This document shows positions 1-64,000 of a DNA stretch of 64,000 nt, one piece after another. Source of the stretch: Anagrus nilaparvatae (taxonomy: Eukaryota > Arthropoda > Insecta > Hymenoptera > Mymaridae); contig JAKSXM010000002.1 in NCBI GenBank assembly GCA_022575985.1, forward strand, positions 15,425,001 through 15,489,000, given 5' to 3'. The notes beneath the pieces are model-generated. The model was not told the DNA's origin. It did no database searches and saw nothing but the letters and a program-made list of their open reading frames with translations. The position numbers and the translations under genes were made by a program. Position 1 is the stretch's first letter, and every line of letters starts with the position of its first letter.

Positions 1-27
1 TATATATATATAATTATATATATATAA
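1..27. repeat. (TA)n microsatellite at the window edge
   Basis: The window opens inside a nearly pure TA dinucleotide run with one interruption. It continues beyond the left edge, so its full length is unknown. Confidence 0.9.
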
Positions 28-851
28 AAGGTCTTACATTGATAAATGATAAATCATGTTTCATATATAACTTGTACAATTCCATGCATATGCGGATGCG
101 CTCTTATTAAATAAATAAATAATTTAGCAAAAAAAAAAATGTTTCTTATCTCAGAGAAAATATGTTAAATATTTAATGCATATATATTGATAATGATAGA
201 AAATATTTTTATAATAACTTTGATGAATATATTATATATGGAAAAATTGCTTTTAAAGGTGTTTTTATAAACTGTTTGAGAAATTATCCTAGATATGTAC
301 ACCTTTACTTTTTTTGTATAAACTGTTATTATTTATTATGCAAAAAATGTAAACATGTATAATTTTGTAAATATTTTATAGAGTAAAAGTTAGTGTATTT
401 TATGGGGAATGTATACTGTTCTGCATGTTGTTGAATTGATGGGATTGAGCAGAAATTTTTTTTTTTTTGTTCTAATAGATTTTCAGCAGCAAATAACAGT
501 ATTTTTGGTAACGAAATAGCAATAGAATACATTAAAAATACAGTAAAATTTGACAGAACTACACTTTAAATAATAACTTCTGTGAATTTTACAAAAAAAA
601 AGTAGTTGAATTGCGAAAAATTAGTATTAAATTTTCGATAAAAAGTATTTAAAAAAATTTTCGTAAATGTACGAAAAAATAAAAAATTTTCGAAATTTTT
701 CTTTGAAAATTTACAAAAACAGTGTCGTACATTCACAATTTACCAAAAAATAATAAATTAACGATTTTTTCGAAAACTTGCTATAATTTATTCGCAAATT
801 AACTATTTTTTTCGTAAATTTAAAGGAGTTACTTTTAACAACGGCCTACAA
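28..851. other. AT-rich stretch without a recognised gene
   Basis: Homopolymer-rich DNA. Between about 600 and 830 there are many TTTTCG/CGAAAA words, which look like diverged internal repeats. No coding signal was seen on either strand. Confidence 0.6.
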
Positions 852-1019
852 TCAAGAAGAATTTGAAAGGGAAAGGTCAGGAATTACCTGTTTGAGACTA
901 TAGTAGCCCGACGTGTGATTTTTGCCAGACAGAAATGGATGAGTAAATATAACGCAGCCTTCCTTTAGCCCACTACGATTTTTAAGATAGTCTGAGTGAG
1001 AGCCATCAGTCCATTTGAA
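852..1019 (-). pseudogene. Possible RNase H-like fragment of a non-LTR retrotransposon
   Basis: This island is clearly less AT-rich than its surroundings. Read on the minus strand it is open for 55 codons between a TAA at 1020-1022 and a TGA at 852-854. The frame starts FKWTDGSHSDYLKNRSG and continues GLKEGCVIFTH. A TDGS tetrad followed by a glycine-rich strand is the classic start of the RNase H domain in LINE and LTR polyproteins, where the Asp is catalytic. There is no start codon and no flanking RT domain, so if the reading is right this is a short relic. A CAG|GTAATT donor-like site lies inside it, so a host exon is an alternative. A plus-strand frame with a CDFC motif (around 927-940) also exists and argues for caution. 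Confidence 0.35.
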
Positions 1020-3227
1020 TTAGGGCTGATTTGATGATACTAAATATCTTCTCTAAGTTAATTATAAATTATTGTTTATTTTCATCCTGCAGTAAAAATC
1101 GGGTTTCTTTATTTTACCAAATTTAATGCCTAAAAAGTATACTTTAAAATAAAATAACAAATCGATGTTCAATACATAATTTAAAAAAAATTTACATAAA
1201 TATTCAAAACATTTTTCAAAAAAAAACATCAATTATACGCAAGGTTAAATAAACTTAAAAAAATATTAAAATATAAATTAAATATGACACGAAATGATAA
1301 TTTTTAATTAACAAATACATTGGGTATAATACACTAAAATTTAGTGCTTACCAAAGCGTGAAAAAAAAAGCAAAAAAAAATATCAGATACAAAAAGGTAT
1401 TAGTAAATAACATGTAAAGAAGATGAAAAAAAAAAGAGTAGGTATCCATAATTTAATACACGCAGCTAATAAGATAAAAATGACCAAAAAACAAAAAAAA
1501 AGGGCGAAGGAGAAAAAATAAAACACATGTAGTTTTGCGGCGCCTAATAAAGTATCAAATTTTTTTTTTAAGGTTCAGAAGTTAATATTTATGCCAAATA
1601 TAATCGTTTATAGATTATAAGTACATAATTGATCTTTTACGAAAACATATTTTACTTTAGGCATTTTGTTTTATTAAAGACCCTTAATCAATTTTTTATT
1701 TTATAGCTTTGCTTGTATATTGAACTTTTCACGTCGATTATGGGTTTTGAAAAATTGTTTTTTTAAGTTCAGCGTCTCAACTTTTTTTTTTACCACTATC
1801 GAAGAAAAATTGAATAAAACCTTTGAACATAAATTGGTTTCGCCTCAGATAGTAATTTACGTGCAGTTTGGGTCATTTTTTAGTTTTCTAGCCAACGGTC
1901 GTAATATACTGATTAATTTTCAACTTTTTATAGCAAACATTAGAATCTAAAAAAAGTTTGAATACAAAAAGTCCAATTATCTTTTATTTGGATTTTATAG
2001 GGTGTTTAAATAACTATAATTTTTAAACAGGCCAAATGTAACCATTTTTTTGATCAAATGAAAATTTCTAAAATTTTATTCATCAAACACATTTTTTGTT
2101 GAAGTTTCAGTAATACGGTAGTATTACTGTTATCTGGACAGTAGATAAAATATAATTGATAAAATATAATTGAATCATGTATACTATTTTACAAAATTTG
2201 CAACATTTAAAATTTCATAGTATTTTTTTTTTTTTAACTCCTTTTTTTCTTTATGGCAAACAAATAAAAAATAATTTGTACTATACAATATTATTATAGC
2301 CCAGTATTTTAGTTACTTACTTAAATTTTTAATCACCTTTGCTTTAACATGAAGTGCTCCACATTTAATGATTTTTTTTTATATGATTATAATTTATTTT
2401 AATTTCATATACGTAAATACCTATCTTTTTTTACTTGATATAATATTAAATAAATAAAAATACCAATTTTTATTGCTGAAAAATATAATAAAGGGGAAAA
2501 TGGGGCAAAATGAAATTTTTGTTAAACCATGCTTGTATATACTTTTTCTTCTCAAAAAAGTAGTAAATTAATAAACGGTAAAAACATTAATCAAAAAGTA
2601 TTATTTAAATTTTTTAAAGAATCAGTCATTGTAACAATCTTTTACCTCCAGCATAAGCCACAAAGTATACGTCCTGTTATTGTTATTTATACTTTGCAAT
2701 AGAGTATAATTTTTTGAAAAACTATCTAATGTAAGTATACACGTAAAAATAATATAACGGAAAATTTAATTAAATTTTTTTGATAACATGAATTTTTTTG
2801 ATCTATTTAAGCACGAAATTCATATTTTCATATTATATCATGAAGATGTTGCTTTTAAAATTCAAGGTAGGGAAGTCTATTTATTTATACATAAACTTCA
2901 TTTTTTATCTTTGAAGTTAGTGATTATGTTTATCGAACTGGTTTCTTCTGGTAATAAATGAGCTGTAGTTTTTTATACTTAAAGCGTAGTTTTGCTTTTA
3001 TTTGCATGTGAAAAATAAATTTGAAATATTGGAAAGATTAAAATGATTATATCAGTAAAATTCATTTTTATATGGTTATGGGAAAAAGGAGGATCATACT
3101 TAAGGGAAAACATCAAACGTTTGGGTGGTCAAATTGCTTTTTATCTTAAATATTATCCTTGAAGTAAGTTTAAATAATATTTCTGTAATTTTCAGCGTAA
3201 TTTTATACATTTTCTGGTTATATATTA
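1020..3227. other. AT-rich stretch without a recognised gene
   Basis: About 2.2 kb of A/T runs. The 76-codon frame at 1720-1950 is rich in Phe, Asn and Lys, has no domain, and looks like chance. A 14-bp unit (GATAAAATATAATT) is duplicated in tandem near 2145-2172. Confidence 0.6.
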
Positions 3228-3747
3228 GGGAATCCACCAAAACTGGTCCAAATATTGGTCAAAAACTATTTTTTTTCGACAGTGAAACAACGGAATCATA
3301 AAAAATACTGGTTCCTAGAAAAATTTTACGTTGTAATAAAACTTATGGTAGCTTATTAAAAAATTTTTATTATAAGTGTAAAATTATGACTTTTAACTTT
3401 AAAATTTCAACATTTACCACAAATTTTTTTAAAGGTTACCATCAGTTATAAGCCTATTTAAAATTTCTCAAGAAATCTGAATTTGCGACCAGATTTTCAT
3501 GTAGTCGGGTGACTTGGTCGAAATTCAAAAAATTTTTAATGTAAAATAAGCATTTTGAAGCAATAATATGAAAATTTTAAGTCAATTTACCAAAAAAAAT
3601 AAGTTAAAAACACGTAAATAGCTTTCAAAAATTGAGAACTAGATCTGGAAGCTAAAAGTAGGACTTATTTTAGGTTTCAATTTAGGAAAAAAGTCGTTTT
3701 CGGGACCCTTCAGTCCAATTTGGGCCTAGTAGTTATGGAATTCTTCT
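3228..3747. mobile_element. Foldback MITE-like element, family 1, copy 1
   Basis: The left end (GGGAATCCACCAAAACTGG) is a diverged inverted repeat of the right end (..GGGCCTAGTAGTTATGGAATTC). The element has long AT-rich inverted arms and no coding capacity. The right arm contains AGATCTGGAAGCTAAAAGTA, and a very similar sequence occurs in the right arm of the element at about 20935-21638, so the two are copies of one family. A target duplication could not be fixed with confidence. It is probably a non-autonomous DNA transposon. Confidence 0.6.
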
Positions 3748-6600
3748 TATAGCTAATAAATCTTAGATTTTTTTCAGAATTTTTATGTTAACAATTCTCA
3801 CTTCAATTAAAAACTTAAAACGGATTATTTTCCACTTCAATGTTAAAACTCCTGTAAAGAAAAAATAATTTAAATTTACAACTGTTTACGCAGATTTTAA
3901 AAACGAATTCGAGAATTTTCAATATTTCGTAAATTATTTTTCAAAATAAATTTATGGGAATCACTTTTAACAATATAATCAATAAAAACAGTTTTCGTAG
4001 CAAAAATTCCATTACTACCATAGAAAATTAGCATCCCAAATCATAAGAACTTAACTTAAAAAAGCTGAGAAAATAAAAAAATTTACTAATTATTCAAATT
4101 TATTTCTACAATTAACATTTCATATATAATTTGACATTATCAAACGCCCAACATCAAATATCTTATTTTCTGTTTACTTTTTTGACGTACATAATAAGTT
4201 TTCATAAATAACTTATTATTAAAAACCCAAGGACTAAAAAAATGCTAATTTTTACATATATTTTCCATAAATATATATTTTAACTTTAAAAAAATAATTG
4301 GATCTCATTATCTACATATATTATTTAAAATGTTCATTTAAGGCACATATATATTTATTTATTTGCAAACATAATTATTTCATAAATATATAATTGAATT
4401 TAATTGAATTATTATAAAAAATTAAAATAAATGTAGTAACCTAAAATTATTTAATAAATTGAAAAATTTTCATGGCTTTTAACTTTACCGTTTTCAGCTT
4501 ATAAATTCACTACCGTTTTTCAATAAATTTTTTTGAAATTCAATATATCGATGACGTGTTTCTTACATAAAAAAGCGTACATGTTCAAAAAAATAAAGTT
4601 ACATATATGCATGTAATAATATAAAATATTGGATGCAAGGTAAAAAAATATTAAATGTTCGCACAAGGTAAAATAAAATTTGTAATATGAGTAAATAGAC
4701 ATTTTAATGTATAAATGTGGTTATTACTTGGTTCAGTGACAGTGACAGAAATAACTTATATGTTTATTATTTATTGATAATTTACGGTTGCCAACAGTTA
4801 ATATTAACGGATATAACAAAAAAAAAGGCTAATTATAAATCATTCTTTTATATGTTAATTGTCACTCAATTTTTTTTCTTTTTATTTAGGTTTTTGTTAA
4901 TAAGTGTTGAAAATAATAAGCAGTTTATATTACAAGGACAATGTACTGCTTGCATGCAAATTAGTAAAAATTGTTTATTAAAAAAGAAAATTTTTTTTAT
5001 TTATTAATGCAGGTACTTTTACAAAAAAGGGTTGTTTTTTGGGTTATTTTGGGTTGGTAAATCTAACGGCTTGAAATTATTAAGTTATATAGTTATAGTT
5101 TCCTCGTGAATTTTCCAGATTAATTTTTTTCAGTTTTATATTTTAATTACGAAAGGAACTCTATAGATATAATTTTTCCTCCATAAAAGATTATAATAAA
5201 TTTTGAATTTGACAACTCATATTTCGCAAAATTAGGCCCGAAACCGACTAAAAAATGAAATTTGTGAATTTCATGCTCAAACTTGTAAATAACTCTATTC
5301 TGAAAAATCCGAGAAGAAACTACCAAAAATACCAAAATAAAATCTTTAAACATTAAACAATATTTTGAATCCAAACTAAATTGAAACTAAAGTTATTGTA
5401 TCCAAATTATCACTTAATATGTTTTTTTGGCAACTAGAGAAATTTGGGTAAAAATAAATATTATATTCACATTCAGGAACCGAAAAAACATAAGCAACCG
5501 ATAAAATTTTTTGCCAATTTACAAACCATAACCTTAAAATTAGTATTGTGAGCCATGGCTATTTTCAGTAAAAAATTTCATATTCGTATTCAGCGACACA
5601 AAAAGTATAAAATACTGGTTGAAAAATTTCATGGGCCTAATCCGCCTAATAGCAAAAAAAAGTGACTAAAAGTATCCTCGGGCTTACCCTGAAAATTAAA
5701 ATTCCTAAGAATTCATCTAAATTCTTCAAAACAATCATTACTGTTTCAATCAAAAGAAAAATTCATCCGGCTCGTTAAGGACCAAATTTCACATTATCCA
5801 CGCATAACAATAAAAACATTAAACCATAAATACAATAAATTTACCTATAACATTAAGAAACTCAGTAAATAAAAATATAATGATTGATATTTTCTTACAC
5901 ATAATTAAAAAAAAAAATAGTAATGATTGGTATAAAAACATAAAACTAAACTAATAAATAAAAATTAATATTGTAAAATAATACCGTATATAAAATAAAT
6001 AAATTTTATATAAATTATGTGATATTAATTTCATTTTTTTTTATTACAAATAAAAATAGTTATATCATACGCAGAGTACATAACATTTAATTTATTAGTC
6101 TATAATACACATCCTTCCAATTACTGAAAGTATAACAATTTCATATAAAAAAAACTATGTTGTCCTTATTTTTTTTTCTCTTGAATGTTAGTTGCAAAAA
6201 AAAAAATAATAGGATTGATATTTTTTTCATGTAATTGCAATTTTTAAAAAATGCCTGCATTTATATATAAGTATCTTAGAAAAACTAGTAGTACTGTACT
6301 TGACTAAACTCTCTGAAAAGAGTAAAATGTAATGAAAATAATAATTCTTGTATTTTTTTTTTAAATTTCGAAGAAAGAAATTATGAATCATTGCGTGTTA
6401 ATAAATCTTAAATTATACATATTTTTTATTTTACTTGAATATAATTTAATTCTTTTTTATAAGAAAATATTATAATATATTATTGTTGTAATGTATGTTA
6501 TTACAATTTACTTTTTTTTCTCTGAAAATTTATCTTTGGTAATTACGCATATTATAAAATATTTTATATTTGTCTTAATATTATTATTATTAACTTCAAA
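3748..6600. other. AT-rich stretch without a recognised gene
   Basis: Several short frames (for example 4520-4702, 4717-5007 and 5147-5374) are biased to Tyr, Phe, Lys and Asn with no domain, and are treated as chance. The 5540-5800 part (GGGCCTAATCC, CAAAAGAAAAATTCATCC) looks like a decayed repeat 3' region, but no family is identified. Confidence 0.55.
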
Positions 6601-6603
6601 CAG

Positions 6604-6674
6604 GGACCTGAATCAGCATTCATATCACAGTGATAAGCAGCCGTACCATCTACAATAAGTGGGTATGTTTGCAT
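6604..6674 (-). other. Candidate isolated exon (strand uncertain)
   Basis: This islet of about 70 bp stands out from the AT-rich background. On the minus strand it reads MQTYPLIVDGTAAYHCD then MNADSGPCLK with no stop, and most third positions are A or T as expected for a gene in such a genome. The CDMNADSG stretch faintly recalls the CDM-x-T/D-x-G segment of fibrinogen-like and related extracellular domains, but it is too short to call. On the plus strand there is an alternative: an AAACAG acceptor, a short frame (GDLNQHSYHSDKQPYHLQ, then stop) and a GTATGT donor. It may be an exon of a gene with very long introns or a repeat fragment. Confidence 0.25.
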
Positions 6675-7257
6675 GCGCAAACAAATGTTTTTAGAAATGG
6701 TAGTACTTTTCGCGATGCAGTTTGGTTATAAAAGTCAATATTTTATTAAAAGTTAGTACTTTTTTTGTTTTTCACCTGATATGTTATAGATGATATTAAT
6801 GCAGAATCTATATCTATCTTGAAAGAAGAGTGATTAAGCTTTAAGGGTTAGAAATATTATTTAGTAACTGATTTAATTAACCCATTAAGTCCGAAGGCCG
6901 TATTTACGTGTCAATTTGCAAACCGCTTCAAAAAATATATTATATACTAGAAATTATAAATAAAATGATGGTCCCTTAAGTAAAAAGAGTTGCTTTTTAA
7001 GAATCCGAGGTCAGATTTTCAATTTAGACTTCTGGAAAGTCAGTACAGCGGGTCATTTTTGGCCAAAATTATAAAAAAATCGTTTCTTAAAAGCCCTGTT
7101 ATGTTACAAAATGCTGTAATATTACTAAAAACCGCTACATTTTTATTTATTTAATGTTTAGAACTTATATTTTCAACGCGAGAAAAAATTTCCAAAATGG
7201 CGGACGGAAAATTTGTTTGAAAAAGTTAATAATGCTAAAATTAAAAATAATATACGA

Positions 7258-7601
7258 GTAAGTATGGGTCTACCCGGAACCTACACATTTTAATCTTGCA
7301 CATCTATTTTCTTACACATTTTATTACACGAAAAAAATATTACACATTAAATAAATTAGCAAAATAAATCTTACACAAGTGTAGGAAAATTAATAATTAA
7401 ATATTTTATATATTTTAATTGTAAAACAATATGAAAATTATAAAAATATATAAAATATTTAATTATTAATTTTCCTACACTTGTGTAAGATTTATTTTGC
7501 TAATTTATTTAATGTGTAATATTTTTTTCGTATAATAAAATGTGTAAGAAAATAGATGTGCAAGATCGAAATGTGTAGGTCCCGGGTAGACCCGTAAGTA
7601 T
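7258..7601. mobile_element. Palindromic MITE with 8-bp target duplication
   Basis: The element body (7266-7593, 328 bp) is an almost perfect palindrome. It begins GGGTCTACCCGGAACCTACA and ends TGTGTAGGTCCCGGGTAGACCC, and is flanked by identical 8-bp repeats, GTAAGTAT, at 7258-7265 and 7594-7601. An 8-bp duplication fits the hAT, P or Merlin superfamilies, but the terminal bases do not decide between them. The arms are nearly identical, so the insertion is young compared with the piggyBac-type host element it sits in. Confidence 0.85.
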
Positions 7602-7770
7602 AAGATACTTTTATATGGACTCCGGATGCGAATGGAAATTTATATTTTTATTTTCCAAAATTAAATTTTTTTCACGTGGTAAAAATATAAGTTTTAAACA
7701 TTAAATAAATGAAAATGTAGCGGTTTTTAGTAAAATTACAGGGTTTTGTAACATAATAATCAGGGCTTTT

Positions 7771-8468
7771 ACGTATTTATTTATTTATTTAGAATTTATT
7801 TGGCGCAGGCGTGGCCTATGCGCAACAATTTACAAAGGTTTATAATATAGTTTTTGTACATAGTACATACAGATTTTTGAATAAGTATAATTAATTACAA
7901 AAATAATTTGTTTATAAAAATTTTTTAAATATAAATTGAAAATAAAATTTAACATAATATTATTTTAAGATTAACAGAGATTAATAATAAAGATTTGAAC
8001 TAGAATATTTTAGTACTAACATAATTATTAATTGAAAACTACGATTTATCTTTACTTAAAAGAAAATAAAAGAATTGACTATTTTATATTACATTAGCAT
8101 GATTAAAGTACAATTAAAGTACAATTAAAGTACAGGTGTTTTTTGTAAGTGAAGAAGATACTTCATAATATGATATTTAAAAGTGTCAATACATGTATAC
8201 GCTTTTAATGTAAATGGCAATCCATTCCACTCTGTAATGGCTGTGATAAAAAAAGAACTTTTATAGAAATCTGTTCTATAAAAAGACGGAAGGAAAAAAG
8301 TAAGAGGTAGGAAATCAGATAAGGAAGTATCAGGAAGATTTCTTTGTGATCGCCTGATTTCCTCATCTGGTTCATTAAATTGTGAAGAGAGATATGGCGG
8401 CCTTTTAGTTGTTATTAAACTATGAACGAGTATAAGCTTAAAGTATTTTCTACGGGATTTTGCCGTAA
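7771..8468 (-). mobile_element. 5'-truncated LINE inserted in the piggyBac-type MITE
   Basis: This segment interrupts the right arm of the surrounding foldback, whose sequence resumes on either side (CAGGGCTTTTA before, TTTTTTTATAAATTTGGCC after). Read on the minus strand it holds an open C-terminal coding segment, a 3' UTR, a GCGCC-containing stretch near 7800-7830, and ends in an AAATAAATAAATAAATA tail. Simple-repeat tails of this kind are usual for CR1/Jockey-group LINEs. Flanking ACG/AACG words suggest a short, imperfect target duplication. Confidence 0.75.
8125..8468 (-). pseudogene. C-terminal ORF2 fragment of a CR1/Jockey-like LINE
   Basis: The frame runs without a stop from about 8468 to a TAA at 8125-8127, about 113 codons with no start codon. 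It begins SRRKYFKLILVHSLITTKRP, and later reads SSFFITAITEWNGLPFTL followed by DTFKYHIMKYLL. This order (R-rich helix, K-x-P-x-YL, then FF-x-x-A-I-x-x-WN-x-LP and a final F-K-x-x-L-x-x-YL) is the conserved tail that follows the reverse transcriptase domain in CR1/L2/Jockey-type elements. The RT and endonuclease parts are missing, as expected of 5' truncation during target-primed insertion. The intact frame suggests a fairly recent event. It cannot move on its own. Confidence 0.8.
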
Positions 8469-8624
8469 CGTTTTTTTTTTATAAATTTGGCCAACTTTGA
8501 CCTGCTGATACTGACTTTCCAGAAGTCTAAATCGAAAATCTGACCTTTGGTTTCTTAAAAAGCAACTCTTTTTAATTAAGGGACAATCATTTTATTTTGA
8601 ATTTCAAGTATATAATATATTTTT

Positions 8625-8807
8625 TAAGGCCCATCTACAGAAACTGTAAATCCGAGGCGCACCGCAAGCGTGAGCGCAATGCAATGCGCAGAAGAAGATT
8701 TTGTGTATTAGGAGTTGCGCAGAAGACGAAATTGGTTTCTACGCATTGCGTTGCGCTCACGCTTGCGGTTGCGACCCCTTCTTACGGCAACTGTAGATGG
8801 GGCCTAA
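8625..8807. mobile_element. PIF/Harbinger-type MITE with TAA duplication
   Basis: The element (8628-8804, 177 bp) begins GGCCCATCTACAG and ends CTGTAGATGGGGCC, flanked by TAA at 8625-8627 and 8805-8807. The uninterrupted left arm of the host foldback shows the empty-site sequence. A 3-bp TWA duplication and GGCC termini are typical of PIF/Harbinger. The inside is a GC-rich foldback with GCGTGAGCGCAATGC and its complement. The 91-codon plus frame at 8597-8872 crosses it and is an artefact of the palindrome. Confidence 0.85.
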
Positions 8808-8858
8808 AGTGGTTTGCAAATCGACACGTAAATGCGGCCTGCGGACTTAATGGGTTAA

Positions 8859-10452
8859 AAAGGGCTTTATAAATCAAATTATTCACAAACACAAACTTAC
8901 TAGAATATTTATTAGTAAAAAATATTTATTTCAATAGATTATACATTTTATAAATTTATTATATTATATTTTGTAAAATGTTAGTCTCTCATATTTATAA
9001 TAGTACGAAGTCATTTCTGTTGCGAGAAAAATTTTCAATTCTCACACTGTATTTCATATTTAAAGTAGTATGATTTTTTTATCACATTGAAAACTTTTAA
9101 ATTTAGAGAATTTATATTTAATTTTTGTAAATCTACCTAAATTTACCTATTTACTTTATAAAATAAGAAAGTTTGGCTTTAAGTTTCAAGCAAAAAATTT
9201 TGAATTTTTAAACAATGTTTAAGCGGAATTCATTCAAAACACCCTTGGATTTTATGTAAATTTTTGTTATTTTATATATTTTTTCCCAACTTTTGAGAGC
9301 TCTCAATTCCTCCTACACAACATCAATTTTTGGGCAAGGAGGGGGTTCGATTTGAAAAAGAAACGTCCATATATAAATATAAAAATTTGAATATTTATAC
9401 GTAAAAGTATTATTTCTTTAATTTACAAAAGTTATACTATTTATTACATAATTTCGTAAAAATTCTTGACAGATTGTGTTCAAATAATTGCAAAATAAAT
9501 TTTTATTTTTATAACAATTTGAGAATTTTTTTAAAAATATAATAAGATAACTACTTATATATAAAAAGTAGATAAATCATGACTTTTAGATATATAAATT
9601 TAAAAAAAAAGTACTATATATAAAAATTACTAAACAACAATAAAATAAATGAAAGTTCAAACTAAAAACTTGTCAATTACATAAATTATAAATTAATAAT
9701 TTATTACAACTGTAATAAAACAAATAAGCCTTAAAGCTAATAATAATAATCTAATCAAATATATATTGATAATCATCTGACAATTTACAACTAAGAGATA
9801 AATGATAAATTATAATATCAAAAACGAATTGATTATTATTTTAATTATTGTATTTAAAAATAAAATATTCTTTTTTTTTTTACTTTTTTTAAGAACATTT
9901 AAAAAAATAAAAAAATGTGTGTCTGTAAACCATATAAAATTATATCATGACCTCGCATTTAAACACGAATGGCCCCTTTCCCTGTTTTTATGTATTTATT
10001 ACATGAAAGTGTGATATTGGTCCTTTCTGTATGTGTGTGTTGGTGTATAAAAGAAACAGTAAACAAACCAAAACAACTTTTTTAATCAGACATTTTACTT
10101 TTACCCGGCGTATTATGTTAAACTAAAGAAAACAAAATATTAAAGACTGAAATTTACGTATACTTTATTGTTTTTGCAAATTATGATTTTTTTTTTCTTT
10201 AAAATTTTAGCAATCTAATTTCCTAGGTTTTACTGTTTTTTATTTTATTTCTTGTTTATTTTTGAGATTTTGGAAGATAAGGAAATTTTTTTAACAGGTA
10301 AATTTGGCAAACGATCTGTTAGAAAGTTTCAGACAGGATTTAATTTTGAAGCTGAGAATTCGGAAAAAAACTCGGAAAAAAATAATTTTTTTTAGAAAAT
10401 TGAATTCTTGCAAATACCCGACCCATTGAAAAGTAATAGCTATTTATTAAAC
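8859..10452. other. AT-rich stretch without a recognised gene
   Basis: No coding or RNA signal was seen. The 70-codon frame at 9802-10014 is dominated by Ile, Phe and Lys and starts in low-complexity DNA. Confidence 0.6.
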
Positions 10453-10560
10453 AAGGGATAAAATAATGGTTTTGGCTTTGCATGCAGTTGTATGCACGAG
10501 CGAGCATAGCGAGCGAGTGCAGACAGCATGCAAAAGTCGAACCCCATATTTTATCCCGTG
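10453..10560. repeat. Short foldback repeat with GC-rich loop
   Basis: GGGATAAAATAATGG..TTTGCATGC on the left pairs with GCATGCAAAAGTCGAACCCC..TTTTATCCC on the right. The loop holds the repeated word GCGAGC (CACGAGCGAGCATAGCGAGC). It looks like a small MITE or a hairpin remnant. A second small hairpin follows at 10611-10640 (CTAGGGCA..TGCCCTAG). Confidence 0.6.
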
Positions 10561-12707
10561 TTCTAAAATATAGTTTTACATATAATGCGCAAAAAAGCCG
10601 TCTCCCTAGGGCAGAAAATAGGCTTTTTGCCCTAGATATGTAAAATTATTTGTTTATTTTACGTTCAAAAGAATAAAGTTTATTTTTTGTTTAGATCAAT
10701 TTGGTTCCGCACGAGAATCAGCAAAAATTTTTACATAAAAAGTATATAAGAACAGTAGTGTTTCAAAAAATTTATCATAAATAAAAATTTTGATGAACTG
10801 TAATTTTTTTTAATTTTCAAATACGAAAATTCTCGAATTATTTTAAAAATATTTCTTAACATGGAACTTATTAGGCCTGAAACATATTTATGATGAAAGA
10901 GGTTTCCAGAAGCAATGTTAAAACTGTGGGTTGGAGGTTAAAAATGGACTGGAATTCAGTGTATACAGTGCTGGGGTGAAAATAAGTAGGAATAGGAGAT
11001 GAATTATTTTTTGATTTCCTTGACGTATACAACGAGTGGAGGATATTTTTGGCCAAATTTTATGCCCTAGAAGAAAAATAAATTCATCTACAGAATCTCA
11101 GAACAACTTGAATGCAGGAAACTTTATGGATATTATTTGCGAATACTTTTTCCTAACAAGCACAATTGCTTAAATAACCCCTAGAATCCCCAGATATTTG
11201 CACTTTAATTTGCAGTATAACCGTGCTCCATGCACGTGATTTGTCCAAATTTATTTTACTACCTCAGGTAAAATAACAGTTTCAAAAAAGTTATTACTTT
11301 GTTATTAAATAACAATTAGTTTATTAGAAACGCAGCACCTTATAAGCAAACAGTTTTTCCGTATAATGAAAATTCCGTTAGCACACGTAGAAAAAAGTAA
11401 TTAAATTTAAAATAAAAAAGTATTATGTAAAAAAAATAAACAAAAATAGAAGATAATCGTAAAAATCAATGTTTCAAGATTCCTTATAAATCCTAATTAC
11501 AGTTATATAATATTGAAAAGAATCTTTTTCTCTTTAGTTTTTCAATTTTAAACCAAATAATTGTTAATACCAAAAAAAATTAAACTTTCACAAATTTATT
11601 ATAAAATTAAGATTTTTTAGCTAACAAAAAAATACAAATAAAAATTTCCCGTTGCAAAAATAAAATGAAGATACCAGTAAAAATAATTTCAAAAAAGAAA
11701 ATAAAATACCAAGTTCCCTTATAAAGTAATAAAAAAAAAGTTGAATGTGTGAAAAATAAATTTAACGTATGTGTGTAATAAAATATAATTTTGTGGTTAT
11801 AAGGCTAGAAAAATCAAGTTTTTTTTTTCTTTTTGAAATAATTTGAAATTATAAATAAGAACTTGAATTTTCATACTAAAAACTTACAGACTATTTCATC
11901 ACTTTAAAAAAAAAATGTTAAACCGCATTATATTCTGCGTGTAATCGATGTGTTTTGTACACGTATGTACAACTTATTAAAAAAAATACTACTTATTTTG
12001 AAAATTACTTTGAAAAAAGTGTAGAAATCCATTAGTTTGAATATAATTTTCTTTTTTTTTATGTGTTTAAAATTAATTTACATTTCCTTTTGATTTAATA
12101 ACAAAGTGTAAAAAATGGTTTATTTTTTGAAAGATTAAAATTTTGGTTGGTTTTTTGTAGCATTTTTAGTCTTTCTCACTTTGTGATGAAAATAAAAATG
12201 TAAAAACAAAAAGCCATTTTACATAGTTTACCTTTGAGTTTTAGCTCGGGTAGTAGTTCAATCTGAGACAGTTTTCGTTTTTCTGGCTATGGATTGTATT
12301 ATTATATTTTTAAAAAAAATTAGACCAACCCTTAAGCAATTAAGATCGCTTGTATGAGATAACAAAGAAATAGGTAAAAATTCTGAAGATAAATAATTTT
12401 TGTTTCTTTTAAAGTGTTTGAGACTGAATTTCTTTATAGTTTTGAATTGTTTGAGGGATTTGATATTATAAATAACAAACATTCTTTTTTCAGATGCTAA
12501 TAAACGCGTATATTGGGTCAGTTTTTAGCATAAAATCTGGTCTATTCTTAAAATTTATTTATATTATTAAAATTAAATTATTAAATAAATTATTGTATAA
12601 AATTAATAATAACAACATTTTTTTTGCAAATTCTCATCATCAAAAAAAAAAAAAAAAAAAAAACTAATCAATTACTTTTTCGAGTTTCTGTTATAAAACA
12701 AACTTAT
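10561..12707. other. AT-rich stretch without a recognised gene
   Basis: The minus frame at 10871-11056 lies in slightly less AT-rich DNA but shows no domain or splice logic. The 12642-12663 stretch is a run of 22 A residues. Nothing else was recognised. Confidence 0.55.
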
Positions 12708-13125
12708 CCTAACAACTGGCAATTTATTACGTAGATAACAGGAATATTGGTCATTTTTCCGGAAAATCGTCAATTTTTCTGCTAAAACCCGTTTTAGAAC
12801 ATATTGGCCATTCTAATAGTATTCAGAGTATGCGTAACAATAAAAAAGTGATCCTAACAAATGGCAATTACGTTTTATGGTACGTAGATTACGAAAATGT
12901 TGGTCCCCTTGCCAGAAACTAGTCAATTTTTCCGCTAAAGCCTATTTTAGAATATTTTTTAACAAAATCTTTTAGTATTTCGAATTTTGGTAACCAAAAA
13001 AAATTAATCTGAACCATCGGCGATTAAGTTTTTAGTGCGTAAATTACAAAAATATTGGTCCTTTCGATCAATTTTTTCAAAAAATAGTTAAAATTTTTGC
13101 TACAGTTCATTTCGAACCTTGGAAC
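12708..13125 (+). repeat. Three diverged tandem units of about 150 bp
   Basis: Units begin near 12708 (CCTAACAACTGGCAATT), 12853 (CCTAACAAATGGCAATTACG) and 13009 (CTGAACCATCGGCGATTAAG). Each continues with a TACGTAGAT/TGCGTAAAT word, a TATTGGTC word, and CAATTTTT-CTGCTAAA-CC-TTTTAGAA. Divergence between units is high, so this is an old local duplication. Confidence 0.65.
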
Positions 13126-16100
13126 ATTAAAGAATGGCCAAAAAAATGTCTTAAAAAGAGCTGAGTGTGATCAAAAGCTGATCATTTTCTGAAAAAAATA
13201 CTAACATTCTTTCACTCTATGTATCAAAAAACATAATTTCCAAAATAAGTGAAAATAAGGATAATTTTATTTTATCCGAACTCAAAGTATGGTAAAAACA
13301 CCCTAAACTGGGCTGCAACGGAAAAACTGGACATTTATAAAAATTTTCATTTTTAAAAACATAATTGTCATAAGTTCTGATAACTTTTTTCTTGTTATGC
13401 ATACTCTGAACACTAAATTGCCAATATGTCCTAAAATATGACACCACAAATTCGTAATCAGCACACCAAAAAACATAAGTCCTCTTCTGAGTACTCTTCT
13501 TTTTGAATCCACCATACACCCAAAAACATCACTTTCAATAAAGTACATTAAAAATTAAAAATTAAAAACAATTATAAATCACTTTATTAAAAAAATTAAT
13601 AAAAAAAAAAAAAAAAAAATACATACAGACAAGCGCGAGAAACCGCAATATAAAAAAGAATTATATTGTATATAAGTAAAAATAGTATAATAACAATAAT
13701 TATCTAAGTTTTTTTTCTTTGATTTCGTAATATTATATTCATTTTTAAAATTGAATAAAAGAAAATACTATGCGACACTTCTATTGTAACACACTGTATA
13801 TAATTTAAATAAATTTAAAATTTAATGCTGAAATGTTATTTAATTAAATTTGATCTATGTTCTGTGGTCTTAAAATCAATGATAATAATTTATATTACAT
13901 GAAATTGATATATGTACTTAATGTCATTTTTTTTAAACTAAGTTTTTTTATTTTTATATATCTAAGAAAATAGTTTATCAAGCAATGTACGTGTTTTGTA
14001 CCTCTTTTGATCTAATTGATATTAATTAAATAAAGTCTTTTTTTATTTATTGACTTTTATAGTTATCATTTATTGAGTCTATTTTTATTCGTAAAAATTT
14101 GGATGTTTTTTGAGTTGCTTGATAATTCCAACAGTTTGCTTGCAATTTCAAATTTTATTTTACACTTGAAACTAATGTAAGAATTTTTGCAATTCAAGCA
14201 AAACAACCTGGCAGACTATTTTTTTGCATGGTTCAATTGTGACCTTACTTTTAATTTCATTTTAAATGTCTTATTGATTTTTTCTAAATTATTCTGCAGT
14301 CTCAATTTTGATACAATTTTTTCAAATTTCGCCATACTTTTCAAAATAAAAATTTATCAACTTCATGATAAATACCAGTTTTGCCTTAGGTCATAAAATA
14401 TAAATTTCCAAAATCCACTTTAATTTTACAGCCATGGGCATAAATTTCTACTATTTAGAACCCAAGGTAAAATTAAGTATTTTATATACAATTAGCTGAA
14501 CTGTAGATACCAAAAATACTATTTAACTCTTAAATAAATCCCACCAGGAAGTTTGCCAAACTTGATAACTATTACAAAAACTTGATTGTCTTCTGAAAAC
14601 GACAGGTAAAGATAAAACGAAAGATAAAAAATTTTACAATTGAAAAAAATAAATTTGTCATTCATAAAAAGTCAAAATTTGGTATAGAATTCAAAAAAAA
14701 TAAAAAACGCCTAGCATTGTCATTAAAATTACGTAAAATATCAGAAAAAAAGTAAATTATTTTTTAAATAAGCTGTTATCTGTCATTACCCTGTTTAAAA
14801 AAAAATTATGACTCAAAAAAACAAAAAAAAAATAAATGAAAACAATCAGTTACATAAAAAATAAAATATTTGAAAAGAAAAATATATTATTTAAAATTCT
14901 CACGCCCAAAACTTTAAAAAAAAACCATACCAAATTTCTCAGAGCAAAAGAATTGTCTAAAAAAAGAATAAAATTTTATTTGAAATAAAAAAAAAAAGAC
15001 AAGAATGCAACATAAATTAAGCAAGTCCAAAAAAAACCCTAAAATAACAAAAGCGAAATATTTTTTGCAATTAAAAGTTTTAGAGAATTTTGAACCTAAA
15101 AAATAATTTACGAGCTTCCATATAATTTAATGATTTTTAAATCATCGTTGCTATAAATATTCTCATCAGCAGAAATCATCATTTTTTTATAAAGAATCAG
15201 CAGAAACAGCAGATAATAACCGATTACGTCTTTAATAACATTCTAATTGCTATTTTTCATTTTCTTATTAACAGCTGAAATTTAATATTAATTTTCTTTA
15301 TTGTCCATCGCTAATTTAATAAGAACTTTTTGCCGCCCACTTTTTCTGGCAGGTATTGTTAAAAATTGAGATGCACATAAAATTTTTTTATCATAAATAT
15401 TGCTTGTCGAACTTTAAAAAAGACTTTTTTTCTGAATTTATAAAAACGTCAATCATTATAAATACAGAATTTTTTGCACGACTTTTTTTATAAAATACCT
15501 TTTTTTACCGGAATTTTAAATGTTTTGTAACTTTTGTTCCCTTTTTTTTTATTCAATTATGATTCGTTTTTTTAATGTTTCCTTGTTGTAAAAGAAATTG
15601 ATAATAAAAACGTCTGCTGTGATATGAGAAAAATGTGAATTTTTAGACGATATTTACAAGAAAATGAGTTTTTTTAATGAATAACTAGGATAATGCATTT
15701 ATTTAACTAATAACTGAGCGCATGCAAGCTTTTTAGCGAGTTTTTCAAAGAAATTTTCTTCGCTTAATTACACGTTTTTTCTTTTAAAGTTATTAAAGTT
15801 AATTAGTTTAAAAATAGAATTTGAAGCATTGTTGAAGTTATTATCATGAAGGTCATTTTTTTCGCTTTTAGATACGAAAATATTTTTGAAATATATTTTT
15901 AAAATATATTTTTCAATATTATTTTTAGTTTTTAGAATTTGAAAAATTGGAGCTGTTAAGGGTATAAAAAATTTAATTTTTTTTGTTATCCAAAATTATT
16001 TTTTACCCAGCTATTTAAATGAGTCAATTTATGACTGGGAATTTAAAATTCAAAAACTTTTGTTCATGCGTTTTGTATAGTTTCAGAATAAGAAAAACCC

Positions 16101-17780
16101 TAAAAACTTTGCTGAAACTTTTGTAGAAAATATTTTGCGTGCATTTTAGCCACCTTCTTCAACTGGGACAATAAAATACGCTTTTCTCGACAAGCCTGGC
16201 TAATCTTTATTTTTTGGCCACTAACAAGGAAAAAAAATTCGCACCCAAATGAACCAACAAATTAATTTGCGAAAAATAAAATTTTAAAACCACGTATACT
16301 AAAAAAGTGCTAAAATTACAATCCTCCCATGCAAAATTATCCATACTAACGTAACAAAATTCTACATATTTGAATAATTATCTTAAATGAACATGTGGTC
16401 AATGAAAACATGCACACAGAAATAAGTAAACAAGAAAATAAAAGTTTTAATTTTATTCTCATGAATTTCACTCTGGATAATAATATTATTAATTATATAC
16501 ATTAATTTTTTGTTATGTATTTGCAATAATATGCATATTAGTCTCGTTAATCAACTTCATGTACACGGAAAAAAAAATCTTACATGTTGCATTGTTCTTA
16601 ATCTTTTTTTTAAGACTTTTTTTTTGTTTTTCTGAGAGCAATTCTTTATAATATTAAAATAAATACTTTCTAAAAAGTCGTTAAGGTGACTGCGCACAAC
16701 CCAAACGTGCAAGAACGTCGGCCGGAAGCACCTGCATATACCTTTATATATAAATAGACAAAAACGAATGATCAAAACCGCAAAAATTAATAATAACAAA
16801 AAAAATTATTACAGTTTTTTTTTTCTTATTCTGCTTGTTTCATACATCAAAATCAAACTTTCGTAATTTTTGCAATCTTTGCCTACGAAATAACCACTTT
16901 TTTATTAAAAATAGAAAAACATTAATTACAGAAAAATCATGCAAATTATAAAATAATTAAGCGAAAAAATCACATAATCATATGGTTATTTAATTGTTAT
17001 TCAACAAATAAAGACCTTTTTTTCTAACACCCACACATGTAACATATGCAACCAACAAATGAGCATCCTCTTGCAATTACAGAAACTCCTTAAACATGAT
17101 TATACATTATTAAATCTATTTTTTTTACAACAAAGCAAAAAAATAAAAACGAGTATGTACAAAAATTACTTTATTCTAAAAATAGAGTCATACAAGGTGT
17201 ACATTAATCTACGTGGAAAAAGTCAGATTCTTATCAAAGTAAAAATATTAGATAAGAGCAAAAAAAAAAGTATAATAAAAGTCACCCTTAAGGCAATTAA
17301 AAAATAATTTTAATTTAACACACACACACACACAATATTTTTTCACACAATTATAAAAATGTTTTTGATGATAATAATAAAATATGAAAAACTTTGTTGT
17401 TATAAAAGGAAAAACCTGATCTCATCGCGGTCAGTGCAAAAAAAAATTTTTTTTTTGCATTTTGCTTTAGGGCATATTATCTCTTTTTTAGTGTCGGTTT
17501 TAATACTTTGATCTTACATGCTTGTATGTATGTGTGAAATGAAAAGGGAAAACTATAAATAAATAAAAATTTAAGTATGGATGATGCATTTTTCCAAATA
17601 TATATATATTTGTTGATTGTATTGATAATAATAATAATGAATAAAAAGGACAAAAGAGGAAAAGGAAGAATGGAAAAGACGAGACAAGACTTTCAAAAAA
17701 AAATTGTGTGTGTAGAGTCATATTATTATAATTATTTATCAGTTTATAATAATAATGTATGTTTTTTTTAATATTTATAT
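13126..17780. other. AT-rich stretch without a recognised gene
   Basis: About 4.6 kb with no convincing gene. Two overlapping minus frames at 13217-13548 lack any domain. A small CpG-containing islet at about 16680-16745 (ACGTCGGCCGGAAGC) lies beside a minus-strand TATATAAAG and could be part of a promoter, but no coding sequence follows. A (CA)n run is at 17318-17334. Confidence 0.5.
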
Positions 17781-18050
17781 ATTAGGCTGGTTGTAAAAAT
17801 TGGAAATTTTGGGATTTTTGGAATTATTTGGAAGAGGTATTGAAAAATTTAGATTATGAGAGCTTTTGTTAAAATATAAAATCAGCGTTTATATAGGGAA
17901 AATTTTTGATCATATTGCGGTTTTATTTACGAAATGCAAGAACTATAAGCACTATTAAAAATGGCTTAATAAAAATCCCATATTTTTGAAAATTCTTCAT
18001 ACACCCATTCAAAAAATCCTCAAATTTTCAAAATAACATCCTGTCTAATA
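17781..18050. mobile_element. Diverged foldback MITE
   Basis: The left end ATTAGGCTGGTTGTAAAAAT is mirrored by the right end, whose complement starts ATATTAGACAGGATGTTATT. The arms share GGAAATTTTGGGATTTTT-type words and have drifted apart. There is no coding capacity. A TTA or TA target duplication is possible but not certain. Confidence 0.45.
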
Positions 18051-19849
18051 TGCATACATACCTGTATGTATGCACAGACATGTCAAGAAATATTATTATA
18101 TATTATGGATGAGAAGAGAAAAGAAAAATGCAATTTTTTTTTTTTAAAGAATAGAATTTACAATCACGTATGTATATGTACGTATGATTTAAAACATATG
18201 TAAAGGATGAAATATACCAACATCCAATATATATATGCACTTGTCGGCACGCCATAGCGTCCATTGACACAGGCCAAGGTCATTTATGGAAGATCAATTT
18301 ATATTTTTGTAAAAAAAAATTTTTAATCTTATCAGTTTTTAAAAATAATTATTTATTGCAAAATTTTAATTATTTACAGTAGGGGTGTAATTTGAAAAAG
18401 GTAGACATAGATTTTAGAGGATTTAGGTTCACATTGAATTTTCTTACCAAGGATTATTATTTCTACGTTAAAATATTTTATATATAAGTGGTTCGAGTAG
18501 TATCATAAATTTATGGATCATTAATTAATGATCTTTTAAATGCCTCTTTAAAATAATCAGCGCAAGCTCTAATTTTAACATTATCTGGTTTTGTTATTAC
18601 ATAATTAATATTTTATTGAATTTAAATTTATATTAGCATTTTCAAAAGTAGTTGACAACAAGTACCATAAAAGACCCTAAAAATTTTGTTTAAAAAATTT
18701 TTAAAACAGTGTCACTAAACATTTTGAAAGGGAGTTTTATATTTTGTTATACATTATAGTAACACTGCCAGGTTGTTGTGCTTAAATTTTTCCTAAATTT
18801 ATGAATTTTTAAGGATTTTGCTTGATTATTTAACAAAATTGTTTAACTTTTTCAAGCAAAAGCTTGAAATTACAAATCCAAGCAAAATTCAAGCACAGCA
18901 ACGTTACTAAATCCAACAAAACACTATCTACATTTCTTACAGTGTATTATTTACACACCTACTCAAATTTCACATAGATCCTGTATTAATATTAATTTTT
19001 ATTATAAACACAAACATAAAAAAACACCTACACCATTCAATAAAAAAGAAAAAGTCACAAAATGTATAACAACATAATAGGAAAAAAAAAGTATTTTTTT
19101 TCCAAAGATAGCATTTTTCTTCCCTTTCTATTATAACAAATATCGTGTAAATTATCTCAAGATAAATGGTTCATCCTTTTATTACACAATAGAAAATGGA
19201 ATACAATCGTAACCCTACAATCGAAAACATTGTAAATTATTCTTTATAGGAAGATAGAGAGAGACCCCCAACTGTTTCATTTTTTAAGGGCCTTTTTTTT
19301 AATAAAAACTGGTATTAAATAATTTTTAACTAATCTATAATAAACACTTTTCTTTATAAAACACTTGTTTTAGTCATAAATAATTAAGGAACTTACCATT
19401 TACCAAACGGTCTTCTTTCTCTTTCATTTAATAATTTTTGAATTTTTTTTCTTTTGACCGAACTGGCTGAATTTTTTTTTGTAAAACTAAAAAATTTTTT
19501 TTTTATCCTAAACTTTGATAATTTTCTTTATTATCAGTTTTAACTATGCCTAATGGCTTGTTATTAATTAACTGCTTCATCGAACAAAACTTTTTTAATA
19601 ATCAAAATAACAATTTTTTCATTTTTTTTTTGTTTGATTTTTCGCACTATTTTGTTAATTATTTTACTATCATTTTTTCGTATATTATCCTTCACACTAT
19701 AATTTTTAAAAACACCACTTTATTTCGTTAAAAAAATTACTCAAAAAAACACAATTTTAAACAAGTTTTAATTATTTTTTGCACTAAATTAAAATTTTCA
19801 ACAATTTAAAAAAAAAAAATAACAAACAAACTTAAATAAATCGAGCTTT
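18051..19849. other. AT-rich stretch without a recognised gene
   Basis: Homopolymer-rich DNA with no coding signal. The plus frame at 19546-19731 is Phe/Ile/Asn-rich and treated as chance. Confidence 0.6.
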
Positions 19850-20010
19850 TTTATTCGTGTAAGCTCTCTACGTATAAAAATTAATTTAAGTCCACGACGA
19901 TGAAGGAGTGTCCGCTAGTACAACAGACAAACCAAAACTGATACAAGTCCCAAAGTAAGAAAGTCTGCATTGCCGACGTTTTTAATTTTCTTTGTGTGCG
20001 TTACATGTAC
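19850..20010 (-). promoter_or_regulatory. Candidate core promoter or 5' exon islet
   Basis: About 150 bp with several CpG dinucleotides (CCACGACGATGAAGG, GTGTCCGCTAG, TTGCCGACG) in an otherwise CpG-poor region. On the minus strand it contains TATCAGTTTTGG, which matches the insect initiator TCAGTY, followed 25 bases later by GCGGACAC, close to the DPE consensus although one base off the ideal spacing. No coding exon was recognised nearby. It may be the start of a gene with long introns, or only a composition fluctuation. Confidence 0.25.
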
Positions 20011-20934
20011 ATTACGTATACATATAAAAAGGGGGCCCTCTTTCTTTCCTTTTTATTTATTATATATATATATATATGCACCCCTCCTCACACACATATA
20101 TATAAAATTGCAACTATCCTTTCGGGCCCCTTCCTTATGTGAATTTTATTTACCTTCACGGTACTCTATTCTTAAGTATTATCCCACTCTTTTAGATTTT
20201 TTTTGCTAATATTTTTTCTATCTCATTCTATTTTATTCGCATGTATTAAAATATATATATATATATTTTTGCAAAACTTCTTTGTTGCACTTGGTGAACA
20301 TGCATATATACTTTAAGTTTTTAGCAAGATAGATAATGCTATGTACTCCCACGGACATTGCATGCTTGTATAGATGTATAGAAAAATAGTTTAAAAAAAA
20401 AAGCGAGAGCTCAGTGCCTGAAAAATACTGTGTGTATGACGTTATAAGTTATCTTATAAGGAACTTATAGGAGATTATAAAAAATTGCACATATTTATCA
20501 TTTATATGGATATTATTATGTACTATGGCTTTAGTTGTCAAAATTTTTTCTATTTTATGATCTTTTTTGATAAATTGTGGGCACGAAGTTTTATGGTGAT
20601 TGATGTTTGGTCGTTTAGAGGAAAATTATTAATAATTTGTACCGTTTATTTCTAAAAATTAATTTGATTGAAAAGAGTTGCATAATAGCATTTATTATAC
20701 ATAATAGTTTATTGTGTGAAATTTTGATTTTCTGGATTTACTGTAGATTTTCGATGTTTTAAGTATTAATGTGCTTAATGATTCAGGTAAATATTTTGCA
20801 CAGGTTTACCCATTTACCCTTAGGTAGAAAAAAATAATCTACTCACTATAATTAGGTCGCCACTTTTGCTCTTGAAACAAAATTTATTATTGAATTTTGA
20901 ATTGATTCTTATAAGAAAAATTTATGAAATATTA
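20011..20934. other. AT-rich stretch with (TA)n microsatellites
   Basis: TA runs lie at about 20060-20078 and 20251-20267. A C/T-rich patch near 20030-20050 follows GGGGGCCC. No gene was seen. Confidence 0.6.
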
Positions 20935-21638
20935 TATGAGGAATCTACGCCAACTGAGCCCAAGTTAGACTGATAAGTCCCAGAAATAGGTCAAAACTAT
21001 TTTTTTCTGGAAGTGCAGCTAAAATCTAAAAATAACTCCTCATACTCAGTTTTAACTTTCCAGATCCAACTTTTGATTTTTGCCAAACATATTTATTTTT
21101 TTTACTTTTTTTGTAAATTGACAAAAAATTTATAACATAAGAAATAGTATTTTATAAAATATCATTTTTTGATCTGGAGCTATTGGATCAGCTGATCCAT
21201 GGAAAATTTAAAAGAGGGTAAAAATAAGTTATAAAACGATAAATTGAAGCCCAATTATAAGAAAATCGTGACAGCACCTTTTAATGTATTCAAGCTCAAA
21301 GAAAAAAGGTCTCAATACAAATCATTTTCTCGCCTATGCACAGTTTAAATCAACTTTTGGATATCAGAATCGAAGTCTACAGAAAATTAAAAATTTTAAA
21401 ACTATAAAATGAAGATATTTTTTATATAAAATAAGCATTTAGCATCATCAGTAAGGAAACTTTACGACAATTTTCAAAAAAGACCAAAAACACAAATAGG
21501 CTGCCAAAAATCGAAAATTAGATCTAGAAGCCTAAAAAAGGACTTATTTTTAGTTGCGTATTTGGAAAAAAATAGTTTAAGTCCATTACTCTGACTCTTC
21601 AATCTAACTTATGGCAAATTAATGTGGATTCCCTCGTA
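20935..21638. mobile_element. Foldback MITE-like element, family 1, copy 2
   Basis: The left end TATGAGGAATCTACGCC is mirrored by the right end, which reads on the complement TACGAGGGAATCCACATT. The arms carry related words (GGTCAAAACTATTTTTTTCT on the left; a complementary form at about 21555-21600 on the right). The right arm shares GAAAATTAGATCTAGAAGCC and AAAAAGGACTTATTTTTAG with the 3228-3747 element. There is no open frame. TA at the borders would fit Tc1/mariner-type integration, but this is inference. Confidence 0.6.
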
Positions 21639-22295
21639 TAGGTGAAATCAAAATTTTATTCATACTTTTTTAGAGAACCTGTATACTATATTATAATAGG
21701 TGTTGGTAGTGGAAATTTTATGTACCTAAAAATATGAAAGCTGAATTAAGCACATATAGGAATTTCAACAATACAATATGAATAATCAAATATAAAATCC
21801 AAATATTTTTAAAACCTTGAAAAATTAAGATGATGTAAACTTTGGGCAGCCAAAATTTTTAATACCTGCAGACTCCTAATATATACATAAATAAATAAAC
21901 AATATCAAAATAACTATTTATAAATAAAGCATGCTTCCGGATCCAATATTTTTATCTTGTTATTTTTCTTATAATATACCTTGAGAATATTTTCATGTTA
22001 CTTGGTGCATTCGACCATCCACGAATCTGTTATCGCTAGGTTTTATCACGGATAGTTGCTTACTTTTCTCTTCCTCTTTTCTATACCTATATATATAATA
22101 CAAGTACTTCATGCATTGAAAATAATAGAAATTATATATATTTATGTACATATTTATATTTTATTGGTTTAATACTTGTTCTTATAATTTAGTAAAAAAA
22201 ATTGAGCTATTACAATTGAACGTTTTTAATTTATTTAATTTAATTAATTTTATTGAATTTTACAAACTCAATACTTATTTCATTAGATTCATTTC
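21639..22295. other. AT-rich stretch without a recognised gene
   Basis: No coding or structural signal was recognised apart from short TA runs near 22080-22160. Confidence 0.6.
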
Positions 22296-22334
22296 TTCTC
22301 GCAAGTGAAATGAACTCATGAGGGTATATATAAA
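22296..22334 (+). promoter_or_regulatory. snRNA-promoter-like motif plus TATA, copy A
   Basis: TTCTCGCAAGTGAAATGA (22296-22313) is followed by a 12-bp spacer and then ATATATAAA from 22326. Three other copies in the window keep exactly the same 12-bp spacing. In insects, Pol III-type snRNA genes such as U6 carry a proximal sequence element about 12 bp upstream of a TATA box, and the arrangement here resembles that. No known snRNA sequence follows. The first T4+ terminator-like runs downstream are near 22490-22500, which would allow a transcript of roughly 130 nt. The promoter identity is inference. Confidence 0.4.
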
Positions 22335-22746
22335 AGAAGTTTTAGCAAATATTATCTCGGTGAATAAATTATATTAGAACTAAATTTCTTTCTAAGAATA
22401 AGTAGAATGTTCGTCCGTGTTCGTCATTAGATTTACGTCTTATAATACATTACTCTTGCAAGAAAAGATATACTACAAGACTCCAGATTTTGATTTTTTC
22501 GTTTAGAAAGAATTTAATTTGTTATTAACACCTATAATGAACTCTTTTGAATTCAATGAACTTTTGCAACTTTTTTTAAACTTTTACTGTAAGACGTCTA
22601 ATTATAAATATTTAATTAAGAAATTAGATAACGACAATTACTTAATACTCCATTTAAATTAACTTAAAGTTTTTAATTTTTATTTAATGTTAATTCAATG
22701 TAAATTTCAATAACTGTTACTTTTAAGTTTTTAGTCGATAAATATA

Positions 22747-22785
22747 TTCTCGCAAATGAAATGAATTTATGAGGATATATATATA
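22747..22785 (+). promoter_or_regulatory. snRNA-promoter-like motif plus TATA, copy B
   Basis: TTCTCGCAAATGAAATGA (22747-22764) differs from copy A at one base and is followed by a 12-bp spacer and ATATATATA. Similarity to copy C also extends upstream (CAATGTAAATTTCAATA and GATAAATATA), so part of the copies may come from duplication. No RNA gene was recognised downstream. Confidence 0.4.
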
Positions 22786-24834
22786 CAGGAAAATAAATAC
22801 TTATGACATAATTTTGAGTTAAATACTTTACATATTGTTATAAATTGGTGTTCTTAGATAAAAAAATTTAGCATTTGTAAAAAAAATTTGCAAAAATTTT
22901 GCAAATTTTGCTCGTTCAGAATCATTAGTTGGAATTTTTTGAAGAATCCTTTGCACTGCTATTATTCATTTTATTTTGCAGAAAAAAATTTGTTTTTAAT
23001 CATTTTTTATATAAACAAAATTGCTAAATCTTTTGATATCCTGAATAATTTTACTTTTCAATTTTTCACTAAAGTTATTAAAATTCGATGAGTCTAAGAG
23101 CTTATAAAATATTTGAGAATTTAAATTTTTCGAGATGTCTATTGTTTACGGCTTGTAGTACTTCATCATCATAAACTTTAGTTTTAAAATATTCACTCAC
23201 TAAATCAAATAAACTGTAAACATTTTTTTTAGTCCAAAAGCTGTATATCTTAGATGTATGCACTTTTATCCTTTAAATTTGTGCAAGGTTACTTATAAGA
23301 GAAAGGCAAGTTTTTCGTTGCGCTGATTTCAAATTTTTAAGTCCTGATCCCGAATAATTAGCCCTGATAAACAGAAAAACTGTCGATTTTGAGAATATTT
23401 TGACATATTTCATAAGAAACTTTTTTCATTTTCCTCAAAATGGTAGACAATACGTTTTTGAAATCGTTGAGTAAATATTTATTTACTTAATAAGTTTCGT
23501 AATATTAATATTGTAATAATATTTAGGTTTTGGTCTAAAAAACATATAAAATATTATTTTGAGGAAAATTGACCAAAACATACGGTTTTTCGGTATAAGG
23601 GATAATATTTTAAGGTCAAGGCCCGAAAAGTACTAGCGACTCCAAAAACCTTAACTCAGTAATTTTTACGAAAATTAGATAAGTATCGCATATAATATGT
23701 AGAAAAAATTGCACACATTTAACATAAACGGCTTCTAAATTATTTGTTAAAAACGTTGAATTTTTTGATTAAAAAAATCTTTAATCAAGTAGTAAACTTT
23801 TTTCGTACAGATGGAAATATTGATATATTAAATATTTAAAAATATTTTATCAATTAAAACAAGAAGTCATAAATTACTTCATCATCTCTAATATAAAACA
23901 TAAAAATATTAATTTTAATATACAGGTAATTACATAATAATAAAATTTATTTATTTGAAGTTATACTACAAATACACACACAAATACACATTTTAACATA
24001 ATTTTTCCATAAAATTAAAAAAAAAATTTTTTATGAATATTTACGAACTCATTAAGATCGTAAATAATATCTTCTTAATTTATATGACACTAAAGAAAAG
24101 TAAAACTAAAAAGAACCAATAATTTTAACAAGATTCCCCATCTAGCTAATATATATTTTCACACGAAACTGAAATACACACAGAAACTTTAATACAATTT
24201 TTTTTACACACATGATATTTGTGTATTATATATTAAAAATTATTATCTTGATGATATATATCTTAGAAGATAAAATATACAAGTTTTTAACATATATATA
24301 TTCCACGACATTATATGAACCTTTAACAAGATTTTTTCTTTGCTTTAATGCACATTTTTATATTCATAAAAAAAATTTCAATTAACTGAAATTACCCCAT
24401 TTTTAAAAAAAAATTATTTTTATGAGAGTTACGTTGGTATGATGTAGGAATAAATCTATAAAGTACCTTTTCAACAGTTTTATATAATATGTTTCTTAGA
24501 TATATTTTTTTATTATTATTAGTTAGGTAGGGTTAAATGTAAAGGTATGTTACAAATGAGCATTATGATTCCCTTGAGATACATCATTAATTTTTAGATT
24601 CTCATGATTTTTTGTAATTTACATACTATACTTTGATTGTATGTATATGTTAATAAAAAAATTTCTATCAATTTAGTAAAAAAATTGTTCATTAAATATT
24701 TATATCAGAGTGTATTTTACTTTACAGTGTTACATTACAATTTTTTTTTTTAATTTATTACATACCACCTAAATTTTTGGATACTACCTATAGTTCAATA
24801 TGAATTTCAATACTAATAATCATTGATAAATATA
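22786..24834. other. AT-rich stretch without a recognised gene
   Basis: The plus frame at 22888-23091 is Phe/Asn/Lys-rich with no domain. No repeats or RNA genes were recognised. Confidence 0.55.
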
Positions 24835-24872
24835 TTCTCGCAAGTGAAATGAGTTCATGAATGTATATATAG
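24835..24872 (+). promoter_or_regulatory. snRNA-promoter-like motif plus TATA, copy C
   Basis: TTCTCGCAAGTGAAATGA is identical to copy A over 18 bases, followed by a 12-bp spacer (GTTCATGAATGT) and ATATATAG. A T5 run soon after (near 24900) would stop Pol III early, so a normal Pol III gene is unlikely at this copy. A candidate short first exon lies about 250 bp downstream at 25112. Confidence 0.4.
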
Positions 24873-25111
24873 AATAGCTTTGGGATGCATGTAAAATAAT
24901 TTTTAAAATTATATAGTTTGCAATAATTAAATAATAATGAATGTAATGATGACAAATAAATATTAATTATGTTATATTTTAATATTATTGTAATATACTA
25001 TGTAAAGGGTCACAAACCCGTACAATTTTAACATCATTTGATGTTAAAATATTAAATAAATAAATTAATAATAAGTCTATAGTATTAAATTAATGTTTTT
25101 GAATAATTGAA

Positions 25112-25144
25112 ATGAGGGTTTTTGAGAGAGTTGAGGGCGCTAAG
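25112..25144 (+). other. Candidate short first coding exon with strong donor
   Basis: An ATG opens an 11-codon frame reading MRVFERVEGAK and runs directly into AAG|GTAAGT, a near-ideal 5' splice site (25145-25150). The stretch is G-rich compared with its surroundings. Copy C of the TATA-containing motif lies about 250 bp upstream. No partner exon was identified, so this may be coincidence. Confidence 0.2.
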
Positions 25145-25257
25145 GTAAGTTTGAGTGGGAATTCAAAATTATAAAATATGACTTCCTTTATTAATTAAAT
25201 ATTTAATTAAAAAAACGAATTATTTTAAATAAAAAAGTAATAATTACTTTTAAAAAA

Positions 25258-26660
25258 GAATAAAAATAATTATTTATTAAATAATAAATAAAATTTTTTA
25301 AAATACACTCAGAGATTGAATGTAAATAAGTACATGCTACATAGGACTGGAAGCGAGCTTTCTGTTTACCTTATTTTAAATAGATTTTATGATTTTTTTA
25401 ATTATTAACTTAGTTTTTAACAAGATAGTATATTTCGACCCTGGCCGTAAAGTTTAGTATGGCTAAAATCGAGTGTAATTATCATGCAAGTATGCATATG
25501 ATTTCTGTTTGATAATATATAATATATAATAAAGAATAATTGTGATAATTTATTGTTGAATGACCACTTAATTTTTAAAATGGATTTTATTTGAAATTCT
25601 TTTTTTCATAATATAATTCTTCTAATTTTCAGTTGCCATTACTCGATTTCTCAGATTCAGTTACTCTAAATTTATGAAAATTTTTCCTATACAAATTTTC
25701 GCCTTTAAAAATAAAAAATTCCTCCTATTTTTCTTTAATAAAGTATTATAATTTTTCATTACTTTAAGAAAAAATATGCGTTGGACACGAAAAAAAAAAT
25801 TTTTTTTTTAAATTTTACCTTTAGTGCTATCTACAAATTGAATTGAAAGCCAAATCTTATTTATTTTTTCCTTGTTTAACAAATAGATATCACTTTTGTG
25901 ATAATGATTTTTTTAATTTTCAGCCCAAATTAATAAAGTTTTTAAATATCTCTTTTACTTATTACTTCCAAATATTTTATATTAAAACAAATTTCGCTTG
26001 TGGCAAGCGGAATTCTGTTTATGGCAAGTGGAGTTTTTTTCGTACTTAATAGATGGCAAATAATATGAAGCTGATAAAGAAAAAAGAATTTTGTACAAAA
26101 ATTTTTTCATTTATAATACCGTTGCACGAGTACCCCAATGATCAAAAAAGTTTATTTTTTCAAATTTTCTTTACCTTTTAAATTAATTTACAATCATTTA
26201 AATTTAAAAAAAAAATCTGCGACTATTCTTTACTTTTACGGCCTAGGATAAAAATATACTATTGACACATAATAAGTTTGTAAAAAAATTATGTTAAAAT
26301 CCATTTCAAAAATTGAATGGCAAATCAGCAATAAATTATTGCAATTATAATTTAATATTATCAAATATTTTCAGAAATCATAATTATATGCATCGGCTTC
26401 ACCTTGGATGATAATTACTTTCAATTTTAGCCATACTAAACTTTACGACCAAGGTCATAAAATACAATATTGTTTAAAAACTGCGTTAACAATTAAAAAA
26501 ATCGTTATAAAATCTATTAAAAATAAGGTATCTTAATTAATTTATAATAGAAAGCTCGCTTCCATTACTATGTATGCATGTACTTATTTATATTCAATCT
26601 CTGGTGTATTTAAAAAAATTTTGTTTATTATTTAATAAATAATTATTTTTATACTATTTT
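25258..26660. mobile_element. 1.4-kb foldback element with diverged arms
   Basis: The left arm holds CAGAGATTGAATGTAAATAA, GAAGCGAGCTTTCT and GGCCGTAAAGTTTAGTATGG. The right arm holds the complements in reverse order: CCATACTAAACTTTACGACC, AGAAAGCTCGCTTCC and TTATATTCAATCTCTG. The outer edges are AT-rich (AATAATTATTTATTAAATAA and its complement). The centre lies near 25950. No transposase frame is present. The arms have diverged noticeably, so this is an old element. Confidence 0.7.
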
Positions 26661-27925
26661 TATTAACCATTTTTCACTAAACTTTTTTGGAAGGTATTCA
26701 TTTATAATCTTTTCCCGCGTGCAAGTACGTTTTTCCTTATTCCTTGGTAACTGGATAATAATTTTGCCACTTTGCTACTTCTTATAAGATCGCTTTGCTT
26801 AAGGAATTTAATTTTTTCAATAATTAACTCAAATCATTTTTTTGAATTTTCAAACAAAATTTAGGCAGAGATTCAAATACATAGTTATAATTTTCAAGTA
26901 CAAATTTAAAAATAAATTCAAGTATGGCAACCTAAAACAGTGTCATTTTCAGTAGTGGCTTTCTATGCATCTTATACATGAAAATTAATTATTACACAAT
27001 GATAGTTCAGTATAGTGCTATCCTAAAAGTGACTTTCAACTGCTAATACTAACACAAAAGCTGTTTAAAAATATATTACTTTTTTGAAATTCACTACTAA
27101 ATTAATGTTTTCTATGTTAATTAACAAAGGCTTTTAAAAAATTTTTGCAATTTAATGGCGCCCTTTACTAATTTATAATATGAATATTTAAAAAAAAATA
27201 TCAATAAATATTTTTCTTGAATTTTTTGAGAAAAAGAACTCTATAAAATATTGTATAAAAAAATAAATATTAAGTATGTAGTAATAAAGTATATTTACAA
27301 AACACAAATCACTTTTTTTTTATATTATCAAGATCAAGCAATATATACTACTTTGTGGAAACTAAATTACTGTTATTAAAAAATATATCAAGTTTACTGG
27401 ATGACAAATTGTATTTATAAGAAAATACATATTTCATTTAAATTTTAAAATAAACATACTTGTACTTACTGCATTTAATATTTTTACGTCTTCGAAATTT
27501 CATGTTAAAATGTATTATAATATTAAAAAAGTTTTTAATTTATTTTAGACGTAAATGTATAAGTATAAGAAAATAAGACATTATTATAGATAATATTTAA
27601 TGTTTATTATAGAGAAAATTGATTTTTATGAGAATTTATGTAAATCAAGATATAACTCAAGTTTTTTCTCATTAATTTACAAGTTTTATGTAGAAGCATA
27701 ATCTAAATTAATAATGAAACTTTTATCTGCACTAGTCTTAGGGTAACGAAGGCCATAATAAAAATTTTCATTAAAATTATTAAAGAAAAAAAAAGTTTTA
27801 TTAATGTTTAGGAAGTAAGGGGAAGGTGCGTTTGAAAGGGTAAGATTATATTTTAGAAAGTCCTTTTTTGGTGATTGAACCTGATATTTGCTCTAAATCA
27901 CCCCAAAGTTTAGGGTTAGATTATA
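26661..27925. other. AT-rich stretch without a recognised gene
   Basis: No coding signal was seen. The 27800-27925 part is G-richer and leads into the repeat that follows. Confidence 0.55.
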
Positions 27926-28265
27926 AACATGGAACATGTTATAGGGAAGGGGTATTTCAGATCTTGAAAATTAAGGGGGGGGGGGGTCAAATGAGACTTA
28001 GAATAATTAGGAGACTTTGAAAAATCTGGGCTTAAGGACTTAGGATAATACAGGTTTACGGACTTAGAATAATATCAATTTAGGGACTTGGAATAATGCA
28101 AGAATCTCAACAGCTAGTAAGGAGATAATTATAAAATTATAAAATTAGAAAATTATATTGTAATTCTGCGTAAAATTTAGACTTTATGTCTAGCCCTCAG
28201 CTGCAAGTAAACATGTTCCATGCATTTAGGTTATGTTTACACAAACCGGTTATAAGTTTTTTTTT
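27926..28265 (+). repeat. Dispersed repeat with internal GGACTTAGAATAAT units, copy 1
   Basis: It begins AACATGGAACATGTTATAGG, passes through a G13 run near 27974-27986, then several diverged units around GGACTTAGAATAATTTCAAT (about 22 bp). It ends with GTAAACATGTTCCATGCATT and AACCGGTTATAAG. Close copies are at 51712-52157 (full), 47212-47403 (3' half) and about 57940-58180 (5' half). The opposed ATGGAACATG and CATGTTCCATG words give it weak inverted termini. Confidence 0.65.
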
Positions 28266-28852
28266 AATGCATCCGGAGACTATCCAATTCGACCTACCTC
28301 TAAAGTTATGGTTAGATCATAATTATACCAATTTCAAAAAATATTTGAGTAATATACGCATATGAGTCTTTCTTCACTATGGTACCAGATTATATGATAG
28401 ATACAGAACACTCACTTCTCAATACGTGTTTCAGTAAGAAAAAATCAAAAACTAAATTTTTAACGATCCCAATAGATTTAATGTTACTGGGAAGGTTCCA
28501 TGTAATATTCCTATGATCCTTTCATTACAAAACCCTTAAATTTAACCTTCTTTGAAATGTTCCCTAGAATGTTTTTTTGGAGGTTCAAAAGAAGGTAGTA
28601 CTGAAGTTGGTTTTTTTTAAGCTGGGATATTTAATTTATAATATTTTATAATTTCTTTTAGTTTTAATTCAATGTTATTTTCGATATACTTACATTTTTA
28701 AGTAAATTGTCGATAAAATAAACTTTAATAAGTATTTCAATTTATGTCATATAGAATTTGACATTAAATATTATATTATTTGAAATTAAAATTAATAATT
28801 TTGATATTAATTTAATTTTTATTTATATATTTACTTAATAAAATATAAATAT

Positions 28853-28925
28853 ACTAGCTGCCTCTGGCTCGCTTCGCTCACCTCGGTAACCGCCAAGGGG
28901 GCTGCGCCCCTCTGGAACTCTGAAA
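28853..28925 (+). mobile_element. GC-rich terminal fragment of an unidentified mobile element
   Basis: TACTAGCTGCCTCTGGCTCG begins an abrupt GC-rich islet that includes GGGGGCTGCGCCCC, a perfect hairpin. Sequences of the type TACTAGCTG-C-C-x-GG-x-TCGCTTCGCTC are common at the edges of dispersed elements in arthropod genomes (family knowledge, not checked here). The class is not decided from sequence alone. Confidence 0.4.
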
Positions 28926-29280
28926 CTTGATTTTTCCAAAGATATGTTATTTTAGGTTACTCAATATTTTGTATAATAACCTTCTTTTACCAAAATTATT
29001 ATCTAAAATTTACTAAATAATAAAATTTACGGACGTTGGAACTCAGGCAAATAATTATAGTGATCAGCGATACAAAGCTTGATTACCCTTCCCTAGGATC
29101 CGCAAGTGGCAGTTGCTTCCCTCAACTATACTAATTTCAAGATTCTCCAAGATAATAGCTGTACAAGCTTCTTTTAGATACTCTATTGAGCTACTAAATT
29201 AGTAACGGGTAAGAATTACAAATATATATAATAATAGTCCTAAACTTTTATAATTTTAAAAAAATGATTGTAACTTTTGA

Positions 29281-29583
29281 CTAATCGAACTGATTACCTT
29301 GAAAATTTAGGTGGATACATAAAAAATATGCCCGAATCAAATGAAATTCTTTTTGATAAAAAAATTTTTCCTCGGTTTTCAGTTTTTTTGATTTTTTTTT
29401 TAAATTTGATAAAAATTTTTTTCTTGGAAATTTAGTTTTTTCAACATAAAAATTTTTTGTCGTTATCAATCGAAACGAAACCAAGCCTATGTTTTGATAC
29501 GTAAATTTTGCCGTCTTTTGCCTTAACCCGATGTCTGTAGCTTTTATCGTGTTCTCGTTTATCGCGTTCGGACAAACATACAT
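29281..29583 (-). other. 100-codon open frame in a repeat-like context, probably not a gene
   Basis: The frame is Lys/Phe-rich. Its upstream part (TGTCCGAACGCGATAAACG and GACATCGGGTTAAGGCAAAA on the minus strand) resembles motifs of dispersed repeats rather than a coding exon. No domain can be named. Confidence 0.3.
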
Positions 29584-29646
29584 AATTAAAGATTTATATA
29601 TAAATAGGATAGGATATAGATAAATATATATATATACTTAATAATT

Positions 29647-30302
29647 TTGATTAAATGAAAGGCCCCATGGACGCACACACTGATTTCAGATCTGCAGGCA
29701 TGGATGGGGCAACAGCATGGGGAGGTAGACTGTTACCTCATCCAGTCTCTAACAGGTCACTTCCGTTTCCTGCTAGAAAAGTGGTAAAAAAGGTGGGAAC
29801 AAAGCAGTATCTACACTGCCCAGACGAGGAGGACACAGCAGAGCACACATTCTTTGAATGTGTGTGCTACAAGAAATCGCGCCCTTCTCCTGGAGGCTGG
29901 AGAGAGTGGTCCCGGAAATGCTATGGAGCCCAGAAAATTGGAAAAAAGTAGCAGAATACGTAAAGGTCACCCTGTTGATGAAGAAGGAAGAGGGCTTTCT
30001 ATCGTAGAGAGCTCTCCTGTTCATAGGCAGGGGGAAGGCAGCGGTCAGTTGCTTAGGCTGTGTGTCCCAAACTGAAGTTATACCTGAAAAAGAGATCCCG
30101 GTTTGGGGCAAACAAGCGCAGGGGGTTTAGAGTGAGTTTAGCTAGTAAGAATCTGTTACGTTGCGTTCGTCGGCAAAGTTTCCTGTTTGTACTTGTACAA
30201 CTGAGTGGTCATGGAAATTTGCGGGTCTTTAAGGCCCGCAAACATTCCATGGCAAAAGCAAGTACCACATATTTCCCTTGAAAAAAAAAATTGATTAAAT
30301 GA
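29647..30302 (+). mobile_element. 5'-truncated R1/I-like LINE with poly(A) and 12-bp target duplication
   Basis: The insert (29659-30290) is bordered by an exact 12-bp duplication, TTGATTAAATGA, at 29647-29658 and 30291-30302. Its 3' end is an A10 tail at 30281-30290. The GC content jumps sharply relative to both flanks. These are textbook marks of target-primed reverse transcription with 5' truncation. The 3' UTR after the coding remnant contains a small inverted repeat (TTTGCGGGTCTTTAAGGCCCGC, 30219-30240). Confidence 0.9.
29659..29993 (+). pseudogene. Frameshifted C-terminus of LINE ORF2 (zinc-knuckle region)
   Basis: Three frames carry successive conserved pieces of an R1/I-group ORF2 tail. 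First comes ISDLQAWMGQQHGEVDCYL followed by IQSLTGHFRFLLEKW, matching the x-L-T-x-x-L-T-G-H segment. After a frame change comes YLHCPDEEDTAEHTFFEC, the C-x-x-C/H-type knuckle with EH and final C. After a second change near a GTGTGTG run comes LERVVPEMLWSPENWKK followed by VAEYVKVTLLMKKEEG and a stop. The element is therefore inactive, with at least two frameshifts. RT, endonuclease and gag-like ORF1 are absent through truncation. The poly(A) tail and intact duplication show that insertion was recent, so the shifts may have been present in the source copy. Confidence 0.85.
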
Positions 30303-30636
30303 TTTCGTAATAAGCAATTTTATAATTCTAAGTTTAATTTCTTACTTTTATATCTTAAATAGTCAATAATTATATTCTTGGAAGTATATATTTAGTTTTA
30401 TGATGATGCTTTGAGGGTAAAATGAGTTAAGATGAGTTAAGATGAGTTAAAATGGTTGTTTAATATGTAACATAAATTATTGACTTTCAATCGTTCGTCC
30501 CTTTGGATATAACTCTTTTTATATTAAAACACGAATTCTCAACGCATTTTTGGTGCACTATATATGTAATTCCATATCTTCATTTTTTTACTATTTCGTT
30601 TTTATTTTAATAGTTGTACGGGCGCAAGGTTATGTT
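30303..30636. repeat. AT-rich DNA with a short tandem decamer
   Basis: GATGAGTTAA-type decamers are repeated three times at 30422-30453. The rest is without recognised content. Confidence 0.6.
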
Positions 30637-30899
30637 ACATTTCCAAAACTTTCATTCATAAAAACTTTTTCTCGACCTCGAAAAACCCCTGGAAATGCAA
30701 AAAGCTTATTCTGAAATGTTTTTTGTTCCACCATATTGGAAAATCGGAAAATATGCTGGGACAAAAAAATTAAAATTTTCATTCTTAAAAATGTTTTTCT
30801 TGACCCCGAAAACCCCCAGGTAATGTAGAAAGTTTCTATTTTCATGTTTTTTGGCCGCCATATTGGAAAATTGGAAAATTGATTTGGATGAAAAATTAA
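30637..30899. repeat. Two tandem units of about 130 bp
   Basis: Both units contain CTTTCATTCATAAAAACTTT or its variant, then a CTCGACCTCGAAAAACCCC or TTGACCCCGAAAACCCCC word, then a CCATATTGGAAAATCGG or GCCATATTGGAAAATTGG word. The 71-codon minus frame that reads both copies is an artefact of the duplication. Confidence 0.7.
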
Positions 30900-31416
30900 A
30901 AATTACGTCTCCAAGATATCATATTTCCTTCGTACGTTCCATTTTCATTCTGAAAGTATAACTAGAGTGAGAAATTTAAAAATAGCTAAAAACGAACCGA
31001 GGGACAGACTTGAACACGGCGATACGTATACCTACTGACTCACAATAAAGTTATTTTTTGTGAAAATTTTAACCTGGCGTTGGTTGTGGCCCAAACTGTA
31101 TTATGATTTCCCATCAAAGTGTGCTAAATTATTTTATTTTTCGAAGAAATTTTTTCCCGCAAATTATTCTTTATAAACGTCTATAATTAAAAAATTTTAT
31201 TAGATTTAACTGTAGTTATAGTCAACATTGTATTACTCGTGATGTGTAATTTTATATTTAATTTTTATTTCGTACACGCAATAGCTATTGAAAATAAATA
31301 AACATTTTAGACGTTTTTATTACTCAATTCGTTTCTTGATAGCAAATCATTTGATAATTCATTTTGCTATTTAAATCAATTAAAAGATTTAAATAATGAT
31401 ACACATCATTTTTTTT

Positions 31417-31456
31417 CTCTCGAAAGAGAAATGCATTTTTAAAGCTATATATATAT
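31417..31456 (+). promoter_or_regulatory. snRNA-promoter-like motif plus TATA, copy D (diverged)
   Basis: CTCGAAAGAGAAATGC matches 13 of 16 bases of CTCGCAAGTGAAATGA in copies A and C. It is again followed by a 12-bp spacer and a TATA run (ATATATATA from 31447). The flanks do not resemble copies A-C, so shared spacing here is less easily explained by simple duplication. Confidence 0.35.
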
Positions 31457-34400
31457 GCAGAATATCAAAATCTATACTATATAAATTTAGAATTCTATAT
31501 TTTTAATATAGCTTTAATGAGTACCAAATATACTTTTTTGAGTAAAATAAAAAAACATAAAAGCTTTGCATTATTGCACAGGATGGTCTTAGAATATTAT
31601 CTCTTACTTCTAATCTATGTAAAATTTTCGAGCTCCGCTCGAGTTATATCTACTACGTTTGAGTTAATTCACATTAATTATTTTCTTCGAATAAGTTTAA
31701 ATATATATTCAAATATATTTAAAGTACATTCTATTAATATTTTTATTTAATTTTTGTTAAGTGAATTCTATTTTTTAAATATATTTATTTTTTGTCAGGT
31801 CTAGCGTTTGCTTGCAATCTTTTTCTGGAAAGACTAACTATCTTAAAATTAAATTAAAAAACAAATTTTGATACACCAATTTTACCTTTATACAAAAACC
31901 GATATTTTAATTTTATTATTATAATTGCAAAAAATTGACCGAATTTTAAAAATCAAGTTTTGTTTTTCTCAGCGTCAAAATTTTTTTAATAATATATGCG
32001 TATAAGCATTTTTTAAAATAATTTTTAATTAATTAACTACGTTTTTTTATTTATTTACATTTTTCATTCTATTACGTAAAATATTCATTTTTTGTACATG
32101 AAACTTGTCAAATCTTGAATAGTTATACTCTTCAATAGGACCTTTTAAAATATATGAGAATTCAAAGTAATGTATTATTTGAGTAATTCTTAGTGAAACT
32201 TTACTAATGGAAAGGTAAAAGTCGGGGATTTGAAAAAAACTAATTGGGTTGGGTTTGGTATACGTTCATATGATACCATACCAAATTTTAAGGTTTTAGG
32301 TTCAAAGGGTACAAAATGGCGGCTATTTTCCGGTCTTATATGGTTTTAAAAAAAATCATTTTTAAAAATGACAATTTTCGATTTCATTTTTTCTACGCTC
32401 TGAATAAATCTGAAAAATGGTTGTCTTGACTATGTCTTATGTAAAATTTCCCGCTTAATCCAAATCTGCCACCAGTTTTTCAAAAAAACGCCAAGGAAAA
32501 CTGGAAAGTTGGAAAAACTAAGAAAACTCATTTTTTTTCAACCGCAGATTTTTCATGCAGTCGTAACTTTTTTTTTCCTAACCGGTCTTAAAATTTTTGT
32601 TTTTGTATGTACTTTTTACTAAAAAAAAAAATTTTAGCGAGTATTTGCCTTTTAAGTACTTAAAAATCCATTTCAATATTTCCCATTTTCACGAAATTTT
32701 TCATTTTCAATTTTCCGGATTTCCTTGTCACCTAATGAAAATTTTGACCAAATTTTTTTTTTTTGAAAGAGATTAGGCATAGAGAGTTTAGAATGTTTCA
32801 AACGGAATACTCACCTTTACAACAAACATTTCAAGTTTACAGTAAGAAATAGTGGTACAACCTATAACTTAGGATGTTTCTGTAAAGAAATTGGGTTATT
32901 AGTTGCTTTCAAAAAAGTATCCTTTTTGGTCTATAACAAACAGTTATTTAATTTGTATCACTTCCTTAAACGAATACAATTTTTTGAGTCTCAAATGAAC
33001 ATTTTAACTCGAATAATAGACAGTATGGATACAGCGTTTTCTTTCTACACTGAAAAAAACTAATATTAGTAGTATTCAAAGTATTCCAGCAAATATTTTT
33101 TTACCTCTGCATAGTAATTAAATTTTAATCTTATATTTTCATTTTCTTTTTTCATCTACAAAAATTACTATCAGCAAAATTAAAAATTAAAAAATAAATA
33201 ATATACAGTTTCAAAAAAATAACAATAATAAAGATATGAGCAAAATGATAGTTGGGTCATTTTTTATTGTAGATGTCTCAAAGAGACCCCTGGAAAGTAA
33301 AAGATTTAGTTTATAAGGATACATATAGGATCGTGTACATTATAATGTTTTTTTTTGTCTATAGAAAAAAAAATCAAAAAAAGATAGAGGATTAATTTAA
33401 CAAAGAATCGTGACCAGTCTCTTGGCAATGTTTCTATATATAATAATAAAATCTCATCATTTTGTTCGCGACTCAAAGTCACGCGAATGACGCATCTTTT
33501 TGCGAAAAGAATACAAAATGAACTTTCTGCATGTCTTAAAGCTATATTATTCTTAATACTTTTTTATTTTAACTTTATATATTTTTAATGAATCCGTTAT
33601 GACCAATAATGAATGCAACATTTCATGTATATGCTATTATTTAACAAATATGCATGTGGTAATAAAGGATGTATTGTATACTTTTTTTGATTTCTTAAAT
33701 GTAACGAGTGTTATGCAACAAAAGGTAACTTTAAAAAATAATTAAAGCAAATAATTTATAAGAAGCTAAAATTTTACATTTTTTAGCTATGTTTGTAAGA
33801 TTATTCTTAGTTGTATGCTTTTACTGGGTTTTTTAGCTTAAATCAGCTTGGACCCTAATTTTAATTACTAGTTTTTAACTAAGTGTCAAAATATAGATTC
33901 TGAATTTAGGTGACTTTGTATGTAGGAACGATCATGATGAGTGAAGGCAGGCAGCGTGGAAAGTAATAACCACAAAAAACCCACTGAAAATTTTTAATAT
34001 CATTGTTTAATTTATGGTTTTTTTTATCAAAAGAGAAAAATGAATTACTGTGGAGTTAAAAATAGATTATTGTCAAAGCATATTTATGAAAATGATACTT
34101 TTCTAATCCATTTTTTAATTTAACGTTAGTTTGGTATTAGAAAGTAAAACCTTAAAAATGATTCTAAATTATAAAGTGAATATTATTATTTTCTGTTTAC
34201 AATCTTCAAATGGATTTGCCAACGAAAATAAAAAAAAAATTAATTATTCACTAGAACAATTATGATTCAAATCAGCAAAGGTCAGGTCGTTTGGTTAGGC
34301 TGAAAACTTTTTTTCAATTTTCTACTAAAAATACGTTATTTCTATGCTTTACAAACCACAATATTAAAATTTAAGCCCAGGGTGATTTAAAAAAAAAAAA

Positions 34401-35044
34401 TGTTTTTGAACTTTTCTGAGTATGAATTCTAATCGCTTATTTTTTACGTTTTTCTAATATTTAGTTATAGATTTTGCGTAAATAATGAATGAATTGTAAT
34501 TATAATTTACGTAAAAATTAACAAAAGTATTTTATTTTGGTATGCAAATAATTTAATTGTATTTTTTAATGTTTGCAAAGAAAAGGACCACACCTTAACT
34601 AGATGCTGTAGTCTAATTTTGTAAGAGATAAACATTCCAGAGGGTATTTATTCTTTTTAATAGATGTTTTCAAAAATTTTTATCACTTTTGCCAATTTTT
34701 GTTTCCGGATTTTACTGGGATTTTGTCATTAACATATACTTAAATTACTATAAATAAGTTACTATATGTAAATGGGTTTTACCGGAAAACTGATGTTTTA
34801 AGTGCACTTAGGTTCGATGGAAAATAATACTAAGGACCTTATTTTGAAGATCGTTTTTAAAACCAAAAATAGACTTTAGAAATGGATCAAACAATAATTG
34901 ATTGTGCATGTTTCACTTGGGCAAACTGTGACCTTAGACACTGAAAATCGAAAGAATTGCTACCTTCCCCCCTTCCTCCTAACTCATCTCCTCCAAGTTG
35001 CGGACCATATTTAAAAGGTAGACTTAGCTAAAATTGCATGGTCA
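31457..35044. other. AT-rich stretch without a recognised gene
   Basis: The 77-codon frame at 31517-31750 has no domain. A CACTGAAAAAAAC word at about 33050 resembles ends of common insect MITEs but no partner end was found. The 32210-32770 part (AAAATGGCGGC, AACTGGAAAGTTGGAAAAAC) looks like a decayed repeat. Confidence 0.5.
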
Positions 35045-35400
35045 TTTCACGAATTTTACCTTGTATAAAAGTATAAAATTTGAATTCGATTTCAAGAAAC
35101 CGCATATATTCCAAGAAATGGCTGAGAACAAAAACTATTAAAAAAGGATTTTTTTAAATAAATGGTGTTATATGTATTAATGTATTATCAGTCTAATACA
35201 AATAAGAATGTTTTGAATCTAAAAAGTAATGAAAAAAATACATAATTATTTTCTAAAATAAATTTATTATTTCATGTTTTCCTAATACAATTTTAAATAT
35301 AAGAACGAACCGGATTCTTTTGGGGCACCTGTTTATAATACTATAACTATTGAGTATATGTTTCCCTGATATATATATGAGTTCAATTTTTTTTTTTTTA
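35045..35400 (+). repeat. Direct duplication, copy 1
   Basis: The stretch with TTCGATTTCAAGAAACC, GAAATGGCTGAGAACAAAAA, ATAATTATTTTCTAAAATAA and a later TATGTTTCCCTGATAT is repeated with moderate divergence about 1.4 kb downstream (36428-36760). It is non-coding. Confidence 0.7.
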
Positions 35401-36427
35401 AGAACTTAAATACATACTCTGAAGCATGCTTTGAAGGGCCTTACTCAAGTGCTCTAGTCAAAATGTGGTAATTGGTCAGAAATCAGGAACCGAATAGGGA
35501 AAAAATATACTATAGTTTTTGGGTGGTAATTAGGGAAAAGCCCTTCAATAAGCAAAAACTACCCCTTTTTAAGAGTTTTTTGGAATATTTTGGAAGTAGA
35601 GCTAAAATTATCTATAATAAATTGCATTTTTTGAAGATAAGGTAAATAAATTTTGAGATTTAATTAAAACCCAATTTGGGGTATGAAATTTGAAAACTAA
35701 ATAAGAAAAGAGAAAAAGAAAAAATTGAAAAATCTTTATCGTATATTTTTTCCATTATACGATTTATTGAACCTTTACCAGATGGGTGTAAAAACAGGTA
35801 AAAACTACCTAAAATTTAAAAAAATGAAGAAAACTTACAATAAGAAATTTTTATGTTCCTTATTTTTATTTCGAGAAAATAAAAATAACCAAATTTGTAC
35901 AAAAAATGTTTCATAAAAATAGTTTTATAAAAATTTTTCATTTATGGCCAATAGCTATACCCATAAATTTGAAAAAAAAAATAAAAAAAAAACCATGTAT
36001 TTTATTTTATTCTTATTGTAACCGTAAAAGTAATATTTGAAGTACAAAAATTGTTTAACCCCCGATGACAATGAAAAAAAAACTTTCCCTATTACACATT
36101 TAAAATTCACGTTTATTTTTCATTTTTTAAAAATTTTAAGTCATTTTTATTATTATTATTATTTTTATTATTAATATTATTATACTCTTTATTTGCCTGG
36201 CAAAATATGGTATTATTTTTATCCATTTTTACCTTTCTGGTAAGGGAGTTAATAAATTTTATAATTTCATAATACGGTAAAATATTATCAAATAATTATA
36301 AAAAGTAGTAAAAAAAATATAACCTTAACAAATGTTTTTCAAAATTGGCCATTTCATGATTTGGATATTTTGCATATATTTTTTGATATTTTCTATAAGA
36401 TATTTTTTATTTCATATTTTACCATTT
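35401..36427. other. AT-rich spacer between the two duplicated copies
   Basis: The Lys/Phe-rich plus frame at 35725-35916 and an (ATT)n-like patch at 36145-36185 are present. No gene was recognised. Confidence 0.55.
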
Positions 36428-36760
36428 CACCTTTTATAATAAAAGTTTAAAATTTGGAGTCGATTTCAAGAAGCTTCTTGCAAGATCTTAATATTTCTTG
36501 AAATGACTTAATATTTCAGGAAATGACTGAGAACGAAAACTATTAGCAAAAGCAATAACTTTTTGAAAATAAATGACGTTTTTTGAAAAGAATGCATAAT
36601 TATTTTGTAAAATAAATTTATTATTCATGTTCTCTTAATACAATTTTAAGAATAAGAATAAGAATTTTGTCTAATATAGAAGACATGTTTAGATTACTGA
36701 AACACTTGAGATTATATGTTCCTGATATCTATGAGTTCAATTTTAGGAATTTACTCTGGT
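36428..36760 (+). repeat. Direct duplication, copy 2
   Basis: It contains GTCGATTTCAAGAAGC, GAAATGACTGAGAACGAAAA, ATAATTATTTTGTAAAATAA and TATGTTCCTGATATCTATGA, matching 35045-35400 in the same order and strand. A small inner duplication (TTAATATTTC..GAAATGACT) is specific to this copy. Confidence 0.7.
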
Positions 36761-37652
36761 TCCTCAAGTTAAATTATTTGACTATACGACGCCACCGAAT
36801 CGGTACTAAACTTGAATCGAGAAACTAGTAAATATATTTTTTATTACTTATAATTTTTTTATTATTTTTTTTAAGGAAACAAGAATTATTAAAAAAACAT
36901 ATTTTAATTATTAATTGATATTTATTTATGAAAAATTTCTGTAAATAATAAAAAAATAATTTTACTACAACTATCATGATATATGTCTCAAATTCTGTTG
37001 AGGCACTTTTGTAAAAACTTTAAATTTTCATTTTTTTGGTTCTACTTTCCTAATATCTTATACGACATTTTTTTTCTGAGTAAATAAGTTATTATATTTT
37101 TAAAATTATTTATATGAATTTCTCCTCTTATTGAAAATGCCTTATATTAGGTATAGAGAGTAGATTTTAATTTTAAAAACTAGTTTAAATAAGTCATTTA
37201 TTCAGTTCCGAAAAAGAGATGAAAATGGGACTTTTGCAGCTGATATAAAAATTGTGCTGGTATAACTGGAATTCATTTCTATAATAATTTTTAACCGATT
37301 CTAATGAGCTTTTAAAAATTAATTGCTATAGTGAATAATTTTTTTAAAATTTTCGTTAACAAATCGAATTGAAGATTGTAACATAAAATTTAATAAAAAT
37401 TTGCTTTCATTCAAAAACATAATATTACTATTAGGTGATTAATTATTTTAGATCTATGTTCTAACGTATGATTTATTCATTCTTTCTTTTGATTATTAAT
37501 TAGAAGGTTATAGAATATTAAATTTTTAGTTTCCTAATATACCGGCGACCTACAGTTTTATAAGTTTTGTAGGTTTTAATTTTTTTTTTAATGTATCTAA
37601 ATTTCAAATGAAGTATTTTGTGTTATTAAATTTTTTTAATTTTAATATTTGT
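36761..37652. other. AT-rich stretch without a recognised gene
   Basis: Nothing recognised on either strand. Confidence 0.55.
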
Positions 37653-38777
37653 CGATATTATGCAATCAAATATTGAAAAATATAAAAAAAATAAACAATT
37701 AACCCCTTTTCACCCCCTGATACCCTCTAATGACCCTAAAATACAAATTTTAGCTGGCGACTGAGGTATCCATTAAAGTGGTTCAAAAAGGAGATCCGGG
37801 GGGTTTTTGAGGTCGCTAAATACCAGCTAAATACGAATTTCATAATAAAATTGGAAAAGTCCTTCTAGAAAATTCAAAATGGAGGATTTTCCACAATAAA
37901 AAACAGAAAATTAGCATTCGAAAGATTTTACAAGCATAATAAATTCTGTACTGTTTATTAATAAAATATTTTTTGGGTCGCTGATTACGAATTTCACATG
38001 GAAATTCGGAAAAGCTTTGAGAAAAATGCAATATGGCGGATTTTCCACTTAATAAATTTAAAAAAATTAATTAGTTTTGGGCTGATTACTAGGGGTTTTT
38101 TGGGTCGCTGATTACGAATTTTAAATGAAAATTTTGAAAATATTGTGTTTTTCCTCGGTTTTTCCTCAAAGCTTTTCAAAATTTTCATTTAAAATTCGTA
38201 ATCGGCGACCCAAAAAACCCCTATTAATCAGCCCAAAACTAATTAATTTTTTTAAATTTATTAAGTGGAAAATCCGCCATATTGCATTTTTAAAGCTTTT
38301 CCGAATTTCCATGTGAAATTCGTAATCAGCGACCCAAAAAATCCTCAGAAATTAGCTCCACACAAGTAAATTTTATTGTTTTAATTTTTTAAGTGGAAAA
38401 TCCACCAAAATGCATTTTCCTCAAAAATTTTCTCCATTTTCATGTGAAATTCGAAATTAGCGACCCAAAAAATATTTTATTAATAAACAGTACAGAATTT
38501 ATTATGCTTGTAAAATCTTTCGAATGCTAATTTTCTGTTTTTTATTGTGGAAAATCCTCCATTTTGAATTTTCTAGAAGGACTTTTCCAATTTTATTATG
38601 AAATTCGTATTTAGCGACCTCAAAAACCCCCCGGATCTCCTTTTTGAACCACTTTAATGGATACTTCAGTCGCCAGCTAAAATTTGTATTTTAGGGTAAT
38701 TAGAGGGTTTCAGGGGGTGAAAAGGGGTTAATTGTTTATTTTTTTTATATTTTTCAATATTTGATTGCATAATATCG
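37653..38777. mobile_element. Long palindrome with repeated GGGTCGCTGATTACGA units
   Basis: The ends are CGATATTATGCAATCAAATA and its exact complement. Outer arms (37653-37835 and about 38608-38777) match nearly perfectly, including CCCCTTTTCACCCCCTGA and the block around GAGATCCGGGGGGTTTTTGA. Each arm is built of repeated units carrying GGTCGCTGATTACGAATTT followed by GGAAATTC and AAAATGGAGGATTTTCCAC-type words: about three units in the left arm and four in the right. Open frames of 63-64 codons on both strands are mirror images of these units and not genes. No transposase was found. Near-identity of the outer arms suggests recent formation or gene conversion. Confidence 0.75.
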
Positions 38778-39069
38778 GTTTTCCAACTGTTTTTTGCTTG
38801 AATTTTTTATTTTTGTAACATGTTCATTTGGGGGTAGTAAGGGGTGAGTTTTGACCCAGTTGGGGGTTCATGCCCCAATTTTCACTCGGGTTCCATTTTT
38901 CTAGGTACAATTTGGAAGCGATTACAAAAAAAATCAGGTCAATTCATTGATCGCGTGGAAAAGTCAAACTTTTAAAATTTCATGTACCAGGTTCTTCTAC
39001 TATACGTCCAATTATAAAATTTATAATAAATATTTTTTTTCCTGGTAAAAAGCTAAAAAAGCTTGCAAA
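38778..39069. other. Spacer with G-rich patch, no gene recognised
   Basis: It contains GGGGGTAGTAAGGGGTGAG and GTTGGGGGTTCATGCCCC. No coding signal was seen. Confidence 0.5.
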
Positions 39070-39310
39070 AGCAAAAAAATTAGACCGATTCACTCTGTGG
39101 TAAAATTAAACCCGGTTTCGTGCGTAAATGCCCTCTATTTTAAAAATTCTTTGATTATTTTTGAACCCTTGTTTCTTTAAATTCTTCATAGTTTCCTGAT
39201 AATTCTGCGACCGCTTTTTTTAGAGAGTCTTAGTCTGATTCTCTTGATGATGTATCAAAATGAAACATTAAGGTCCCATACATACCAGGAAAGTAAGAAA
39301 TTTAAGGAGC
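39070..39310 (-). repeat. Dispersed repeat family 2, inverted copy
   Basis: Read on the complement it shows AAATTTCTTACTTTCCTGGT, a GCGGTCGCAGAATTATCAGG word, AACTATGAAGAATTTAAAG, and then the TTTTACCACAGAGTGAATCG block. The same order occurs at 47560-47830 on the plus strand, and the first half at 45000-45140. Confidence 0.65.
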
Positions 39311-39559
39311 CCTAAAACGGGTTTTATAGGTATTAAAAATTTTTGTATAAGGTCCTAGTTTTTAGTTTTTTACTCGTCTCTTTTGCTTTCATTTTTTTCG
39401 TAAAAAGGCCCTATAAAAATGGTATTTAAAATAATTAGCGCTTATTTATCTGACATTAAATTTTCATATCACGCAAAAAAAAATAATGGAAAATAGACGA
39501 GTTAAAAACTTTTGAAAACAAAGGAGCTTATACAAAATTTTTGAGAACTTGTAAGAGCC

Positions 39560-40030
39560 ATAAAAAATTTCTCGCTACTGTCACAGAAAAATTTTACACG
39601 GCCTTTGTCTATCAGTAAAGAATGCCCCACATCGCAGTTCACCATCCTCGGCCTCACCTCGGAAGCTAATTTACGTGCGATTTGGGCCATTCTTTACTTT
39701 TCTGGACACGACCCGTAAATATACTATTTCTGCGGCTGCGGCGAGAAATGTCATCTTTGCAGGACGCGCAGCGTCCGGAAAATACGTGCTTTCGGGTCAC
39801 AAACCAGAAAAATATATTAGAAATAGTATATTTACGGCTCGTGTCCAGAAAATTAAAGAATGGCTCAAATCGCACGTAAATTACCTTCCGAGGCGAAGCC
39901 GAGGATGGTAAACTGCGGTTTGGGGCATTCTTTATTTATGGACAAGGGCCGTATAAAATTTTTCTGCGACAGTAGCGAGAAAATTCGATTTCCTTGGCCG
40001 CGCAGCGGCCAGGAAATCGTACTTTCGTGG
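39560..40030. mobile_element. GC-rich foldback with GCGCAGC-loop hairpins
   Basis: Arms about 39560-39760 and 39776-39975 are complementary, sharing AGAATGCCCCACATCGCAGT, CATCCTCGGCCTCACCTCGG and TTACGTGCGATTTGGGCC. The centre is a perfect hairpin, GGACGC-GCA-GCGTCC (39761-39775). A second hairpin of the same design, GGCCGC-GCA-GCGGCC, lies about 39998-40012. Several overlapping frames of 62-85 codons on both strands are by-products of the palindrome. One arm is also present alone at about 53820-53950. Confidence 0.7.
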
Positions 40031-40759
40031 CTACTGTACAGAAAAAAAAATGATAGCCTTAACGCAAAATTTTTTGAACACAAAGAAATTCACAACAGAA
40101 TTAGAACACATTTTTAAGCATCAAGAACTAATCTTGAACAAAAATTTTTTGTGTCTAAAAGTTATTGTGTCTGATTCAAATGTTCAATTTCATAAATTGA
40201 AACACTTTGCTAAACTTTTTTTGTGCTCAATTTTCTGTGTTAAATAATTAGACTTGTGCTTAAAGAAATGGGTTGTAATTTTGGTATATTAATTTCATTT
40301 TTTTTGACATGTTTAAAACTATAAGTTTTTCCAAAATAATAATTTATTATTTAGTAATTGATTATTTATGTCAAAATTTTATTTATTATAATAAGTTATT
40401 AAAAATATTGTAAAAAAAATAAAAAATATTTTCACGAAAATGTTGGATACATAAATTTTAGATTAAAATTATGAAATTAAACATAAAATACTACTTTGTA
40501 CCAAAACAGTACTTACTAAACCAGTTTTACAATAATTTAATTATTATAAATGATTACCAAGGTTGTATAGTCGGTAAGATAATTTAATTTTCGGTTCCTC
40601 ATAGAGGAACCATTGGGATAGGTGAAATTTTGATTTTTAGCATATAAACACGTTTTTAGACCCCCAGGAAACAAAAACTACCCCTAAAAAGGAGTATTAT
40701 GATTATATTATTTTTGAATGTACAGGGTGAGTCATTTTAAAAGATACACCTAAATATTT
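40031..40759. other. AT-rich spacer, no gene recognised
   Basis: The 40060-40250 part carries diverged TTGAACACAAAGAAATT and GTGTCTAAAAG words, similar to 46880-46990. The right end (TACAGGGTGAGTCATTTTAA, from 40721) resembles a terminal motif of dispersed insect repeats, but no partner end was found. Confidence 0.5.
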
Positions 40760-41111
40760 CGAAGACTAAGTTAAATCGAAAAAAATGTTTGGAACAAAAG
40801 TTTCAGGGTTTTGAGGGGGACATCTGATGGCGTTATTAGAAATTGGGTCCTAAGGCCCAAAAAAGGCCCACGGGTACCAACTTTAAAATTTTAAATGGGA
40901 AGTATATTTTTTTATTTTAAATTCAGATTCCGCAGGAATTTTGGCGTTCAAATACGTTTTGGGCCAAAAAAAAAACATAAGGCCCTTTTGTATTTAGGCC
41001 CAAAAATCGATTTTCTAAGGTTTTTTATGATGAAAAAGATATTCCAAATTTTTCTTCAAATATGTTACTAATTTTTTTATTTCGTGCATGTTATGATACA
41101 GAATACATACA

Positions 41112-43741
41112 CACTGAGAAAAACGTTTCTTTGATTCAATGTTATATATCATTAATTTGATAAACTGATTTCATTGAAATGTAGCAATGAAATATTTCAT
41201 TAATTTAATGATATATATTATTAAAATTATTTCAATGAAATATAACTTTAGTTTAATGACTTATTATTTTTTTTTTAAAGAAAATAAAATATTAAGTTTT
41301 TTAACCATGTGAGCCAGTTATTTATTTACTTAATATTTTAAACGCTGTTTTTATCGACTGAAGTTACGATGACCACATATGTGTATTATTTAGTTTTTAA
41401 TTTGTATCCCCCGTGTATTCGCCTATTATTGTTTCGCTATATTATATGTATATTATTCGCACGCGCGCTTCGTATATCATGTAATAAAATTTTGATCCTT
41501 ATATAGTAAAGGAAAGTCAATTTTATGACTTGCGAGAGTGATATTCTTAGAGCGACATCTGCTTATAACAATTATATCAAAATTTTAAAGTAAATAATTA
41601 AATTTAAATAATTGAATATCATTTTTTTAATTAGTTTTAATATTTTACAAATTTTGTTTAAAAAAAGAAATTAGTAAAAAAGTATAGGTGAATATAAAAT
41701 TTGTGAAAAAAAAATATATAATTAAATAAAAAAATTACAAACAGTTAATTTTTTTTAATAATTAATTTATTTATTTTTTTATGTATCAAAGATTAAATTA
41801 AATGGAAAGAAAATCATATCAACATTCTAAATCTATGAATGACAAGATGCATATAATAAAAACAAAAAAATTCTTTTTTTTATTAATTAAATTCTTTACA
41901 AAAATTATAAAAAGCAACTACGTAATTTCTCTCAAAACAATAAGGCAGTATCCAGAATTGGACTTTCTCAAAACTATTTTTTTTTTTAGTCAATGTTTAA
42001 AATTATATCTGAAATATTTAAATTCTCTATCACTACTAGGAAAAAAAAATTAACAGTTGCATCTTTCCCAGTTAGCGGTAGCAAAGAACTGGTTTTAATA
42101 TACTATCTGAGATAGTGAAAAACTGAACTAACAAAAATTAGAAAACCATTCTTGGTTCCTATTCTTCTATTCAATGATTATAACTAATTCTGATAATTTC
42201 AATATTCTATCTCTTTTGGTAGAAAAAATATTCATATCATTATGTATATAGCATTCAAGTTAACGATGCCGAAGGACTATAATATAGTCTTTACAGACAC
42301 TATCTGAGATAGTGAAAAACTAAACTAATAAAAACCAGAAAACCATTCTTGGTTCTTCTTCTTCTACTCAATGATTGGAACTGCTTCTGATAATTTTAAT
42401 ATTCTATCTCTTTTGGGAGAAAAAATATTCATCATTTTATATAGCATTTAAGTTGATATAAAATTATGAATATTTTTTCCAGCCATCAAGTTGATATTAA
42501 ATTATGGATATTTTTTCTCCCAAAAGAGATAGAATATTGAAATTATCAAAAGTAGTTCTAATTATTGAGTAGAAGAAAAGGAACCAAGAATGGATTTCTG
42601 ATTCTTATTAGTTTAATTTTTTAGTATCCAATAGTTTATTAAAAAACTAGTCCTTTGGTATCGTAAACTTGAATGCTATATAAAATTATGGATATTTTTT
42701 CTCCCAAAAGAGATAGAATATTGAAATTATCAAAAGTAGTTCTAATTATTGAGTAGAAGAAAAGGAACCAAGAATGGTTTTCTGATTCTTATTAGTTTAA
42801 TTTTTTAGTATCCAATAGTTTATTAAAAAACTAGTCCTTTGGTATCGTAAACTTGAATGCTATATAAAATTATGGATATTTTTTCTCCCAAAAGAGATAG
42901 AATATTTAAATTATCAAAAGTAGTTCTAATTATTGAGTAGAAGAAAAGGAACCAAGAATGGTTTTCTGATTCTTATTAGTTTAATTTTTTAGTATCCAAT
43001 AGTTTCTTAAAAAACTAGTCCTTCGGTATCGTAAACTTAAATGCTATATAAAATTATGGATATTTTTTCTCCCAAAAGAGATAGAATATTTAAATTATCA
43101 AAAGTAGTTCTAATCATTGAGTAGAAGAAAAGGAACAAATAATGGTTTTCTATATTTTATTAGTTTATTTTTTCACTGTCTCAGATAGTGTCTATAAAAA
43201 CAGTTCTTTGCTACCGCTAACTGGGAAAGATGCAACTGTGAATTTTTTTTCCTAGCAGTAATAGAGAATTAAAATATTTCAGATATATCTAAGGATTGAC
43301 TAAAAAAGAAAAAAAAGAAAAATAGTTCATAGTTTTTTACAATTTAAGATCAAGTCTTATAAAACCAGGCCTTTGGTATCGTTAACTTGCTATATGAAAT
43401 GATGAATATTTTTTCTCCCAAAAGAGATTCAGAAACAGCAGCGTTTCCACCATTATATATTAACATTTTTTTTTTTTAAATTAAAACTTCATTATTTTCT
43501 TTAATTATTGGCATACTCAAAACAGCATAAACTCTGTTATTAAAGTATACCGTGGCACTGTCTCTCTCAGTGAATTCTGAGTTGCGCAGTACAGTCTAAA
43601 ATTACTGAATTTAAAATATTATTAATTTAATGAAATATTTCATTGATTCAATAACTATACTATTAATTTAATAGAATATTTCATTGCTATATTTCAATGA
43701 AATCAAACCTATTAAACTAATGGAATATTTGTCTCAGTGCA
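41112..43741. mobile_element. Inner foldback element with CACTGAGA termini
   Basis: The inner ends are CACTGAGAAAAACG and GTCTCAGTG. They are followed on both sides by clusters of ATGAAATATTTCATT words, then by matching arms (CTGAAATATTTAAATTCTCT, AACAGTTGCATCTTTCCCAG and AGTTAGCGGTAGCAAAGAAC on the left, with complements at about 43200-43300). The CACTGAGA-type end is frequent on insect MITEs, so this may be an independent element nested in the larger palindrome. Confidence 0.6.
42499..43234 (+). repeat. Four tandem units of 184 bp
   Basis: Unit starts (AAATTATGGATATTTTTTCT) fall at 42499, 42683, 42867 and 43051, an exact 184-bp period. The first three copies are almost identical and the fourth diverges at its end. 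Each unit includes CCCAAAAGAGATAGAATATT, GAGTAGAAGAAAAGGAACCA and CCTTTGGTATCGTAAACTTG. Two inverted, more diverged units lie at about 42120-42460 in the left arm. Confidence 0.9.
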
Positions 43742-44578
43742 CAAAATTAGTAACATATTGAAACATCTTTCTTTTTGTACCAGGACCTAAAAAATCATTA
43801 CTGGGCCCTGACAGGGGCCTTATGTTATTTTTTGCCCAAATTTGTATGCAAAATTAAATTTTTCGAGATCAATCAAATTTAAATGAAAATAGTTGTCTTA
43901 TCTGTTTCAAATTTTAAAATTGGGCCCTGTGAGGCCCATTTGGTGCTTTCGAAACCAGAAATTTTCTTTTGTCTTCATGTTTCCTCTATCATGACATGCA
44001 CAGATTAAAAAATTTAGGAACATCTCAAAACATCGTATTTATTCGTACTAGGACCTGCAAAATCATTTTTGGGCCCTGGCAGGGGCCTTATGTTTTTGTT
44101 TTAGCCAAAATTTTGTGCATAATTAATTTTTTCTTTATCATTAAAATTAAAAAAAAAAAGTTATTTAATCTGTTTTCAATTTTAAAATTGGGCCCTATGA
44201 GGTCCTTTTGATTATTTAGGGCCCAAAATCTGCTTTTATCATCAGATATCTCCCACCAAAACTTACATGCCTTAAGAAGAATAGGAAAAATTTTGAATAT
44301 CTTTTTCATCATAAAAAACCTTAGAAAATCGATTTTTGGGTCTAAATACAAAAGGGCCTTATGTTTTTTTTTTGGCCAAAACGTATTTGAACGCCAAATT
44401 TCCTGCGGAATCCGAATTTAAAATTAAAAAATATACTTCCCATTTAAAATTTTAAAGTTGGTACCCGTAGGCCTTTTTTGGGCCTTAGGACCCAATTTCT
44501 AATAACGCCATCAGATGTCCCCCTCAAAACCCTGAAACTTTTGTTCCAAACATTTTTTTCGATTTAACTTAGTTTTCG

Positions 44579-44879
44579 ATTTAACTCCCCTGCCCCCTTC
44601 TGGATTTTTTCTGAAGTAATATCAAGGCTGTACCCTCTTTTTGGCAAATATACTTTTCGCTTTTAATGAAAAAGCACAATTGAAGCGCCGGATACAAGAA
44701 CCGCGCATAATGAAATTTTTATTGAGTTAGAATCAATTAAAATTAAAAAAATAAAAATTCGTGATTTTGAAAAATAGTACTATCTCAACTAATCTAAATC
44801 AGTTTTTACTTTTTAAACAAAATTTTGTTGCTATTATTTTTTTAAAACATTAACATAAAAATGCAGTTTTTTATTAAAC
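44579..44879. other. Spacer without a recognised gene
   Basis: A second copy of the word TTTTCGATTTAAC immediately follows the palindrome edge, then CCCCTGCCCCC. No gene was recognised. Confidence 0.5.
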
Positions 44880-45395
44880 ATTCAAATTTATTAATCACGC
44901 AATAAAATATATTTTTTTAAATAAATGTATACCCGCAAATAGAGTATATTTTGTATTATTGAATTTTTTCTTCAAAACATATTTTGATTTTAAAACTTAC
45001 TATGTATTTAAATTTCTTACTTTCCTGGTATTTATGCGACCTTTTTGATGCACATAAATCAAGAGCAGCAGCGAGTCTTTGTAAATGAGCGCTAGCATAA
45101 ATATTAGGAAACTATGAAGAATTTAAAGCATCGAGGGTTCAAAAATAATCATTTCTTGTCAGCGGCCAAAAAGCACGTATTTCCTGACCGTGGCACGATT
45201 CAAAAATACAAGTTTTCTAGCCACTGACGAAGAAAAATTATGTTTTGGCCTCGGCCGTAAAAAAAGAAAATTTTGATTAACAGCAACAATTTTATTTTCA
45301 TTAAAATAGCTTGTATTTTTCACCCAGTGGCTTTCTTAACCAGGACAATGAATAAGAATCTATAATATCAAATTGAACCAGGAAAATCTAGGAGT
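44880..45395 (+). repeat. Dispersed repeat family 2, copy at 45 kb
   Basis: In the same order as 47440-48110: AATAGAGTATATTTTGT, AAATTTCTTACTTTCCTGGT, GAAACTATGAAGAATTTAAAG, and ATTAAAATAGCTTGTATTTT followed by AACCAGGA. A GC-richer segment (CAGCGGCCAAAAAGCACG..GGCCTCGGCCG) occupies the middle and is absent from the 47-kb copy. It resembles the GC-rich hairpin family at 39.6-40.0 kb. Confidence 0.65.
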
Positions 45396-45689
45396 GTAGT
45401 AAATTATTTTTCAAAATTTTAAATTATATTACAAAAAATAAAAATAATCATAAACAAATCGTACCTATTATATTAAAATTAAAAAAATATTAAATTGATT
45501 TACAAAGGGAGTTCAATATATTTGGAACACCAAATCACATCAAATGGTAATAATTAGTTAATTGTGTTGAAAAAACATACCAAATACGCTGAGTTGAGTT
45601 TAATAAGATAGGGGTTTTTATATATATTATTCGAAATATCATTGTGAACTTGTTTCTTGACCTATCGTCTCATTTTTTTCATGTAAGTG
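45396..45689. other. AT-rich spacer without a recognised gene
   Basis: No feature recognised. Confidence 0.5.
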
Positions 45690-46560
45690 CCACCCTTTAC
45701 TCCCCATAATCCGCAATATTTCATCAGTAATTTTCTTACCGTTACAATCAATAAACCGAATTACCATTTTTAATCAAATATAAAGAATTTTTGAATAGCT
45801 GACAAACTTACAATAAAAATAGGTTTTAAAGGCTTTAAAATTTTTATATAAGCTCGAAGTTTCCAAAAATTCTTTACTATAGCACCTTTTCAATTATTCG
45901 TTTGCAACTCGTTTTAAAAACATAATCCCAATTTTAGGTATTTTTGAAAAAAATGTATTTTTATCACTAACTTTGAATAGCCATATCTCAAAAACAACTT
46001 ACGGAAATCTAACAAGTAAAGAATTTTTAAAACCTTTGGCCTTCTTAAAATTGTGTTTTACTTTGAACTTGGGATATTTCCAGCAGGCTCAAATGGTATA
46101 ATAAATTAGTAATTTTTCCTCCACAATTTGATTTGACCATTTATTTTAAGCTTTGACAGCACTTATTAAGAGAAAAAGCCACTTTTTTCGTTTTCGGGGT
46201 CCCAATTTTCAAGGAACCAGTTTGAAAATGGCTGAAAATGACCAATTTTAATAAATATAGGTTTTAAAGGTCTAAAAAAATTTTATACAAGTTACAATTT
46301 TTCGTAAATTCCTTACTGATCTCTTTAAATATTCGTTTTCAAAATATGATAACTTAAAGTCAGAGTCCTAATTTAAGGTTTTATAAAAATATTGAATTTC
46401 TATTACCATCTTTGTGGAGTCAAAAAAGGTCAAAGTAAAAGAAAAAAATTTTTTAAAATTATATTTATGGCATCAATTTAAAAATTGGTCAGTTCGGGCA
46501 AAAAATGGAAATTTAATTTAGTGACTATGAAGGAGAGACGATCAATGATAAAAATGCGAT
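45690..46560 (+). repeat. Two diverged direct units of about 450 bp, repeat family 3
   Basis: Two successive blocks contain ATAGGTTTTAAAGG, a TTTTATACAAGTT or TTTTATATAAGCT word, then TCTTTACTATAGCACC or CCTTACTGATCTC words, then TTCGTTTGCAAC or TTCGTTTTCAAA. The same words occur as an inverted repeat at 52157-52650. Confidence 0.55.
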
Positions 46561-47211
46561 GTTTACGGGCTCAAAAGAAAAATCTTAGAACAAAAAAATG
46601 AGATCAACCTAAAGGTATTTGATTAATTTACAAGGTAACAACAAGGTAAGCTATACTGAAAATTGATGTTTTTATCAAAATTTTATGTGTAGTGGTTTTG
46701 GGGCAGGGGGAGGTGGAAGTTATTAGGGGGATGAATGAATGGAAGAATGCTAAATATGCTAATTTTGTATCCATTGATTAACCTTAGCAGATTATCTATC
46801 GGGTTTTAATAATATATTTTCTTAATTTTAATTAGTTTTTAAATGATTTGCATAAAAAATTTAATTTTTGTGTCAAAAAAATTTGTGTTGGATTTAAATG
46901 GTGTGCAAAAAATAGTGCAATAAAAAATAATGTGTGTTGAATTTCGTGCGATTTAATTTCGGTGCTCAAAAGTGATCTGAAATTTTTTTTCGTGTTGACT
47001 AAGATCGCTACCCAAATTCAAATCATTGTTTAATGATAATAACCTCTTTAAAATTTTAAATTCCTAATATTCTTAAGACTTTAAATCCTCCTTGACTAAT
47101 TTTCTTAGTTGGCTTTCTGGCCTAATAATAATTTAAAAAAAAATTAATTTTGTTTTAAATAATTTTTGATTTTTTCTTGTTTTTATTTTCGGTGGAAATT
47201 TTGATTTAGGG
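46561..47211. other. AT-rich spacer without a recognised gene
   Basis: A GGGGCAGGGGGAGGTGG patch near 46700 and GTGTGTTGAATTTCGTGCG-type words near 46930 were noticed. No gene was recognised. Confidence 0.5.
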
Positions 47212-47403
47212 ATGACCCAGAATAATACGCGTTTAGGGAAACAGAAAAGTTAGGGTTTAGAATCTAAACATTTAGTAAAGGTGGTAATTACAAATTATAA
47301 AAATACCAATTTGTATTGTAATTTGTGTTTCAATGCTTAGTTGTGATTGAACATGTTCTATGCATTTTGGTTCTGTTTACAAAAACCGGTTATAAGTTTT
47401 TTT
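47212..47403 (+). repeat. 3' half of the GGACTTAGAATAAT dispersed repeat
   Basis: It shares TTAGTAAAGGTGGTAATTAC, GAACATGTTCTATGCATTTT and AACCGGTTATAAGTTTTTTT with the 27926-28265 copy. Confidence 0.6.
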
Positions 47404-47439
47404 ATGTGAATATCTGTTTGCAATTTTTTACTAAGTTTT

Positions 47440-48320
47440 AAAAATTTATTAAACACGCTATAAAATTTCTTTTTATTATTAAATGTAACCCCGAATAGAG
47501 TGTTTTGTGTTATTGAATTATTTTTCAAAAAAAATATATGATGTTAGTACTTACTCCTTAAATTTCTTACTTTCCTGGTATCTATGCGACCTTTAAGTTT
47601 TATTTTGACGCACGCATCAAGAGCACCCGACTTAGACTCCGTAAAAGAGCGGTCGCAGAATTATCAGGAAACTATGAAGAATTTAAAGCTTCGATTGTTC
47701 AAAAATAATTTTTTTTTTAATGTATACAATCTTTGAATTACATTTTAATAGAAGAGTTTTCTGCACGAAACCGCTTTAGCTGAATTAATTTTACCACAGA
47801 ATGAATTGGTCTGATTTTTTTTAAATTTTCTGATTTTCCTCCAGGTTTATGCCAAGATCAAAGGTTTATTGCAAGAAAATAAGAAATAATGAAATGAAAA
47901 AAACCTTTAGGATAATCAACTCAGATCAATAAATTGGTAAAAAATCATCAAACTTATTATTCTTACCCCTTAATACTCCCCGAGTACCCCTAAAAACACA
48001 AAATTGTTAACAACCACAGTAAGAATTTTCATTAAAACAGCTTGTATTTTTTACCCCAGGGGTTTTTTCAACCAGGAAAATTATTAACAATCTATACTAT
48101 TAAATTTAACTATGAAATTCTAAAATATAATTAATTCCGAATCTATATATTAATTGATTTATAATAAATTTTTTGAAAAGTATAAAATCTGCGCCATATT
48201 GAATCTCCTTCATTGATTTTTCAGATTTTGATATTAAATTTTTAATCAAAGACTTCGAAAACCCCTGGTGTGAAAAATTCAAGCTATTTTAATGAAATCT
48301 TGTTGTTATTCGAAATTTTG
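47440..48320 (+). repeat. Dispersed repeat family 2, copy at 47 kb
   Basis: The longest copy of the family includes GAATAGAGTGTTTTGTG, AAATTTCTTACTTTCCTGGT, AGAGCGGTCGCAGAATTATC, CACGAAACCGCTTTAGCTG and TAAAACAGCTTGTATTTTTT. The last block is partly repeated in reverse at 48240-48310, giving a small foldback. No open frame was seen. Confidence 0.65.
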
Positions 48321-48696
48321 GTCAGGGGTGGGGGATAATACAGTTTGTACGATTTTGTTTGACTCTGCTTCTTCCCTGTTCTCCTGATCATAAGAAGAGC
48401 TTCAAGAGAACTTTCAAAAATAGAATATCATTTCTTGTGTGATTTGTATTCGTGAATATATTATATATACCAAACTTTATTTATTTATTAATATTTTTAT
48501 TGTAATATTTATTTTACAAAATTTATTAGTAATATTCGAGGGGGCAAAGCCAAATTGAAAGATTTGGGCAAGTCTAATAATAATAATAATTAAAAAAAAA
48601 ATTGTAAATAAAGTATAATATAATTATAGAAATTTAACAATAAAAGTATAATATATAATATCATTTCTTAGTTGTGGGAACGTTAAATTACGTTTA
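48321..48696. other. AT-rich spacer without a recognised gene
   Basis: No feature recognised apart from A/T runs and an (AAT)n patch near 48580. Confidence 0.5.
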
Positions 48697-50045
48697 TACT
48701 CCAGTAAAAATACGGGGGGGGTCGGTATAATCACCTACCACTACCAGATTTGGTCTACTATATGTTTTTTGGGTCGCTGATCACGAATTTCGGGGTCATT
48801 TTTATGAGAAATGGGTGGAACACCCTTAAATTTGCAAAAACTACCCCTAAAAAGGGGTATTTTTGATGTATTTGAATTTTGGGCGGTCAGATTTGTTTCA
48901 TATAGGTTTTTTGGGTCGCTGATCAAGAATTTCGAAAACTTTTCTATGAAAAGTTAATAATTCACCCCTTAATTAGCAAAATATACCCCTAAAAAGGGGG
49001 TGTTTTTGCTATTTTGGCAGTTTAAGCGTTCAGAAACGGTTCTAATAGGTTTTTTGGGTTGCTGAACAAGAATATTGTGGTATTTTATGTTAAAAATTAA
49101 TTTCTCACCCTTAAATTAACAGAAACTACCCCTAAAGGGGGTGTTTTTGCTATTTTTGCATTGTGAGTGTTAAGATTCGATTCGTATAGGTTTTTTAGGT
49201 CGCTGATTACGAATTTTGGGGAAATTTTTAATAAAAATTTCCCCAAAATTCGTTATTAGCGACCCAAAAAACCTATATGAACCGAATCTTAAGACTGAAA
49301 ATGCAAAAATAGCAAAAACACCCCTTTCAGGGATAGTTTCTGTTAATTTAAGGGTGAGAAATTAATTTTTAACAAAAAATTCCACAATATTCTTGTTCAG
49401 CGACCCAAAAAACCTATTAAAACTGTTTCTGAAGGCTGAAAGAGCGAAAGTAGCAAAAAAAAACTTTTTAGGGGTAGTTTTGCAAATTTAAGGGTGAAGA
49501 ATTAATTTTTAATAAAAATTTCCTCAAAATTCGAGATCAGCGACCCAAAAAACCTATAGGAACCGAATCTTAAGACTGAAAATGCAAAAATAGCAAAATC
49601 ACCCTTTTTAGGGGTAGTTTCTGTTATGTTAAGGGTGAGAAATTAATTTTTAACAAAAAATACCACAATATTCTTGTTCAGCGACCCAAAAAACCTATTA
49701 GAACCGTTTCTGAACGCTTAAACTTCCAAAATAGCAAAAACACCCCCTTTTTAGGGGTATATTTTGCTAATTAAGGGGTGAATTATTAACTTTTCATAGA
49801 AAAGTCTTCGAAATTCTTGATCAGCGACCCAAAAAACCTATATGAAACAAATCTGACCGCCCAAAATTCAAATACATCAAAAATACCCCTTTTTAGGGGT
49901 AGTTTTTGCAAATTTAAGGGTGTTCCACCCTTTTCTCATAAAAATGACCCCGAAATTCGTGATCAGCGACCCAAAAAACATATAGTAGACCAAATCTGGT
50001 AGTAGTAGGTGATTATACCACCAAAACCGTATTTTTACTGGAGTA
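48697..50045. mobile_element. TA-flanked palindrome made of 142-bp tandem units
   Basis: TA-CTCCAGTAAAAATACGG on the left (48699 onward) is matched exactly by CCGTATTTTTACTGGAG-TA on the right (ending 50043). Both arms are arrays of about 142-bp units, each carrying TTTTTTGGGTCGCTGATCA or its complement and a small hairpin (ACCCCTAAAAAGGGGT). The key word occurs at 48771, 48913, 49056 and 49197 on the left, and in complement at 49260, 49401, 49541, 49682, 49825 and 49968 on the right: four units against six. Two identical 61-codon frames on opposite strands are products of the palindrome. TA flanks and CTCCAGTAAA ends suggest a Tc1/mariner-type origin. The ends resemble those of the element at 59232-61174. 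Confidence 0.85.
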
Positions 50046-50059
50046 TTATAAGTAAACCA

Positions 50060-50508
50060 ATTGTTGCATTGGTTATATTCAAATTTTCTCAGAGTGAATT
50101 TTTCATTTTTTCATGACATTGAAGAATATCTGATCGAGCAAAAGTTTTATTAAATCGCAAACATTTATATGATTTTTGAGCAATATGAACACGATTTGTT
50201 TAATTCTGGTTTGGCAGTAAATTTCTTATTGCACACTTCGCATTAAAATGATTTTTTTTTATAACTGCGAAGATCACCTGGATGAGAATAAGTTTTATCA
50301 CATTGCAAAGATTTGTTTTTCACCGGAATAGACTCTTGAATTAACTCGCAAATGTTTTATCAAATTATTCTCCTAAATAAAATTGCTTGTTGCAATGTTT
50401 GCAATTAAATTTTTAATTTCAAAGTGAATTTTTTTATGATTGTAAAGACTGAAATTTTTAGTAAAAGATTTATTACACTGCAAACATTTGGATGGTTTTT
50501 CATGGCTA
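50060..50508 (-). pseudogene. Decayed C2H2 zinc-finger gene fragment
   Basis: On the minus strand, fragments of five or more C2H2 fingers can be read in shifting frames. Finger one is intact: KPSKCLQCNKSFTKNF, then SLYNHKKIH. Finger two reads NCKHCNKQFYLGE, then after a frame change NNLIKHLRV, with the SGEK linker present. Finger three is CDKTYSHPGDLRSY. Finger four starts CEVCNKKFTAKPEL but has lost its histidines. Finger five reads YKCLRFNKTFARSDIL, then QCHEK. Several in-frame stops and at least three frameshifts show the copy is dead. The order C-x2-C-x3-F-x5-L-x2-H is that of DNA-binding Krüppel-type proteins, and the source gene is not in the window. No intron is visible, which fits a retrocopy or a single-exon fragment. 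Confidence 0.85.
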
Positions 50509-50867
50509 GATTTTTTTTTTCAATAAACGAATAATTAAGAGTATAATGAGCATAACTCCTTACACTAGAATCAGAGTATTTAATAATAAGTAATAAGTTT
50601 CATATTAAAAAATAGTCATTAAAAATGTACGTTAGAGTTACAAACTTTATATTTTGTTTATATTATGTTCCTTCGTATAAAAAAATCTAGCACTTGTAAA
50701 ATTTTTTAAAAGCTCAAAGATTAGTATAAGATCGTTACTCAGTGAAGAATATTGTATATTCTTTACTTTAAAATATTTAATAAGGTAATGTTTAATTTTT
50801 AAATTTGGAATTATGTAAAAAAAGTTTTTATAAAATTGTAAAATATTGTAAATTTTTAGCCTTGATA
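50509..50867. other. AT-rich spacer; overlapping 97-codon minus frame is not supported
   Basis: The minus frame at 50647-50940 has Ile/Leu/Lys-rich composition, no domain, and begins inside a retroelement-like tail, so it is treated as chance. Confidence 0.5.
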
Positions 50868-50945
50868 ATGAAGACTGAAGGTCTTCGAAACGTGGGCAAT
50901 TTATTGAAAAAATAAAGCAAATTGTTAGCTCAGAAATCAAATATT
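50868..50945 (+). mobile_element. Possible Penelope-like element tail
   Basis: CTTGATAATGAAGACTGAAG followed by GTCTTCGAAACGTGGGCAAT resembles the CTGATGATGA-stem-loop-CGAAACGT signature found at ends of Penelope-like retroelements. The stem GAAGAC/GTCTTC is perfect. Such signatures relate to hammerhead ribozyme motifs in that family, although the conserved CTGATGA core here is altered. No GIY-YIG or RT coding sequence is nearby, so only a short terminal fragment would remain. Confidence 0.4.
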
Positions 50946-51711
50946 TTTATTTAATATTGAATTTCTTTATATTTTTTCAAACATTGTCCATTATTAAAGG
51001 TTTTTGATCACTTGTCATACTGATATTCCATATTTCCATAAATCATAAGTAATCATAGGTAATTTTCAAGATGATTTTTTTAAGAATAAGAAAATTGTTT
51101 TATTAAATAAACCGGTTATTTTGAAGATAATTTTTTAATTGAGTAAACGCATTTCTACACTTATTATTATTAAACTATTTTTGAGTTATTTTTACTCTAT
51201 ATTAATTATTTATAGCTTCAAGTAAATTTGATATGTACTTTATTTTTATACGCAAGTTCATTGAGAGTGATTATTACTCGAATAATTATGCTCTTTAATG
51301 GTCAGTGTCAAGCTATGCATACTAAATTTTAATTTGAAGAAATTCTCATGACTAAAAACATTTATCTTTGAAATTGTTTTTAAGGTTGATTTACGGTCAC
51401 AAAAATTTTACGATATACGGTATACGGTATATATTAAAATTTTCATCGGTTTTTAATTTTTTTCAATCAAAATATCTTTTATATGAAATCCACTATTTAT
51501 TTAAAAATTCAATACCAGTTTCATCAACAATTAATTTACATTGCAATATATTTTTTTTTTAAATCCATTGTTTAGTTTTGATATTGACAGAACATACAAA
51601 TCTAAAACCCGTGATTTTTGACTGAGCTTCTATGCCTGCAGTGTACAAAGATTCAACTTTGGAGCTTTCTATCTCCTAAGCGAAAACCGTGCCGAGTTCC
51701 TGAAGTATTTT
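50946..51711. other. AT-rich stretch without a recognised gene
   Basis: A triple TATACGGTAT-type repeat at about 51413-51433 is the only structure noticed. Confidence 0.5.
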
Positions 51712-52157
51712 AACATGGAACATGCTTATAGGGAGGGGATACTTCAGAACTTTAAATTAAGGGGGGTGGTCAAATTTGTCGTATTTAAGGGAGGTGGTCA
51801 AATTTGTCCTATTGAAGGGGGGGGGTGTCAAATAAGACTTAGAATAATTTCAATTTAGGGACTTTGAAAAATCTGGGCTTAGGATAATATAGGTTTGAAT
51901 AATATAGGTTTAAGGATTTAGAATAATATCGATTTAGGAACTTAAAATAATTCAGGTTTACTTATAATTTTTATTTAGGGACCCAGAATAATTTGAATTT
52001 AGGGGATTAAAATAATTTGGGTTTAGAATCTTAACATCTGGTAAGGTAATAATTACAAATTATAAAATTAGAAAATTGTATTGAAATGTTGTGTAACATT
52101 TATATTATACCTAGTCCTCAGCTGGAAGTAAACATGTTCTATGCATTTAGGTTGTGT
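51712..52157 (+). repeat. Dispersed repeat with internal GGACTTAGAATAAT units, copy 2
   Basis: It begins AACATGGAACATGCTTATAG and ends AAACATGTTCTATGCATTTA, as in the copy at 27926-28265. A segment GGTGGTCAAATTTGTC is duplicated near its start, followed by GGGGGGGGG and diverged units of TTTAGGGACTTTGAAAAATC and AGAATAATTTGAATTTAGG. Confidence 0.65.
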
Positions 52158-52660
52158 TCCCCGTAACCCGGAATTTTTTATCACCGTTTCTCTCATCGCT
52201 ATAGTTAGTTAAAAATAAGTCCATTTTTCGCCAAAAATGACCAATTTTAAAATTGCTGCTAAAATTGTAATATTTTATGAAAATAAGTCTTACAGTCCTT
52301 ACTTACAGATCCCAAAAATTTTGTATAAGTTCTAATTTTTGAAAAACTTTTTACACATTCCTTTTCGATAATTTGTTTAGCAGATTTGATTCTTTAAAAA
52401 AAGAGTCTCAATTTAAGGTCTCAAATATTTTATCACTATCATTGTCGAAACATATCTCGGGAAGGTCTAAAGCAAAATGAACGAGTAAAATATTTTTCGA
52501 AACTTGAAACTAGTACAAAATGTCGGAGACCTGTAAGACTTATATTCATCAAAAAATTACAATTTTAGCAGAAATTTTAAAATTGGTTAGTTTTGGCGAA
52601 AAATAGACATTTGATTAACTAAATATAGCGATGAGAGAGTCGGTGATAAAAAGTCCTTTG
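52158..52660. mobile_element. Foldback element, repeat family 3
   Basis: The left arm has TTTTTATCACCGTTTCTCTC, ATCGCTATAGTTAGTTAAAA and TTTTTCGCCAAAAATGACCA. The right arm has the complements near 52570-52650 (GGCGAAAAATAGACATTTG, TATAGCGATGAGAGAGTCGG). The centre is near 52400. Internal words match 45690-46560. Confidence 0.65.
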
Positions 52661-53815
52661 GCAGATTATAGGTGAAATATCGTTTTCTTATGAAAAAAAT
52701 ATAAGAAAATAATAAAAAAGACCATACAAAAGCTAATTTTTAGATTAAAATCAAATATTAAGATGGTATGATAAAATAAACATAAAAGTTGCCATTTTTC
52801 TAACGACATTTTGAAATTTAATATAACTTAATTATTAAAGAAATATTTTATTAAAGAAAATTTTAAACTTTTAGAAACCCTTCAGGCTTAAATTGGTTAC
52901 TAATGCAAAATATATAAGATTGGACAAAACCAGTAGAAATAGAAACAAACGATTTTCGAAAACTCCGGATGAAAAAACTAGCGATTTCATTAAATTTCAG
53001 AGGAAAAAATATATAAGTGACTCTTGTAAATATTATTCAAAAAGTTTTTTCTTGAAATCTGCAAAACTTTAAAAAATTGGTCCCTGAAAATTGAAACCAT
53101 AAAAAACAAAGAAACGGATTTTTCTCCTAAAAAGCGTGGTGCTGGTGAAATGTTAAAATAAATAGGGAATTCAGATTGTACCGGAAAAATTATTATGGAA
53201 TACGTCTTTAAATGCAGTTTATAACATCAATTGAATCTGATAGAAAAATCTCAAGTCTGTGAACTTTTAAAAAAATCCAATATTTAACGTTTGGGTTGCT
53301 CTGAGACCTTGAATGTTGGAATTTTTTTTGTTTTAATTTAATTTTAATTTTTTTTCTCGATTCTTTTTCTATTTTTTGGTCCTAAATAAACTTATTTTAG
53401 TAAATTATAATTATTAAATAATTGAAAAAATATAAATCCATATCATTGAAAATAATTTTAATTTATTTAAAAAAATTAAGTAATTAGTTTTTTTTTTAAA
53501 TTGAAAAAATGTGATTTTGAGTATTCCAACTCAAAAAAAATTATGGGGCAAGCAAAATTTTTTATGTTCTAAAACAATGTAAAAAATGTTAAATTTGAAA
53601 AAAAATATTTTTTAATTTACCCCCCAAATCGGGGCGATTCTCCCCGAGAGCAACGGTTTTAATTTCAGGACAAGCATTTCCTGCCTCAGGAGACCCTAAG
53701 TATTAGAAAATACCAGAGATCTTAAGGGAAATCGTGGTGAAACTTTTTTTGTGGTCCAGACCACTGTGCGCAGTAGTCTTTTATTAAAAACCAAAAAAGG
53801 CTGAAAGAAAGAAAT
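52661..53815. other. AT-rich stretch without a recognised gene
   Basis: A few GC-richer patches (for example CCCCAAATCGGGGCGATTCTCC near 53620-53645, a small hairpin) were seen. No gene was recognised. Confidence 0.5.
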
Positions 53816-53955
53816 AGTATATTACGACCCATCGTCAGAAAAATAAAGAATGGCCCAAATTGCACGTAAATTACCTTCCGAGGCGAAGCCGAGGATGGTA
53901 AACTGCGATTTGGGGCATTCTTAATTTATGGCCCAGGGTCGTATACGATTTCGGA
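53816..53955 (+). repeat. Single arm of the GC-rich GCGCAGC-hairpin family
   Basis: It shares AAGAATGGCCCAAATTGCAC, GTAAATTACCTTCCGAGGCG and AAGCCGAGGATGGTAAACTG with the right arm of the 39.6-kb foldback. The opposite arm is missing here. Confidence 0.75.
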
Positions 53956-54309
53956 AATACATGATTTCTGTCCGCTGACCAGAAAAAAAACATTATTGGT
54001 TCTGATATTTTAATTAATTAAATCAAAACATTTTTATTTTAATTTATTTATTGATCCTTCTATTTACAACTTGTTTTTGTATAATAATTAGACGACTATA
54101 GTTTCTATAACTATATATTTTTATAGTTTCTATAAACTATAGTTTCAGGAATAAATTCCCATCATCAGGTCTGTATTATAATTAAACTAAATTTATTTAA
54201 AACATTTGAATATTATATTGTAACTTAGGATTACGTCTGTATAGACTGACAATGCTACACGCATCACAAGATACCTTAATTCATTCAAATTTTTTATATT
54301 TTTTGAAAT
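53956..54309. other. AT-rich spacer without a recognised gene
   Basis: A short repeat of TATAGTTTCTATAA near 54098-54143 was seen. No gene was recognised. Confidence 0.5.
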
Positions 54310-54568
54310 ATCAACAAAAAAGACTCGATAACGCGATAATCGATAACGATAATATCGTTAACGAAAATTTTTTTCGTTATCGATAATTTTATTAGCACTT
54401 ATCGAAATGAAATTCGTTAACGATAATTATATATTAGCGCTTATCGAGAAATAACGATAAATATTTTATCGCTTATCAAAAAAATTATCGATAATAATGT
54501 CAAAAATTAGCGGTAACGATTCATTAGTAAATAATGAAATTATCGCGCTATGTCCATCACTGCTTAAA
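54310..54568 (-). mobile_element. Candidate hAT terminal region with CGATAA subterminal repeats
   Basis: Read on the minus strand the block starts GCAGTGATGGACATAGCGCG, which fits the CAGTGNTGG-type end of hAT transposons. Inward from it are many copies of CGATAA or TTATCG in both orientations (for example TTATCGATAATTTTATTAGC, GCTTATCGAGAAATAACGAT). Dense short subterminal repeats are usual binding sites for hAT transposase. A matching second end was not found, so this is either a solo end or a diverged copy. Confidence 0.45.
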
Positions 54569-56233
54569 AGGCAAATGTGACAAAAAGAGGTTACCAGCAT
54601 ATAAGTATGGGAAAACACATGTAAAAAAAATTAAAATTAAAAAAAAAGTGACGCTTCTTTAGAAATTTGTATTTTACAGTTTGCTTTAGTTTTTCCGATT
54701 TTCCGGGTTTTCCTGAGGTTTTTCAGAAAAAATATTGGGCGGGAATTTTTACTACCTACCTTTCTATATAGAAAATATTTTTTAGGCTTATTTAGGGCGT
54801 CCAGAAATTAAAAAGCAAACGGGTGGCTGAGAATTCGAAAAAAATCAAAATTGGAAAAACAGCTGCCAAATCGCAACCAAGCCACCTAGAGCCTTAATAA
54901 CTGGCCAATAACCATATTTTTACATACCAAACACAGTGCCATTGGTATTTTTTAAATCCAAGACATCGATCTCAGACTTGGGTAAAAATAGCTAAGAACT
55001 ACCGATATACTAATTATTTTATTGAAATTCGATAAGCTATTTAAATAAAAATAAAAAAAATCATACACATCAAAAACCTCACTATGTACATGAGCCATTT
55101 TTTCATGCATAACACGAGCGCGGCACGGCAGTATACAGGAAAAAAAACCTCCATAAGTACAAAAATCTGTAGTTGAGCCATTTTTTCATGTATGATTTTT
55201 AGAAATACATGTAAAATTTTTTACCAATACACGAGACCATGTAGATGAGCCATGCGATTTTGCAAATTACAAGTGATAAGAAAATATTATTTGCACCATC
55301 TGATAGATAATTTCAAGTGTGTTGTGTTTCAAAGGATATTAATTATGAGTTTTTGGAAAATTTTTGGAAGGTTTGGAAAAAAAATATATCGCCTATTTTT
55401 ATGAACTATTTAATGCTTTATTTTTTAAAAGTAATGATCGTTAACAATATTCTACATAAATTTTTATAATTCCGAGTGTGAAAAAAAATTTTGAACATTT
55501 TTACTATTTTCAATACTGTTTGAAAATTCAGCAAAATTTAACCAATCTACCAATACATATTTGTTTTGTTTTTCAAAATTTATTTATTTGAATCTGTGGA
55601 ATTAATATTAACAAGATGCCAATCAATTCCTAATATTTTTTTTCTTTTAAATTATTGACGCGTGTATTAGAAATTCTTTTATTGCAATAATTTAATAGTA
55701 CTCTTAAAGCTTTATCACCTTCAACAACAATATGTTCAAGCATTCCTGCACTAAAAAAAGAATTACAAGAACCATCAAGTAATTCCTATACAATGAATAA
55801 GTTTTATTTCCTTCAATTTGATAAAAAAGATGTAAACTTAATTCTACACCGTTTTAAGGACGCTCTGACCAATGAATTCCTCAAATAAGACATATACAGG
55901 TTGTTAGAAAAAAGGCTCAGGAATCGAATGGTATGGGTCTTATAGTCGATCGTCGCGCAAAATTTTGAGATATAAGGATGCAAAGATAAATAAATATTAC
56001 ATTAGTCTTATGGGGAGAATTCAGGAAGTTTATTATTTTTACCATCAAATCGTGAATTCCCAAATGCAGATAGTGATAAACTGAAAGTTCAAAGCTTAAA
56101 GAATTTATTGGTACTTTCCGAATGGTATACGTGGAAAATTTCGTGTAATTAAACGAACAAAATTTTATAACGCAGCAAGGACGCCATATTGATGTTTATT
56201 ATACAAAGCGCGCGCACTTAGGCTATATCGATC
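54569..56233. other. AT-rich stretch with a loose GAGCCAT repeat
   Basis: GAGCCATTTTTTCATG recurs at about 55092 and 55174 and in part at 55245, giving a loose repeat of about 80 bp around a CpG-rich patch (AACACGAGCGCGGCACGGC). The 54660-54930 part resembles the decayed repeat at 32210-32770. No gene was recognised. Confidence 0.5.
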
Positions 56234-56251
56234 ATATACGCGAAGATCGTT

Positions 56252-56380
56252 GAATATCCATCGGTACCGTGAAAACTCTCGAATATCCAACGATAGCGTG
56301 AAGACTCTCGAATATCCAAGCGGAGTGTGAAGACTCTTGAATATCCATCGGTAGCGTGAAGACTCTTGAATATCCAACAA
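56252..56380 (-). repeat. 29-bp minisatellite, left array
   Basis: Units of 29 bp such as GAATATCCAACGATAGCGTG plus AAGACTCTC are repeated about four and a half times. Because 29 is not a multiple of three, the array is open in all phases and yields a spurious 71-codon frame with a 29-residue period. Confidence 0.9.
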
Positions 56381-56571
56381 AATTAGAGTCTTAAATTATT
56401 TTTTTTTCGACTGAAATTTTTGGTGGTAACACTGGCAACAGCTGCTATAGCATTATTTACTAAACAAATGTATTATAATATAATTTTTTAATTTTATATT
56501 CATTCTCGATTTAAAATTTTTTTCGTTCTATAAAAATCTTTTATGCTTTCTGCTCTTTCATGAATATATTA

Positions 56572-57690
56572 CTACAGGAAAGGAGGTAAAATCTGGAAGC
56601 AGTAATTAGAGGCAAGTAGCAGATACTTGATGTAACTTGAATTTTATATGATAGTTGCAAAAAGGGTGTGAGCGGGGGGGGGGTGGAACTCATTAAGGGG
56701 GATTGAAAAAAAAAATAACATATCCAATCGATAAATTACCATTTTTTAACATCAAAACATAGATTGCAATTTTTCATAAAAATGCACCCCTTTCGAGTTA
56801 TAGCGCAATAAAAAGTGTGATTTTCGCTAAAAAAATTTTAAATTTTTTAAAGTTTTTTTAATTTTAAAATCTTGTAGTATTACAAAAAAATTACATATTA
56901 CTAAAATGAAATATTTTCGTTGACAAATAAAGGGATTTTTTTTTCGTACGATTAATATGCGAGGATTAATATTAAAGGAGATATTATGACAAGGCAAAAA
57001 TGGTTGTTTAACGAAAAATTAAGAAACCGGATCGTTCTGGCGTAAATATCTGGAAAAATATTACTTTTACAAAAAAATGATTCCTATCATTTTGCAAGAT
57101 GACAAAATCGGGAAAATTTTGAGTCCAACCAGAACCGTTTAAAATTACCAGAAAAAAAGTTATGGGCAAAGTAAACTTTTTTCCAAAATGTTTCATGCCA
57201 ATTTTTTAGCGCCATCTGGGCTAAGGGGCTTGGAAAAAAAATCCTTTGTTGAAAAGTCGGAAAACTTGTTCCTAAATAACTCCAGCCATTTTTGGCCCTA
57301 TCGGGTAATTAATGTTTATGTTTTGGCCTGATATAGTTGGGTAAAGCCGTGTATTTTTTAAAATATTTTCATTTTTCGGACAGCAGCATGAATATTATTT
57401 ATTTTAAACAGCCAAATTTTGTAGCATTTATTTCAAGTTGTTTTTAATTCAAGTTTTTGTTATAATTTTTCGTCTGCAAGCAAATTTTGCCGTTTAAAAT
57501 TGCCTATTTTATGTTTATAACGGTAAAAGCTCTTTTTTGTCGGGCGAAATTAAAGAAAAATATCCGATCCAATTGAAATGTTGCATATGACATTAAATTT
57601 TGGCGTTAACCTTAGCTTTGAAATGGTTTATTGTACACCTCGTTATCATTAGCCAAAAAAAAGTTATGGCCAAAATTCCTTTTTTTTTCA
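56572..57690 (+). mobile_element. Truncated copy of the CTCYAGTAAA element
   Basis: It begins TA-CTACAGGAAAGGAGGTAA and continues with GCACCCCTTTCGAGTTATAG, GATCGTTCTGGCGTAAATAT, TTTTTTAGCGCCATCTGGGC and TTTTGGCCTGATATAGTTGG, in the same order as 59232-60370. The second arm is missing. No coding capacity was found; the 62-codon minus frame at 57008 is chance. Confidence 0.7.
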
Positions 57691-59229
57691 GCAATTATAA
57701 AAAATTTTTATACTTAATCCATTAGGTCCCTATATTTCTAAGTGTTATGAAAAATTTTCGTACAGTACCGTATGTTTAGATGATAATTCAATAAAATGCT
57801 GCTATAAAATTTCAAATTCCGGATTTTTTCAGCTGTAAGTTAGCCGTAAAACCTAAAGTAAGTAATAAAAACGGTACAAAAATCAAAGATTTGTGATTTT
57901 TTCGTGTAAATATTTAATTTCATGGAAAATTTTTACACGACAAATGTTTATAGGCAGGGAGTTTTTTAAGCACGTTATTGGGGGAGGGGAGGGGGGGGGC
58001 AAATGAACTTAGAATTATTTAAAATTAGAGACTTAGAATGATTTCAGTTTAGATTTAAAACTGAAAATTATTTTCATTTAGGGACTTTGAATAATTTTGA
58101 TTTAGGGACTTAAAATAATTTTTAATTCCAAACTTAGAATAATTTCAATTAAGGAGTAAAGAATAATAAGGATTTTAAGAGTTGAAAACTATTTTTTTGT
58201 CTAGCTTAAGGCAAGTTTCTTTGCTATGAACGCTATTTTAAAGGATAAGGGGCACTAAAAAAACTTAATAACGTTTTTTTCATTTTTTAAAATTTATGGT
58301 AATTATAGTTAACCAAAAACTATGTCACAGATAGGAGATATTGGTCTGAGATCGTACCCATAATTCATAACCGTGTATGCTTAGCAGCCAAAAATACTTT
58401 AGTAAATTATCAAAATTGGGACGAGGTGCCGCAATGAGCCTAAGTAGGCATCATTGTTCGATATTAATAAGCCAGTAAAAAAATTTGTAGCCAAAAATTA
58501 TGTCACAGATGGGAGAAAAAAATGCTCTATAATTTATAAACAAATAACTATAACTCATTACTGAAGAGCTTTAGATAAAAATTTTCTACGACACACCCCC
58601 CTGAAATTGAAAGATCTTTAATATGAGCCAAGTAGAATTTTGATCGAAGTTATCCATATCTGCGAACTCAGGCTTTTATGACCTAAAAATTTCTAAAATT
58701 TAACATGACGTATTTAATTAAACAAATAAACATTTTCAATTTTTTTTATATTCTTGTATCAAATACTGAAAAGCATTGAATATTTTATTAAAAAATTATT
58801 ATAAATAAATATATGGTTAAAAAATCTCGATTTCAAAATGTGCTGTGAGAAAACACCCAGTTTCGGAGAAAGCGTCTTTAATTATCTTCAGTATAATTTT
58901 GACTAAAAAAGTTGAATTAAAACAATATTTTTTAACAATAGCAGCTATTTTGAGCTTGAATCAGCTTGAATAAGAAAATAGAACAGAAATTAATAGGAAA
59001 GCAGTTTTAAATTATGTGTAATAGACGTGACAACACTGTTTAACTGTGTTATACACTGTTTCAATGTCTCAGGCAGAAAGAACTAAATTAAAAATTTTTA
59101 TTTTTAATATCGCACTGATGTTATTTTCCATTTTATTTAATTTATATAATAATTTTAATTTATTGATAACTTTTTTACCAAATCAAATAATGAAAAAATT
59201 TATACAATTTTACAATTTTTTTCAATTAC
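57691..59229. repeat. Spacer between element copies, with a partial dispersed repeat
   Basis: 57940-58180 carries ACAAATGTTTATAGGCAGGG, a GGGGGAGGGGAGG run and units of GGACTTTGAATAATTTTGAT, matching the 5' half of the 27.9-kb repeat. The remainder (58200-59229) has two related blocks around ACCAAAAACTATGTCACAGA and AAAATTATGTCACAGATGGG. No gene was recognised. Confidence 0.55.
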
Positions 59230-61176
59230 TACTCTAGTAAAGGAAGTAAAAACTGGCAGGACTAATTAGAGGCAAATTGCAGATACTTGAAGTAATTTGA
59301 ATTTTGTTAAGAAAGGTGCCCAGTATCCGAGTAAACAACTTCCGTTACTGGGAAAAAGCGCGGGGGGTGGGGGGTGGGGGAGGTTGGAACTCATTGGGGG
59401 GAGTTAAAAAAAATAATGTAAACAATCGATAAATTATCATTTTTTAACATAAAAAACATTGATTGCAATTTTTCATAAAAATGCACCCCTTTCGAGTAAT
59501 AGCGCAAGGAAAAGTGTAATTTTTGCAAAAAAAATTTTTTACTTTTTTTAGTTTTTTTAATTTTATTTGAAATCTGGTAGAATTACAAAAAATATTATAT
59601 ATTACTAATTTGAAGTATTTTTGTTGACAAAGACAGCGGTTTTTATTTTTTTTGTGTACGAAAAATATTAAAGGAGATATGACAAGTCAAAAATGGTTGT
59701 TTAACGAAAAATCAAGAAACCTGATCGTTCTGGCGTAAATATCTGGAAAAATATTACTTTCACAAAAAAAAATTATTCTTATCATTTTTTAAGATGATAA
59801 AATTGGAAAAATTTTGAGACCACCTAGAACCGTTCAAAATTACCAGAAAAAAAGTTATGGGCAAAAAAATTTTTTTTCCAAAATTTTTCATGCCAATTTT
59901 TTAGCGCCATCTGGGCTGAGTTGCTTCGAAAAAAAAATCCTTTGGTGAAAAGTCAGAACACATGTTCCTAAATATGTCCAGCAATTTTTGACCCTATCGG
60001 GTAATTATTGTTTATGTTTTGGCCTGACAAAGTTGGGTAAAATCGTTTATTTTTTAAAACATTTTCAGTTTTTGGCCAGCAGCTTGAACATTATTTATTT
60101 TAAACATCCAAGTTTTTTAGCATTTATTTCAAGTTGTTTGTACTTCAAGTTTTTGTTAAAATTTTTCGTCTGCAAGAAGATTTGGCCGTTTAAAATTGCC
60201 TATTTTATGTTTACAACGGTATAAATGCTCTTTTTTGTCGGGCGAAATTAATGAAAAATGGCCCATCCAATTGAAATTTTGCATATGACATGAAATTTTG
60301 GCGATAACCTTAGCTTTAAAATGGTTCATTGTACATCTCATTATCATTAGCCAAAAAAAAGTTATGGCCAAAAATCCCATATGCAAGAACGATTCAGTTT
60401 CTTCATTTTTAGTTAAGCAACCATTTTTGTCATGTCATGTCTCCTTTAACATTAATAATTGTACAAAAATAAAAAAAAAATCACTTTATTTGGCCCTCTC
60501 TACACCAGCACATAATTATGTTTTATGATAATCATGTTTGTTAGATATTTTGTGGTGTAGCTGGGATATTCGAAATTAAAGTTATTACAAAATGGCGCCA
60601 CTAGTAGTATCAGTAAATATTTTTAATAAAAATTAAGCAATAAAATGTAATTAAATGGTATTTTAATTGTAGATTAAGTTATTTATTATAAAAATTATAA
60701 ACAATTTATGTAACTAATAAGTTTTTAGTGGGTTATAATCATTTAAATATGTAATTTTGAGGTTATGTTTTTAGTACAGTGTAGCTGGGAAAAAAATATC
60801 CAACAAACATGATTATCATAAAACATAATTATGTGCTGGTGTAGAGAGGGCCTTTGTCAACTAAAATACTTCATATAAGTAGTATACAATTTTTTTTGTA
60901 ATACTAACAGATTTTCAGTAAATTTGAAAAAACTTTAAAATCACACTTTTCCTTGCGCTATTACTCGAAAGGGGTGCATTTTTATGAAAACTTGCAATCA
61001 ATGTTTTTATGTTAAAAAATGATAATTTATCGATTGTTTACATTATTTTTTTTTAAACCCCATCCAAGGAGTTTAACCCCCCCCCCGCGCTTTTTCTCAG
61101 TAACGGAAGTTGTTTACTCGGGTACTGGGTACCTTTCTTGACAAATTCCAAAAAATTTACTTCCTTTACTGGAGTA
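59230..61176. mobile_element. TA-flanked foldback element with CTCYAGTAAA ends
   Basis: TA-CTCTAGTAAAGGAAGTAAA (59230 onward) is mirrored by TTTACTTCCTTTACTGGAG-TA (ending 61176). The arms share CCGTTACTGAGAAAAAGCGC and GCACCCCTTTCGAGTAATAG words and their complements. The right arm is interrupted by a Harbinger-type MITE (60492-60852). TA flanks suggest Tc1/mariner-type transposition. No transposase was found, and frames of 63-78 codons inside are unsupported. Confidence 0.75.
60489..60855. mobile_element. Harbinger-like MITE inside the foldback
   Basis: The element (60492-60852, 361 bp) begins GGCCCTCTCTACACCAGCAC and ends with the exact complement. The arms also share ATAATTATGTTTTATGATAA. 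It is flanked by TTT on both sides, and the corresponding empty site (CTTTATTTGTC) is visible in complement at about 56922-56933 in the other copy of the host element. A 3-bp duplication and GGCC termini point to PIF/Harbinger, although TTT instead of TWA is atypical. Confidence 0.8.
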
Positions 61177-61615
61177 TACGTCATTGAAGTGAAGTTTTGT
61201 CAACTGACTGATTTGTCAAACTAAAATTACATAACTAATAAAAATTTTTTTTTTAATTTTTATACAAATTTTTCTTTTCAAAAAATAAAAGTCAAAAAAT
61301 TTAAATAAAAGTAAGTTAGATATATTATTAGATTCAAAACGAGAATTTTTTTTTCAAGCACCGGTTGTTTTAATATAGTTTTAGGAAATATGACACACAT
61401 ATACACAGACTTACAATAATATAAGTTTGTCATGAATTAATTCAGTGCTTAAGAAAAAATATTGTATATAAAATTATTATCTGAGATGAAAAAAAACTAA
61501 AAACAAAGAAATACGAAAGAATAAAAAAAAAAATAAAATATACTATAAAACAGTATTCAATTACATTGATAATCAGTGTTACCACTAAAAATTTCAGTAA
61601 AATAAAAATAAATAA

Positions 61616-61768
61616 GGATATTCAAGTTTTTTCCACTCGTGTTGGATATTCAAGAGTCTTCACGCTACCGATGGATATTCGAGAGTTTTCACGCTCACGT
61701 TGGATATTCAAGAGTCTTCACGCTACTGATGGATATTCGAGAGTTTTCACGGTACCGATGGATATTCA
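61616..61768 (+). repeat. 29-bp minisatellite, right array (inverted)
   Basis: GGATATTCGAGAGTTTTCAC- and GGATATTCAAGAGTCTTCAC-type units are the complements of the 56252-56380 array. About five units are present. The 74-codon plus frame across it is a by-product. Confidence 0.9.
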
Positions 61769-61785
61769 ACGATCTTCGCGTATAT

Positions 61786-62194
61786 TATAGTAACTAAAAA
61801 CACAAATTTAATATTATTCTTTAATTTCCAATTTCATATTTATTAATTAAGTAATAATTTATTATTTTAAAATAAATTTTTTTCCATAAAATAATTTGTA
61901 AACTGAATTTAATAAAAAATATTAATATTTATTTGATAAATATATACACGGAAGTTTAAATTTGAGTTTTGAATTTGTTCTTTTTCCAAAGTTCTGCATG
62001 ATTAAAAAGTAATAACACATTAAATGTAAATTAATAAAATTAAGAGATGTTTACCATTAAATTTGTGAATATTATTTGAAAAATTAATTTTTTGAATTTA
62101 CAAAGTATTATTTGTATCACTTAAATAGTTGAATGTGTATTATTTTCTTTATCACTCAAAGACTTGGGATTCAAGGCCAGAGCGATTTTTTTAA
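61786..62194. other. Downstream region of the F-box/LRR gene
   Basis: AT-rich DNA that should include the gene's 3' UTR. On the minus strand AATAAA occurs at 61928-61933 and 61839-61844, about 260 and 350 bases after the stop codon; either could serve as a polyadenylation signal. Confidence 0.4.
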
Positions 62195-63310
62195 TTACAT
62201 ATTTCTTTTACTTCTCAAGACAAATATACGAAATTCTTCACCCACATCCCCAATTCTATCACCTTTTAAAACTAAAAGATTAACCGTATTAGGATTATTA
62301 GGAATGCGACCTATATTTTGACGCGAGTGCCTCAAACTAGAATAATCCAGTGCAATTTTTTCTACGGAATTGATTTGCAAACTTAAGAATTCTTCTTTAC
62401 TTAATGTTAAATTATCAAGTTTAACAACTTTTAACAATTTCATATTCGAAAAATATTTTGAAAAATCAGTTGATCGAAATGTTGCATAATTTATCAAATG
62501 TAATTCAGTGATTTTATTTTGATCAGCTGATATTTCCTTTACAACTGTTGCTATATTTTCACAACTCGATTTTATTTTACAGCTCTTTAAATTTTTCATC
62601 TTAGAAAATGCTAATCTTAAATTATCAATATTTATCTTAGACATTACATCAATATATATATCAATTGCTTCTAAATTCCCAAATGACAAACTCAACAAGC
62701 ATGTTTCGTCAATTATTTTAATGTTAGGTAAGGCTAATGTTTTTAAGTTTTTATTACTTGCAAATAAACCTTTTAAAATTACATTATTTTTAGGTATATC
62801 TATTGTTTTTAAATTACTAAGCCTTAAAAATAAGCCTTTAAAAGGGCTATCATCTTTAGGTATTGCTAATGTTTCTAAATTATGAGTACCAAAAAATATA
62901 CGTTTTTCAATGTCAACATCGTCTGTATTATCGATAGATTTGTTCTTAAAAATGAAATACTCCAGGTTTTCACAAGATTCTTGTAAGCAATTCAATATAG
63001 CGTAGTTCCCAGAATACGTGAAATCTAATTCTATGTTAACTTCTTTCAAAAACAATCCTCCTCTAGAAATAAAGCTACAAAGTATCTGCTGGAAGTATTT
63101 CTCTTCAAATTTACCAATCATTTCTTTTTGTAAAACATCAATGTTAATTTTAGTAAAATTATTCCAACTGGACTTGCTCACAGCTTCCCACCTTTTACAG
63201 ACCCTTTCAATCTTGACTTTTTCAGAAAATGTGAGGTATCCAAATATATATCGTAGACAGTCATCATTTAATTGGTTAATATCTAAAAATATGTAAATGC
63301 ATGAAGATTT
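62195..63310 (-). CDS. F-box/leucine-rich-repeat protein, main exon
   Basis: This is the only convincing host protein gene in the window. The open frame runs 371 codons from about 63310 to a TAA at 62195-62197. Near its start it reads INQLNDDCLRYIFGYL, then VKIERVCKRW, a typical F-box, which binds Skp1 in SCF ubiquitin ligases. The rest shows irregular leucine-rich repeats (NLETLAIP, NLKTIDIP, NLKTLALPNIKI, NLEAIDIYI, MKNLKSCKI, KITELHLIN, LLKVVKLDN), expected to form the substrate-recognition solenoid. No methionine precedes the F-box in this exon, and an in-frame TAG lies just upstream (63311-63313), inside TTTTCTAG. That TAG is therefore likely the end of an intron. An alternative acceptor (ATATTTTTAG) lies at about 63287. 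A GTG at 63181 is not the start, since homology extends upstream of it. Target and process are unknown; large families of such proteins occur in parasitoid wasps (family knowledge). Confidence 0.85.
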   Translation of the reverse strand, partial: KSSCIYIFLDINQLNDDCLRYIFGYLTFSEKVKIERVCKRWEAVSKSSWNNFTKINIDVLQKEMIGKFEEKYFQQILCSFISRGGLFLKEVNIELDFTYSGNYAILNCLQESCENLEYFIFKNKSIDNTDDVDIEKRIFFGTHNLETLAIPKDDSPFKGLFLRLSNLKTIDIPKNNVILKGLFASNKNLKTLALPNIKIIDETCLLSLSFGNLEAIDIYIDVMSKINIDNLRLAFSKMKNLKSCKIKSSCENIATVVKEISADQNKITELHLINYATFRSTDFSKYFSNMKLLKVVKLDNLTLSKEEFLSLQINSVEKIALDYSSLRHSRQNIGRIPNNPNTVNLLVLKGDRIGDVGEEFRIFVLRSKRNM

Positions 63311-63658
63311 CTAGAAAATTATAATGTATGGATTTATTTTCCTGAATGTATGCGTACCTCTTTTGCTGCGCTTTGATTTCATATTCTTAGTTTATGTTAT
63401 TTTAGAAAACCTTAAACTTAGCAAGCGTTTTATAATATACTTTATAAAAAAAGTTTATTTGAATGAAAAATTAACAAATTTTTTTGCCTTGCATGTGCCT
63501 AGTAGCTTGGGTTTCACAGTAGTAATAAGTTTTTTTATAATAACGAAACAGAACCCTATAATGGGAACGGATTGTGTGAGTAGTGGGGGAGCGAGCTCTC
63601 CATCTCGGGGGTGTATACAAACGAGAAAAAAATTTTAACCACCACCTCCAAAACTTAC

Positions 63659-63748
63659 TCTATTAATTAACATGCAAGAATGGGACGAGAGGGAGTAAAT
63701 ATCGAAGGTAGGGGTTACAAACTTTTTCTCGTTTGAATGCCCCCTCAT
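63659..63748 (-). CDS. Possible first coding exon of the F-box/LRR gene
   Basis: From an ATG at 63748 a frame of 30 codons (MRGHSNEKKFVTPTFDIYSL, then SSHSCMLINR) ends exactly at a GTAAGT donor (63658-63653). The phase is zero, which matches the acceptor TTTTCTAG at 63318-63311 and would join directly to the F-box exon across an intron of 348 bp, giving a protein of about 401 residues. The peptide shows no recognisable domain, so the support is splice-site strength and phase only. Another upstream exon outside the window is equally possible. Confidence 0.35.
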
Positions 63749-64000
63749 GGACTAGTTAATATTAAAAAATCTTTCTCATAATTCTTATATTTTATATCTT
63801 ATTTTTAAAAAAATTGTTGAATCATTATGCCTACATTTTTTTTTGTAAAAATATTTTAATTTTAATTTATATTAACTTTTCTTGCCCCGTGTGCCAAAAA
63901 ATTTAGTACTAATAGCCAACCTTTTATATGTTTGTGAAAAATGAACTTATTATCTAATAATTTTCAGCCTTAATATGTTTTTTGGGCACTCAACGGACCA
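63749..64000. other. AT-rich window end without a recognised gene
   Basis: It should contain the promoter side of the F-box/LRR gene if the first-exon model is right. No TATA or initiator was singled out. Confidence 0.4.

Follow-up and report, generated by a model that had tools for sequence, protein, structure and literature searches.

The region between 37 and 62 kb of the window (the whole 64,000-nucleotide stretch of Anagrus nilaparvatae DNA analysed here) contains palindromes A and B, palindrome C-outer with the nested palindrome C-inner, palindrome D, and the ends of a larger element, E. We propose that these palindromes are probably separate non-autonomous DNA transposons with terminal inverted repeats, of the foldback type, lying in a repeat-rich region. 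In the mechanism that we favor, each arm would consist of an outer domain and tandem units, and transposases encoded elsewhere would move the palindromes in trans. Two processes would compete within one palindrome: a whole arm would be copied onto the opposite arm, via gene conversion or break repair, so that units of equal rank end up almost identical, and whole units would be gained or lost in one arm, via unequal exchange or slippage, leaving the arms unequal.

Long inverted repeats with tandem units in their arms

The window is AT-rich, with a G+C content of 20–35% per kb. Its long inverted repeats are A, C-outer (with C-inner inside), D and E; palindromes and elements are given below without strand. 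In a self-BLAST, A, C-outer, C-inner, D and E reached bit scores of 676, 495, 542, 861 and 240, respectively, whereas 20 Markov-1 simulations of 27 kb gave at most 51.8. Scores so far beyond the Markov null rule out chance for these five inverted repeats. All five unit designs claimed in a preliminary description of the sequence were found, with the claimed counts for the left and right arms, i.e., 3 and 4 in A, 1 and 3 in C-outer, 2 and 4 in C-inner, and 4 and 6 in D; E has about 4.3 and 4.7. One correction to that description is that C-inner sits within C-outer. Outside that list are palindrome B (39565–39985), which has 167-bp arms of 90% identity, and further inverted repeats at 52175–52652, at 7071–7788, and with arms at 25252–25589 and 26295–26660. 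In the self-BLAST, A, C-outer, C-inner, D and E were each present in full only once in the window. The longest open reading frame (ORF) of the window, 371 aa on the minus strand (62195–63310), had no match at E 0.001, every other ORF is at most 120 aa long, and a tRNA scan of the window found none.

As the analysis is based on a single assembly, palindromes could in principle be created by foldback reads or misassembled haplotypes. However, the arms carry substitutions along their length and differ in unit number and order, which is unexpected from a mirrored read, and we consider such an assembly artefact hardly credible.

Rank-matched identity between the arms of A and D

Palindrome A (37653–38777) has a terminal domain of ~158 bp at its left, followed by GGTCGCT units, three in the left arm and four in the right. 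The preliminary description gave this count correctly but took the units for short motif repeats; they measure ~124–165 bp. L1 and R1 are 100% identical, aside from an 11-bp insertion in L1, and L2 is 99% identical to R3, while R2 is without a close counterpart in the left arm. By eye, the missing unit appears to end inside the TTTTTTGGGTCGCT core. Palindrome D (48696–50046) has the ends CTCCAGTAAAAATACGG, with TA at both sides, and units of ~142 bp; its left arm contains four copies of a GGTCGCTGA-type motif, one of which is GGTTGCTGA, and its right arm contains six. L1/R1 and L2/R2 of D show 99% identity each, compared with 74% for L1/L2. For L3, the identity is 91% with either R3 or R5, and R3 and R5 are 94% identical to each other. 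Inspected by eye, L3 combines R3 sites with R5 sites, the pattern that a deletion running from one of these units into the other would produce.

In both A and D, with the incomplete units at the palindrome centres left out of the comparison, same-rank units across the arms are mostly 99–100% identical, whereas neighbours within an arm are 64–79% identical. No other detail of the analysis is as informative as this rank-by-rank agreement between the arms. Entire arms of A and D seem to have been copied onto one another, with units lost or gained afterwards. The simplest account would be that an old, diverged array was copied wholesale between the arms, with a one-sided shift by one unit in A and by two in D; loss from the left arm or gain in the right arm would fit equally, with one copy each. 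Read in this way, the arm-copying pattern does show that recombination acted on A and D after the palindromes had formed. The same rank identity would also be expected if an array had undergone a single inverted duplication and had then lost units. It is therefore compatible with an origin without transposition, in which pre-existing satellite-like tandem arrays became palindromic when breaks or stalled forks gave rise to inverted duplications, an explanation to which we return with the core and the termini.

Different unit histories in C-inner and E

The outer arms of C-outer (40759–44579) lie at 40759–41054 and 44285–44579 (97% identity), and its ~270-bp units are found once at the left (40786–41056) and three times at the right (43744–44008, 44011–44283 and 44281–44552). 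C-inner (41977–43312) carries 184-bp units, two in the left arm and four in the right. When the units are cut to 170 bp about a common anchor, R2, R3 and R4 are 90–99% identical to each other, and L1, L2 and R1 are 85–87% identical among themselves. The rank-matched identity of A and D is absent from C-inner, which, unlike A and D, shows an expansion inside a single arm. The C-inner unit also contains a degenerate terminal motif, with 0/300 shuffles reaching the terminal-versus-unit score; the corresponding scores are marginal in C-outer (5/300), A (7 and 9/300) and E (8/300). For D, the scores in this test of the terminal sequence as unit origin were not significant (117 and 97/300).

Element E (56231–61788) has inverted arrays of a 29-bp unit at both ends (4.3 and 4.7 copies by TRF) and an interior full of other repeats. 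L1/R1 and L4/R4 are each 100% identical, L2/R2 86% and L3/R3 79%, and L4 is 97% identical to R2. As judged from these identities, the unit history of E is mixed. The unlike patterns in A and D, in C-inner and in E argue for palindromes with a common design and more than one history. We count it against the favored explanation that the rank pattern is not general, L3 of D being only 91% identical to R3 and R5, E mixed, and C-inner without the pattern.

A core sequence common to the units of A and D

The unit types of A and D, palindromes 10 kb apart, have in common a core of ~26 bp, TTTTTTGGGTCGCTGATYACGAATTT. In the joint alignment of A and D units, the best 30-column window contains this core and has a mean pairwise identity of 0.79, versus 0.56 for the remainder. 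A permutation test of core conservation in D alone gave p of about 0.03, a rough guide only, since the units are related and the test takes their columns to be independent. No longer local alignment of A with D units was obtained beyond the core, and the terminal domains of the two palindromes show no relation, as 118/300 shuffles reach their score. The earlier statement that the primary sequences differ needs qualifying for A and D, which have this core in common.

The presence of an A-like core in both palindromes would fit the rearrangement of satellite-like arrays described above. A different, rather speculative possibility, to which we give little weight, is that unrelated transposons captured or exchanged TTTTTTGGGTCGCTGATYACGAATTT as a module, which was then retained as a putative binding site for a transposase or host protein, while whole arms were repeatedly overwritten by their partners. 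If this were true, the palindromes would evolve as two-copy conversion units carrying a shared cis-module; the candidate protein-binding sequence in such a module would be the putative GGGTCGCTGA core. Alternatively, the palindromes could be host loci from whose long hairpin RNA small RNAs would derive. The long, nearly identical arms of A and D would suit such loci, as would the stronger conservation of a ~26-bp core compared with other parts of the units, a weak test on few related units. However, a search of Rfam at gathering scores gave zero matches in the window, and the remaining palindromes are degraded and nested, as ordinary repeats are, making hairpin-RNA loci very improbable.

Termini, target sites and nested elements

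With a 6-base shift of the boundaries allowed, direct repeats of 4, 6, 4, 5 and 4 bp flank A, C-outer, C-inner, D and E, respectively. Random coordinate pairs treated with the same shift gave repeats of at least 4 bp in 258/400 cases and of at least 6 bp in 49/400, and none of the five inverted repeats has a target duplication above this random-pair level. The check for clean target duplications proposed in the preliminary description thus returned none at A, C-outer, C-inner, D or E (4–6 bp, within the null), and the 8–10 bp target site duplications of Mutator-type foldback elements were found at none of the five. Since the target duplications are no better than chance, we can only infer the mobility of A, C (C-outer and C-inner), D and E. 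Conversion as the mechanism, the succession of events and a possible function of the units as binding sites are likewise proposals. The lack of target duplications beyond chance and of further full copies in the window counts against transposons and would suit local rearrangement.

Other features of the termini point to transposons. The element at 59230–61176 within E is TA-flanked and has the ends TACTCYAGTAAAGGAAGTAAA, and its left part is duplicated at 56568–57679. D and this nested element have unlike interiors and the same ends, i.e., TA followed by CTCYAGTAAA at all four termini. A looser motif, CTYYAGTAA, occurs six times in the window, counting both strands, and four of the six occurrences are these termini. 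TA lies on both sides of D and of the nested element without any boundary shift, although a self-complementary 2-bp repeat is a weak signal and neither element showed an empty site. Tc1/mariner elements duplicate a TA at the insertion site and use a DDE/D transposase. In their TA-flanked ends, D and the nested element presumably resemble Tc1/mariner-type MITEs, with the differences that no transposase ORF was found in either and that the 2-bp TA is weak. The nested element contains in turn a 361-bp MITE (60492–60852) with TTT at both sides. Once joined, the flanks of this MITE equal the sequence of a paralogous stretch near 56925, which represents the empty site; a second paralogue, near 59630, aligns over the MITE site and diverges just past it. 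Palindrome B has relatives in the window at 53810–53951 and 1799–1910 and, weakly, at 45213–45268. The shared ends, the empty site and the B relatives, together with published precedents, are among the points that we count for our proposal, as are the inverted-repeat scores beyond the null, the rank-matched units of A and D, the alike right-arm units of C-inner and the lack of a transposase domain in the scanned ORFs.

The ends that D shares with an unrelated nested element speak against local rearrangement without transposition, as do the outer domains that A, C and E each have of their own. Moreover, the arms differ in age (75.8–95.4% identity in alignments), so one local event is insufficient. 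Weighing these points against those in its favor, we regard local rearrangement as an unlikely origin of the palindromes. A single local mechanism that makes palindromes, as earlier suggested, is unneeded given the shared ends, the empty site and the B relatives.

Coding content

The ORF set comprised 179 stop-to-stop ORFs of at least 55 aa from the whole window. The Pfam scan covered 175 sequences, and a recount matches 173/179 ORFs letter for letter, including 66/66 of those overlapping 37653–61788. No transposase domain, including THAP, was found in the scanned ORFs (Pfam, E 0.01), a search that spliced or heavily decayed transposases could escape; the earlier claim that no transposase is encoded is borne out to this extent. 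The convincing matches at E 0.01 were to F-box models only (E 5.2e-6 and 2.4e-4), and the F-box match is taken to be that of the 371-aa ORF; five further Pfam families, at E 0.003–0.008, were weak and included zero transposases. Foldback-like non-autonomous elements, as first suggested, are the best-supported reading. Calling them one class is too strong, because A, C-outer, C-inner, D and E seem to differ in their ends, a comparison tested for A versus D only.

Searches for relatives elsewhere

Exact scans of a non-eukaryotic collection of viral contigs with the 26-base core, a 28-base piece of the 29-bp E unit and a B-family string returned 0 matches each, as did an exact scan of a non-eukaryotic genome contig collection, and D had no match in non-eukaryotic phage records. 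Absence from these collections says little, because they are not eukaryotic. A 16-base piece of the core occurs in 11 viral contigs, which we rejected as relatives: none extends the core past 16 bases, and the fetched loci gave no alignment to the window at E 1e-4. We take these matches as chance for both reasons. In the full text of papers, the sole match to the repeat strings was an 11-base string, present in six papers that are all biomedical by title, and was likewise taken as chance.

Comparison with known foldback elements

Three published systems, each compared here in design from excerpts of the respective report, resemble the palindromes. Tetris, a non-autonomous foldback element of Drosophila virilis, has ~220-bp units in its terminal inverted repeats (TIRs) and alleles one unit apart (excerpts of PMC4079207). 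As in our palindromes, its long inverted arms consist of an outer flanking domain and tandem units, and its unit and outer domain have a stretch in common, as in C-inner; it differs in its 8–10 bp target duplications, against none beyond chance here. In Galileo, of the P superfamily, the two TIRs of one copy can differ in tandem-repeat number; the identity between TIRs of a copy is 98–100%, which the authors explain by a proposed repair of either TIR with its partner as template (excerpts of PMC3573991). Unequal unit numbers with near-identical TIRs within a copy are the likeness to our palindromes, whereas Galileo has transposase-bearing copies, of which none was seen in this window. In Tm1, a Mutator/Foldback element of root-knot nematodes, the two TIRs of an element are of different size owing to their unit numbers and average 93.15% identity (excerpts of PMC3169594). 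The 29-bp units of E come nearest to Tm1 in style, but neither its 14-bp units nor its 9-bp target duplications nor a related transposase was seen here. Since the tandem repeats of Galileo contain transposase binding sites (excerpts of PMC3688188), it is plausible by analogy that the units of our palindromes could also be bound.

The case for a foldback-like design is strong; we do not claim membership in the Tetris, Galileo or Tm1 families, the long target duplications of Tetris and Tm1 being absent at the five inverted repeats. As far as these excerpts go, unequal unit numbers have been described before, between arms in Galileo and Tm1 and between alleles in Tetris, so the kind is known, and the primary sequences of our palindromes are apparently new. 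With them, an AT-rich eukaryotic genome probably contributes new families of the foldback type. Such palindromes are already described as substrates from which chromosome inversions and new satellites arise (excerpts of PMC3573991 for Galileo and PMC4079207 for Tetris), which makes an internal record of their evolution useful but unsurprising. Here, the diverged ranks of the units provide a clean record of this kind, in which arm-to-arm copying can be separated from expansion within an arm.

Stretches resembling parts of palindrome units are also found away from the arrays themselves. A profile search detected two stretches outside D, a palindrome with arms of tandem units (48696-50046), at 35541-35596 and 40660-40727, both resembling part of the D unit (E 7e-5 each). 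The tandem repeat at 30645-30904 comprises 1.9 copies of a 128-bp unit and is absent from the unit-profile matches even at E 1. By eye, this 128-bp unit, which contains CGACCCCGAAAAACCCC, has some likeness to the units of D and of A, a palindrome of the same kind (37653-38777).

A further dispersed repeat family, with copies 74-78% identical, occupies 39073-39309, 44862-45390 and 47419-48122, its copies interspersed among the palindromes. Inside E, the element with inverted 29-bp unit arrays at both ends (56231-61788), we observed a direct duplication of ~1.1 kb (56568-57679 and 59225-60377; 83% identity) and a 361-bp MITE (60492-60852) with ends GGCCCTCTCTACACCAGC and a TTT 3-bp duplication, the matching empty site of which is present in a paralogous stretch. 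The 371-aa ORF on the minus strand at 62195-63310 is probably the source of the F-box match; a protein search with it returned no relative at E 0.001.

At C-inner, the palindrome of 184-bp units (41977-43312), self-BLAST matches extend to 43428, and the extra degenerate 184-bp-type unit piece beyond its right end (43352-43428) argues that either the array was formerly longer or the piece is a leftover fragment. Within 39565-40060, the spacer of palindrome B holds a module centred on GGACGCGCAGCGTCC, and a diverged second copy, GGCCGCGCAGCGGCC, adjoins the right arm on its outer side. Given this recurrence just beyond the arm, B, like the other palindromes, may be unit-built.
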